The notes beneath the pieces were generated by a model. The model was not told the origin of the DNA. It saw only the letters and a list, made by a program, of their open reading frames with translations, and did no database searches. Position numbers and translations under genes: made by a program. From Pleurotus ostreatus/Saccharomyces cerevisiae fusant (lineage: Eukaryota > Opisthokonta): a stretch of 64,000 nucleotides of DNA. The DNA lies in NCBI GenBank assembly GCA_024196135.1, contig JAMQCK010000069.1, forward strand, positions 1 through 64,000. The letters are read 5' to 3'. Shown piece by piece: positions 1-64,000 of the stretch (position 1 is its first letter; each line of letters opens with the position of its first letter).

Positions 1-105
1 GCTTGAATGCACTTGAGGCTGCTTGAACCTGCTTGAGAGCGCTTGAGAATGTTAGGCCCCTGTCAAGTGGACTCAAGGGGGCTGAAAGATCTTGAATGAC
101 TCACC
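1..105. repeat. CTTGAG/CTCAAG short-repeat cluster (left)
   Basis: The hexamer-like unit GCTTGAG recurs about every 10 bases (gcttgaa, acttgag, gcttgaa, gcttgag, gcttgag). It is followed by the opposite orientation (tcaag, ctcaagg) near 60-80. A similar cluster lies at about 1590-1745. Such clusters can be subterminal repeats of a DNA transposon or MITE. No transposase was found here, so that assignment is inference; the repetition itself is visible. Confidence 0.5.
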
Positions 106-1589
106 AATATTTTCAATCATAGTCTGCTTCAATACATTGCATATGCTCTAAGCAGAGTGATAGCAGCACATAAGGAATGAGTAGTGCATACTCATAGGAA
201 ATGAAAGAAGGAAAATACAGCAGACCTACTCTAAAGTACACAGATAATATCCCAGCAGTACTCTAAAGGAAGCTGTATAAAAGCAAGGAGGAGGCTCAAA
301 TAGGGGAAAGATGAGGGCAGTGACAACGGCTGCGCCACTGGACGAGGCGAAGGTCGGCAAGCCGTACCGGACTTCCGATCACGTGACTGGCCGGAACAAC
401 CCGTCCGCAGTCGACTCTGCTCTTGTCTTTGTCGATCACATTCTCGCTGTCCACTCGACGCGCGTCGGCCGCCAGGCCGCGCGCTGTTCTTCTTTCTCTC
501 TCTCTTGACGTTGCCGCTGCCGCCGCCACCACCGCCGCCGCCACCTCTGCTTCGTTACCGCCTGACACGCCCCATGACACGTCACCAAGGCAACTGCCAA
601 CGCAGGTCGCCTTTCGGCAACGTCGACGTTGACGTCGTCGACCGTCCCCCTCCCCACCCGCATCTATTCCTGCCGCGCATCCTGTGCGTGCAGGTGCTTC
701 GCGCATGGCTGTCCGAGCCGCCGCGCTCACGAAGGTCCATCACCGCGTGACGTGGCACATCCACGTTGCAAAAGTGCGTCGTTCTCTCGTGTCTGCGGCT
801 GGCCGCGCGTAATCCCGTACGCGCGGCTTGGCTGGCCCTGCCTGCACTCACTGACCGTGATGAGCGTGCGTGACAGGACTGGGCGAGAGGGACGCCGCGC
901 GAGCGGCGGCTCGGGACGGACCGGCGCGGCAACCAGCGCGGACGCAAGAGGAGACGCTGCACCGTGCGGCGCGTCGTCAGGCATGCTCCCCACTCGAGCG
1001 CGCTACCCTACGAGCGCAGCACATCCTGGGCATTCGCCCGCAGTGTGGCATTCGATGGCACGTTCCTGAGCGCGAGCTCGGAATTTGCCGAGTGGTGAGC
1101 TTTCGAGCCCGCGCGAGCTCGAGGAGCATTGGACAACACACGTTGTCGTCGTAGGAACGCGTGTGAGCGCAGGACGCGCTGATGGTAGCGGGAGGTGCGT
1201 GTGTCGGGAGCATGAGTGGCGCGGACACGTGCCGCGGCATCGGGAGGCGCGCGTCAGGCGATGGGGCGGGTATTAGATGTGGTGATGAGCGCGGGAATGC
1301 GCGCGACCGGCAGCAGGAGTGAGGTATGGTGCCGGAAGTGGCGGGAGGTGCGTCCGATGGTTCGGGAAGGTGGGCAGCGCAACCATGCATTGCGACGCTT
1401 GGGAGGGGTGACAGTGAGCAACGGGGGCTGGCCAGGCCAGATCCTCTGCGAGGAGATCTGCCAATGTAGTTGTTCAGTGTAGTATAGATTTTGTATTAGT
1501 GATCAATAATCAGCAAATTTAGTGATCTTTTAAATGAATCTAGGAGTGAGAAGAATAAAATTGAAGCAGCTTCATGACACTTGGCTAAA
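106..1589. other. Gap, no supported gene
   Basis: The stretch from about 300 to 1460 is GC-rich and open in several overlapping frames on both strands, giving short arginine/proline/alanine-rich translations with no recognisable domain. The flanks (106-290 and 1480-1589) are AT-rich. A TATA-like tataaaa lies near 275. It is bracketed by the two CTTGAG clusters, so it may be the body of a non-autonomous element; no target-site duplication could be verified. Confidence 0.4.
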
Positions 1590-1745
1590 CTCAAACCGAC
1601 TCAAGCGGGCTCAAGCGGGCTCAAGCGGGTTCAAGGACGGGTCAAGTGTCTTGAGAGCGTTTGATATCGGGCAATAACTTTTGGAGCTCTTGAGCGTTTG
1701 AGACGCTTGAGCCCGCTTGAGTCCGACTGAGTCTGCTTCGGGCCT
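1590..1745. repeat. CTCAAG/CTTGAG short-repeat cluster (right)
   Basis: Three near-perfect tandem copies of CTCAAGCGGG at about 1600-1640 are followed by several TTGAG/GTTTGAG units in the opposite orientation up to about 1740. The orientation switch resembles the cluster at 1-105 in mirror order. Consistent with ends of one or two mobile elements, or with a nested insertion. Confidence 0.5.
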
Positions 1746-2719
1746 CAGGTTGTTTTTCCTGATGTGCTTCCACTTGTGATCCTATATATATATTTCTCGG
1801 TCTACCCGCACCCCTTCACTCCTTGATACGTTCTTTTCTTCTCGTGCCCGGCGCGCGCTTAGATTGTTTTTGTCCATACTCATGCCGTTCATTATATTTT
1901 GCCTCACATCATGAAGTCTCTCCTTGCAATGTGTATTTATGTGCGCTGTGCGCCTCAAAGGTCGCGTGATAGCCTGATTAGTCTCAGTAATCGCGGTCTG
2001 CTCCTCTGAAGTCATGTCTAGCGACATGCGAGCCGTTGCCCTGTATCGCATTCGAAGAGCGTTAGTATGCCATGCCATGCATTGCATGTCGGGCACAGTG
2101 ATCGTCAGGGACACCAAAACCTGCTGAGCTGAGCTTATCTCCGAGCAGTGTAGATGGATATATGTACGGCCATCGTGGTGACCCCGGTACGCCGACCTGA
2201 ATAGTGCATACAAGGTCAGTTTCATGAGGATTCGAACCTGTTTATAACGCGGCTTCTGCCGATGTCGTTCACATGGAACCTAGATACAGAGTCGTCGCAT
2301 GACTGACTCCATTGCTCGGGAGTGCCCAGCTATAATCTGCAGTTCTGTGCGTACGGAGGCTCTCCAGATGAATGGAGTTAATAGAGACCTTGGTCATTAA
2401 CGCATGATCTGCAGTGCAGGGATATAGCTTGGCTTCAGCATCAGATGCAGTGTTTGGCGATCATAATTCACACATGTAGATCCATTACAGCTTTGCGCGT
2501 GTCCCAGCTTTTAGGAATGAGGGCTCCGCGTAAATGGGAGCTTTCATCAACTTGAATATCGAGGAAAGTCCGTGTCACAGTTGAGCGTTACAGTGACTGC
2601 GCGCGTGGTGTTTTGTCACGCTTAGTCAGGCACGCACGCACGAAAAGTCATTCTGGACGTCGTCGACGTCGCCGTCGCTGTCGCTGCCGTCGTCGCCGTT
2701 CGCACGCATCTTCACGCCG
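1746..2719. other. Gap and 5' flank of the deubiquitinase gene
   Basis: No convincing gene. The minus-strand reading frame at 1782-2225 lacks domain-like composition. The last 80 bases hold a CGTCGC-type microsatellite at about 2656-2705, just upstream of the deubiquitinase ATG and probably in its 5' leader. Confidence 0.5.
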
Positions 2720-5700
2720 ATGGCGACACCCTACACAGCCTACCCAGGTCCATCGTACGCGGCGCCGACCCCGCCTCCTCCTTTCGCGAACCCCGTCTCG
2801 CCGACGTACCCGACGGTCGCCGCGCCTTATGGCGCCTCGCAAGCGCCGCCATATGCTGGATACCCGCCGCAAGCTTACGGACAACCATCGGCGCCATACG
2901 GGCAGCCGCCGCTTGTCCCCCAGATGACTCAGGCGGGTCAGGCACCCTACGCGCACTCCCCCTCGACCTCGTCCGCGCCTGCTTACTATCCGCCACATTC
3001 TCCGGGGCCTTTTCCAAGGGGCTTTCAGCCTCCCCCTCAACCAGGATACGCGCAGATGCCATATCAGCCGCACCAGTACCCGGGCGCACCGCCGTTCCAG
3101 CCGCAGGGCGCGTTCCAGCCTGGCTACCTGCCGCCTCAGCCCGGGTACCAGCCGGTCAACGGCTACCCCAACGGACACGCGCCGCCCTTCCAGCAGCCTG
3201 GATATGCCTCGCCTCCCGGTCAGTACGCCGTCCCGCGACAACACTGGAACGGGAACGCGCAAGCACTCCCAAAGCAGCTGCTCTCACCTCGACAAGGACC
3301 GGTACACGCGTTGAAGCACGGTTCACCCAAAATGGCGCATCGATCACCCAAGTTTCACTCGCCGAAGATCCACGCGCAACGATCTCCTAGATTACATCCT
3401 CAAAACTCGCTGCAGCTGTCCACTTCCCCACGACCGAGCGCCCCGCACACCTCACAACCGCCCGCGACCTCACCCTTGCAATCCGCCGTAGAGCCTTCAC
3501 AACCTCCTGTTCCTTCCCCGCAAGTCATCGTCACAGAGACCCCGGCGTCGCCTCCCAAGGTAGCCGAGGAGGTCGAACCACCACCGCCCATTCAGCCTCC
3601 TCCTGACCCTGAGCCTCCATCTGAACCAGAACTGCCTCCGTCAGAGTCTCCTGTACCTGAGGCTCCTGCTGCAGCGGAGAACGTGGACTCTCCCACTGTC
3701 GACACCCCGTCCGAGGAACAGGCTGCATCGTCCGATCCTGACTGGCCCACCGATGGCAGAGGCGTCTGGTCTCCCATCTTCATTCTTTCTCGCCCTCCTT
3801 CCAACCCCCTTCACGCCTCAGGTATCATCATCTCCCCGAATGCGAAGCCCCCTGCGAACATCCTTCGCGTGGCCATCCCCTTTCACCACGAAGAGGAATC
3901 GGCTGCTGAGGAGACCCCGGTTGCTTCATCTGAGCCTGAGGTCAAGGAGAAGGTAGCTGAGCCTGCGCCTTTTGCTCCCGAGCCCGAACAGGAGACCAAA
4001 GAGCCTTCGCCGGTGCCGCAGGTCGTACTGAGCACATCGACATCGGAGACCGGCACGGAAACGGGCACAGAGAAGACGGAGGCTACTCGGCCAACGTCCC
4101 CTGCTTCGACGAACACCAGCGTTGAGCAGTGCGCGCCTACCACTGCAGCTCCTGCTCCTGCCACGCCCGCTGCCCCGCCTGTCAAGAAGACGTGGGCGGC
4201 CCTCCTAAAGCAGCCTCAGGCGCCGTCTGCGGATGGTGCCGCTGCCGGGTCCCGTGCAAAGATCCCAACGTCCAGTGTCGTCGGCGTCAGCATCCCCGCC
4301 GATCTCCCTCCCTCGTCCGTCGCGTCGCCTTCAGGTTCCACATCCGGCCAGACCAACCGTCCTCGTCGTGCAACGTTAATTTCGCTCCTGAACAATTACC
4401 CCGCCCCGCCGCCCGCGAAGTCGACCGCGCCGGTATCGTTCGCTTCCGCGGCGGCCAAGGCTGCGCCCTCGCCTACGCTCGCCCCTCCGCCGTCGCGCGT
4501 AGTCCCACGTGGCCTGATCAACACCGGGAACCTCTGCTTCGCGAACTCGGTCCTGCAGGTGCTCGTCGTGTACTGTGGCGCTGTGCGCGGGCTGCTCACC
4601 GCGCTCGAGCCCTTGCTTGAGCGCGACGCGGCGCTAGGCGAAGGTTCATTCCCGGGTCTCAATGATGGCGATGGGCCTGTCAGCGCGAAGGAGAGTTCGA
4701 CGCCGGTGCTGGACGCGACGATCCGCTTGCTGAAGGAGTTCTTGCCAAGTGGCAAGGGGAAAGAGCGCGCGGCGGAGGGCGCACTGGCGAATGGTGATGC
4801 ATCGGGCTGGTCGAGGGTGGGGAAGTCGGGGTTGGAGGAAGAGGAGGAACGCGAGGCGTTTACGCCAACGTTTGTGTACGATGCGTTGATGAAGAAGAGG
4901 CGGTTCGGCCATCTCAAGGTATGTTTCGTCAATGTCAGAGTTGATTAAAAAGCTAACGAATCGGAATAGCTTGGTCAACAAGAGGATGCGGAAGAGTTCC
5001 TTGGGTTCTATTTGGATGAGTTGGAGGAGGAACTCGAAAGCTTGCTGAAGGACTCGCAAGGTATGTCATTAGTTCATCTACGCATTGCAAGTCTCACCTA
5101 TGTGCAGAGGATCAGCAAGGTGGGCACTCCGGTGAGGCCGAAGGTTGGACTGAGGTCGGCAAGGGCAAGGCGAAGAACGCTGTCGTTCGCGGCTCAGTAA
5201 GCATACTTGTCATTCGGCCAGTCGTGTGGGCTAACATATCGTAGGGTCCCTTGCACAACTCGCCGATCTCCAGGATCTTCGGAGGTACCTTCCGCTCGAC
5301 ACTGAAGCAGCCAAAGAAGCCCGATTCTGTCACGGTCGAGCGCTGGCAGCGGCTCATGCTGGATGTTGAGGTATGTCCAATGCCAACCTTGCACGTCCTG
5401 TAAACTCACTTTTGATCCCAGCACGAGTCCATTGAGACCATCGAGGACGCCATCCAGAGGCTGGTGCAGCCGCAGACTATCTCGGATCCCACATCCCCAG
5501 CTACACAGGGCCCGATGATGTTACAACTGCAGATCGCGTCGTTGCCTCCGGTGCTTGTGCTGCACCTGAAGCGCTTCTTCTACTCCGCCGACGAGGTCAA
5601 GAAGGTCAGCAAGGAAGTGCGGTACGGGCCTGTCCTGGAGTTCCCGGCTAACAGCAGTACGTATTCGTCACATCATTTGGAGTACCTTGTTAACACTATC

Positions 5701-6058
5701 CTCAGACGTACTTGCGAAGCGCACGGCGGCTGCGAAGTACAGGCTCTTCGCGGTTCTGTATCATCACGGCCGCTCTGCGGCTGGTGGCCACTACACGCTC
5801 GACGTGTTGTGCCCGACCCGCTTCGCTCTTCCTTCCGCGGCGCAAACTAGCAAGCCTGCGCCGCCAAAGGCAGCGCCCGGTGTCGCTGTTGGCAAGCCTG
5901 GTCCGCGCTTCCGCGAGGGCTGGATACGCATCGACGACGAGCTCGTGTCCGATATCCGTCCTGAGGACGTATTCGGCCCTGGCTCACGGTCGGGCGGCCG
6001 ATGGGAGGAAGAAGGCGGCCGATGCGCGTATTTGCTCTTCTACGAGCGCATCGGCTGA
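2720..6058 (+). CDS. Ubiquitin carboxyl-terminal hydrolase, UBP3/USP10-like
   Basis: Cysteine protease that removes ubiquitin from proteins; in yeast the closest family member is UBP3. Six exons are read: 2720..4918, 4970..5060, 5108..5196, 5245..5370, 5422..5656, 5706..6058 (1030 aa). Residues 1-170 are Pro/Tyr/Gln-rich and probably disordered. Residues about 190-230 hold repeated SPK/SPR motifs, which are candidate proline-directed kinase sites. The peptidase domain starts near residue 597 with GLINTGNLCFAN; the catalytic Cys is about residue 606. QEDAEEFL follows in exon 2, and the His box GGHYTLDV is in exon 6. The protein ends CAYLLFYERIG. The N-terminal half is low complexity, so only the C-terminal 430 residues support the family call. 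The next gene is convergent. Confidence 0.93.
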
Positions 6059-6445
6059 AGCGTGTCCTCTCGAGGCGCGTGTAGGTGTGGGTGGATGGGG
6101 ATAGACGTGCACCGCGCGCGCCCGTGTGGCGCGAGGAAGGGAGCGGGTGGCTGGGCGAGCGATCTACGGCATAGGTCGCGAGGGACGCGTGCCGTTTAAC
6201 TGGCGCGCGTCGCGGGGCGCTTCGGGCCCGCTCGCAGAGCGTGCAAAAAGGGGAGGTTCACTGGGAAGGTGACGCTGGTCTCGAAGAGGGACGCGGCGTC
6301 CGACGCTGTCTATAGCTGTTGCGTGCTGTCACTTGCATTGTTGTGATTCGTAGCTTTCGGATGCATTTACTTAGAGTAGCACATGTACAGGATGGCAAGG
6401 AAATTTGCACAATTCAATGTATCTCTAATCTCATCACCCTTTGGA
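6059..6445. other. Convergent 3' intergenic region
   Basis: Separates the ends of the deubiquitinase (+) and SET-domain (-) genes. It is GC-rich just after the stop and then AT-richer; nothing else is seen. Confidence 0.6.
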
Positions 6446-8316
6446 TCATGGGACAGTCCAGCCGGCGGCGGTGGCGTCGAAGGCAGTTGCGAGGTCGACC
6501 CAAAGAGATTCGCAGGTATCCAGAAGTGCCCTCTCCCCAATGAGTAAAGTTATGGCTGTACGGGTGCGCGTCCATGCCTCGGGTACGCTCTGAACATAGG
6601 CGTAAGCATGCAGTGTATAACCAAAGGTCGATGTGCGACGTACATCGAGCGCAGCGACCACCTCATGCGCTGCCTTCGTGCCTGCGCCGAAGTACCTCTC
6701 CCGCCGACGTCGACACAACGCTCTGACGAGGCGAGGGAGCTTGATGGCCGCCTCGTCTAGCGTGGATTCGTCCACCCCTATATGGGCTCTATCCTCGTCA
6801 CCCGCTTCCATATACAGTTGCGTCGCGATGATGGCCGGCAAGCGAGAGACGATGCATTCAGTCGTAGGTTCCCCAAATGCGGCACTCCGGTGCTCGGTCA
6901 TCAGGCTCTGCACTACGAGCAGCAGCCATAGGCTACCGTTGAGCATTCCCTCGCCAGTGATGGAGAAGGGGGGTAGGTTGGTGTTCTGCTCGACGAGCTC
7001 CGATTGAAGGAGTGGCGCTAGAAAACCAGCCGGTAACCTCTCCAGGGCGCTGCGGTATAGGTCAAGCACGCCCTCGGCGTCTGGTCCAAGGAGATCTGGC
7101 TCTGCAGGATCCCAGCTCAGATGGTCGTTGTCATTTTCCTTGAGTATGAAGCCGTAGGAAAGGAGGAGTTGGGCGTTCGTGAGCGTCTCTCCATACGTGT
7201 TGAAGACTTCTGTTTCTGGCGGTACATATGCTGCAGTGACCATGTCGAAGGTGGGGTCCTCGGCGTCGGGAGCCTGATCAGGGTGGGTCTGGTCAGATAG
7301 GTCGTCCGGGACATCCGAGTCATGTGGGCAGGCGTCGAATGCGCCGCACTGAGGGCAAACGGCCTCTTCAACCTACGTCTATGGGTCAACACTAGTCTGA
7401 TGATTGTTGGTAGTGGGGATTCGTACTGCAAGTTGGACATGATTGTGAGCGTGGTGATTAAAACTAAAATGTTCAGTGGGTTGGGATAATCCAGGAAGGA
7501 AGCGTACTCACGCGTCGGCTATGGGTACCATACAAAGACCGTAGTACAGATCTGTCACGAACGCTCGAGAGCACACCAAAGCGTAGGCACGAAGAAAGCC
7601 ATCGAAAGTCGTCGCCTTCGGCGAGGGCGATCCCGAAGGCATATCAGAAGAACGGGGCTGGATACTGAACGGTGCCACTACGTCTTCGTAAAACTGGCGT
7701 ATGATTTCCTAGAGAGAAAGCATTGAGCAACTCTTGATCGGTAGCATTTCACTCACTATCGGCATGGCTTCTGCCTCTTTCCTCTGGCGGAGACGGTCAG
7801 CTTCGGTACCCTGAAGCCATTGTGATGCGCTCTTTCCATCCTCGTCAGGGTATATCGTTGTTTCCGGCTGCCAGAAAAGAGGCAGGTCCGGGGCCGCTTC
7901 GGGAAGCGACTGTAAATAACCATACCAGCGCGACTGACGGCCGAGAAGACTTTGTAAGTCAGAACCAGGCGTAAATCGGCAAAAATAGCGCTTACGTCTC
8001 CGAATACAACGCGAAAGCAAGCTTGAAGTGATTGTAGTCCCAGTCTTCGTAGGCGCCTGGGGCGATATGGTCTCGAAACGTGCAATTGCGAAGGGACAGG
8101 GTGGACGTTCGAGGTATGGCAACGACTGCAGGGCGATAAGGAAAAATGAATGGAGAGAAGAGCGATGGGAGAGGTACCTGTCTCATCAGGAGATATATCT
8201 CCCTGCTTAGAATAGACAGATATACCAGAAGGTGCAGCCACAACGTGCAGTCGGTGGTCGATAAAGATGCCTTCGCGGGCGCACCACTCCAGCAAAGTGC
8301 TGACTTTAGAGCTCAT
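6446..8316 (-). CDS. SET-domain protein-lysine methyltransferase (Rubisco-LSMT/SETD6/RKM-like)
   Basis: Predicted S-adenosylmethionine-dependent lysine N-methyltransferase of the split SET/LSMT class. Exons (complement): 8316..8178, 8125..7996, 7949..7757, 7708..7512, 7463..7427, 7372..6446 (540 aa). The N-terminus has an LLEWCAREGI start typical of this class. Exon 3 carries SRWYGYLQSLP and DLPLFW, and exon 5 supplies FNHHAHNHVQL, the FNH motif of the SET core. NTYGETLTNAQLLLSYGF gives the C-terminal SET signature with the catalytic Tyr. A Cys-rich insert (CPQCGAFDACPHD) sits just before it. The region from about 6446 to 7000 is the Rubisco-LSMT substrate-binding-like helical domain. Exon 5 is only 37 nt. 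The substrate cannot be told from sequence. Confidence 0.9.
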
Positions 8317-9102
8317 TGGGAAATTGCTTATGGGTAATATCAATGTGCAATGTCAACGAATTCGAGAGCGAAAGCCGAGTCAAATAGCGCGAAAGGGATG
8401 GCAGGCTGAGGTTCGAAAGCAGATTGTACCTCACGGCAATCACCGATGAACCCTAATGTAACTCAAGAACGTGACTGACGCTACTTGCTTTACTCCTGCC
8501 ACCTCCATTTCTTCTTCGCAGTCCGTAGCATGGCACACATTTGCGCTATCTCTCGCGCCAAGAATAAATTCTGCGGCGACGGGCTTATGCCAGTGTCCTA
8601 TGCCCTTTCACACCGATATCCTTTGTAGTACAATCGTACTGCGGTTGCATCGTCATCTTCACCGCCCACGCACGTCACAATCCATACAGTCTGTAGTAGG
8701 GTAGCCGCCTCACGCTGAACTCATACTCGCGATATCTTCAGTTCCGATTTTACCGCCCTTCGTAGCTCATGAAGCGCGGTCCCTGATATCACGCGTGATT
8801 CAGACCACGCGAAGTTATAGGTGCTCGGCACACATAGAGATACATTGCGTGGATGACGAAGGTTATAACGAAGAGGATACAATAGTGAGGTCGGATTATA
8901 ACGAATGTAACGAATATGCACAGGAGAAGCATGCACCAGGCACGAGAGGAAACGAAGGCGTCACAGTATGAGGGAGCTAAATAATGAGAGTTGATAGTGA
9001 CTAAAACAAGATGTGTACATCGAGCTCCACCAAAGGATTGCGATAGGAGCGGGAGGCATTGGAGAGATACAGGAAGGGAATGGGGATGAGATAAATAAGT
9101 CT
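8317..9102. other. Gap between SET gene start and A-1 end
   Basis: Holds the SET gene promoter and the 3' flank of A-1. Short frames on both strands show no domain. No repeat is recognised. Confidence 0.5.
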
Positions 9103-11624
9103 TTACTTGCCAGACTTGCTGCCCTTCTTCGCAGCGCCGTTGCTCGACATGCGCGCCGTGGACTTGCTCACGTCTTGCGCCTTGACCTTCTTCCTCGCCC
9201 TCCTTGCAGGTAAGATTTCCAGCCCGTCGTCGTCATCGTCACCATCGCTGTCGTCGTCATCCTCCCCGTCATCGCGCGTGCGCTTGTCGCCAGTTTTCTT
9301 GCCCTGAGAGGGGCGCGTCGCAGGCGCTAGGTCGTTGGAAGAGGGGGCGGCTGCTACCTGGATAGAACTGGTGGCTATAGCTTGCGTGTCAGAGGGCCTG
9401 AGCTTGGCGCGAGATATCGCGGAGGGATGGCCTGCAGTTGACCGGGCGGGAAGTGGCGCAGTCGTAGGGTCTCGAGAAAGCGTACTAGTCGGGACAGCCG
9501 ATGAAGCCGCATGAGCAGACTGATTGGCGATGGGGTCTTTGGAGGGGTTTGCTCTTCTATGGCTCCCACCTAAGCCAGCAAAGCGTACGGACCGTCCCGA
9601 GGTGCGCGCAGGGAATACGATATGTCTGCCACCGGAGGACTTGGAAGCAACTGCCTCTGTCGACGTTGTTGCCTTGGCCGAGTGGGCGGGCGACCCAGTC
9701 TTGTCAGGGACGCCTGCGTCCGATGATGCGTATGCGTTGAGCGCTAGGTGTTCGAATGACGATAGTTGCCCCTCAGAGTTATTGCCAGTGAATAGACCGT
9801 CATCGCTTGCCACTGGCGCAGGTCGGCTCGCATGGTCATTGATGCCGTCGTCGTTCTGATGCGCAAGCGGAAGGACGGCATACTCGCCGTCACCGTCCTC
9901 GTCGAGGAAGCGCACGGTGCGTTTGATCTTCTGGTTCGTGCTCTTCTTGCCAGCGATCGAGTCTCGAATGTGATGTGACCTCGACGAGGTTGCCACCTGT
10001 TGGCTAGTCCTCGTCGTCGGGATAGGCCCAAGGGTATTGCGCTGCGATGGGCCCACAACAGAGTCTCCCGCATCAGAAGACGGGTAGGCGGAAGCTGCGC
10101 GCACGCGTCGTTCGATCGTCGTTGAGGAATGAGCGGGATTATCCTGGATCAAGAACTTTCGCATTTTCTCGTCGATGGCGTCTTCATCCACCGGGGGATC
10201 CGATGAAAGATCGAGTCCGCGCGAGCCCTGTTTGCCGAGAGGTTCTTCGGGCGCACTTCGTGCGAGACGCGGTGGAGGCCTGACAATTGGAGCAGATTGG
10301 CCGGCTCCCTCGGATTGTGCATCACGTCGAACCGCCGTGCCAGACGGGTATGCCTTGTCCTCCGGCATGTCTTCCCACGCCTCTTCCCCTTCGTCGTCGG
10401 AAAGTTCCTCGATGTCAGAGTCCTCTTCCGCGTTGACGCTCTCTTGCACGCCAGTCTCTTCCGCGTTGGCGCCCTCTTGAGCGTCCGTCTCTTCAGCTTC
10501 CGAGCTCTCTTCAGCATCCGAGCTCTCTTGCGCGTCCGTCTTCTCTTTGCTGTCTTCGAACCAATGCCGGATTGCTGGCCAGAGAACATTTACGAAATAT
10601 TCGATATCCTCGCGGGGAATGCCAACTGCACGCTCGCCAGTGGGGTCGTCGAGGCGATATTTCATCTTCATGGCGTAGTCGAAGACGACGAAGACCAGGT
10701 TGAGGTGGCTGACAAGAACGAACCCTTGGTCGCCCGTCTGCAGTATGAGGCGTTCGACTTCCAGCTCGTCAAGTTGATGCTCGATGTACTCTTGGTAGAT
10801 CTCTTCGTAGGTCAACTTGCGACCGTCCGGGGTCGTGCGCCTGTAGGAACGCTGGTAGGTCGAGTATCGGGGGAAAAGGTGCTTGTGCTTGTTCGGGAAA
10901 CCGTACATGATGAGCTCGTATTTTCCATCGGGGCAAAGCTGCATGACGGCGTTAGGGTTGTTTTTTAAGCGCTTGATGACGACGCACCTCCTTATAGTCC
11001 ATATCAGGATTTGCCCTCACGCGCGCGACGAAGCCGTCAAGGTCTCTTGGACGAAACGCCCAATCACCCTGCCAGGCCGAACCCGCCACGACGGAAGGTC
11101 CGTCGAACAGAAGGTGCAGCGCAAAATGAACTACGATCAACGTTCAGGATACCGTATTCCAGTCAAGGCGATGAGGTGGCTCACCGAATTCATAGTTCCC
11201 CTTGCTATCCAAGTCGACACGCTTCGCCCAAGTATGACTCTCCTTGTCGTAAGTCCAGCGGCCGACCTTTTTCTCGAAGCGTTCAAACTAGTGCGGCGAG
11301 CGTCAGCATGATGGCCGCCAAAAGGAGAAGATGCGGACCACTGACCAGTTCCTTATGTGAGCTTGGAAGTCTGCGACTCACGATATGGATACCATGCACC
11401 AGGTAGGGACAGGTCATCATGTTGGTGATCAGGCATATCCTGAGCCCGATGAGGCTCTCCAATTCCTGTCGAGCATTGCTGTTGCGCGTATCGCTGGTCT
11501 TGCCGGGTGGCGTGTTCTTGACGTCCTTGATCGTTCTAGACTTGTTTCCCTTGGCTTTTGGCTTGCCCTTCCCGCCAGCAGAGGCACCAGACTTGGGGCG
11601 GCGCGTGCCACCGGCTCGAGGCAT
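9103..11624 (-). CDS. A-1: HNH_2-like nuclease-type protein with long disordered acidic/basic tail
   Basis: Family A, copy 1. Exons (complement): 11624..11346, 11287..11185, 11130..10988, 10938..9103 (786 aa); intron phases 0, 1, 0 match A-2 and A-3. The first 60 residues are Arg/Lys/Gly-rich. His80 in GIHIVSR, Asn124 in KGNYEF and His133 in HFALHLLFDG reproduce the H...N-x8-H spacing of HNH_2 nucleases (AHIIP...NGIxL...LHxLFD), followed by DWAFRP. Next comes a conserved segment with QTGDQGFVLVSHLN and VVFDYAMKMKYR. Residues after about 290 are disordered: Glu/Asp/Ser repeats, then an Asp run, then a basic Arg/Lys stretch that could act as nuclear localisation signal. Head-to-head with B-1 across 424 bp. 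Nuclease activity is inferred from residue pattern only. Confidence 0.78.
10385..10565. repeat. Imperfect tandem repeats coding acidic segment in A-1
   Basis: Short units of about 15-30 bases built around ctcttcagcatccgagctct and ctcttgcgcgtccgtc repeat imperfectly. On the minus strand they encode units such as ESSDAEESSEAEETDAQEG. Length polymorphism between strains would be expected. Confidence 0.6.
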
Positions 11625-12048
11625 AGGAAAAAGACGAAGAATGGGAATGAGATGAGAGGAAAAGAGAAGGGGTGGAGATGTCACGCATACCGGAGGTTAT
11701 GTTTATATACGAGTCATTGTTTGCCGGTCACGTCCCGTGTGCTTGACGAGTCGCCCGGACACATGCCTGCGTGCAGGCGGCGTAAGGACTTATATGGTAA
11801 TTGATGGCTCGGGCGCAGCCGATACGCATCGCTGAAACAGCCACCAAGGCTTTCTCCATGTGCAGCATATACGAGCCGGCGGCGCAGTGCTTTCGGACAC
11901 AGGAGTGACAAAGGAGAACAATGGATGGTCATTTGATGGCCGATGTTTGTCGTCGTTGAGTGATCTCGGATCAACGGGCCGAGAATGGAATCCTTCCGAG
12001 CGCCGGGACCTCTGCCACTTCCGTCCCACCATTGCCGTCCTTCTCGTT
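11625..12048. promoter_or_regulatory. Divergent promoter of A-1 / B-1
   Basis: A 424 bp region lies between the two start codons. It contains TGACAAAGGAGAACAA at 11906-11921, about 285 bp before the A-1 ATG; on the A-1 strand it reads as CTTTGT. The same 16 bases occur at 18211-18226, and a close variant with three CTTTGT copies lies at 46231-46266 in the A-2/B-3 promoter. ACAAAG is the core bound by HMG-box factors in fungi. A regulatory role is inference. Confidence 0.5.
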
Positions 12049-13359
12049 ATGCCCCTTTACGGAGATCCCGTTTGCCCCGTCTCAGGCGCAACCACCAACA
12101 TATATCGCTCTCCGCTTATCTCTTATAAGGTTGTCGAAGGCAACGATATCCAAGTAAGTCAGAGCAACGTGTTTGAAGGCTCCAGTGGTTAAGAGAAGAC
12201 TAGGTTGCATATATAGAATGGATATTCGGGTTGCGACGAGGCGGACTCTTTTACTATCTTCGTTCGAAAGAGAACTATGCCTTCTGTAAGCAGCCTATCA
12301 CTGTCATGTTTGCCGTATGCTCACATTCGCAGTTCGCCGAGATATCAATGACATGTTCCGGCGCGGAGAGTTCATTCTTGCCCCCACATACAAAACATAT
12401 CTGGACACTATGCGATTCGTAGAACGTTCAGACCTCAAGAACCGCAAAGTGAGCGATAGGTCTCCCAGACGACCATCGTCAGCGGTAAGCGCAATGCAGT
12501 TGGGTGCAAACAAGAGTTCTGACAAGAACAGCTCGCCCCTTCCAGTGGGATGTATCGCTACGTGTTCATACCGTTCACGAAGGCTGCACGCGCCCTTCAA
12601 ACGGAGTTCGAAATGCAGCCGCAAACTCCAGAAGATCTGAACGGAGGCATATACCCACTCAATAACAGGCCGTCTCCCAAGGGAAGCCACCAATTCCCTG
12701 TGATTGAATGCCCGGCGCACCCTTTCTCCATATGTACGCGCGCATCAAAAGTTTTCTCCAAACGCTCGACGCCCCTCACCGCCCAGTGGCACAGACTGTG
12801 TAAGGCCATCGTCGAGATTTGGGAGTACCCGCAGATCCCGCTCCCTGGCTGGTTTGTCGACGAGCCAAAGTACGGACACGACGACGAGGAGCTAACGCCT
12901 TCCGAAGCTACGGGCTACATCATGAAGACTCCCACTCATGCCCTCGACCCTATCGCACTCCTGAAGGACGACAGCTACGTGGACGAGCACTACTGCAGGA
13001 AGTGTGCGAAGTGGGCCCTCGACGTGCCCCCCGACGCGCCGCCGCCCGAGGAGGATCAACCCCTCGCGCCGTACCGCGAGCGCCGCTCTGTGCGCATCGC
13101 GAAGCGCGGGCGGCCATACCCTCAGCTATCGGACTCTTCATCGACATCCGATGACTCGACGTCCGATGAGTGCTCCGGTCCGCTTCCGTCACCGATTCGC
13201 CGAGGGCGGCGTGCACTGCAGACGTGCAGGCGCAACCCCGTCAAGAACCCGCCTTGGTGGGCGGCGCGGAGCGGAAACTACCCCACGCGGACGTTCTGCA
13301 GCAACGACTGGGCGTACTTTCGCTGTAACGTCTACCTGGCCTCGGCTGCGTACACCTAG
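12049..13359 (+). CDS. B-1: pseudo-HNH family protein
   Basis: Family B, copy 1. Exons: 12049..12153, 12204..12285, 12333..12484, 12532..13359 (388 aa). Order of motifs: CPVSG near residue 8; EWIFGLRRGGLFYYL; Asn59 in ENYAF; RRDINDMFRRGEFILAPT; RPSSA at the exon 3 end; YRYVFIPFTKAARALQ; PQTPEDLNGGIYP; ECPAHPFSICTR; TPSEATGY; a C-x2-C zinc-knuckle-like CRKCAKWALDVPPDAPPP; RRSVRIAKRG; and near the end RRALQTCRRNP then FCSNDWAYFRCNV. The residue nine after Asn59, His in HNH_2 nucleases, is Asn68 here, and the first His position is Pro (SPLIS). Likely catalytically dead relative of the A fold. Divergent partner of A-1. Confidence 0.8.
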
Positions 13360-14571
13360 CCCGCCTCGGAATCGCGCGCCTTCAGCTTTGACGAACGGTC
13401 AGCACTGCGGTGATTATCCGGTCCTCACGACTATCGCGGATTTCACGGAGGCCGCACCGCTGCGCCTCTCCCGCAACCAGCATGGATATCTTCGCATACG
13501 CGCTCACCGACCACTCCCTCAAGCGCTGGCCTTCTCTATTGCCTGCCAAACCCCTGCGTCGCCTGACCTCGACGCCGCTTCGAGCACGATCCCCGCTGGC
13601 CATCGTCGCTTTGACTGCGCGCTCGGCCGTCCATCGTGACTTGATCGGCGTCTCCGCAGTGCATAGCTTGCGCGCTGCGTGCTGGAGCAGTTACACGTCG
13701 TACCCGCACCTGCCGGCTACCGGACGTCACCATGTTTGCCCTCTCCAAGTCCCTCACCGACCGCTACCTCGGCGCCGCCAACGACCGCAGTTTCCGCCCC
13801 CGCGGTCTCGTCGCGCGGATTTGCACCACCGCGGCGACGCAGAACTTGCTGGGCCTCTCCATTGTACCGGAGGAAGAGGGGGGCTGGAAGGGCGCACTGA
13901 ACTCAGTGGCGTGCTCTTCGTCTCGCGGACATCGGTCCATTGCGCCGAGAGCATTGCGAAGCACAGACACGACCCTCTCGCCCTCGTGCGTTGGTGTCAA
14001 TGCCACACGCCCACCGAGGCATCAGCCGAAAGGGCCCGCTCTGCGCCACTCTTGTCATAACGCCTGCCGGCTCGTTTGTCGCTACGCACCTCTGGCGAGA
14101 ACGCTCTACGAATGTCAGCAGTGGACTGCATCACATACGCTCAACGCGCGACAGCGCGCGCGATGCGCCGCACCAAAGTCGCTCGACTTATAATCGGTCC
14201 AGGAGCAGTGTACTTCGCCGCACTGTGGTAGGCTTCCATGACCACCGACTTGCGCTCTGATCGCTCGTCCTCGTACTTACCGCACCGTGGTTTAGGTTGG
14301 CTTGTGGTATTGTAGCTAACTTGGTTCTACCTATGTAGACTACTGTACAAGAAGGTTCATGAGCATCGTATGGCTCAAAGAACCTTATCTCAAAACACGA
14401 CCGTGATTGAAAGCTATGAGTGAGCTAATGGCCAAGCGCAGCTAGTTATCGTGCGTTATTGTTCCGCCTAAGAGAGATAGCCGCTTATAGTAAGTGATGG
14501 CCATCATCCCGGCGGACCGGGCTGGACAGACACGTGCTCTTCAGTCCACCACCACCATCATCATCGTATTC
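13360..14571. other. Gap between B-1 and B-2
   Basis: Holds the B-1 3' flank, a possible gene fragment at 13732-13880 and the B-2 promoter. No A-family copy is visible here, so B-2 has no divergent partner. Confidence 0.5.
13732..13880 (+). pseudogene. Possible gene fragment (RYLGAANDRSFRPRGL segment)
   Basis: The frame starts MFALSKSLTDRYLGAAND and continues RSFRPRGLVARICTTAAT with protein-like composition, then degrades into unremarkable sequence. I have the impression of the start of a conserved fungal protein of unknown function but cannot name a family. No splice continuation was found. It could be a truncated insertion or chance. Confidence 0.25.
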
Positions 14572-15912
14572 ATGACTATCCACCGCGACTACCGAGGCGA
14601 CCTCGTCTGCACCATATCCGGGGCGAAGACCAATCTGAAGCGCTGCATATTGATACAGGACGATGTTTTAGAGCGAAAGAAGGACGATGTGAGTCACTGC
14701 TAATCGTACGCACCTGTGATACTAAACGCCCACGTATAGATTCTTGCCATCGAGTGGGTGTTTGGAATACCAAGAGGGAGTCTTAGATGCTATCTCAACT
14801 CGATGGATAACCGCGTTCTCTGTACGCTTCTGTTATCCTTCCCAAAACTCTGATCTGAACTGCTTCTCAGTACGCGAAGATATCAGCCGTCTATTTTGCC
14901 GCGGAGAGTTTATCCTTGCTCCAACATTCAAGACCTACATTGACATTGTCCACTTTGTGAAACGTGCCGGTATCCAGGATCGCAAGACGAGCGACAGGTC
15001 CCCTCGTCGACCCCTGACAGCGGTTGGGCAAGTCAACTCGTCGTTCAAGCCTCAGCTCATCGTTTACAGCTAGCATCCTCTGAAGGAATGTATCGATACG
15101 TCTTCATTCCACGTACGGACGCCGCACGCAAGCTTCAGGCTGAGTTTCCCATGGCTCCACAGACTGCGGAGGACCTGAATCACGGTTTATATCCCCTCGG
15201 CAATGCACCGTACAAGGAGGGGACCGAAGATTTCCCCGTGGTGGAGTGTCATGCGCACCCGTTCTCCATTGCCATGCTTGCCTATTGGCGGCTTCACACA
15301 TGTTGCACTCTTCTCACTGGGCAGTGGTATGCGCTGTCGTGGAAAATCACCCGAATCTGGAGCAGCGAGTTCGTCAAACCGCCGCAGTGGTTTCTTGACT
15401 CGCCCGAGTACAACCTATACGACGAAGCTCTCAGCCCTAGCGAAGCTACTGGATACATTCCGGTGTTGCCAGCTGACTTCGAACAACGCGGTCCTATCCA
15501 GCCTCGAGGACACGACGTCATTGGCAGCCTCCGCGACTGCAAGCTACCGGAGGACAGCTATCCCGACAAGTGCACAAAGTGGGCATTCGAAGTCCCTCCT
15601 GACGCCCCTCCTCCCAAGGAAGATCCTCCCTGCCCTCCCTACCGCGAACGGCGCTCGGTACGCATCGCGAGGCGCGCGCACCCGTATCTTCGCTCGTCGG
15701 AGATTAAGTCGGCGGGCGAAGATTGCGGTGGTCCGCTTCCGTCGCCGACGCGCAAGGGCCGTCGCGCGCTGCAGACGTGCAAGCGCGACCCCGTCAAGAA
15801 CCCGCCGTGGTGGGCGTCGAGCAACGGGCGGTACCCTACGGAGAAGTTCTGCAGCAACGATTGGGCGTACTTTCGATTTAACCTTCGCTTGGCCTCACCC
15901 GAGTACACATAG
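14572..15912 (+). CDS. B-2: pseudo-HNH family protein
   Basis: Family B, copy 2, tandem to B-1. Exons: 14572..14688, 14740..14821, 14871..15022, 15070..15912 (397 aa). It shows CTISG (the usual Pro is Thr), EWVFGIPRGSLRCYL, Asn63 in MDNRVL, REDISRLFCRGEFILAPT, SPRRPLTAV, YRYVFIPRTDAARKLQ, VECHAHPFS, SPSEATGY, KCTKWAFEVPPDAPPP, RRSVRIARRA and FCSNDWAYFRFN. The position of the last HNH His (residue 72) is Ser. The GGL motif of other copies is GSL, so this copy is drifting. No A gene is attached, and no ACAAAG element was seen in the 270 bp upstream. Confidence 0.8.
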
Positions 15913-17122
15913 GACATCCTAGAGTCCAGCTTCTCTATCTCCGACAAGCTCTTTCCATGATAGGACCATCCAGGATGCTGGCTAGCGCCGTGCTGTCCTC
16001 CGCGCGCGAGTGCGCATAACGCCTCCGCGGATCTCGCCTACGCATTCGCTGGCCTTGCGCTGGAACGGGCAGCCCTCTTCTGCTCGCCTCGGTGATCGAG
16101 CTCTGCGCTCCTACGCGCAGCGATCTCGGATAGTGCGCGTGTCGCCTCCCCGTCGCTCGGGCCCCGCTTCCGCGTACCAGCTGCAATTACGCCTCGAGCC
16201 TGAGTACTGGCCTGGCTATCGCATGCCGTCCGGCGACGCCTTTCGGCACGACTCATGCGATGCCATGTAGCTCGCGCTAGTGATTTCTTCGACGAGCCTT
16301 CGCCTCGATGCGCGGCGCCTGACGACGCGCTCAGTACGACGTACCAGTAACGCAGTCTGCGCTGGAGTCATGGCGAAGGTCATCCCATCTCATTTGTATC
16401 AATCGTAGCCCTGACTTGGATGGACACGTAGCATTAGATTATCTGGTTACCATTGCAATCCCCTGCTACTTCACTCATCGTTACCTCAGCTCAGTTACTC
16501 ACTGCTGGCGTTCCCTGTATTTCTGATTGCGGGATTTGCCACGATGATCTGTCCGACGTACCCTGCATACACCAAGATTACCTCAGCCGTATATCAACGC
16601 TGTCTGATGTCATGCCTCGTTTGACGTCGCACACAGCTGCAAGCTTGACCATAAAGCCTTCCTTTTTGGGATCAATAGGCGCACCTAGATGGCAATTTGT
16701 GGCGCAACCACCCCTCAGCCGGCTGCTATTCTACAGTCGACGGATCGAGTCGACCCTCGAGACTCCGAAGACACGTATCCGCAACACCGTGATCCGGCCA
16801 ATGCACAACGGTGTATAGTGCATTCCATAGGACGAGTATCGCTCAATAGTCAGGAGTCATTCCCAGAAATATCAGACGCCAACCCTCGCGCCTTGGTGTG
16901 CATCCCTTTGCTCATGGTGGACCCATATGGTATAATATAATGGAGGACGCAACCGATAGTATCAGCTCGCGGCTGACCTGTGAAGCATTGAATAGGCGGC
17001 TTGCAGTAGAAAAGGCCCAGGTTTCAAAAGAACATATCCGGCAAACGGTCAACGTTCACGATCTATTTTATCATGGATCAAGCTCATACAACCGGAGCGG
17101 TACGGACGACAGATATACAGGT
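15913..17122. other. Gap after B-2
   Basis: Short open frames only; none shows a domain or plausible splice-joined gene. AT content rises from about 16.4 kb. Includes the 3' flank of the minus-strand basic-region gene. Confidence 0.5.
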
Positions 17123-18095
17123 TCAAGAGGCCTCAGCTGGTTTGCTCTCAGCTAGGTTCGGATCGATGTTGGAGGGCTGCGGGGGTGGGACGTTCTCCTG
17201 AGGCGGTGGAGGCGGCGGGGGAGCGGGAATCGAGTAGGGAGTACTGCCTTGAAAGACGCGCTGGAGCTGCTCGCGAAGGGCTTCCCGGTTATCGGGACTT
17301 CCTTCGCCAGAGCCCGACGGAATATTGGGGTCGGAGCCGTAAGGTGGATGTGGAGGAGGTGGCAGGATTTCGGGTGCGGTGATAGTACCAAGGGGAGGGG
17401 CGAAGGCGGATGGTGGAGGCATGGGGACACCGTGTATTGCTTGGAAAGCCATTCGTCTCTGATTACGATGAGAAGGGGAAAGGAAGATCGATACAAAGAC
17501 CAATACGCACCTGGCGATCCCAGTGGTCGAACGCTTGCGCGATGATAGGCTCAAGCGACGCGAGCTCTTCATTCGTCATGTGCAACGTGCGCAGAAGGTG
17601 CTGCTTCAGCAAAGGCACACAGGAGAACGAGAGCAGGAGCGTCGTCGCGAACGTCTGCCCCCCGAGCACCGAGTTAGGCGGTACGACCTGCCGCGGCTGG
17701 TGCGGCGGGGGCGGTGGGTACGTCTCGTATTGCTGCTCTGCGGCCGGGTCCATCTCCAAGCCCATCTCCTGCAGCTTTCGCTGCTTCACGGCCATCCGAT
17801 GCCTCCGCTGTCGCTCCCTCGCCGCCGCGCGCACGCGTTCCCTGCGCGCCTGCTCCTCTTCGTCCAACTCCTGCATATGCGCATTGACGCCAGGCTGCCC
17901 TTCGTCGTCGCGCCCCTCGCGGTCGCGCTGGCGCTTCCGCCGCTGTCGCTCCGCAGCCTTCTCGCGCTTGCGCCGCTGCGTGTCGGTCTCGTCCTCATCC
18001 TCGCGCTCGCGCTTGCCGAGGCTCGGGGTCGGGGTAGGGTGGAAAACGGAGACCGTGGAGGGCGGCATCATCGTCGCTCCCGGGTGGGCGGTCAT
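17123..18095 (-). CDS. Basic-region, proline-rich protein (bZIP-like in composition)
   Basis: Two exons (complement): 18095..17511 and 17458..17123, separated by a 52 bp intron; 306 aa. Residues about 27-110 are strongly charged, with alternating Arg/Lys and Glu blocks (QRRKREKAAERQRRKRQRDR) that could be a DNA-binding basic region or a coiled coil. A regular leucine zipper is not evident. The middle segment LGGQTFATTLLLSFSCVP...LLRTLHMTNEELASLEPII is well ordered and may be the conserved core. The C-terminus is Pro-rich. I do not recognise a named family. Its upstream region carries two ACAAAG elements at 18211-18228, including the 16-mer also found in the A-1/B-1 promoter. Confidence 0.65.
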
Positions 18096-18998
18096 CCACG
18101 GGGGCGCGCCTGCGACGACGCGCGCGGTAGCTGACTGCTGATCGTCGGCCAGGGTGGGCGTGACTGTGGGGGAGCTGGTGACGGATTCGTGACGGTCGGC
18201 GTCGAGGATGTGACAAAGGAGAACAAAGGATTATTTTGCCATGTTTTTCCATCTCGACGCGTGGGAATATTTCGGTTTATTCCATCCACTTTGCCAGCCT
18301 TTCTTGAAGTTCGGCTTGTCTCCTGCGTTTTTCCTTTTTTTCGGACCCACTTCCTTATCTCGCCACTGGTTGCACTGTGTATACCCTCCAGGACGCCTCC
18401 GATTCCTACGGCGACAGTTTTTCTCGATATCACCCGTGAGGTGACGACGCCCGGCTGCTTCAACATTCAAGTCGGTGGTCACTTTCAGGCGGCGCCCTCT
18501 TCACACGACTAGCGCCTTCGGTAGCATCCCGACTATCCCGAGCTCTCTCGATCGACATCACATTTTTTCCAAACTCATTTCCCGTGCCATGAGTCGTGAT
18601 ACTTCTTTGTGTTCGTCTGCCGCGTGCCCCACTGTGACGATCACAATGGCCTCGTTCCCTTTTAATGATCCTCCCCGCACCTCATGTTGCAGAACGGTCT
18701 TACGGTTGGGACACGATGGACCTGCGCGCGCCTTATTCGCCTTCAGAGATGGCCTTAGCCGTCCGCGGGCGACGTTTGTCGCCCCTGCCCTTTGAGCAGA
18801 CCTTTGTACACGCCTGGAAGAGCAGTCGATATTTAACGCTGCCCGGTATGAGTGCCACTCCTCACTTCCCCAGCCTCTCAGCGCCTCTGCGCCCTCCTCT
18901 ACTGCCCGCTCTCCTCGTTGCCCGCCTCCGCCTCCGCTTCCCCTACTCGCATACCCGCCTAATCCACCTAATCCACTCTACCTATACATCCCATAATC
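18096..18998. other. Divergent intergenic region with ACAAAG elements
   Basis: Separates the basic-region gene (-) from the small conserved gene (+). TGACAAAGGAGAACAA at 18211-18226 is identical to 11906-11921, and a second ACAAAG follows at 18223. Plus-strand frames at 18475-18795 show no domain. Confidence 0.5.
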
Positions 18999-19711
18999 AT
19001 GCCCTCCCCCAACACCGCTTCCCTCATCGACGCGTGGAACACCGTCACGTTCGAGCAGTACAACACCTTGGCCGGCTCCCACCGCGAGGCCTACCAAGCC
19101 GGTCACCGCCCTGGAGGCATCGTCCGCATCGACAAGAACCGGCTCCTCATCCCCCAGCCGCTTCCGCCCAACGTCTTCGGCGAGCCGCAGCCCCAGAACT
19201 CGATACACTTTCCGCACGTCAACGGGACGCAGGGCATACCGCTCCAGGTTCTCGTGGAGCGTGGTGCGGAGGGTCTGCAGATGCTCATGAAGGGCGCGCT
19301 GGACATGCCCGTCCCGAAGGCGAGGTACATCCACCTGCACATCTTGGTGAGCTTGTTCGTACTGCTTATAGTGCGCCGGTCGCTGACCAGCTTCGCAGTG
19401 GCCCGGCATGAGCACCCAGTTCGAGTACAAGAAGCGGATCCCGGCGGCGGTCAACGGCGTGCCGCTCACCCGCGCGCAGATTGGGCACCAGGTCGCGGTC
19501 GCGTACTTCGAGTTCTTCAGGGTATGTTCGAGTACCTCTCGTGGATTGAACTCGCATCTGACCTATTCATCAGAGCCTCTCCACGCGCGGTATGAGCACG
19601 AAGGGCCTGGCCTGGGACGTCAACCACATCGGCATCCACAAGCTCGCGGTGCTCTCGGTCTGCAACGTCGCCGACGAGCACTGGCAGGCCGAGCTCGCGA
19701 TCATGATTTGA
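18999..19711 (+). CDS. Small conserved protein of unknown function
   Basis: Exons: 18999..19346, 19399..19521, 19574..19711; all introns are phase 0; 202 aa. No signal peptide or membrane segment. Features include FEQYNTLAGSHREAYQAGHR near the start, a Pro-rich LIPQPLPPNVFG loop, HFPHVNG, and a C-terminal half with HQVAVAYFEFF and HIGIHKLAVLSVCNV. Clean intron phases and an even amino-acid composition support a real gene. I do not recognise the family. Confidence 0.75.
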
Positions 19712-20270
19712 GCTGGCTCTCATCCTATGGTCGCTTCTTCCTCTCGCGCTCGAGTCTCCGCGCTGGCGCGGTTGACTCCTCTACTCTTAGCGCTTTCCTC
19801 GACGCGTTTCCCATCACTTTCACGGCTCGGCTCGACCAATGTCGAGTCTCACACCTCGCATCTCTCATCACCACGCACGCAAACACAACACGCACCATCA
19901 TCACGAACATAGACCGCATCGCACTCATCCCCATTGTATTTCTAGCATTAGCTTCTCTGTATCGATCATCCCCTACTACTATTTCCACTAATATCTCTGC
20001 CCTACGAGTAGATTCTTGCTACTGTATCAACCCCTGTTGCATGTAGCTTACTACGTCCGCGCATACAGTACCCCGCCACATTAGTTCATACCTACCGCTA
20101 TAATAATCACTACCCTGCGCTACAAGTGCAGCTGCATCTAGAATCTTGTGTGTATCAAAAAAAACCTCGGCATGGGATAAGCGTCCGACTCGGTCCCAAG
20201 CTCGCACTTGGCCATCGGTTTGGTGGGCGTACTCGAGTATAAAAAGATCAAAACACAATCGCAAAACTCA
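19712..20270. other. Gap, 3' flank and tRNA downstream region
   Basis: AT-rich, no gene. On the minus strand T runs just beyond 20271 (TTTTG, TTTTT within about 45 bases) are candidate Pol III terminators for the tRNA. Confidence 0.5.
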
Positions 20271-20353
20271 GGGCCTGACCGGGAATTGAACCCGGGACCT
20301 CCTCGATAAGCAAGTTGCCCTAACAAGGAATCATACTACTAGACCATCAGGCC
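20271..20353 (-). tRNA. tRNA-Pro (AGG), 11-nt intron
   Basis: Cloverleaf read on the minus strand: acceptor GGCCTGA/TCAGGCC with discriminator C; D arm GTCTAGTAGTATGAT; anticodon stem TCCTTG/CGAGGA around loop TTAGGG-T with anticodon AGG. An 11-nt intron (CAACTTGCTTA) follows position 37. The T arm is CCGGGTTCAATTCCCGG. Exonic sequence is identical to the copy at 27267-27349; only the intron differs. Confidence 0.93.
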
Positions 20354-21228
20354 GTGGGTGGGTCAGGGCTGGTGCACTCCTCTCCGCCCAGTTTCTTCTA
20401 ACAGTGCTTGCGCTCCATTCCTCCTCCCTGTGCCTCTACAGAACGCTTTGAAGCCTTGTTGACGACGACTTCGCAGCGTTTCTTCCACATTTCACTGCGG
20501 AAAGGTCCCATCTTTACGTGGGCATACGGTCGAGGCGCGGTAGGACGCTCGTCATCGACCTGAGTCTCGCGATCGTGTGAGCCTGGAGGTCAAGGAATCT
20601 TCTCTTGCAGAACTTTCACTGCCCTTGGCACTGCATGCGCATGCAAATCTCACTGAGGGCCAGCGAATTTCTTTAGGAATGTTCTGCGTCCGAAACATCT
20701 ATGCACAAGACCTGCCATATATGGTTAAGGACTCCATACACAGACTAATTTCCGCCTCCTCGTACGACATGGGGCGATAAAGAGAGCTCCTGGGGACCGC
20801 GGCTGGAAGCACAGGCGATCTTCTGGCGCCGGTGGCTGGGAAGAGCGCACACTGTTCAGAACGAGGAAGTCATGATTGGATCACCGTGCGAGCATTCGGA
20901 GATCAATGTCAGGATGATCACTGTCTCCGTCCACCGTCATGAACGACGCGCGCGAGCATTCCCCCTTGCCCAGGCGCGTCGCCCTCGCTCTCGGTGGGAC
21001 ACTGGGAGCGGCTGAGACTGCGGCGGCGAGTGTGCGAAGATGGAGGCAGTCTGAGATTGCGATCGCTAGCATTCATGACATCAACACCCGCGCGCGCCCC
21101 TGGCGGACCTCATTCTCCTCCCGTTTTTCGCGACAGCTGGATCGTGGAGCGCTGACGGCCTGCCTAAATACCTGACACGCTACCGAACCTTCATCGCTTC
21201 CTTCTTGTCCTGAACTACCACCTCAATC
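20354..21228. other. Gap upstream of the CSC1-type gene
   Basis: Contains short frames without domains (for example 20577-20780) and the promoter of the channel gene. Nothing else is supported. Confidence 0.5.
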
Positions 21229-24200
21229 ATGTCGGCGTCCGCAGACAAGGCGGCAACAAGCACCGACTCGTCCTTCCTCACCGCGCTCGTCGCCAATGCG
21301 GCCCTGCTCGGTGTGGAGGTCCTCGCCTTCGTCATCCTCAAACAAAGACTCGAGCGCATCTACTACCCGCGCACGTTCCTCCCCCCGCCAGAGTGCGTCC
21401 CCTCACCCTATACGCGTGCATATGCTGACCCCCCTCGTAGGCGTCGCTCGCAGCAGCTGCCAAAGGGCGTGTTTGGATGGTTGCCAGCACTTTTACGAGC
21501 CCCCACCGCCGACATCATACAGAAGAATGGCCTCGACTCGTACATGTTCATTCGCTTCCTTCGGCTCCTCGTCATTGTCTTCTTCGTCAACATGATCCTC
21601 ACCATCGCCGTCCTCGTCCCCGTCAACGACATTGGAGTGGGGACATATACCGGTCTAAAGTCGATTACTTGGGAAAAGTGGGTCCCCCGCTCTTCCCCCC
21701 TATCCCCTCACTGACGCGCCCCTCAGCATCGGTGACAATGACGCCTACGCGAAGCGTTTTGCCGCGCACGTCATCGTCGTGTACATCCTCACTTTCTTCA
21801 CTCTTTACATGCTACGCCGCGAGATGAACCACTTCGTCCGCGCGCGTCACCAGTTCCTCCTCTCCGACTACCACCAGCGCCTGCCGCAGTCGCGTACGGT
21901 CCTCATCACCAATGTGCCCGAGGAGCTCGCGTCGGAGAAGGCCATGCACACCTTCGCGTCGTTCATCCCTGGCGGTATCGACCGCGTCTGGCTCTACCGC
22001 GATACGCGCGCCCTCAACAAGCTCTTCGAGGAGCGTCAGAAGGCTTGCAAGAAGCTTGAGGGCGCGGAGAGCAAGTTGCTGCGGCTCGCGGTCAAGAATC
22101 ACCGCAAGAAGCAGGCACAGCACGACAAGCTTGTGAAGAAGAGCAAGAAGGCCGACCCGGAGAGCGCGACGCCTGAGGGTCTTGACCTCCCACCGCCCTC
22201 TGTCGACCTCCTGAACGAACTCGTGCCTGCCAACAAGCGTCCCCACCACCGCACTGGCTTCCTCGGGCTCATTGGCAAAAAGGTGGACTCGATTGAGTAC
22301 TGGAAGGCACGCCTCTACTTCCCCCTTTTTCTTACCATCCCCTGACGTCACCTTCTAGTTCGAAATCGACCGCTTGAACAAGGAGATTGACGTCCTGCGC
22401 TCTGACAGCCACACTAAGGAGTTCAAGGGCAGCGTCTTCGTGCGCTGCAACCTCCAGATGGGCGCGCACATCCTCGCGCAGACGGTCAGCCACCACGAGC
22501 CGCTCCGTATGACGGAGAAGTGGATGGAGGCGCACCCGAAGGACATTGTCTGGGCGAACTTGGACGATGGCCCCGTGGAGATGAAGGTTCGTCTGCCTCC
22601 TTCGAGGTGAATATATGCGTGCTAAATTGGATCTCCTAGCTTCGCAAGACGATCTCGTGGGCTGCGACGATCGCGCTCATCGTCTTCTGGGCGATCCCGG
22701 TCGCGTTTGTGGGTACCGTCAGTAACGTCTCCGGCCTTTGCGAAAATATTTCGTGGTTGGCTTGGTTGTGCAAGAGTAAGTTCGCCGCCCGAGCATCTTG
22801 CGCTTTTGACTGACGACTTTGTAGTTCCTTCTGTTCCACTTGGTATCATCGAGGGTTTCCTGCCGCCTGTCTTGCTCGCCGTCCTCTTCGCGCTACTGCC
22901 GGTGATTTTGCGCTGTACGTCTTTGTTTTCCCTTCACATCTGCTATTGCTGACATCCATACAGTCCTCGCATGGTACTCCTGCCTCCCGCGCTACTCGCT
23001 CATCTCGACGAACGTGTACAAGCGCTACTTTGCGTTCTTGGTGATGTGAGCATGACGTCCCCTCATATCTCGAATTGTGTGTCTGACTGGTCTCCATAGT
23101 CACGGTTTCCTCATCGTGACCCTCTCTGCGGGCATCGTGAACGCGATTAAGGATGTGAGTGGCGATTGTCGGTCATTCAGACGGGCTTGGCTGACAATTG
23201 ACGTAGATCATCGACGACCCAACGAACACCGTGTCCGTCCTTGCGACGAAGCTCCCGGGCGCCAGCACGTTCTTCTTGACCTACATTCGTATGTTCACTT
23301 CGTCTTCCGAATGCATGGTATCTGATTATCTTTGTAGTCGTCCAGGGCTTGACCGGCGCCGGTGGCGCGCTCGCGCAGCTCGTTCCCATCGTTATGTACT
23401 TCATCAAGAAGCGCCTGCTCGGCAGCACGCCCCGCCAGACCTACGACATCACATACAAGATGCCCTCGGTCGACTTCGGCACGCTCCTCCCCCGTCTCTC
23501 GCTCATCGCCACCATCGGCTTTGCGTACAGCATCTTGTCGCCGCTCATCAACGCGGTCGCGTTCGTCAGCTTTGCGCTCTTCTTCGTCGCGTACAAGTTC
23601 CTGTTCATGCAGGTGTACGATCAGCCGGAGGAGGCGGAGTCGGGCGGGATGTATTTCCCTATGGCGATTAGCAACTTGTGTATGTATCTCTTGTTGCTGA
23701 TGGTGAAGGGGGTGTTTGCTGACCTCCCTTCTTCGCAGTTGTCGGTCTCTACATCGAGCAGCTTGTTTTGGCGATCTTGTTCTTCCTCAAGGTCAAGACG
23801 TCGAAGGTCTCGTCGATCATCGAGGGTGTTCTCATGATCATTTTGTTGATCTTCACCATCGGCACGCACTCCATGATTCGGTCGGCGTATGAGCGTGAGT
23901 TCGAGGATCTTGCGATGTCATGATATGGGCTGATGCGCCCTTACAGCGATCACCAACTACCTGCCGATGGACATCGCGACCATCGATGCGGCGGAGCGCT
24001 ACAAGCAGGAGAACGAAAACGAGCTGTACAGGGGCGAGATGGATCTGTTCAGCCGCGACCGTGAGTACCGTCCGTTTAGGTCCGGCATGGCGCTGACAAT
24101 TCGCGGTAGACATGCAGAAGGGTGTTCGCCGCCGTCTCGGCAAGATCGGTGATCTGAAGCACAAGATCAAGAGCTCTTCGCCAAAGGCAGCATCGACGTC

Positions 24201-24675
24201 GCCAAAGATGTCCACCGAGAAACCCCGCCGCAGCGACGAGGGCTCCAGCGGTACGCGAATCATCGGCAAATCCAACGTGTCGACCGACAGTTCTTCAGTC
24301 ATCAGCGACCAGCCAAACCTCGACCCGGCCGACGCAGGCGCGCGCAACGGCTACCGTGCGGACGACAAGGCCTACGGGTACCGCACGGACCTGGGCGATG
24401 TCAAGGGGTACCGGGAGGACCGCATCGAGGAGGGCCAGCGCGGCGACGCGGATTACGATGATGCGCACGCGTTCGACCATCCGGCGCTTAGCGAGCCGCA
24501 GCCGTGGATCTGGGTGCCGCGGGATCCGCTCGGCTTGAGCGGGTTGCTCGTGAGCGAGCTCACGAGCGCGGGCGTCGAGGCGAGCGATGTGGGCGCTGTG
24601 ATGAGCGAGAAGGGTGTCGTGGACGTGTCGAGGGGGCCGCCCGACGAGGAGTGGAAGGGTGGCAACGACAAGTAG
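21229..24675 (+). CDS. CSC1/OSCA-type calcium-permeable stress-gated channel (DUF221)
   Basis: Predicted integral-membrane, osmosensitive cation channel of the CSC1/RSN1/OSCA/TMEM63 family. Thirteen exons: 21229..21392, 21441..21677, 21727..22306, 22359..22586, 22640..22775, 22825..22914, 22964..23045, 23100..23154, 23207..23288, 23338..23679, 23739..23894, 23947..24060, 24110..24675 (943 aa). N-terminal membrane helices (LTALVANAALLGVEVLAFVI; FLRLLVIVFFVNMILTIAVL) precede a cytosolic domain with VLITNVPEEL and FVRCNLQMGAHILAQ. Then comes the 7-helix core (SWAATIALIVFWAIPVAFVG; PLGIIEGFLPPVLLAVLFAL). The tail is charged. The intron at 22307-22358 begins with GC rather than GT; without it the frame breaks. 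Confidence 0.93.
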
Positions 24676-25274
24676 GCGTCGAGATTGGAGCAGTGATACC
24701 ATTTTTGCTCGTTTATTTGTTCGTTGATTCTTGGAAGGACCTCTACTACCCGTTCCATCTCCCCATTTACCCATACGCATCCACCCCTACTCTGTTTGCC
24801 TTGCAGTCACCCTACGTATCTCCTGCACCCTCTTGTGACGACTTGTCTCTCGATTTGTATGATTCGACTCTGTTGTTCGTTTTACGACCTCCGTACGACT
24901 TGCATTCAACTACCTGTACAGTATCGTATACTTTGGCCTATAGCATCATATTACTTGCGATGAACAGCTTGATTTGACGCGAGAGATGAACAGCTTGATC
25001 TGAAGTGAGAGGTGAACAGCATGATCTGAAGCGATGGACAGAACAGCATGAATTCAAGCGAGAGATAGAGACAACATGTACGAGAGCAACAAGAAAACCC
25101 GAGGCAAAGAGCGTAGAACTTGTAGTCGATGTTCAATGAGGCGCCCGCGCCTAGGAGGTTCGCCTGCGAACGCTGAGTACTGAGTTTGGAATCTAACCAT
25201 CCGTGTATATACATTCAAACCCGCATACAAACCAAGAAGAGCATACAATGTGATGAGTAATCTTTGAGCTTGAT
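24676..25274. other. Convergent intergenic region with minisatellite
   Basis: 3' flanks of the channel gene (+) and zinc-finger gene (-). Contains the tandem repeat annotated at 24960-25070. Confidence 0.5.
24960..25070. repeat. Degenerate tandem repeat, about 26-29 bp unit
   Basis: Three to four imperfect copies of the type CGAGAGATGAACAGCTTGA followed by TCTGAAG or TTCAAG run head to tail. Unit starts near 24969, 24995, 25020 and 25048. Confidence 0.6.
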
Positions 25275-26285
25275 CTAATCGCGCCTGCGGTAGCACTTGG
25301 CGTGCGCCACCCACTTCTCCAGCGATGGCAGCTGGATCCCGCACTCCGGGCATGTGAGCGAGGTCATGGTAGGGGAGGATGCGAGCTCGTAATACTCTTC
25401 CATATCCATTGGAGGGAGGTCACCCATTGCGGGCGAAGTGACGAACGCGTCTTCCTCAGCGTGCGCCCTGAGGGGCGAGGTTTGGTTAGAGACACGCAGG
25501 CGCTTGGTCATGTAGGTGCGCCGGAGGGAGAGCTCGGGGCGCAGGGCGAGGCGGGGGAAGTTGCTCATGGGGGAGGGCGCGGGCGCGGGCGTGGGGGCGG
25601 CGGACACCGTGGGCGAGTCCGGGGGGCTGATGACCGCCTGCCGGACGAGGTCGTCCGCGGTCATGTCCACGTCGTAGTCGTCCTCGAAGCGCATGACGTG
25701 CGGGTAGTTGATCGCGTCGTAGTCGGGCTCGGTGGGCGCGTCGGAGAAGGTGAAAGAGGGCTCGGCGGCGAGGCCGGTGGCGCGGTGGTCGGGCATCTCT
25801 GAGTCGGTGGCCTCATCGCCGTCCATCATCGCGTCGTGGCTCAGTACCCCAGGGTGGCCCATCATCTCGTCGTCGCTGCCACTCTCCGCGAGCGCGTCGA
25901 GGTAGTACTGTTCGGAGTCATCGCAGACGCCGATGATGTGGAAGTCGCCGTAGACCATGTCGAGGTCCCACTCGTCTACCCAGCGCGCCGCGGCGAGGAT
26001 CTGCATCTTGGTGTTGTGCGTGGCCACGAGAGGCAATGTATCCTCGGCCCCGTCCTCGGAATCGGACACGCAGGACGAGGAGTCATCGCCGGCCTCGGAG
26101 GGTGGCGCGGCGGCCCCGGTGGCACAGCCGCGGATGGTGTCGCACGAGCTCGAGCGGCTGAGCGTGCCAGAGCGCGGGATGAGCATGTCCTCCACGGCCT
26201 GGATGGACGCGAGCGAGTCGCCGTACACCGACTTGAGCGACGCGAGGGACGCGAGGGAGCGCCGGGATGTGGAATGGAAGGACAT
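25275..26285 (-). CDS. Acidic protein with single C-terminal C2HC zinc finger
   Basis: Single exon, 336 aa. The Ser-rich N-terminus is followed by acidic, probably disordered sequence with many Asp/Glu residues. Residues about 305-336 carry [20 protein letters not shown], a C-x2-C-x12-H-x3-C pattern close to a C2H2 finger with the last His replaced by Cys, followed by a basic YRRRD end. The internal segment [20 protein letters not shown] looks ordered. Likely nuclear; target unknown. Confidence 0.8.
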
Positions 26286-26848
26286 GGCTGATTTGGGTGG
26301 CAGGCGCGGCGAGTGGCTTGGTGGTGGTAATAGTGAAGCCGGGGGGTGCGCGTGTTCGAGATGGGGGTCCTGGCGCGAGCGGGGGATGCAACCGGCGGGA
26401 GGGCTTTCAGCAAGCGCCCTGGGGACCGAGCGTACTCTTTATACGTTAGCGTTGCCGGTCATAAACGAGGCCAGGTCCCGGGCTCTCTTTGTCGGTTGTC
26501 AGAATGTCCATAGACAAGATAACCCCGACGATGAAAGGTGGGTATGCACATACCTTATGGACGGTGAGGGTACATATAAGGCAATCTCTGAGAGCGTCCT
26601 ACCTGAATGATGAGTTGACCATGTGGTAGATAGCACTGCCTTGGTTTTTGTTTGCATTCGGAGGCAATTGCTTGCGTTGTGGCGCGCATGAACATTGAAC
26701 GTCAACATATCGGTGCGCGAAGATGTCCTGCATGGGCCGCAAGCGGTGGAGGTTCCGGAAGAATCGTGCTGAAGCGGTTAAGCGAGCATCAGCAACCAGC
26801 ATTTTACAATGTCTGTCTATGGAGTGCACAGGCAGAACGCTTTTCATC
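26286..26848. other. Gap between zinc-finger gene and tRNA
   Basis: Promoter side of the zinc-finger gene: AT-rich with a TATA-like ctttatac near 26440 reading toward it. No other gene. Confidence 0.45.
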
Positions 26849-26950
26849 GGCCCAGTGGTCTAGTAGTATGATACGTGCTTCGGGCTTTCTTGCCAGCTCA
26901 TGGAATGAGTCGCTTGCACGGGGTCCCGGGTTCAATTCCCGGCTGGGCCC
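26849..26950 (+). tRNA. tRNA-Pro (CGG), 30-nt intron
   Basis: Acceptor GGCCCAG/CTGGGCC with discriminator C; D arm GTCTAGTAGTATGAT; anticodon stem CGTGC/GCACG; loop TTCGGG-T with anticodon CGG at 26881-26883. A 30-nt intron occupies 26885-26914. The T arm is CCGGGTTCAATTCCCGG. A TTTTT stretch follows at about 26954, a Pol III terminator. Confidence 0.92.
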
Positions 26951-27266
26951 ACACTTTTTCTCTTTCTGCTTTTTGTCTGAGTTCGCAGTGACTTCGACTA
27001 GATACACAGACGACGAACAGTGCGGTATGCAGTCGTTTACGATGCACTGACACTGACAGCAACATTCTTGTATGAGAGCATGCAGATTGACGTAGTCAGG
27101 ATAAGCCCCGGCGCTGCCACATGCACAAAACATCTCCGAGACGTTATGTATACTGATTTGTGAGTATCTGAGCGGATGAGAACTACGTACGCTAGGATGA
27201 AGGAATATTTGACCTGTGGCTGGTGCACGTACTGGATGTATTTGTTCTTTGACAGCCGCCTCTAAT
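26951..27266. other. Gap between the two plus-strand tRNA-Pro genes
   Basis: Pol III terminator of the first tRNA, then unremarkable sequence; no gene seen. Confidence 0.5.
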
Positions 27267-27349
27267 GGCCTGATGGTCTAGTAGTATGATTCCTTGTTAG
27301 GGCACACTGCTTATCGAGGAGGTCCCGGGTTCAATTCCCGGTCAGGCCC
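27267..27349 (+). tRNA. tRNA-Pro (AGG), 11-nt intron
   Basis: Same mature tRNA as 20271-20353 (acceptor GGCCTGA/TCAGGCC, anticodon AGG, discriminator C). Its 11-nt intron, CACACTGCTTA, differs from the other copy at two or three positions. Directly followed by a T run. Confidence 0.93.
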
Positions 27350-27356
27350 TTTTTTT
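27350..27356 (+). terminator. Pol III terminator of tRNA-Pro
   Basis: Seven T residues immediately after the discriminator base of the tRNA at 27267-27349. Confidence 0.85.
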
Positions 27357-28272
27357 CCTGACCTCCGACAGCTTCGGATAGCGCCAACTCCTCTAGTCCA
27401 AGATCCATCTAGTTTGAGTGATCGTAGCTCTTTGCATGTTGTACTCAAGTCAAGATCGTACACTAAGGATTGACATCGGGCGTTCCTGTCGAGCCAGCCT
27501 CGTCACTTTCCTTCTACCATCATCCTCAAGTTCGCTTTTCGCTCGTTAGTCGCTATTTGGATGACCTGGGAGCTCGCTAGACACTCAAAGTGTATTCTGC
27601 ATGGGCAGCTAGGCCGTCTCTTGCTGGTTCTTTCAACATGACTGCCCACCCGTGGCCTCCGGACTCTCGGATGGTTTCGAGACGATGCGGCGCCCGCACG
27701 TCGAGGCCAGCGTTTGGCACACCATAGTGGAGCTCTTTACGCAGATCTTCACTTGTTCCCATCCTAAGTCCTCGCCTCGGGACATAGCCTTCAGGAACGT
27801 TCAATTTACGCTGTCGAGCATACTCTTCCAGTGTACCACTACCCGAGACTCGAAGCCTTCAATGTTACACCAATGCGCAGATCTCACACACCTTACCGTG
27901 ACTGGTACGCCGTGTTGCTCTGGACCTCTTGCCTCTGTAAGGAGTCCAGCATCTTAGTGTAACCACGCTGACCTCGCTGCCAACTGATAGCCAGATCCTG
28001 CATTGAACTGAACGGAAATATAGTGCGACGCGAGCTGCGTTTGGGCCCGTAAGCGGCCGCGTCCACTCGCGCGCCCGCTGCGCCGCGCTGCCCGCCCCGC
28101 ACCCTCCCTGCGTGCGGAACACAGACACCCGGCCCCATTCACCGTCTTTACCACTGGTATAAAACCCCCAACCCACCGACGGCCGTTTCTGCATTCTCCA
28201 CCCCCTCACCGTCCCTCCGCCACTCTCATACTTTCCCTCGCGCTTCACCCGCCCAATCTTCCACTAGTCAAG
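27357..28272. other. Gap and promoter of the thaumatin-like gene
   Basis: No gene in 27357-28150. A strong TATA box (tataaaac) lies at 28158-28165, about 110 bp before the ATG, followed by a CT-rich leader typical of highly expressed fungal genes. Confidence 0.6.
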
Positions 28273-28963
28273 ATGATGTTTGCCAAGACGCTCGCTCTGC
28301 TCGCGACTGCTGCCTTCGCGGCGGCGGAGACGCACACGGTCTCGTTCGACAACCGCTGCGGTTATGGCGAGGTGGGTGGCTCTGAGGGGCTTCTAAAGGG
28401 GGAACAATAGCGCTGACGATCTTCTCCCCAATTCGCAGCCCGTCATCTTCCAGAACTTCAAGCAGCTGAACTCGAACGGCGGCTCGTACACCTTCAACGG
28501 GCCCGCGACGGCCGTCATTGCGTGAGTAGCTTGATCATCGCGCGTTTAGCTTCACCTGGCACTGACCCTCTCCACCAGCTACCTCCAGAACGGCAACTGC
28601 GGCCAGTCGGGCGAGAACTGCTCGCTCATGGAGCTCACGCTCATCAACGGCGGCGTCAGCAGCGCGGACATCTCGCTCATCCCGCCCCACTCGTTCTCGC
28701 AGACCATTGGGTTCGGGTGAGTATCCCTCACTATGATGTCCACCCGAGCACGGTGCTAATGAGGATACAGCTACTACAACGGCTGCGACGGCGCCGGCAA
28801 GCAGTGCACGAACGCCAACTGCCCGGAGGCGTTCCACGTTACCGACGACTACGGCGCGCAGGTCCAGTGCACGGCCAACGATGTAAGCTCTCCTTCGACT
28901 ATTCTCTCGTACGTACGACGCTAACTTGACTCGCAGGTCAACCTCGCCATCACGTTCTGCTAA
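28273..28963 (+). CDS. Secreted thaumatin-like / small glycoprotein-type protein
   Basis: Exons: 28273..28371, 28439..28521, 28579..28716, 28771..28882, 28937..28963 (152 aa). Signal peptide MMFAKTLALLATAAFAAAE. The mature part starts THTVSFDNRCGYGEPVIF, matching the thaumatin-like opening (FxNxCGY). It carries eight cysteines, a pattern compatible with several disulfides (CGQSGENCS, GCDGAGKQC, NCPEAF, QVQC, C-terminal Cys). It is shorter than plant thaumatins and agrees with the small thaumatin-like extracellular proteins of mushrooms. A strong TATA box suggests high expression. Function unknown: cell wall or extracellular. Confidence 0.85.
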
Positions 28964-29379
28964 ACGATTACGGGCGTACGCGCTTGAAGCCTTGGGGACT
29001 TTATGATACTGGCCTTAAGTTATTTCCGGGTATTTAAGGCAATCCATTTGTTGGCATTGTTGGGCTACTCCTTGCGCGATGTGAGCGTGCTCAACCTCAA
29101 GGAAGGCGGTCAAGATCCAAGACGGCTTGAGCACGGTGTTGTGCACAGCTGGGCGCCGAGTACTCGAAAAGCAGGGAAAGGGCAATTGAATAATCCGTCA
29201 AGAGCACCCAATCATAAGGCTACAAAAACAGTGGTAGGGAAATCCGGTCATCGATACAATGCAGTCCGAGAGTGGTAGGTATCCAAGTCGTGAGTCGTGA
29301 AGGAAGTCCATATAGGTAGCGCCAGCGCTCCGAGTCCGTTGGGTCGTACAAAGGTCGTGAAGGTCGTTCGCGCACGCCT
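28964..29379. other. Convergent 3' intergenic region
   Basis: Between the thaumatin-like (+) and HMG-box (-) genes; no feature seen. Confidence 0.5.
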
Positions 29380-31164
29380 CTACATGCCTGTGTCCCAGGT
29401 TCCGTTGTACTCGTCATGCCAGTACACCTGCTGACGGTAGGGGTACCTGTAGGGGTGGTACGCGCGACGGGTGTGCTCCTGCCGCTCGATAGTGCGCTGC
29501 GCGAAGGGTAGGTACGACTCCCACTCGGCATCGCGGTTCGAGGGCCCGGCCTCCCAGGCGACGGGCTCGTCCGCGCAGGACTCCAGGTTTAGGAAGTAAT
29601 CGTACGCTGACGGTCCGGGCTGAGCCGCCTCGGGCGCTTCGGGGAAGAAGACAGGCTGAGAGGGTAAGCCCTCGACGTTCCACCCTGTCTCGGAAATCGG
29701 GAACGGATCGTCCAAAGAGGATGAAGGCGCCGGCGTGAGTGCAGGTCCAATAGGACCGCATTGCTCGGGCTGCAGCCCGGGCGCGAGAGGAGAGGAGGCG
29801 GGCGCGGCCTACCAAACATCGTTAGCCATTGACGCGAAAGTACTCAACAAATGTAAGCCCACCTGAGATGAGGGAGGCGCGACACTAGCCGCATCGGGGA
29901 AAAAGCTGAGGCCAATAGCCGCCTGCTCCGGAGTCCAGCTGACAACTTCATCTAGGGGCAGCGGCGAAGGGCAAGGGGTGAGTTGAAGCTGGGTGTCGAA
30001 GCTGGCCGTTGCGGTCGGGAAGTCTTGTGAGGCGGCGGGGACGGACTGCCAAGTATCGTGAGTTGCTGTCGTGAAAGTCCTCATAGATATGTACACCCAC
30101 CTGCGTAGAGGAAACCGCGACGCTATCCGCACCGGGGAAGAAAGTGTGTCCGATAGCTGCCTGCTCCGGAGTCCAGCTGACAGCTTCGCCTAGAGGCAGA
30201 GGCGAAGGGCGAGGGGTGTGTTGAGGCTGGGGGCCGAAGCCGGTCACCGTCGTCGGGAAGTCTTGTACGCCGTCAAGGCCCAACATGTTGACAGAACGGT
30301 CATAGTCCTGACGACGCGGTGAATAAAGGTATATGAGCGGACGAGCGCATGCGTACTTGAGGGCGATACGCGAGCGGCCCAGGATCCTCGCCGATTGCGA
30401 CCATCTGGGCGAAGTCGTCATAACCGAACGGCTTCTCCTGCATCGCCAGCAGCTGCGGCATCATAGCGGGAGGCATCACGGGCGTTGGGGTGCGCGTCCA
30501 GCGCGCGGACGGCAGGGCATGGTAGTCGCTGCGAGGCGTGTACTCGTAGACGGACGAGCCCGAGGGTGACAGCGCGGGCGTGCAGCAGGAAGGGGTCATG
30601 GAAGAGCCTCGCCCTAAGCCAGACGAGGAACGCGACACTGGTACCGGCGTCACGGGCGGGCGTACGACAGTGGTAGGCCGTACGCGCGCTTTCCTCTTGG
30701 GGGGGCCCTGCTTCTTGGCTACCTTCTCACCCTTACCCTGCGTTGGATTCCACTCGAACGTCGGATGCTCTGCCTTGTGGATGCGTCTACGCTGCGATGC
30801 CTCGTCTTCGAAGAAAGCCTTCTCCGCGCCAGACATGCTCCTCCAGGCAGCACCCACCAATGTGCTGAGCTGCTGCTGAGGGCCATCGGATGCAATGGCG
30901 CCATATGCTTTACACGTCGAACGGAAGAGTATGAATGCGTTCGGAGGGCGTTTGGGTCCTTCGCTTGAGGGACAAGGGCAAACGTCCTGCAGCGCAGCGC
31001 GGAACTCATCATCGCTCGGGAAGATGCGGCGCAGGAGAGGATATCCTGAGACTGTATCTGCAATGATGTGATCAGCGAAGGGACAGCACTCAAGAAGGAC
31101 CTGAAAGCCCACCCAAGGGAGCAGAGATGTCGTCCGATGGGTCCGGCCGCATCGCGAACATCAT
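29380..31164 (-). CDS. HMG-box transcription factor
   Basis: Sequence-specific HMG-box DNA-binding protein. Exons (complement): 31164..31101, 31057..30357, 30307..30101, 30045..29863, 29808..29380 (527 aa). The HMG box spans about residues 57-128: RPPNAFILFRS, VGAAWRSMSGAEKAFFEDEA and HPTFEWNP. A basic stretch (KKQGPPKRKARVRP) follows and is a likely nuclear signal. Exons 3 and 4 are tandem duplicates, each encoding a VSWTPEQAAIG core. The C-terminus is Pro/Tyr-rich and may activate transcription. The proline-first RPPNAF form is typical of fungal mating-type/sexual-development HMG proteins, but no specific role can be assigned. TATAAA lies at about 31246-31251, 80 bp upstream. Confidence 0.88.
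29809..30307 (-). repeat. Tandem exon-plus-intron duplication inside the HMG-box gene
   Basis: Exon 3 with its intron (30307-30046) and exon 4 with its intron (30045-29809) are alignable. Both exons encode SPLPL-x-E-x-VSWTPEQAAIG-x-x-FFP. Both introns start GTGGG(T/C) and share an internal TGAG-x-ACTTTC. Both exons are multiples of three (207 and 183 nt), so the duplication kept the frame. Confidence 0.75.
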
Positions 31165-31739
31165 AAAAGGCGTTTCTGTGCGTTGGCCCGACATAGGGTA
31201 AAGGGAAGGGAAAGGAAGCGATGAGCTCCGCCATCCCGCTGAGCCTTTATAAAGGGCAGGGCAGTAGCCCACCGCGACACAAAGGTCTTTGTCCGCAATG
31301 CGGAAGCCTCATTAGAAAGGCCTCGTGCTGCTTTTCGATCATCACATTTATCCCCGGTTGCAGCTCCGAGCTCGGGCGAGAAGGAAGTCGGGATAGGTAC
31401 TTCCTGACGATGGAAGATTGACCCGGGGTATCAACGCACATACCTCAGTTGTCCATTCAATGGCGGCCTCCTACGACGGACATCTCAACCCCAGAGGAAA
31501 GGTAGAGAAGGAATAAAGACATAGACGCGAGGCAACAAGGGCTCTCATTGGATGCGGTAGGTGGTGTGATGTACTTAAGATCGGCCTGCGGGGCCGCGTC
31601 AGCGCGTTTTTCATTTGACACAGTATAAAAGAACGCACCGGCGGATTGGAAGGTACTTCTATACCCTCCTTGCTCGTCAGATGGAGCAAAGGACGCCACG
31701 ATCAACAGCCGCCCAGAACCCTAACCCCTCCCTCGCCGC
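31165..31739. other. Gap, HMG-box promoter and amidohydrolase 3' flank
   Basis: Holds a TATAAA for the HMG gene. The plus-strand frame starting at 31615 is antisense to amidohydrolase exons and is not treated as a gene. Confidence 0.5.
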
Positions 31740-34700
31740 TCACAAGAGATCGATTACGCCGCGCTCTGCAGATACGACCCCGACCACCTTACTGCCAAAG
31801 TCGAGCAGTCCCCCGCCGCGCGTCGCAACGAGATCGCCACTCAACTTCGCCCCCAGCAGCATCTCCACGTTAGTCGACGCGAGCGCCAGCGCGTGTTCCT
31901 TTGACAATCTCCCATCACTCTCGAGCAGTAACTACAAAGGACAAAGGAAGATGAAAGATGATCAGCTCCATGTGCGCCGGGCATTGCCGCATCGCTCACC
32001 CAGATAACATCGAACCGCGTGTTGCGCACGCCCCAGCTGCTCGGCCCGCTCGCGCCATGAGGCCCGATGCCCACTGTAACGCCTGCCTCGACGAGCGCGA
32101 GGACGTTAGTGTCCTTCGTCAGCGGCGGTCCAGGTAGGCTGGCAGCGTAGATCAGTATGCATGCTATCGACACACCACGCGGAGACGACGTACATTCGCT
32201 TCCTCTCCCAGTCATACGGGAACGATCGTGGCGAAAGCACGAGGACGCCGACCCCGGACGCCGCCAGCTCGGGCGCGATCAGGTGCGCCTCTGTGCCCCC
32301 TGCAATCGTCAAAGAAAAAGCTCGGCCGGTCTCGGCTTCGATGTCCTTCTTCAGATCCAGCAACGTTGCGATTACGTCCGCGCTGTGGGCCTTGACAACT
32401 AGCGGGATTTCGCCCTTTGTATCGATGAGTCAGTCATCGCAACCGCTTGACTCGAAACAAGTCTACTCACCTTGACTACCCTTTGAGCAGCTTCGATGAG
32501 CTCACTGACTTGCTTTCCCGTGTCGAGCCTCCACGCTTCCAGAAGCGAAGCCCTCAGCCGAGCTACCTGCGTGCTCACACTCTCCTTGGCCTTCAGAGTC
32601 ACTTCTGCGTGAAGCGCGACTATCCGCTGCGCGACCGCGCCCTCCTCCACCTTGTTTGACGCGCCGAGCGAGAAGGCGACGCTCAGCCCGGAAACGAGCT
32701 TATCGCTGCTCTGAGGTGCAACAATACCGCGCGTGACGCCATGCCGATACGCGAGTCTATGAGTAGTAGACGGTGAGATGAGGGCCAGTTCCCAGAGAAG
32801 GTGTATGAGAAGTACGCACAAGGCATCCCTCGTCCCAAAGAGCAACCCGTCTACCGCCCGCGGTACGACCGCGCCAACATCTCCAACCGGTCCGTCCGCC
32901 GTGCTGGGATCCGACGAGATTTCTGCGAGTCCTAGTGGTGTGCCGAACGTCACGAAACCGGGAGACAGCGAGCCGCCTTCCAGATCGACGATGCGTGCCC
33001 CAACAGCGTCCGGGGTAGCAGCGCAATGAACGCCTGCGCAAATGATAGCTCCGTCGCGCGCGATGACGGCGAGATCGTCCGCAGGCGCGACCGTCGTGCC
33101 ATTATAGGTGATGATCTCGCGCACTCCGGTGAAGACGACTGCTTGATTCTTGATACTCTCGGGCGCCAGAGGCGGTAGACCCTCGTGCTCGACCGTGTTC
33201 GCGGCCTCGTCCGTCCAGTTCGGTACCGCAGGCGAGATCTGCAGAGTCTTGTCCTTGTGTTCGGCGACCGCAGGATGGTCGAGCTGCGCAACACCGTCCA
33301 CGAACACCTGCGTAGGCGTCGCACCCAACTGCAGCGGATGGCTGTCCCATATGACGACGTCTGGAGGACAAGATTGAGGGAATGCGCGGATAGTTCACGG
33401 CTACTGGGACCTCACCCGCATCATAGGCCGGCCTGAGAAACCCGATCCGATGGTCCATGCCCATCACCTCTGCAGGGGTGGAGATGACACTGGCGAGCGC
33501 GACGTTCTCTGGCAAGCCAAAGTAGTGGACCTGATTCAGCGTCAGCCAGTCTGTACTGCACACTATAAGGACTGGGAACTGACCTGCTGCGCCTCGTGCA
33601 GAAGATACCTCGAGACCACACCGCTATGATCGCTCTTGAGCACAACCTTCAGGCCAGCATCATTCAGGATGCGCGCCGCGAACTCAGAGTGGCGGTAGGC
33701 TTCGCGTTTATATCTGGCAGATTCCAATAAGCATCGATTAAGTGACCCCGGGGCCGACGCGCACCTCGAGAAGGCAGCAAAGATCGCCGAAGCCGGCGGG
33801 TGATCTGGGGAGGGTCAATATATGTGCGTCGTCAGGTTCCCTGCTGAGCGACTTACCGTAGGCTCTCTTCAAGACGTCCGGGACAAGGTAGGACTCATGC
33901 GCATGGTGAAACGCTGCGATTGGGAACTTAAATTCGTTGGAAAGCTAGACAAAGGTCAGCGGTGCGGTGTGACATGACTGAGCCTCAAGCATACCCTCAC
34001 GAAATCGTCCAGGTCAACAGCTTCGTAGCAATGCGTTTGAACCTGTACGAACGTCAGACTCTACCAGCATGACGTCGTGTACTCAACCTACCTTAACCTT
34101 CCCTCGTAACACGTCGACCAGGGCTTCCCATTGAAGCTCTTCTGGGAAGTTTTTCCCCTCGACCAAGTTCCACTGTCCTGCAAGCGCTGCTTCGCAATAA
34201 TCGTCTTGTGCCTCCTTGATCTGGCGAGCCTTGTCGTAGGCCTCGCGGAACTGCCAGAAGGTATCCATGCGAGTTTGCGAGTAGACGCGAGCTTCAATGA
34301 TGTTCAGATCTTGGTATGGAAGACAAGAGGAGACGACTTACATGGGTTCTCGCCTGCAAAGGTCGTATAAGGTCAGTCTTGTAGTACTGGACAATCAATA
34401 CCGAGGCTTCATACCACACGCGTGCCTGGTAGATGTTGAGCATAGGTCGTTATATGGTAGAAGACCACGTACTTCATCTGGCGCCACCTGGGAGGAATGT
34501 CTGCACCCACATCGCACCCATTCAGCCCGAAGGGCGGCTCGAGAAGCATCGCAGACGGGGATCTCTCCTCGGTCTCGCGCAGTTTGATGACGAATGCTTG
34601 TCCGCCTAAGTGCATGTTGGCGTCAACAAAAGCGCATATATGCATACGAAGTCGATCTACCGATGCCGTTGGCGGATCCAGGGAGGATCAACGCCGTCGT

Positions 34701-35375
34701 GAGTCCGCCCGCTATGCCTAGCTTGTAGCTTTCGTCGTGCGTGTTGAGCCCGTCGATGGAGCGAAGCCAGGGCTGCATCGGCGACGCATGGGAGTTCGTG
34801 TCTCCTGCACCCTGCAGCTTGGGGGACGCGCCGACGCCCATATGCGAGTGCAGGTCGACTAGCCTGGTATCGCGGTCAGATTTGCACTGCTGTCTTCCTG
34901 CGGGTACTCACCCTGGCGTCACCCATGCGCCTCGCGCGTCAATGCTTTCCACATCCGTGTATGCGCGTAGTAGCGCGTCGGGGATAATGCCGACTGCCTT
35001 GATAAGACCGTCTGCGAGCAGGAGATCGCCTGTGACAACTTCGGTGCCGTTTGCGTTGCCTGTCCAGAGCGTCGCGTTGCGCACCCATACGGGCTTCGTC
35101 CCGGGTACATGGCGATCCGACACAGCGCGATCGTGGAAAGAGGGATGGGGGGCGGGCTTTACGTGAAGCGACTTGCACTTGGCGATGGTGAGGTCTGCAT
35201 GCCGGGGTAGGGATTGCGTCTCTTGAGGTGTAGTTGTAAGAAGATACTGGTAGGAGTGAAGGAGAAGACCGAGCAGGATTAAAGCTGGGAGGGAGAAGCG
35301 AGGGCGCTGGTAGGACGCGCGACCGCGTATATCACTGGGGAATAGCCCGCCCGTCTTCTTCACTGTGCTATCCAT
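31740..35375 (-). CDS. Amidohydrolase-superfamily protein with N-terminal membrane anchor
   Basis: Metal-dependent hydrolase of the imidazolonepropionase/dihydroorotase-like superfamily, read through many short introns; roughly 900 aa, exact joins not all fixed. One transmembrane helix (FSLPALILLGLLLHSYQYLL) at about residues 28-47 suggests a membrane-anchored enzyme. The catalytic barrel starts with LVDLHSHMG, the HxH metal motif. Later metal ligands appear in QTHCYEAVDLDD, FHHAHES and VLKSDHSG. GFLRPAYDADVVIWDSHPLQLG marks the end of a composite domain. A C-terminal half follows with SLSPGFVTFGTPLG and a second barrel-like segment. The final exon is found after an intron ending TTTGTAG near 31930 and terminates with TGA at 31740. 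Substrate unknown. Confidence 0.85.
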
Positions 35376-36110
35376 CCTTTGCGAAACTGCTAGAAACGCC
35401 TATCTACACGCGTCAGGAGGATGGGTTGGGCAACTGCGCCAGGACTCACCAGTCTCAATTCACCGCCTCTCGTTGGGGGGAGCAAGGAGCCTATCCTCCC
35501 CAACAGCTCATGCTTCATGTCGTGCTCATGCTCTAGATAATCACCATGTTCCTGAAGGCTTCACAGGCAAAGCTTCTGGCGTGCTGACGGTTCGGAATGG
35601 CGATAAGCGGTTTGTATTCCACTGTGTATTGGTGTTAAATTTTCATGTTGTACCGAAAAAATGCGGGTGACATGAGATGAGCATTCGACGCCGTCGATAG
35701 CAGACAACATCATGGTGAGAGGCAAGCCGTTGCGCAGATGTGCTTTTGTTGACGTGGGACAGACGGATCAAAACATGGATCAATGACAGCCACGTGCACT
35801 CATGTTGAACTTCGGGTGTCACGGTCACGCGTTCAGATATAGTGTCGTTGAATGCCTGAGAAAGGTTCGCCTATATCCCAGGTCATATAATGAGATTAAA
35901 GCATACTCAGAATATCCATGTTCGCCCTCGCGGGACCGAGAAAACATGGTAAGCACGTGAAATCCGAGTCCGAACGTCTACTGTAATCGATAAAGTCCAC
36001 GAGCCAGGAAGGTAAGTAAGTGAGTAAGTACTGTAATCTACCGTATCAAGTAACTACGAGGAGTTCAATAAAGGGAAAAGGGTCTCTGAGTACAGTGTAA
36101 CCCCTGCGCC
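35376..36110. other. Gap between amidohydrolase start and amidase end
   Basis: AT-rich with no gene; includes the amidohydrolase promoter. Confidence 0.5.
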
Positions 36111-38060
36111 TCACATTTCCGCCTCGATCTGCCTCCAGTCCCCGGCAGAACGCTCCCATGCATCGGCGACCCGGTAGACAGTGCCCTCGTCCCATAGGTT
36201 GCCGACGATCTTCAAATACGTCAGGCATCGCGAAGAAGAGCACGCGCAGAAGTGCCTCACCTGCAGACCAACAGGAAGGCGAATATCCTTATCCGAAGGC
36301 GAGAGAATGAAATCGTCCGTCGGCGGCGCGACCCCCATGGGAATCGAGAGCGCAGGGTGTCCGGTGCCGTTGAATTGCGACGTGTTCGCGATGATCCCCG
36401 CTGGATGAAGGTCAGCTTTCGGCACTCCGATGCTCGCAAAAGAGTCGACCACTCACCATAGTGGTCGTGCGTGTGCCAAGGCCCGCCATCCGGGTTCGAG
36501 TGTCGCTTAGCAGTAAAGGGTACCGTGGGCATTATGAGCACATCGCACTCCTTCAGCACCGCGTCGTAGTCCTCCTTCAGCTTCCGAATCTGGTTGACCG
36601 CCCGGCCGTACGCAGTAGCGTACCGCAGACCAGCGCCACCCCACGCGTACTCGGCGCACAGGCTCGTGTTCTTCACGTACGTGTGTGCGCGATCCCACTT
36701 CGCCTGGTCCCACGGTAGCAGCTTCTCGAAGTACTCGTTCAGGTAGAGCGCGCGGCGCTGGCACTGGCGGCCAATCCGCGTCTGCGAGCTGCCCATCTTG
36801 TTGATGACGGTCATCGCGGGGAGGATCTCGCGGTGTCGCGGGACGGAGACGGGAGTAACCTGCGCGCCTAGGTGCCGGAAGCGCTGGACCGCGAGCTCAA
36901 AGAGGCGCCCGACTTGAGGCTGCAGTCGCGGGAGCTCGATGCCCTGCTGGAGGATGCCGATGCGTGTGCCCATGAGAGGATATTCGGGTCGCCTAGAGGA
37001 GAGAACATCGTTCGCGTAGTGAGGGACGAAGGCGCGAGCTGGGGCGCCTAGCTGGCGGTCGTCCATCCCATCGTATCCAGCGACGATCTCGAGCAGGAGT
37101 GCATTGTCGAGCACAGTCTTCGTCATTGGCCCGACGTAGTCCACACTGGCCTCCGAGGACAAGACCCCAGTGTAAGGCACCAGGCCCAGCGTAGGCTTCA
37201 GCCCGACGAGACCACAGAAAGCTGCTGGCTGCACGACGAGGTCAGCATGAGGACTACGCCTGTAGATCAACAATAACACGCACAAGACGGACGCTACCTC
37301 CTTGGTCACCGCCCATGCCCATATCGACTTCGCCAGAGCCAATGAGCGCGCCGCAGCCTGAGCTAGAACCACCAGCGCTAAACCCTTTGGCGTAGGGGTT
37401 TTCGACTGGGCGTCCAGGCGAGGAGTTGGATGCCGCGCCGTGAGACATGTTCTGCAAGAGATCAGTAACGGCGGGAAGACGGTTAGCGCAGTACATACCT
37501 CGCAAGTAGCCTTCCCGATGATGTTACCGCCCGCCTCAAGGATGCGCGTCACGATAGTGGCGTCCGTGCTGGCTGCGTCGATCGTGAGAGGCGAGCCTAC
37601 AACACTTGAGGTCAGGGTACGCACGGACGAAGTCCGAGACGACATCCGTGCCGAATTGGCATGGGACGCCAGCCAGGCAGATGTTGTCCTTCAGACAGAT
37701 GGTCTTGCCCTCGAGACAACCACCGCGCCGCCCACTGACGGAGACCTTGGTCGCCCAGCCTTTCAGCGCATTTTCTGCGTCTGGGGGCACGCGAATGTTG
37801 TAGCGAGGGAAAACATCGTAGTCGACGGGTGGCAGGTGGTCTGCAGGGCACCTCAGGCATCGTGACAGCGCGACGACGACGAAATATATACCTGGAATGC
37901 TCATGACCATGTCGAGAGACTGCTTGAACTGCCCCATGAGCTTGAGGTAGTCCTCAGTCTCTTCTTCCTTGATGGTCAGTCCAAGTCGCTGCGACGCCTC
38001 ACGAAGATCGGCCTCCGAGACCGTCGCGACGTCGGTCAAGAGGACGTTTGCGTCCGTCAT
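36111..38060 (-). CDS. Amidase (amidase-signature family, fungal acetamidase/FAAH-like)
   Basis: Ser-cisSer-Lys hydrolase of amides. About 560 aa through roughly seven introns. The catalytic Lys lies in [16 protein letters not shown], the first serine in the [12 protein letters not shown] loop, and the nucleophile in [20 protein letters not shown], the amidase signature. An N-terminal DYLPPVDYD segment and the C-terminal [22 protein letters not shown] and PALSIP motifs are typical. One intron acceptor near 37604 gives a [15 protein letters not shown] join, while other joins are approximate. Same strand as the amidohydrolase about 735 bp downstream; coupling is not shown. Substrate unknown; nitrogen scavenging is a common role for the family. 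Confidence 0.9.
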
Positions 38061-40330
38061 GTCGCCGTGTAGCAGTGGACAAGTAGACGACGCTTTGGGG
38101 AGAGCGAAAGGCTAGCGGTTTGCCGCCACCTCAAAGCGAAAATCGCCTCATATAACCCACCCAAAGTTCGCGAAGGTCAGATATGTGCCCGGTCGGTCTT
38201 TCGATAGCTCGATAGAGCACTGCTGGAGATAGCGTTTTGGGCTCTCTGGGTACTGGGCTAGGGCTCGCCTTCGCGCACGATAACAGCGGCCCACCCTCCC
38301 TGCACGCGTAGGCCTCCGGGATGCCTCATGTGTGGGTCGCGCACAGTCGGCTTCGCGGATAGCGAGCCGCCATGGGTGGCGGAAGCAGTCCGCGCAGTGA
38401 CAAAGCGCTGGCCAAATGCACGTACGGGACACAGGGGATCCCCATGTGGAAGGTCTTGATCGGCGAAAGCGGGGTCGGGGGCCGCGAATACGACTTCCTT
38501 TCATCTTTCTCGAATCGAAAGCAATATCGATTCAGCTATGAACAGTGTCGACCCGATAGCATGTTTGTATTTCGCCGAGGACGCCAAGAAGGGAGTTGAG
38601 TGTGAGCGCGAGCGTCATACTTGTAGCCGTTCTTCTATCTCGCCTCTTCGAGCGCGCAAGTCGGGACTTCTTGCGGGAGACCCTGGATCCTACCGCCAAC
38701 GACTAGAGTACGCTGACGCAAGCCTAGTCGAGAATTTTGGGCTAGTGGCTTGATATTCATCGAAATGAAGTTCCTCAGCGCCGCCTCATTGTCGGACTCG
38801 TTAAGAACGGATCCTGAAGTTTCTATCAGCGAGTTGGAAGGTCCGGAGCGGATATAGCTGCGCGAAAAAGGCGTTCAGCGTACGTACATCATCCCGGAGA
38901 AGCTGCACTCGTCATGGTCCACGACTTGCGTATCTCTTCGAGGTGATGAAGCGAACTGTCGCAGGCGAGCACTGAGAAACAAGGACAAGTAGCCAAGGTA
39001 GCCGTCGCACGCAGGCGCTAAGCTGAGCCCCAATCTAAGGAATCTTCACGTGCTGGAAATGGCGTCGCCGCCGGCAACGTTGGACACTGCGACAGCGTTG
39101 AGACCGAGTACGCAAGCTGCAATGCCGAAAGTCGTCAATATGCAAACCCGGCGGACGTGCTGCGTGGGCAGGGACAGGAAGCGCATGCTGTATGACATCA
39201 ACTGAGGGTCGAGGGACGAATCCTGGTATAGGCACGAACCTATCAGCCTTCTGCCTGGCGGTATGTGGCGTGGGAAGTTGAAGTGGATTGAGCTTGAGGC
39301 GCTGGTGGCTGGCACGACGGTGCGTACAGATGAGCGGGAAGTTGCATGCCGATGCTCAGCGCTCAGTATGTCCCACTCAGCATCAAGCCGAGTCGGGCAT
39401 GGCCATCCTAAGGGATTGACTGTAGGATACTGGCCAGTGAAGGATAGTCTATAGTTCTCCAGTAGAAGCACGACTGCCGATAGCCGATAAGCCGCCTCAG
39501 TAGGTTCGTCATTCAAAGTCGACCCATGGCCCACTGGCGAAGCGATCCCCAGCCCGTTTGAAAGGAATACAAAGTCGCACAAATACTTTATATATTACCA
39601 GACAATTGAGTCAGGAATATATTCTGCTAGAAAGGTAAGCTGAGCGTTATGACACGAGATGGGCGCCGACAGCACCTGAACTATGCGCGCGCTCGCGCGA
39701 GCAGTTCATTCCATCGTGAGGACCCCGAGACTGACATAATTTGCGGGCGAATCGGCGTCAGCACAAATTTGCGGTGCATGCGACGCCATGAACGCGTGAA
39801 TGAAGAGACACGCAGGCGGAAGAAGAACAACACAGGGATGTTGACACATGTTTGGCTTGCCTATTAGTCTGTCGGACCCGAGAGCGGTCACATCCTTTCC
39901 TCCGTCTTCCGGACTCTGCAGTCACTGTCAATGCCCTCGACCATCCCTCAAGGCACACCCTCTGTCCGGATAAATACATCATTCATTCGCCACCCGTCAC
40001 ATATTACACATGCCGCTACAGCGCTAGCACGACAACATTTTACAGCACGAGCGAGGGCTACCCCGCGACATGAGAGGATGGTACGCGTCATTACAACAGG
40101 CATGCGTTACAACAGTGCGGTAGGTGCAAGGGTGATGAGGGGGGCAGGGAAAGCGCGCGGCGATGGACGCGAAGTATGGTCAGCGGCGGACGCAATGAAT
40201 GACGCGCGAGCGCACGGCGGTGCTACAGTACGATATGATGAGACAGAGAGGACGCAGTGAGGAAGGACGAAAACAAGAGAAAAGGGAAACGTGTGCAAGC
40301 GTCAGAGTTCGTCGAGGGGTCGTCAAACGC
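38061..40330. other. Gene-poor region
   Basis: Largest gap in the middle of the window. A minus-strand frame at 39046-39582 (178 aa) ends with a hydrophobic ILTTFGIAACVLGLNAVAVS segment that could be a decayed membrane protein, but no splice partners were found. Other frames are short. No tRNA or repeat seen. Confidence 0.45.
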
Positions 40331-41833
<1,503 letters not shown>

Positions 41834-42258
41834 ATTGGGCGGTTTTGGTGACTTCCAAGCACTTGCTTGGGATGTGGGGGCTTTTGGTGGTGGCGACGAG
41901 CGCGGAAGACGGTGGCTGCTGAGCGAGAGAGTCGCCGACGATGATGATCAAGGATCAAGATGGAACGCTGTGATGAAGATTTTTGTGTCGGCATCCGCCG
42001 GATTACTAATCCGGACATTGGGCCTGGTCCTTCGGACCTTCACGCTAACCTATGCCGGAGCTCGCGTTTCTAGTATGCTCATGCACTCAAGAGCATCGTC
42101 CTTAGAAGCTGGGTGAACGTTTGAGAAAGCAATCTGATATCTTCCTCGCCAACGCTACCGCGCCAAACGACAAGGCCTTGACCTAACTCGACGTCATGCC
42201 CTTGGCTCTACGAAGGAAAGGAAGAACCCATGCACTGATTGAAATGAATGTGTGTTGG
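41834..42258. other. Short intergenic region
   Basis: eIF4A 5' flank and UbiA 3' flank; no additional feature. Confidence 0.5.
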
Positions 42259-43450
42259 TCATGTGTCAACTGCGCCTCTCAGTCTGGGAAAGATAGGAAG
42301 GACATGACAAGCAATCAGCCACAACTAGAAAGAGGCGCTATCAGCGAATGCGTCATCCCAAATCATGAGGACTCACGCTATACCACCAGTACGCGCGGGC
42401 GTCTGCCGCTTCCGTGCACCCTCTTACAAAGAGCATGGCGCTGGTCAGCGCAAGCCCACCGAAAATTGAAGAAAAGGCGGCGGGAGGCTCCCAGAAGTAC
42501 ACCAACGCAGCTGTCCAGCCAAATAGCGAGACGCCCAGCAACCATCGCGCAAGGCCATGCGAAAGGATGAGAGGGATCGTCTTGCGCCCCACAGCAGCAT
42601 CGCCTGCACGGTCCCTGAAGTCCTGAGCGTACCCCTGGGGAAAGAAGGAGGCGGTTGTATCATGCACTTTCCGTACAAGTGAAGACCTCTGACCGTAGTC
42701 GCGAAAACGGCGCCAATCATAGTGAGTGCGCTGCGGGCGAGAGGCGATAGCGGGCGGCCATCATCTATTAGATTGAATAATCAGACGGTGAACATTTGAA
42801 CAATCCCCGACTCACCAAAGCAGACCGTCATCCCCCAGCCGTAACAGACATACCCTACGGCCGACAGGGCAGATTTCAACATGCCAATGGTCGCCAGCCC
42901 GCCCTCGTTGTACGCATAGGTAGCCGCAAAGTAGAGCGCGCTGCACGGCAGAAGACCACGGCAGGCGCTCAGGGCCAGCGACGCGGCGACGAAGGCAAAG
43001 TGAAGGACGCGCGTTGCCTCGGGGGAGATGCGGCCAGCGGGCAATGGGCGATGCGGCTTTGAGATGCGGTCTTCGTGTAGTCCGAGGAGCTGCTACGGAT
43101 AAGGGCGACGGCATTATACGTAAGCAGGAGTGTACCTGGTTCTTGGTCTACAGCGAATGTGGGTTAGAATTGTCATGCGAAGAGCTAAGTGTGCATCGAA
43201 CCTGGAAGGAAAGCAGGTGAAGCTCGGTCCACACAATCCCTTCGACTAATGCGAGCGCGTCAGGAGGTCCGGCAAGGACCATACCCATGGCCAGCTCCAA
43301 GTTTATTAGTAGAAGGATTTGGCTGAGCCGCATTCCAGAACAGCGTACCGCAGGACACAGGAAAGGCACGATATCCGTCTCGGTGAACAAGTAGACTGTG
43401 TAGGTCCCTCTCGTCAAAGAAGAAATACAGTCCCGCAGAAAGGGCGGCAT
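42259..43450 (-). CDS. UbiA-family membrane prenyltransferase
   Basis: Integral-membrane aromatic/terpenoid prenyltransferase. Exons (complement) start 43450..43202, 43147..43136 (12 nt), 43092..42816, then from 42764; the exon boundary near 42690/42634 is uncertain; the last exon runs to 42259. The join across the 12-nt exon builds FQTKNQQLLGLHEDRISKPH followed by RPLPAGRIS, the first conserved motif (N...EDR...K..RP). The second is QDFRDRAGDAAVGRKTIPL with its Asp pair. Several hydrophobic helices (CPAVRCSGMRLSQILLLINL; GLLPCSALYFAATYAY; GYVCYGWGMTVCF) alternate with loops. The polar head is conserved, so it is likely active. No other prenylation or cluster genes lie next to it. Confidence 0.9.
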
Positions 43451-44800
43451 CGTGAGCTGGGATGTGGGTGTGGTCCTAGCTCTCTTCGTCTCGCCTTATA
43501 GGCTAGCGATGAGCACTGAGCTATTAGTCCTCCGCCCGAGCATCGCGCAATGATCCCGGGAGGCAAGTTCAGGGCCTAGTAGGGAATTCAGAGCGCATCT
43601 CAACCATTGATGCTCACGAAGCCCTAAGGCGTATGAACGCCGAGAAGATGTCGACGCTGGACTCCTTAGGCGACAGCGGAAGGACCTTCGTCGGGCCAGT
43701 ACGGTCGTCGATAACCTTGGCTACAATTGGTAATGGAGAGGTACTTTGAAAGCCCGCGCAGCTTAGCAGCTCATACGCGCTATCAAAGGGAGAATGAACG
43801 GGCATGGTGGGAGGACAGAACATGTTGGCGCTGCGTATGTGATGCTCTGTTTGGCAACAGTCGGCTATTTCCGGTGGACCCACACGACCCAGCAATACAC
43901 ATCAAAAGGTACGGGCACGGCGAAAGTCAAGTTCTTCGTCGCGACGCATTCACGACGAATCGTACAGGCGCTGAGGTTCCTTGGATCCCAATTTAATGTA
44001 TGTACGAGGGCCCCCGGTTTAATTTTGGTACAAGATTGAGAGCCTACGGTAATTGGTACGCAAGACTTGCGCAGCAAAGCCCAAAGGTGACTACCAGTAA
44101 TTCAAGTATCGCCAGTGACTTTCGTTCTTCAAAGCCAAGTGGAGGTTATATACTGGCCTTCCCGGATCCACGCAGAGAAATGGACGGTAGTAGAAGGGCG
44201 CGCAAATCCTCGATCATCCGAGGTCCCTAGACATTCGAAGAGCGATGAAGCGCGGGGCGTGCTGGGGGCGTGCCATCCAGTCATCGCATTGCGACCGTTC
44301 GAGATGGGCTATGCGGATACGCGAGATCGCCGGACAGCGCGTCCCTTCGTCCGGGACGAGTGCGCAGGGAGACTATCCGCGCCTCGCGCTCGTCGTCACA
44401 GCGCGCACCCAGAGCGGCCGTTCACTGAGGGGCTGCGAGTCTACGCTTCATCTTCAGGATGCTGAAGCCTCCGAAGGAGATTGCTACCACGCGTGCGAGG
44501 TCAGCGACGCGCAGCAGGAAGCTAGGTAGCACGCCCGACGGGCGGTAATCGCGCGGCAGACCGCTGAGTCGGGTGGCATGCAGAGATGGCGCGAGTGGGA
44601 GCAGCGAGCGCTGTCTCGCGGGCTCGAGGTGACCTCTTATGCTAGGAGAGCGCTAGAGAGCCGCGTCCAGACCGTGGATGAGACCCTTGACGCGTAGGAG
44701 GGCGGAGGCGGTGAGGACGTGTCGAAGCGCCATCATGCCTCGCGGCGAGCTATACACGAATTCGACAACGGCGCGAGCGCGGAGTCGAGCCCCAGTGTCG
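43451..44800. other. Gap between UbiA gene and B-3
   Basis: No supported gene. A minus-strand frame at 43614-43895 (93 aa, ending IFSAFIRLRAS) has protein-like composition but no recognisable domain or splice partner. Confidence 0.4.
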
Positions 44801-46122
44801 CTACCTCTCGTCGAATGACGCCAGATAGACGTTGTACCTGAAGTACGCCCAGTCGTTGCTGCAGAACGTCTGCGTGGGGTAAGTCCCATCCCGCGCCGCC
44901 CACGACGGCGGGTTCTTGATGGGGTTGCGCTTGCACGTCTGCAGCGCACGTCGGCCTTTGCGCGTCGGCGACGGGAGCGGGCCAGAGCAGTCTTCTTCAG
45001 CAGCAGAAGGCGACTTGGGCGGGCGGTGGTACGGATGCGCGCGCTTCGCGATGCGTACCGAGCGGCGCTCGCGGTAGACGGAGTGGGGAGGGTCCTCCTC
45101 GGGAGGTGGTGCATCCGGAGGCACTCCGAGCGTCCACTTGGCGCACTTCTTGCAGTAGTTGTCTTCCCCGATAGCGACATTCTTGAGTATTTCGACGGGG
45201 TTGTGATCACGTGGACGGTGCTCGGGCACGACATAGCCTGTTGCCTCGGAGGGTGTGAGCCCCTCGTCATCCTGTGTGTACTTCGGCTCCGCGAGAAACC
45301 ACGTCGGAGGCTTTATTCGTTGATGTTGCCACTGCCTGGCGATCCGACCGCAAAGCGCGTGCCACTGCGATGTGAGGGGCGTAGAGCAGGTGAAAAGCAT
45401 CGCGTATGCCCAGGAGCAAATGGAGAATGGGTGCGTGAGACACTCGACGACCCGAAATTGATCGCTTCCTGGGGGATACGGTTTGTTGTACACGGGGCTG
45501 ATACCACCGTTGAGGTCGTCCTGGGTTTGTGGTTTCAGATGGAATTCATCTTGAAGGGCGCGAGCGGCATCTGTAGTGGGTATGAATACGTAACGGTAAA
45601 GACCGCTCGCCGGAGCCAACTACCCTGTTCAGCACTTCGCTTAAAAGAGGAATTAGACTAACGCACTGCGGACATTGGCCGACGAGAGTGTTTATGGGCC
45701 GTTCTACGAGCTTTCTGCCCTGCAAACTCTATGAAACGCATGGCGTCCAAGTATGTCCTGTAAGTGGGCACAAGCACAAATTCTCCTGCCCGAAACATCT
45801 CGTTTATGTCTTTGCGCACTAAAAACTTCGTCAGATGAGTCAATGCGGAGGCAGCCACATAACTCACGGACGATATGATTTTCCGGAGAGCGCAGGTAGT
45901 AGGGAAGGCCTCCTCGATTTAGCCCGAATATCCATTCCTGACATGCAATCTATATATATCGCACTCAGATGAAAGAGTAAGTAGCCAAGGAAGGAATGAA
46001 CTCACACCCATAGGGCTAACGTCTGGGGAATCATAAGGTATCAGAGGAGACTCGTATATGTCAGTTGTTGCGCCGGTGATTGGACAGAGAAATTCATCGC
46101 GGTAGTGCTCATACGCAGTCAT
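44801..46122 (-). CDS. B-3: pseudo-HNH family protein
   Basis: Family B, copy 3, divergent partner of A-2. Exons (complement): 46122..46006, 45949..45868, 45818..45667, 45619..44801 (389 aa). Motifs: CPITGATTDIYESPLIPYD; EWIFGLNRGGLPYYL; Asn63 in ENHIV; RKDINEMFRAGEFVLVPT; RRPMSA; YRYVFIPTTDAARALQ; VECLTHPFSIC; TPSEATGY; KCAKWTLGVPPDAPPP; RRSVRIAKRAHPY; PLPSPTRKGRRALQTCKRNP; FCSNDWAYFRYNV. The HNH His positions are Pro26 and Asn72. SPLIP aligns with the AHIIP of HNH_2, showing the His-to-Pro change most clearly. The ATG at 46122 matches the starts of the other B genes; an upstream in-frame ATG at 46158 exists. Confidence 0.83.
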
Positions 46123-46568
46123 AGTCGGCTGGGTGGAATGGTAGGAAGGAAGTGGCAAGTCTGCCTCCGAGCTCGGTCCGACATGCCGTTGTCAAACATC
46201 GTCAAACCCATCACTGGAAGCAAACCTTTCATTGTTTTCTCCTTTGTTCCTTTGTTCTCTTTGTCGACGCCTCGTTGCAACCATGAATCATGGCTGAAAC
46301 ACGGGGAAATGGCTCGCGTGGATACCCTCGACGTCCGTGCGATGACCAATCCCCACCGTACAGCAGCCATCACATACCATATAAGGCATTCGTTTGCTGC
46401 GAAACAGTCACGGCCACCCAGGTGGCGGACAAGGCCATGGCCCAGATGAAATGAACCGAGTCATTTAAATACACCGATTATTCTTCTCTCCCTTGTTTTC
46501 TTTCTTGTCCTCTTCCTCTTCCTCTTCGTCGTCCTCGTCTTCTCTCCCCTCTCCTCGCATTGCTGGAC
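46123..46568. promoter_or_regulatory. Divergent promoter of B-3 / A-2
   Basis: 446 bp. At 46231-46266 the A-2 strand has three CTTTGT boxes in a TTTTCTCCTTTGTTCCTTTG-type run; its complement reads GACAAAGAGAACAAAGG, close to GACAAAGGAGAACAAAGG at 18212. It lies about 300 bp before the A-2 ATG, nearly the same distance as the element in the A-1/B-1 promoter. A CT-rich leader at 46485-46560 precedes A-2. Confidence 0.5.
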
Positions 46569-49164
46569 ATGGCACAGCGCAGCCGCGGTGGTATCTCGAG
46601 CAAGCCTTCCGCCACAGCTGGTGGGCGCTCTAAATCCAAAGCTACCCAAGCTCGTCGCAACTACCACAGCAGTGTCGAGGGGTCGCCTGTGAAGGCAACT
46701 GCCAAAGAGCGTCCGCCCGAGCTCCCGCGCAAATTGCTGAAGATAGTCGGGGTAAGGAGATGCGCAATAGGCTGTATGATTGGTCCCCCGTGGCTAGTCC
46801 AGGGTATACACATCGTCAGCCGGACGCTCAAGAACACGCACGGAGAGATCGTAAGCACATCACCCTTCAATGTAGACCCCGCTGACGCTTCGTGTAGTAC
46901 GACCGTTTCAGAAACTGTGTCGGGATCTTTGACGAGAAAACTGGAGAGAAGGTCATAGATCTGGATGACATCGGAAACTACGAATGGGGTGAGTCGCACT
47001 CCAGTGCTTCACGATGGGATACTCATTTCTACTCCACAGCCCATTTCGACATGCATCACCTTTTCGATGGCCGCTCTGTACAGGGGCGTGCATACGGAGG
47101 AGGGGAATGGGCATTTCGCCCCAAGAATCTGAGGGCATTGACCGCGCATCTGAAGGCCAATCCTAATGCAGACCACAAGACGGTGCGTCGCATAAGCATA
47201 CCTCATAAATGTAACGCTCATCATAGGGATAGTTGTGCCCAAAGGGTCTATACGAGTTCATCGTATACGGCTTTCCCGGCGCTCAGGAACATCTGTTCGG
47301 CCGGTACTCGGAGGACCAACGCACCTACGCTCACCTCAAGAAAGAGGACGGCAAAGAATGGACCAAGGACGAAATCCTCCAGTGGTACATGGAAAGCCAA
47401 CACCGTCACGGCCCAGTCGATGCGCGCATACTGCAAGTCGGCGACCAGGGCTTCGTCATTATCAGCCACATGAATCCCGTTTTCGTCGTTTTCGACTACG
47501 CCTTGAAGATGAAGTATCGCATCATCGACCGCCCGAACGAACCGGATCTCATCAAGGGGATGCCCCAAGAAGATATCGACTTTTTCGTTCACGAGCTGTG
47601 GCCTGTTGTACAACCCTGGTTCGAGGCTCGCAAGCCGCCGCAAGCGATTGCTGTGGCCAAGAAGCAAGCGATTCGATCTACCGGTCCTAGTGGCGTCGTT
47701 CAGTCCGAAGGCGCCGTCAAAGTCGCTCCTGTCACTCCACCAGTGCGCGCCTTCCAGAGCGCCCCTGAGAAGGTCCCAGTCGCGCGCGTTTCCCCACCTC
47801 CAGCCTTCCTATATCCAGAGTCAACTAGAGTCGCTGAGGTCAAACAACACGTGCTCTTCGGCGGACCTTCGACTGACATGGGCGAAGTGCAACCCCGCTA
47901 CGCGTCGTCCGACGCAGGCGCATCCGACGCGACCCAATCGCAATACGATGATACTGAGTCTCTGGACGACGCTTCATCTAATTCAACAGTCACTGCTATG
48001 TCTGGCTCTGGGCTTGTGGCGACGTTCTCCGACGATTGCGACTTTGATGTTGATCCTGAATACGGCGCCGACGAATGTGATCCCAAGTACGACGACTGCG
48101 ATTATGTCGACGACGACGAGCCCGATGCGAAGGACGACCACGATGTCCAGACCGGCTGGCACGAAAGCGACGACCATCTCGCTTTCGATAACGTCCAGGA
48201 GCACGGTCATGCGGTGTTCGACGACGCTGAGGAAATCTTATGGAACCGAAGGAAGCCCCAAAGAGCCATGAGCGAGTCGCCTTGCCCTGCGGGGCCAATG
48301 CACGAGGTCGATCCTACCTCTGGCGACGACTCGGATGCAGAATCGACTGCGACCATACGAGACGAGCGTGACACGAATACATTTGCTGCCGCGAATGCAT
48401 TCGATCAAGAACCACCACCGTCAGACGATCCTCCTTCAGTCCCGCCTCTCCGATCGACTATATATGCAACGTTAGCACCACTCCCAGCGCTCTCGATATC
48501 TGGACTTAAGAAGCCGACCGCGTCCAATAAATCCAAGAAGACCGTACACTTTGTTCGCAAAGACGAGGATGATCCTGGGGAACGCGACGAGCGTTCCGAT
48601 GATATCGAGAAGCAGGTGGCTTCGTCCTCCGCGTCGGCCTCCTTGTCCACCTCGGACCCCTCCTCCTCCTCCTCCTCCTCCGCGAGGACGACCGCCAAAT
48701 CGCCTCCCATCGAATCGCATCCATCGACCACCTCTGAGCCACCTCCCGACGACTCGCTGGCCCAACTACGACGCTCCAAGCGTGTCAAGCAACCTCCCAA
48801 GACTCCCGGGATTGTGCATGCGCCTCCTCCGAACGCGCCATCTCGGGCTGACCGACCCAAGCGCAGCGGCAAGGCCAACAAGGCGGCTACACCAAGGACT
48901 GCGGCAGCGGAAGCGGCTTCTTCGTCCAACGATCGAGGGCCCGACCAGCCTCGCCCTCCCGCCAAGTCACGCGGTCAGAAGCGTACTCGAGACGACCGTG
49001 ACGAGGACGATGACAATGTCGACAATGGCAACGAGGTAGAGGACGACGAAGACGCGGACGAGAGCGACGACGTCGAATCCGTTCATTCCGAATACCTACC
49101 TCGCGCGAAGAGGGTGAAGAGGACCAAGGCGGCCGCCAAGGGCAAGGGGAAGCCCGACAAATAA
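46569..49164 (+). CDS. A-2: HNH_2-like nuclease-type protein with long disordered tail
   Basis: Family A, copy 2. Exons: 46569..46850, 46898..46988, 47040..47182, 47233..49164 (815 aa). Exon 3 is 143 nt, as in A-1. Residues His81 (GIHIVSR), Asn121 (IGNYEW) and His130 (HFDMHHLFDG) keep the H...N-x8-H geometry, followed by GEWAFRP. LCPKGLYEFIVYGFPG opens exon 4; QVGDQGFVIISHMN and VVFDYALKMKYRI follow. Residues past about 310 are disordered: Asp/Tyr-rich patches, a poly-Ser run encoded by TCC repeats near 48660-48690, an acidic block and a C-terminal basic cluster (RAKRVKRTKAAAKGKGKP). Convergent with B-4. Confidence 0.8.
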
Positions 49165-49504
49165 CCTCACGATCATTGAACGACCACTCATTCCACTCGA
49201 ATATCTATCGGACGACCTTCACTCCTTAACTTATTCCTTTCTTTTTCTCCGTGCCCAGCGCACCCCTTTTGTGACCTCGTGCTGTCTGTTGTAGTCTACG
49301 GTCCTATGTATTCACTCCCTTTAACGTAACCCCTCTTTAAATACCACATTCCGTCGTCATAATGTAATCTATGCGTGCTGTGCACGTTGATCTGGAAGCT
49401 GTCAATGGTGGGATCGTCTGATCCCAGATCAAGTCTTCGAACTCGCGCTCCGAGCGATCGTATGCCTGGCGGGACGTCTTGGGCAAGCGATGGGCGGATT
49501 CGGG
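49165..49504. other. Convergent 3' region of A-2 and B-4
   Basis: No feature other than CT-rich and AT-rich stretches. Confidence 0.5.
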
Positions 49505-50820
49505 CTAGTTCTGGTCGGCATACGAGGCGAGGTAGACATTATATCGAAATAAAGCCCAGTCGTTACTGCAAAATCGGTGACTGGGGTATCGGCCGTTTCG
49601 AGACAACCACGAAGGCGGGTTCATGATCGGATTGCGCTTGCATGTCTGCAACGCATGGCGAACTTTGCGCGTCGGCGACGGGAGCGGGCCAGAGCAGTCT
49701 TCCTCAGCGCGAGGCGACTTAGGAGGCCGGTAATAAGGGTGTGCGCGCTTGGCGATGCGGACCGAGCGGCGCTCGCGATAGACGATGTGAGTGCGGTTCT
49801 CTTCTGGAGGTGGCGCATCCGGGGGTACACCGAGCGCCCACTGGGAGCATTTCTTGAGGTAGTGGTCGTCCGGCAACCCGTGACTGTCGAGTAGCTTGGG
49901 GGATTCGCGACAATGGTCCGTGCTCTCCAAGAGGTATCCTGTCGCTTCAGAGGGTGTGAGGTCTTCATCGTCCTGTCCATATCTGGGATCGTCCATAAAC
50001 CACGCCGGTGGTTGGATCCTCTTGTAAAGCCAGATCCTAATGACGCGCCCACATAGAACATGCCACTGCGACGTGAGGGTTGTGGAGCGTTTGATGAACA
50101 AGGTGAATGCGCGCGAACAGATCGAGAACGGATGCGTCAGGCATTCTATCACGGGGAATTGGTCGCTCCCTTCCTCGTACGGCTTGTCGTCTACTGGGCA
50201 TATGCCACCATTGAGATCCTCCTTAGTCTGCGCCTGCATCTTGTACTTTTTCTGGAGCGTGCGCGCCGCGTCCGTGCACGGAATAAAGACATAACGGTAA
50301 GTCCCCTTCGCAGTTGCGAGCTGCCTCACTTGATCAGCACACCTCACTAATGCAAAGCAAAACGGCCTACCGCACATAACGGTCGCCGCGCCGACCTGTC
50401 ATTGGCTTTGCGCCCTATGATACCCGAGCACTCTATAAATTTCATGGCATCCAGGTAAGTCTTGTAGGTAGGGGCTAATATGAACTCTCCTCGTCGGAAG
50501 AGGTCATTAATGTCCCTTCGGACTGAATAGCACGTTAGATGGACACGATACGCAGAAAGGAGAAACGCACAAACGACGTAGTTCTCTTGAGAGCGTAGGT
50601 AGTAGTAGAGGCCACCTCTTCTGAGTCCGAACACCCATTCCTGGCGAGCGACCTGGGCGATACCACAGTCAATAACACGTAAAGCCCCTGTAAACTATCG
50701 TACCCTTGTTGCATCAGCATCTACCGCATCATAAGGGATAAGCGGGGACCGATACACATTGTCTGTTGAGCCAGAGATAGGACAGATGTACTCGGTGGGA
50801 TACCGCTCAGAAAGGGTCAT
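49505..50820 (-). CDS. B-4: pseudo-HNH family protein
   Basis: Family B, copy 4. Exons (complement): 50820..50704, 50652..50571, 50522..50371, 50320..49505 (388 aa). CPISGSTDNVYRSPLIPYD; EWVFGLRRGGLYYYL; Asn63 in ENYVV; RRDINDLFRRGEFILAPT; RRPLCAV; YRYVFIPCTDAARTLQ; ECLTHPFSICSR; TPSEATGYL; KCSQWALGVPPDAPPP; RRSVRIAKRAHPYYRPPKSP; FCSNDWALFRYNV. His positions are Pro26 and Asn72. It has no A gene upstream; the next gene upstream is the MFS transporter. Two ACAAAG elements at about 50861 and 50875 lie within 60 bp of its ATG. Similar enough to B-3 in the exon 4 tail to suggest a fairly recent common origin. Confidence 0.83.
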
Positions 50821-51111
50821 GGTCGCAGACGAACAATGGGCAAGTCAAATGTGGCGAATCACAAAGCCGTCTACACAAAGCCACGCGTACTCACCACGTG
50901 ACGTGCACGCGAGCCAGGCGGCTGTTTTCCCCAAGGCTCTATCGAGTGCAATTCGCAGATCGAGCGTTCTTTGCGTTCACTAGCTCTGATCCGAGTCTGC
51001 GACATGCTAGACAACCCACGGCTTCCCGCCTCTAATTGGGTCTCCCTATTCACATACACGCGTGTGCTCTATCCACAAGATCGTCCATAGACCGTCCGCC
51101 CACAATTCACT
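50821..51111. promoter_or_regulatory. B-4 upstream region with two ACAAAG elements
   Basis: ACAAAG occurs at about 50861-50866 and 50875-50880 on the plus strand, i.e. CTTTGT on the B-4 strand. Whether it acts as promoter element is inference. Confidence 0.35.
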
Positions 51112-53026
51112 CTAGAACTTGCCCCAGAACTTCTTCAGGACCATGAAGCGCACGAGGAGCATCATGGAGACCGCAGCCACGATCATGCTGCCTGTAAGGG
51201 TCGTTAGCATTCCGAGCTTGCCGCGAAGGAGGATATCCCGCGCAAGTTGCGTGAAGACATGCACCAGTCCCAAGAAGGCAAACTTACCTGCATAATACCC
51301 AACCGCCTCATACCCGCCCGTCTGGCCGTAGATAGCGCCGCTAATGGGCGGACCAGCGAGCGCGCCGCACGCGGCGAACGTCATCGCCATGCCGGTGCGG
51401 CGACCGATGTCCTCGACTTCGCCCATCTCGTACAGCGGGATGAGGAAGTTGGAAACGTAGGCGCCGGATGGGACACTGGCGAAAGATGTAAGTACGATGT
51501 GGTATCGGGGGGAAGGCCGGCTCGAGGGAGCGCAATGGAATTGAATGACGTACCCATAAAGGACGGCGATGGCGATTAAGCTGCCCTGAGAGCGGGCGAA
51601 AGGCCACGCATAGGTCATCACCGCGCAGATGAGGGTGAGCGGTGCCATCACATTGATCGCGCCTGCATCCAATCGTCAGCCTCACAATGCTGCAAGATTC
51701 AATTGTGGCACCCACCATATTTATCCGTCAAGATACCCGCTCCCAAGCGACCGAGGGAGCTGCTCGCGTTGGCTATGGACACGAGATAGAAGGAGAAATC
51801 CTCAGAGACGCCGGCCTTGGTTGCACTTACGTCGATGTAGGTGAGAACTGTCGCGTCAGTTACAGGAGAAAGAAAGCAACAAAGTAACAACCCACCTGTA
51901 TACAGCCCCAAGAACGCGACGATACCAGATAGGCAGTAAATTGTGAAGGGCAAATATTTGAAAGCCTTTGGGTTCACGAGGCCGCCGGCCACCTTTTTCG
52001 GCGGTAGGCGGCGCTGGAGGACAAGGTTCGGCACGGAGAGGGCGACGAGGATGATGAAGCCGAGGATGCGCATCGTCCAGGGGAAGCTGAAAGACGCGGT
52101 TTAGTGGCCCGAAAATACGAAAGATGCATGAAGGACCGCACCCTACGCGCTTAATGAGGTTGCGTGCGGCGATGGGGAAGATCGTGCCGCCCATCGACGA
52201 GCCTATGGCGTTCATACCCAGGGCAAGGCCGCGTTTGCGCCTGAACCAGTGGCCAATGATGCCCATCATGGGTCCGAAGATGATGCCGCACGCGAACTGC
52301 AGAGAGCTGATTAATCTCCGGAAAGAGACAAGGAGCGAGGGGAATTACGCACCCCCGTGACTATGCCCTGGCAAAGGAGGAAATGCCAATACTTTGTGCA
52401 TTCGGCGACGAGAAAGGTCGCGACGACGAAGACGCATGTGGCGAGGAAGAGGGGGACCTTGAGGTAGCCGAGGTCGAAGAGGCGGCCGGTGACCAGGCCG
52501 GGAATGAAGACGAGGGCATATTGGATGGAGCCGATCCACGCACTTTGGAAGGTCAGAGATAGAAAGATGACGGTAACGAGCACGACTCACATTGCCGAAG
52601 CGGACGTGTCGGGAAGGACGTTCTCCTCGTAATAGGACTGGAAGACCTGGGGGGTGGCGTCAGTCTCGATCGAGGCGTGTACACAGGGTAACACTCACAC
52701 CCCACGAGTTGACATAGCCGAAGCTGTGCGGGCATATCAGCCAACAGATCTCTCTGCCAGTAGTGTGCACTCACGTCGAGAAGGTACCGCACATCGTCTG
52801 GAGTGGGAGGTCAGTATTGTTCCCCGCGATCGAGACATGGCGCACGTACCCCCGCCACCACCGTCCAAGCTCTGAGGCCGCCGTCAGGAAAGTCATCGTA
52901 GACTGCCTTTTCGTCCTTGATAGCCTCCTCGTCGCCGCCGATGGGAACCTCGTTAATGGTCGCGCCGTCGAGATCACGGTCCTGGATCTGCGACTCTTGG
53001 GGGATGGACTCTGCTGGCACAGACAT
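51112..53026 (-). CDS. MFS transporter, monocarboxylate-porter (MCT) type
   Basis: About 470 aa, multi-intron, stop TAG at 51112. The cytosolic N-terminus ends in DFPDGGLRAWTVVAG, the D-G-G-x-x-A-W opening of the MCT family. Membrane segments follow: FGYVNSWGVFQSYY; WIGSIQYALVFIPGLVTG; VPLFLATCVFVVATFLVA; GIIFGPMMGIIGHWFRRKRG (the loop 2-3 MFS motif); GMNAIGSSMGGTIFP; PFTIYCLSGIVAFLGLYT; FYLVSIANASSSLGRLGAGI; GAYVSNFLIPLYEMGEVEDI; GRRTGMAMTFAACGALAGPP; and a final AAVSMMLLVRFMVLKKF. Riboflavin or monocarboxylate substrates are known for the family; the actual one is unknown. Confidence 0.9.
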
Positions 53027-54175
53027 GATTGAGAGGCGTAAAAGATCGTCAAGAGAGCGTAGTTTCGTAGCCAATGTCGTGAGCCAGCGCCGCCCGTCGC
53101 GCGCCCTTATAAGCTAGCGCAGGACGAAAAGAAGTTTGAGCGGGGAGCATGAGTCGCAGAGACTGTCCGGAATGATCGGACCGGCGTGATGTTGAGACGG
53201 AATCAAACTGTATCACCCACCTTCCCCCGCCCTTTGCCTTATAAATCGCTGACCAACACAGGCGCTTTGGGACGGACATCGACCTCGTTCAGTGCTTCTA
53301 GGAGATAAGGCTCTTCTTCGCCTCCAATGCCCAGCAGAAAATGGGATCGCTGTGGGCTACCTTGCGATGCAGACCGCGTTGTGACATCTTTAGAACTCGC
53401 TGGTGGAGTTGTAACGCTCGAGGGCCCGTCGTACGTCGGATTCCCCCGTCTTGTGAGCACACACAAATGGTGGCGAATGAATGCAAGTTCAGGTCAAAAA
53501 GTACCTTGACGGTTGGCCGAGGCGTATCTGATTAGATTTCGTCCACGCGAGGTGACGCGTGAGCCGGGGCGACGCGGGCCGCGGACCTCCCCCGCCATTG
53601 TTCCAGCGACACAAAGGTCAGAAAATCCTCGAAGCTGGCCGGAGCATCGAGCAACTGGTATGGAGAGTGATACATTGTCCAGCCGTACGCGGAAGTCACC
53701 TGAAACGTGAGCTCGGGCATGACTCGGGCGAAGACAAGAAGCCTCGAAGCGACATCATCTACATTTGAAGGTCTTCCAAGATAAGTATGTCAACACTGTA
53801 GCTATGGTACACGCCTGCTGGAAGTTCGCAGATATATAGGATAGATAGTCCGAGCTATAGAGCACGAGAATGATAGCTTGGTCCTTGAGACGGAACTGGG
53901 ATGCGCTATGCAGATCGTATGCAAGATGGGCCAGGGTATATACACCATCGTCTGTGTCTGCCACTCATGGGTTGCGGCTTTTGGGCACGGCTGAGTCTAG
54001 AGGGAGCCGGGCGCGACAAGGCGGAGATATCCTGTTCTAAAAGACCGGTCGCATGTGCCTACGCGCCGTGCTGGAGCAAGGCGGGCGGGACGGGCGACTT
54101 CCTACACGGCGTTCGACATGACAAGCGGGCGCAGGGAGCAGGGCGGGCGGGCTAGATGCCGCCTACCAGCTCGTG
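53027..54175. other. Gap between MFS and phosphatase genes
   Basis: MFS promoter and phosphatase 3' flank; only short frames. Confidence 0.45.
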
Positions 54176-54952
54176 TCATGTCGACGTGCGGCGAGGAGCG
54201 GCGAGCAGCTTGGTCCCTTCCAAGCGCGGCGCTGCAGAATGTGGATGGGTGTCCGATGGGACGAGGGAGGGCGCAGTGGCGGCGCCTGCCCAGGGCGCCT
54301 CTTCCCCTGCGGCGCGCTCGATCGCGTCGGCGGATGGGACCGCGATGTCGCGTCCTAGGTGGTCGCGCGCGTACTCGTGCAGCTGCTGGACGAAGCCGAA
54401 GTTGGGGCGCGCGATCCGCCGGCGGGCGGCGATATGGCGGAGAGCATCCATAGGTGTGCGACCATGAGCCTTGACGAGGTACGCAGCGGCGACAGCCACA
54501 GAGCGCGAGACGCCTTCGGCGCAGTGCACGAGCACTATTGCGGGTGACGACGTCGATAGGGCTTCCTCGATGAAGCGCACCATCGAGGGTAGATGCGCGG
54601 CGAGCTCCGCAAAGGGCGAGTCCTCGATGCGGACCTGTTTGCGCTGTATACGCCGGCCGGCGGCGGTGGCGGGGACCGTGATGGGTTCAGGAAGTATGCT
54701 GAGGACATGCGTGATGCCTGCATTCGCCAGACAAGGCGCGCTCTCCGCGAAGGCGAGGTCGGAGATGAATAGGTTCGGCAGTATTTGCGACGCGCTTCCT
54801 GCGCATGGCCGCTTGCTCGTGGACGCGATCATGGGCGCCGGGGACATGAGGGACGGCGACAGTGGCCAGTCGGCGCGCTTAACAGAGTGGGACGATGGGG
54901 GCGGGAGGCAGAGCGCGCTCGGGGCCTGCTGGGACACGAGGCACTGAGCCAT
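54176..54952 (-). CDS. Dual-specificity protein phosphatase
   Basis: Single exon, 258 aa. DSP catalytic domain at residues about 55-205: ILPNLFISDLAFAES, GITHVLSILPEP, VRIEDSPFAEL (general-acid Asp), then VHCAEGVSRSVAVAAAYL, the HCx5R loop with the nucleophilic Cys. ARRRIARPNFGFVQQLHEY closes the fold. The N-terminal 50 residues and C-terminal 50 residues are Pro/Ala/Ser-rich. Comparable with DUSP12/YVH1 and small DSPs, but no zinc-binding tail is present. Substrates unknown; soluble. Confidence 0.93.
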   Translation of the reverse strand: MAQCLVSQQAPSALCLPPPSSHSVKRADWPLSPSLMSPAPMIASTSKRPCAGSASQILPNLFISDLAFAESAPCLANAGITHVLSILPEPITVPATAAGRRIQRKQVRIEDSPFAELAAHLPSMVRFIEEALSTSSPAIVLVHCAEGVSRSVAVAAAYLVKAHGRTPMDALRHIAARRRIARPNFGFVQQLHEYARDHLGRDIAVPSADAIERAAGEEAPWAGAATAPSLVPSDTHPHSAAPRLEGTKLLAAPRRTST

Positions 54953-57257
54953 GTTTCAGCGGACGGAAGGCGGGACACGCACCATCGCAGGGACCTCTAC
55001 ACACATCGAGATGGACACGCGCGGGGGAAACGTCGTGGGGGGGCGAAGACAGGAAGCGATGAGCAGAATCCGGGGCGCACACGGGCAGCTCCACTGGCGA
55101 TGGGGTGGCGGGAGCGCGGACGGGTGAGGTAATATATATGCTGGCACGCGGGCGGGGCGGGGCGGGTGGGGTTGCAGGCTGCCGCGTCAGAGAGGACGTT
55201 TGGGTTTTGTACCCGCTCGTCCCCCTCGAGCTCCGTGCCCGGCAGTGTGCGTCGCAGCAGCTCTCCTCCGGCGTCCGCGTCAGGCCCTGGCTGGGCCGTC
55301 AAATTCCCGCTTCACCCGTGTCACAGGCCGCCATCAGCATGCTGTGCCCGCCAACAGCCACTCATGTTGCTTTTCCCGTCCTTGTTCTCGCGCTTCATTG
55401 GCTGTCCGGTTGCTCCTTGCGACGCGAAACAATGGACGATGACAACATCCTCGGAGCGGGGCACGAGGAGAAGGGTGATGCGTGACTACTCTTTCTTTAA
55501 ATTGTCACGGACTTGGACCTTGCCTCCTCTCCACCGTTGTCCGCGTCAGAGCGGTTTGTTTGGAGTTTCGCACATCTCCCCCGTTGTCGCCTGGCGCGTC
55601 GGGGGACAAGAGATGCCGCCTCAATCCACTCGAAGGTTCGGGGACAACAGAGAAAGTACGCCCGACGTCACATCTTCACGATGGCGCCAAGTCGGCAAAT
55701 GCGCATCCCGAACCGGTCAATGCAGTGACCGTGAAGAAGTTCAACTTGGGATTCCCCGACATCGACGACCCAGCACTGCAGCGCAGCCCTCATACAGCCC
55801 AGGCTTTCTGGATCAGTAGTAGGCTGTGAGCACAGTCGGTTTCGGATGCCTGTACCAAGGAAGCCCGCGAGGACTCTGCCGTTCACACTCGTCATCTCAT
55901 TTCAGGTCGTCTCTGAGTATATTCGCTATTCCCTTCCTCGGTGCTCTATCTCCTTCTTACGCTTACGTACCCTCCCCTTCTCTCCATGAGCCTAAATCCT
56001 CTCAGTTTCGTCTCATCGTCGTGCGCTAACGCGCGTCCTCGCTGCAGATGTCGTCAGGATCTCGCATTGCGGTCGACTTCCCACTCGTCCTCACATCCCC
56101 GCCTTTCCCAAGCAGCATATCAGCAACCTGTAGCCTCTTCCTATTCAACGCAATAAACATCACGTTGATCCCATCTAATCCTGCTGCGACATGATGCTCG
56201 CAGATCCTGCCAACTCCGGTACGTTCCCCACGCTATCCTCAAGCAGTGCTCCTGGAAAAAGCCTCAGGATGAACGCGTCGTCGGTGGTATCGCTGTACAG
56301 AACATGCCGTCGAGATCGTGTCCGCCATCCGGCTCGAGAAGAAACGCCGCCGGACGTCGGACACGTCCGTGGCCCTGTGCCCGCGGCTCCTTCCACCACG
56401 CGCCGACGCCGCTCATTGACTCCCGGACACATCTCGCCACCTATCAGTAACGACGTCAACCGTTAGATCGTGCAGATCTCCCGTTTAACCAGCCACAGCT
56501 ACGCCCCTGGACTGCGCTGCGTCATCCGCTTCGAAAGACAATCACCCTCATACGGTCCCGACAAGCACGACGCGACCACGATGCGCCGCGACACTCACCC
56601 CCTCAGCCGGCGTTCACGGTCCTCTACCAGCGTTCACGCCCCTCTACTGCTTCAGTCCTTCATGAACGCCCCCCGACTACAGCTACTGTCGAGACTCGAC
56701 AGCTCTCCGGCGCTAGCTTATCACGCTTGCAGATCCAGATCGTCTGCTGGAAGATTCCCTGCCACCCTTGGCGGCGCAGTCTAATCGACGCGTGGCGAAG
56801 TCGAGTTTGAGGCGACGGCCGTCAGCCCGCTTGATGGGCTCCTCGGACTCGTCTCGCAATATACCTGAGGTCCATTTAATTGTGCGGTCGGCCAGTCTGC
56901 CGCTTTGGCGCGAGGTCGTCTTCCTCATGACTTTCTTTGGCCCGCGATCTGATCCTCGCTTAAGAGCGATATCTTTCAGTGTGTTCAAGTCCACTCCAGG
57001 TAGCATGACGTATCAGCATCTGCTTACTCAATAGCGACATATTTCTATACTACAGGTCGCTCGTTGTGGGTAGGGGGAGCCCCAGGAAGATTATCTGCAC
57101 GACCTGGGCGCCAACGTCGCCGGAGTTGAACTCTCGGGACCGAAGCACGCGGATAGCATGCATGCGCCTGATGCAATCAATTCCCTTGTTGTCTCCTTGG
57201 TCCAAGCGTGTCGGATACTGCTCTGCCTCTTCCCTTTCGTTTGCCTGGCTACTTCGG
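54953..57257. other. Gap between phosphatase and B-5
   Basis: 2.3 kb without a convincing gene. Several overlapping Ser/Arg/Pro-rich frames at 55.1-55.9 and 56.2-56.8 kb show no domain. Contains the phosphatase promoter (TATA-like atatatat near 55130) and, at the right end, the B-5 upstream region. Confidence 0.45.
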
Positions 57258-58561
57258 ATGGAGAAGCCTTGGCTAAAGTGCCCAATGTCTGATGAAACTG
57301 AGCGGCTTAGTCGCGCTAAACTCATCTCGGATTCAGTGGTGGACGAAGAGGATCTCAAGGTTCTACCCCTCTCTGAGGTCTTTGTATGGACTCTGACAGA
57401 GGGAACGTAGGTTGCCAGGATAGAATGGGTATGGGGCTTGAATCGAGGAGGTCTTCTTTACTATCTTGCACAGCCCCACAACTGCATATTCTGTACGTTG
57501 TCTACTGGGTGAGTACCACTTGATAGACACTAACCTTGCTCAGTTCGCAAAGATATTGCGCACATGTATGCCCGATTTGAGTTCGCACTTGCGCCTACAT
57601 TCGACACATACATTGAGATAATGCAATTCCTTGAGCATGCCGGTATCAAGGACCGCAAAGAAAAGGATAAATCTCCGCGTCGCCCGCTAACTGCAGTAAG
57701 CACAAGCCCCTTGTTTCCCTCAATTACTAACGCGATCTATCATAGCTTTCACCAACGGGGCGCTTACACCGCTATATCTTCCTACCGTTTACCGACGCCG
57801 CCCGCAAGCTACAGTCCGAACTTAACTTGCAGCCGCAAACCGATGCTGGGATAGATCCCCCGAGCCCAGATCTGGCCCCATGTCGTGAAGGCTGCCAGCC
57901 GCTTCCGGTCGTCGAGTGCTACGCTCACCCGTACTCTGTGAGCACCTGCGCCGAGCGCGCCTTCAAGCATCACACCACGGGCGCGCACATAACGGCGGAT
58001 TACTCTGTCTTGGCCCGCAAAATCGTCCGCCTATGGTCAGACGAGGGAATCCAGCCCCCGGCGTGGTTCGTTGATACTCCTGGGATGGACGAGGACGACC
58101 AGACATTGACGAGCTCCGAGGGCGTCGGCTACGAGATGAGCGTCCTCTCGCAGGTCGAAGGATTACAGGCCGAGGGTGCCGTGGCGCCGCAGCCCACGCG
58201 CAAGCGAATCGTCTTCGACGACGACGAGGCCTTCCGGGCTAACGTCTCCGACTGGGCGAAGAAAGTGGACCCCAAGTCGAAGCCTCGTAAGCAGCCCCCG
58301 ATACCTCGTTCCGAAATCCCGCTGCGCCGTTCCGTACGCATCTACAATCTCGCCCACCCATACAGGAAGCCACCTCCTGTTTACCGACCGGACTCACCTG
58401 TGCGCCAAGCACCGTGGCCAACCGAAGAGGCTCGAGACCCAGTTAGTCACCCGCCTGCATGGACGAAGCGTAATGGCCGATTTCCGACGCGGAAGTTTTC
58501 GAGCAACGACTGGGCGTACTTCTGTCGTGGCGTCGCTCTTGCGGCTCCTGGAGAGTCCTAG
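57258..58561 (+). CDS. B-5: pseudo-HNH family protein, second subgroup
   Basis: Family B, copy 5. Exons: 57258..57359, 57411..57492, 57544..57695, 57746..58561 (383 aa). CPMSDETERLSRAKLI; EWVWGLNRGGLLYYL; Asn58 in PHNCIF; RKDIAHMYARFEFALAPT; SPRRPLTA; HRYIFLPFTDAARKLQ; VECYAHPYSVST; DWAKKVDPKSKP; RRSVRIYNLAHPY; and FSSNDWAYFCRGVALAAP. Here the last His position is Ala67, the FRRGEF motif is YARFEF and FC(SND) is FS(SND). The glycine of CPxSG is replaced by Asp. The zinc-knuckle-like KCxKW of the first subgroup is missing. Together with B-6 this is a distinct subgroup in tandem. Confidence 0.82.
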
Positions 58562-59010
58562 CACGTGGCTCCGCGATTGCCCTTCTCTCGATTCGCTCTT
58601 CCGCCTACCATGCGACGCACGCCTGCTCAGCGACATTCGATCTCTACGACAACGTCAGCGGTCACGACAAGGGGTGACAGTCCGTATCGTGATGGCAGTT
58701 TTTCAGGGCGGGCTCCTTCCAGCACCCGCGACTCGGCGATGCGGGCAGCGGGGCGCTCGCAATGCGCAGTGGTCTGTACACGCGCGGATCACTGTGGGCA
58801 CAGTGCATAGCTTTGTTGCGCGGTCAAAGACCAGCGCCACAAATATGCAGGCGCGGTCGTGACACCGCTCACCGGCGATACTCTTGTTCAGTCCCAATTA
58901 GGCAGTCTTTGTCGGATCTATCCGAGCATGAGCTGAGTTCTCACGTCGAGCTGGTCCAAGCAGAGCCTAGCGTCCCCTCCACTTCTTTCTCAACCTCTGC
59001 ATTGCTCTTC
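58562..59010. other. Short gap between B-5 and B-6
   Basis: 449 bp spacer with CTTTGT at 58907-58912, about 100 bp before the B-6 ATG. Confidence 0.4.
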
Positions 59011-60310
59011 ATGTCCTATAGCCCTTGGCACAGATGTCCTCTCTCTGGCGCAGTGGAAAACCTCGCGAGAATTCAACTCATTCCAGACTCAGTTGTCGAC
59101 GAAGATGAAACCAAGGTAGATATTCCTCATTCTGAATCTCGCTTTGATAGTAATGAAAGTATCACAGGTAGCATGTATGGAATGGTACTGGGGCCTGAAG
59201 CGAGGCGGATTGCTGTACTATCTCGCCGAGCCACATAATTATATCTACCGTGAGCGCAATCATTGCATACGGTCAACTACTGCTAAGTTGGCCCTCCAGT
59301 TCGCCCCGATATCGCTGAATTATATGCGCGTTTCGAATTCCTCCTTGCGCCCACTTTCAAGACGCACTTGGATATCATAGAATTTCGCAGATACGCCGGT
59401 GTCGTGAAGCGCCCAGAGGGAGATATGACCCCCCGCCGCCCGTTGACAGCGGTACGCATGAATGAGGCCGTCTCTCATCCTATCACTTACTCTTGCCTGA
59501 CAGCTTTCACCCAAAGGCCGTCTCTACAGATATGTGTTTGTCCCCTTCACTGACGCGGCGCGCAAGCTGCAGGAGAAACTGCATTTGCCACTTCAAACAG
59601 AAGAGGATCTGGCGTACGGGATTCATCCTGTGTCGCGGACTCCGTGGCTCGAAGGCTGTGATGCATTTCCGGTCGTAGAATGCTACGCACATCCATACTC
59701 CGTCAGCACTCTGGCAGAACAAATCTACGCGTATCATAAACCCGGTACGCGTATCACGGCGGAGTATTCCCTCACTACTCTCGACATCGTCCGGCAATGG
59801 TCTCAGGATGGGATACAGCCTCTAGAATGGTTCGTCGAAGCTCCTGGTATGGACGAGGACGACCAAACGCTGGCTGGATCCCAAGCCGATGGCTACGATA
59901 TCAGCATCCCCACACAATCGGACGCCATCCCAACACCTGATACCACCCGAAAGCGCAAGATACGAGACGAGGAGGATGAGTTCACCGTCCGCGTCGCCAA
60001 ATGGGCTCGAGGCGTGGATCCGAAGTCGAGGCCACTCGAGCAGCCTCCAAGGCTACCTTCCCCAATCCCCGTCCGTCGTTCCGAGCGTCTACTAAAACGC
60101 GCCTACCCGGATGGAAACCCACCTCCCGTCTACAGACCGAAGTCTCCCGTGCGCAAGGCGCCATGGCCGACAGCTTTCGGTCAGGATCCCGTCGGCCACC
60201 CTCCGGCGTGGACGAGGCGTAATGGTCGATTTCCGACGCGAAGGTTTTCAAGCAATGACTGGGCTTACTTCTGTTGTGGCGTAGCCCTCGCGGCACCCCG
60301 GAAGTCCTAG
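59011..60310 (+). CDS. B-6: pseudo-HNH family protein, second subgroup
   Basis: Family B, copy 6, tandem to B-5. Exons: 59011..59115, 59168..59249, 59300..59451, 59504..60310 (381 aa). CPLSGAVENLARIQLIPDS; EWYWGLKRGGLLYYL; Asn59 in PHNYIY; RPDIAELYARFEFLLAPT; TPRRPLTA; YRYVFVPFTDAARKLQ; VECYAHPYSVST; PGMDEDDQTLAGSQADGY; KWARGVDPKSRP; RRSERLLKRAYP; FSSNDWAYFCCGVALAAP. The catalytic His positions are Gln and Ala68. Shared replacements with B-5 indicate duplication of a B-5/B-6 ancestor. Confidence 0.83.
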
Positions 60311-61344
60311 CATGCGCTGCTTCAACCGACTGTCAAAGCGTCTACTTCGACTCTCCTCGATTGGCTAGCTGCTGTCAGGAATACACCACGTATCGCTCAC
60401 CACGCGGAGCCTGGTGTTCATCGATATACCAACTCGCCGTCGCCCTCCAGCGTCAGTCGCGTCAATTGCCTAGAATTGCGACTCCCGCCGAGATCAATGA
60501 TGAGCGTCGAGTCGCGTCAGAGCGCGGGAGAGACCCTCTTGTCATGCTCTGACGTTCTCCGCTCCTCAGGAATAGGTTTCGTCGCTTCTCGCATCGGCGT
60601 GGCGACATCTTCACCACCACAGAACGCCGCTTGCTGTCGACCCTCGCTTAGGCGTCACCGAGAATTAGTCCTCTGTGTTTAGCGGTCGCCTTTCATCACT
60701 AGCTTAGTCATCGCTAGCATCGACAATGGCACGGCCCGCCCAAGCTGCGCGCGACCACCTTGGCTGCACCACAGCACGGCTCTCCAGACCGAGCGATTGC
60801 GCCGACGCATTCAATCGCTCTGCTGAAGAAACCAACGGTCGCGCCTCCATACGGATGCTCTGGGGCAGCTGTCCAGGATCCTGCGGATCACCAACAACTC
60901 GACTGGCCCCCATATGATCCCCCTTGTCTTGTAGTACCGCTATAAGAATATCTCTTATTTAGCCCAAATTCGGTTACACACGCGTCAGGGCCGAATTTTC
61001 CACTTTGAAGTGGTCCGAGCTGCGCCAAGGGACCATGGTCTCCCGTACGCACCGCTTCACCTCATCGCACGACGCGTTCGATCGCTGGCCTTCGCGCCAG
61101 CATACGCACAATTCTTGTGTTGCAAAAACAAGTATTCCTTGCATCAACTCATTCACGCGGCTTGTCTGAGTACAACATGTTCTTACATTTGGCATAGCTT
61201 AGAGTATAATCGTTAACGGGAAGCTCCTGGAGAGGGAGCGGTCATCCAGAAGGAGCGTGGGCGACAGTGTCGTCGAAGAAGACGAGAGCGGGGTGAGTGT
61301 TCATCGAGATGACGCCCGCGTCACCGAGGGTGCATGTCGAGTGC
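60311..61344. other. Gap between B-6 and A-3
   Basis: Convergent 3' region, about 1 kb; short frames without domains. Confidence 0.45.
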
Positions 61345-62924
61345 CTAGCCAGTCTTCCTCTTCTTCGTCTTGCGGTCGGCGCCTGCGGGGACCTCTGACG
61401 TAGCAGCGCGCTTGGCAAGCGCGATGGGGGCGGCAGGCGAGGCATCCGTCATCCTCGAGCGAAGATCGTATCGAGAGAGAGGGGCAGCGGCAGAATTGGC
61501 ATCGGATTGCCTCCGCGAGCGAAGTTCGTACCGGAACGAGAATGCAGCGCCAGGCGCAGTGGGCGCGGTGTCTTCGAACGCCGGCTCTGTGTGAGCACTC
61601 CGACGCTTAGTCGAGGCAAGGCGCTTCGGCTTGCGTGTGGGAGCAGTTTCGACCTTCTTCTTGGAGGCCAGCCGGCGAGAGCGAGACGTAGAACCCTTGA
61701 AGACGTGATCGCCGAGTTCCCTTTCGAGCCGAGCGATAGCATCCGGTGTCTCCGCCTCGAAGAGATGGGAGAGCGAAGCATATAGCCTGATGTAAAGTCG
61801 TTCTTCGGCGTCGGATAGGGTACCAGGGACCTTCTTGGTGTGGCGCACATGGAGCTTGAGGGTCGCGTTCCAAAGATGGAAGGCTGGCTTGGTGTGGCTG
61901 ACAACGATGCGAGGGGCATCGCGGGGGAGCCAGAGATCATGTGGTATATATCCAGGGGGAAATTTGGGGCGTTCTCGACAGCTGTTGGGAATGTCGTCTG
62001 GTGTGATGACTCGCGCCTTCGTTTCGGACTCGTCGTCCGTCTCGCCGGGTTGAGGAAAGTCCACAAAATCCCCGTTTTCGGGGTCTTCGGCCTCTTCGGT
62101 GGCTTCAAATGTCGACGGGAGCAGGGTGTCAAGGTGTTCATAAGTCCGCTGCAGAGGACCCCAGCATGGCATCTGCATGGGTTGGCAGCAGCTGAGGTGG
62201 TGGACGGCGTATGTGAACTTGCGGGCGGGGAACATCTAGCGTAGGTAGGTCAGTAAAGACGCCCGAAAGGTAGACGATACAACGACGTACGTCAAGGTAG
62301 CTCTGTTTCGTGCCCTTCGCATTCTCCATGATTGTCAGGCATTCTTCCAGCTCGACAGGAAGCAGAAAGAAGTTGCCATCGCCCAGGCGCTCTTCGTCGT
62401 CAGACGAACCATCGAAATACTTGTGAGATAGGCAGTTCACTGCGACAATAAGCTACTGCACATCAAGCATGCATCGGTATCAGTACTCACTGAGATCACA
62501 ATTGCCAGTGCAGTCCAAAAATAAGACCCGCTCTTCAACACCGTTAATGGTGACGATTTTCCCAATGGCTTCTTGCAATAGTATGAACTACGCAAACGTC
62601 AGTATGCGTTGATAGTGAAGACCTGAGACTCCGGCGCACCAGTCTTTTATTAGTTCGCTCCAGAGATCTTGGCACAATGTGGATGAGGTGAAGCACAGTG
62701 GGGTCGACAAATCCCCACAAGACACAGGACACAGAACCTATGAGCGCGATGACCTTCTTCTTGCCCGCCTTCCATCGATGAACGGAAGTTCGACGTGTGG
62801 GTGTCGACCTGAGTAGATCTCTCAAGAATTGGGCGCCATCGAACTCGGGGGTGCTCTGTCGAGGGGCGTCGGCGAACCGGACGGTGGCCTGAACTACCGC
62901 ATTCGAGGGACCGACGTCCGACAT
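61345..62924 (-). CDS. A-3: HNH_2-like nuclease-type protein, shorter form
   Basis: Family A, copy 3; exons (complement): 62924..62640, 62587..62491, 62439..62291, 62235..61345 (473 aa; an in-frame ATG at 62969 would add 15 residues). Intron phases 0, 1, 0 equal those of A-1 and A-2. HLIHIVPRS (His82), TGNCDL (Asn124) and CLSHKYFDG (His133) preserve the H...N-x8-H spacing. FPPGYIPHD and VSHTKPAFHLWNATLKLHVR correspond to the SHxNxVF segment of the others. The tail is much shorter: a basic region with SRSRRLASKK and KPKRLASTKRR, then two repeats of the type YELRSR/YDLRSR. Divergent partner of B-7. The most diverged A copy. Confidence 0.77.
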
Positions 62925-63258
62925 ATTGTAGGAGGATGGGTGACGGGCGTCTGGAGGAAGACCGAGCAACCATCGTTGCGCTCCTTTTATTTAAATACTC
63001 AGCGCCGACCATTGTGTCGGTCATGTTTTTGTCGAACGTGCAAGTCATTTCCCCATTGGGTTTGATCTGCGTTCATCATAGGGAAAGGACAAAGCAGGAT
63101 GAATGGTCTGGCCCGTAGCCTTGTTTGCCACGGAGATGGCGGTCGAAGACAAGTCCGAAGTCCACATGTCACGCGCGGCGTCCGATTCTGTGACGGTGGC
63201 GTGACCGAACAACGCGTCGATCAGACTCGGAGCGCCCTTGTTTCCTTCTCGAACCGCC
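62925..63258. promoter_or_regulatory. Divergent promoter of A-3 / B-7
   Basis: 334 bp. ACAAAG at 63089-63094 reads CTTTGT toward A-3, about 165 bp before its ATG. It is weaker than the elements of the other two pairs. Promoter function is inference. Confidence 0.4.
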
Positions 63259-64000
63259 ATGCCACCATCCCCAGCCTCCTCTGCTAGCACAACCTCCCTA
63301 CATCAGCGACTATACTGTCCCATATCTGGTCCCAATTCAGAACTGATAACTGTGCAATTGATAGAGGAGAAACCTAAGAAGATAGAAGAACCTGAGGCAT
63401 GTTCCTTCTCGAATGGTTGTTATACCGCAGCTCATCTGCGACAGTCAGGATGTATGGAATGGCTCTTTGGCCTCCCCCGCGGGGGGTTGTCTTACTATCT
63501 CTCGTCGCCGCAGAACATGATCTATCGTGCGTGTCTTCGACTCGACGGATTCCCATCCTTAACGCAATCACAGTTCGTGAGGACATTGCGGAACTCTACG
63601 CCGGTGCCGAGTTCACCCTTGCACCTACTTTCGAACTCTACTGCGATATCATGGACTTCGTCAAGCATGCTGGCGTCGTCGATCGTGACGAAGAGGACGA
63701 GTCGCCACGCCGCCCTCTGACTGCGGTGCGTTGCCTGTAGCACTCCGCATGCACTTGTCTGATTAACGAACGAAATGTCTAGCTTTGCCCACCTTCTGGT
63801 CGGTATCGCTACGTATTCATCCCCTTTACGGAGGCGGCACGCAAGCTACAATCCGAGTTCAAGATGCAACCACAAACAGAGGCCGACATGAACGGGGGCG
63901 TACATCCTATCGAGAATAAAGCCCTCTTTCCCGGCAGCGATCAATTCCCGGTCGTGGAATCCCACGCCCACCCATTCTCAGTCTGCAACTACGCTAACGA
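63259..64000 (+). CDS. B-7: pseudo-HNH family protein (partial, runs off window)
   Basis: Family B, copy 7; the right edge cuts exon 4. Exons: 63259..63396, 63445..63526, 63574..63725, 63783..>64000. It shows LYCPISGPNSELITVQLI, EWLFGLPRGGLSYYL, Asn70 in PQNMIY, REDIAELYAGAEFTLAPT, SPRRPLTA, YRYVFIPFTEAARKLQ and VESHAHPFSV. The last His position is Ala79. The first intron appears to use GC-AG (GAG|GCATGT at 63397), because only this join keeps exon 2 at 82 nt and in frame. Divergent partner of A-3. Exon 4 resembles subgroup 1 (MQPQTEADMNGGVHP), whereas exon 3 resembles subgroup 2 (IAELYA). Confidence 0.78.

What the first reader, a model, noticed from the sequence alone, without database searches (positions are those of the whole stretch)
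9103..64000. Repeated head-to-head pairs of an HNH-like (A) and a pseudo-HNH (B) gene
Three A genes each lie head-to-head with a B gene (A-1/B-1, B-3/A-2, A-3/B-7), in both orientations, across 334-446 bp. Four more B genes have no A partner. A keeps a full H...N-x8-H pattern; B keeps the Asn but has lost both His positions. This resembles a two-component module: an active enzyme paired with an inactive relative, with the inactive part expanded. It also looks organised like divergent HD1/HD2 mating pairs but has no homeodomain. A role in genetic conflict, self/non-self recognition, or regulation is inference.
Basis: partly seen in the sequence, partly recalled or inferred. Interest (0 to 1): 0.9.

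Follow-up and report, generated by a model that had tools for sequence, protein, structure and literature searches.

The report
Paired nuclease-like and dead-nuclease fungal genes
In the split-gill mushroom, every gene found for a nuclease-like protein lies back to back with a gene for a related protein that has lost the cutting residues, and the two have evolved together, which points to an undescribed two-part system, perhaps for conflict or recognition between individuals.

Summary
The genome is Schizophyllum commune (Agaricales), not a polypore. Three A genes (H...N-x8-H) and seven B genes were modelled; A1/B1, A2/B3 and A3/B7 are head to head over 424, 446 and 334 bp. Genome-wide searches found nine intact A genes and one truncated relic. 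All nine have a divergent B 334-717 bp away; the relic faces a B too. B is far more numerous: 41 nearly complete last exons, and 25 of 34 Bs in fetched DNA have no intact A. No solitary A was found. Distances among As and among their partner Bs are congruent (Mantel r 0.77, p 0.0002). In 22 A sequences H, N and H are invariant; in 69 B sequences N is kept in 67, the last His in none, the first in one. Both profiles match real HNH_2 domains in register, above all 150 shuffles. Named public relatives are all Schizophyllum. A2 differs strongly among strains, without a calibrated baseline. Best reading: an HNH nuclease (A) kept together with an inactive paralogue (B) that controls it, in intraspecific conflict or nonself recognition. 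Catalysis, binding and phenotype are untested.

The parts
9103..11624 (-). A1: HNH-like gene, 786 aa, exons 11346-11624, 11185-11287, 10988-11130, 9103-10938; head to head with B1
   Evidence: splice model; H...N-x8-H
11625..12048 (.). A1/B1 divergent intergenic region, 424 bp
12049..13359 (+). B1: pseudo-HNH gene, 388 aa, four exons, partner of A1
14572..15912 (+). B2: pseudo-HNH gene, 397 aa, no A partner
44801..46122 (-). B3: pseudo-HNH gene, 389 aa, partner of A2
46123..46568 (.). B3/A2 divergent intergenic region, 446 bp
46569..49164 (+). A2: HNH-like gene, 815 aa, exons 46569-46850, 46898-46988, 47040-47182, 47233-49164
   Evidence: alleles in six other strains
49505..50820 (-). B4: pseudo-HNH gene, 388 aa, no A partner of its own
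57258..58561 (+). B5: pseudo-HNH gene, 383 aa, no A partner; weak donor site (GTTCTA) in intron 1
59011..60310 (+). B6: pseudo-HNH gene, 381 aa, no A partner
61345..62924 (-). A3: HNH-like gene, 473 aa, four exons, head to head with B7
62925..63258 (.). A3/B7 divergent intergenic region, 334 bp
63259..64000 (+). B7: pseudo-HNH gene, 399 aa, partner of A3; continues to contig position 64610; intron 1 modelled with a GC donor

Best explanation
A and B are the two parts of one module. A is a nuclear protein with a divergent HNH_2-type nuclease domain, a second conserved domain and a long, mostly unstructured tail with basic clusters. B is its paralogue of the same architecture whose nuclease fold has lost the catalytic histidines. 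B is co-expressed from the shared divergent promoter region and binds or otherwise neutralises or licenses A (inferred). Alleles and copies of the pair diverge, so A is held in check only by a fitting B; meeting a nucleus that lacks the fitting B would release A (inferred). That makes it a nuclease with a dead-paralogue controller, used in intraspecific conflict or nonself recognition. Shown: shared ancestry with HNH_2, loss of His in B only, the obligate pairing of A, joint evolution of the pair, and the excess of B. Inferred: that A cuts nucleic acid, that B binds and controls A, and the biological role.
For: (1) All nine intact A genes found have a divergent B at 334-717 bp; a random-placement model gives 1.6e-13 within the clusters, 2.5e-17 on whole contigs. 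A tenth, truncated A relic also faces a B. (2) Asymmetry as in poison-antidote sets: no A without B in four genome-wide A searches, but 25 of 34 Bs in fetched DNA without an intact A, and 41 nearly complete B last exons in the genome. (3) Congruent A and partner-B distances, Mantel r 0.774, p 0.00024; 6 of 9 pairs have the same nearest pair on both sides, two of these sister sets spanning different contigs. (4) H, N and H invariant in 22 of 22 A (9 own, 13 public) at about 34-42% mean column identity; in 69 B, N 67 of 69, last His 0, first His 1. (5) A and B match real HNH_2 domains in register, probabilities 67% and 77%, E 5.1e-5 and 2e-5, 0 of 150 column shuffles as high for either; 8 of 8 sampled reference domains are PF13391. 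(6) Intron 2 splits codon N+4 in phase 1 in all hand-built A (A1-A3, A6) and B (B1-B7) genes. (7) Basic clusters in the last 130 residues of 9 of 9 A. (9) A2 proteins of seven strains are only 68-93% identical in the HNH region, A3 and P0079 67%.
Against: No expression, binding, catalysis or phenotype data. Pfam itself calls neither: 0 of 13 A match HNH_2 at E<=10, 1 of 33 B at E 0.15. A and B match each other only weakly (hhalign probability 4-7% local; 41% global over the longer stretch). The A model is poor (mean pLDDT 51). A2 and B3 do not diverge in step in every strain: EV714 has A2 at 64% but B3 at 87%. Divergence among strains has no baseline from ordinary genes here, and S. commune is known to be hyperpolymorphic (PMC9187340, passages). 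Joint duplication explains the congruence without any binding. For A5, A6 and A7 the nearest pair differs between the A and B sides. A diverged solitary A could be missed by four single-sequence queries.
Confidence: 0.42

Rival explanations
1. A/B is a regulatory heteromer like the HD1/HD2 mating proteins: two diverged paralogues from a divergent pair that form an active DNA-binding complex only in non-self combinations; the HNH fold is used for DNA binding rather than killing.
For: Head-to-head pairing in the same species that has head-to-head HD pairs working by non-self combination (PMC12193891, passages); nuclear-type basic clusters; strong allelic divergence; congruent trees.
Against: H, N and H are invariant in 22 of 22 A, which points to metal binding and catalysis; B is kept alone 25 of 34 times, odd for an obligate heteromer; no homeobox or STE3 match on the A/B contigs.
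Confidence: 0.2
2. A is a genome-defence or repair nuclease and the Bs are decoys or guides with no self/non-self role; divergence merely reflects the hyperpolymorphism of the species and local birth and death of B copies.
For: Local tandem B duplicates beside paired Bs (B7 and C935:65385, 87%; C480:152151 and 156645, 76%); broken B copies (C480:133246-134043 with in-frame stops; fragments on C1267, C724 and C935); known hyperpolymorphism.
Against: Does not explain why A is never found without a divergent B.
Confidence: 0.2
3. A/B is a selfish element (homing-type HNH gene or meiotic driver) spreading through genomes, with B as its resistance factor.
For: HNH chemistry; copy-number excess of B; pairs on four contigs.
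Against: Four-exon genes with old, joint divergence (A paralogues share 43% at best); no terminal repeats or transposase were seen near the pairs in the parts of the sequence that I read, though I did not search for them systematically.
Confidence: 0.12
4. Ordinary lineage-specific gene family expansion; pairing is a by-product of duplication of one ancestral divergent pair without functional coupling.
For: All pairs may descend from one ancestral pair (congruent distances), so the nine pairs are not nine independent events.
Against: Unit duplication should also leave solitary As as it leaves solitary Bs; 0 solitary A against 25 unpaired B of 34.
Confidence: 0.06

Closest known systems
HNH_2 (PF13391) endonuclease domain
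   Same: C-x2-[ST]-G upstream, H in a hydrophobic strand, N-x8-H followed by LFD; in-register profile match of A and B
   Different: Below Pfam detection; a long insertion between H and N; fused to a second conserved domain and a long tail; B lacks both His
HD1/HD2 mating-type pairs of Schizophyllum commune (A-alpha, A-beta)
   Same: Divergent head-to-head pair, paralogous partners, strong allelic divergence, basic nuclear-type proteins
   Different: No homeodomain (no Pfam match), HNH-type domain instead; not on a contig with a homeobox or STE3 match; one partner greatly expanded and often alone
Poison-antidote and toxin-antitoxin systems, and fungal spore killers (recalled, no call)
   Same: Enzyme-like part never without its partner; partner often alone
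   Different: Partner is a dead paralogue of the same architecture; toxicity and immunity not shown
DFF40/CAD nuclease with its inhibitor DFF45/ICAD (CAD as an HNH-fold nuclease: PMC3482391, passages; the inhibitor is recalled)
   Same: HNH-fold nuclease held by a dedicated partner protein (analogy only)
   Different: Not tested for homology; the inhibitor there is not a dead copy of the nuclease domain (recalled)

Membership tests
HNH_2 (PF13391) | Whole-protein score above the Pfam cut-off | tested here: not met
   Window A and B exon translations 0 matches to HNH_2; 0 of 13 A at E<=10; 1 of 33 B at E 0.15, none over cut-off
HNH_2 (PF13391) | H, N and H active-site residues at the family's spacing | tested here: met
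   A only: 22 of 22, aligned to the family's H, N and H. B: not met (last His 0 of 68 non-gap, first 1 of 67 non-gap)
HNH_2 (PF13391) | Profile-profile relatedness | tested here: met
   A probability 67%, E 5.1e-5; B probability 77%, E 2e-5; 0 of 150 shuffles as high; reversed profile 11.9 and 16.1 bits against 32.6 and 35.0
HNH (beta-beta-alpha metal) fold | Predicted fold matches solved HNH structures | tested here: inconclusive
HD1/HD2 mating pair | Homeodomain | tested here: not met
   No Pfam homeobox match in window A or B exons, in 13 A or in 33 B
HD1/HD2 mating pair | Location at the mating-type locus | tested here: inconclusive
   Homeobox_KN matches only on C286, STE3 on seven other contigs, none on A/B contigs; chromosome-scale linkage unknown; the Mating_C search was uninformative
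Poison-antidote pair | Poison gene never without the antidote gene; antidote may be alone | tested here: met
   0 of 9 intact A without B; 25 of 34 B without an intact A
Poison-antidote pair | Toxicity of one part and rescue by the other | not testable with these tools
   needs experiment
Homing endonuclease or mobile element | Insertion at a target site, mobility signatures | not tested
   only repeat finder on the window, which showed no element ends at the genes

The most novel reading that the evidence does not exclude
An undescribed, multi-locus, hypervariable nonself-recognition (or nuclear-conflict) system of a mushroom: divergent pairs of an HNH nuclease and its dead paralogue at several clusters, with a large repertoire of extra dead paralogues acting as specificity or immunity factors.
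Probability: 0.3. Interest if true: 0.92.

Novelty: new variant of a known kind. Interest (0 to 1): 0.75.

Why it matters
Schizophyllum commune is the model for extreme mating-type diversity, yet genes for other forms of recognition or conflict between its nuclei are poorly known (general knowledge). A gene pair with one apparently catalytic and one dead HNH paralogue, kept head to head in nine of nine cases, inherited as a unit and very different among strains, is a concrete candidate that can be deleted and crossed. If A proves to be a nuclease held by B, it would be a eukaryotic nuclease-plus-dead-paralogue controller with its own allelic repertoire, and would give a direct test of conflict in a fungus whose two nuclei share one cell.

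Tried and rejected
Polypore origin: rejected, the closest relatives are S. commune proteins (A8 99% to P0078, C480:102345 97% to P0036, B4 91% to P0001).

C480 as the other haplotype of C935: 8 kb of flank (30300-38300) has no second copy; only 65-75% matches of short stretches elsewhere. C147 and C452 (86% in B) could still be haplotypes of each other; duplicated STE3 contigs (C722/C866, C573/C708) show that the assembly may hold some haplotigs, so B counts may be a little high.

Clear N-terminal hypervariability with a constant C-terminus, as in HD proteins: looked for and not found. A2 alleles differ all along, most at 301-350 and 1-50. One allele (P0074) is a mosaic: 84-88% to A2, P0072 and P0073 in the HNH region but 68-69% at 401-815, where those three are 96-99% alike.

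A shared promoter motif in the nine divergent intergenic regions: top 8-mers in 4 of 9; shuffles reached 4 or more in 25 of 200: no evidence.

Pfam for the A and B exons: no usable hit. PDB by sequence: best E 0.041 (A, apolipoprotein E helices) and 0.33 (B), judged chance. Mating_C family: no match here and none in the controls. JGI gene numbers in the literature: only accidental number matches.

Literature: searches listed nothing on this gene pair; mostly titles and abstract starts were seen, passages of four papers. The library is open-access only.

Third protein search scored only the 7997 candidates sharing most words, so A relatives in other genera may have been missed.
Full report
What is there. 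I rebuilt the genes from the DNA by reading frames and splice sites. The window holds three A genes and seven B genes, each with four exons and introns of 47-58 bases in the hand-built models. Two introns need a GC donor (B7 intron 1; A6 intron 3, outside the window). B7 ends at contig position 64610, outside the window. B2, B4, B5 and B6 have no A.

Organism. The best database relatives are Schizophyllum commune proteins (B4 91%, and outside the window A8 99% and C480:102345 97%). S. commune belongs to the Agaricales, so 'polypore' is wrong. The genome held is 40.05 Mb in 1277 contigs; the window is the first 64 kb of a 101.6 kb contig, C935.

Genome-wide survey. Searches with B4 and with a diverged B give 41 nearly complete B last exons on nine contigs, plus fragments; the tool calls such counts lower bounds, and some may be haplotype copies. 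In the DNA I could fetch there are 34 B genes with a recognisable exon 3; 29 were modelled automatically and B2 by hand. Searches with A2, A3, A9 and A7 give nine intact A genes: A1-A3, A4 (C935:93828-95314), A5 (C480:99811-101908), A6 (C480:153781-155974), A7 (C2:84876-87347), A8 (C724:297283-298946) and A9 (C724:292645-294166). Two weak hits on C893 and C914 (E 0.12 and 0.36) were not confirmed by the A exon profiles. A further A relic, C480:86650 onward, has exon 1 up to just before the catalytic His and then no A exons in the fetched 320 bases.

Pairing. Each of the nine intact As has a B start codon upstream in divergent orientation, at 424, 446, 334, 376, 436, 336, 717, 686 and 350 bp. 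The relic also faces a B. If A start points are placed at random among the same Bs, the joint chance is 1.6e-13 within the clusters and 2.5e-17 on whole contigs. This overstates independence, since pairs duplicated as units; the window of 100-720 bp was set after seeing the data; and five B start points were approximate. The converse does not hold: 25 of the 34 Bs have no intact A. About a kilobase upstream of most Bs was in hand; the genome-wide A searches are the stronger evidence that their partners are absent, but a strongly diverged A could escape them.

Joint evolution. Pairwise distances among the nine As (first 340 residues) and among their nine partner Bs correlate with r 0.774 (24 of 100,000 permutations as high). 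The sister pairs A1/A2, A3/A8 and A4/A9 are also sisters on the B side, and the last two lie on different contigs. For A5, A6 and A7 the nearest pair differs between the two sides. Extra Bs are often closest to a neighbouring paired B (B7 and C935:65385, 87%; C480:152151 and 156645, 76%; the three C2 genes, 69-76%). So the core is an old divergent pair, around which B multiplies locally.

What the proteins are. Single-sequence Pfam scans name neither. I therefore compared profiles. The A profile (22 sequences) and the B profile (69 sequences) were set against 80 bacterial and archaeal HNH_2 domains, of which 8 of 8 sampled pass Pfam's HNH_2 cut-off. A matches with probability 67%, E 5.1e-5, and B with 77%, E 2e-5; none of 150 column-shuffled HNH_2 profiles scored as high (best 22.8 and 23.8 against 32.6 and 35.0 bits), nor did the reversed profile. 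Both alignments run in register: Cys-x2-Ser/Thr-Gly, the first His, Asn, and the second His before LFD. In A these H, N and H are present in 22 of 22 sequences (nine own, 13 public), although the paralogues share only about a third of their residues. In B the Asn is kept in 67 of 69, the last His in none of 68 and the first in one of 67 (gaps left out). In the hand-built genes (A1-A3, A6, B1-B7) the second intron splits codon N+4 in phase 1 in both families, and the first and third introns are in phase 0; in the automatically built genes these phases were imposed, so they do not count. A and B match each other only weakly when compared directly (probability 4-7% locally; 41%, E 4.7e-5, in a global comparison that also aligns the second domain). 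Common ancestry rests on the shared HNH_2 match, the co-linear second domain and the introns together.

Distribution and variation. Of 71 public B relatives, 68 carry a name and all of these are Schizophyllum (commune, fasciatum, amplum); three have none. The 13 public A relatives are from the same three species. Eleven of the 13 lie on a contig (same strain tag and contig length) that also has a B hit; P0072 and P0084 do not. A2 has one relative in each of six strains, 64-89% identical to A2 over the aligned length; among the seven, the HNH region is 68-93% and the tail 68-99% identical, with one mosaic allele. A3 and its relative P0079 share 67%. Partner B3 relatives are 84, 96 and 87% in H4-8, EV122 and EV714. 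I ran no ordinary gene as a baseline, and S. commune is the most polymorphic species known, with haploblocks read as a sign of balancing selection over about a tenth of its genome (PMC9187340, passages). So balancing selection at A/B is plausible, not shown.

How it most likely works. Shown: A keeps a complete HNH motif under constraint; B is a dead relative; A is not found without a divergent B; B is often found without A; the pair is old and inherited as a unit. From the asymmetry I infer that an A without its B is not tolerated, as with a poison and its antidote, and that B is therefore the controller of A. From the basic clusters in 9 of 9 As I infer that A acts in the nucleus. From the divergence among strains and the stock of extra Bs I infer a role between individuals: conflict between nuclei or nonself recognition. 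The chief rival is an HD1/HD2-like regulatory heteromer, which S. commune also encodes in head-to-head pairs (PMC12193891, passages). Neither pheromone-receptor nor homeobox matches lie on the A/B contigs.

Novelty. HNH nucleases, dead-enzyme partners and head-to-head recognition pairs are each known. I found no description of this combination in nine searches of the open library, eight by subject and one by gene number; most hits were seen as listings only. A survey of toxin domains notes that HNH-fold domains occur in fungi and suggests use in intraspecific conflict (PMC3482391, passages), and a survey of gene transfer into fungi lists one HNH endonuclease with Ka/Ks above 1 (PMC11708051, passages); neither passage describes these genes.

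Noticed in passing
C480:86650-87070 (loci L018): Truncated A relic: intact start and exon 1 up to just before the catalytic His, then no A exons in the fetched 320 bases, still head to head with a B.
   Followed up: partly
C480:133246-134043 (L012): B last exon interrupted by in-frame stops (or sequencing error); described only.
   Followed up: no
C935:80841-80993 (L003): Fragment of a B last exon, 14 kb beyond the nearest B gene on that side.
   Followed up: no
window 20270-20353 and 27267-27350: 84-base inverted repeat, 96% complementary, arms 6.9 kb apart, outside the A/B genes.
   Followed up: no
window 29851-30028 and 30089-30266: 178-base direct repeat, 80% identical, ending just before an HMG-box gene at 30303-31160.
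   Followed up: no
window 21659-42039, 54179-54955: Housekeeping-type genes lie between the A/B genes: PHM7_cyt, amidase, DEAD helicase and dual-specificity phosphatase matches, so the cluster is interspersed, not one solid block.
   Followed up: partly
G000 C722/C866 and C573/C708: STE3 receptor matches at nearly the same positions on pairs of contigs, suggesting haplotype copies in the assembly.
   Followed up: no
public proteins P0003-P0006 and P0014: 631-669 aa annotated proteins, each with stretches like two different Bs (P0003-P0005), probably two tandem B genes fused by gene prediction.
   Followed up: no
G000 C67:47393-47656 (L001): The one fungal HNH_2 match over Pfam's cut-off in this genome; it has no intron between Asn and the last His, unlike A and B.
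   Followed up: partly
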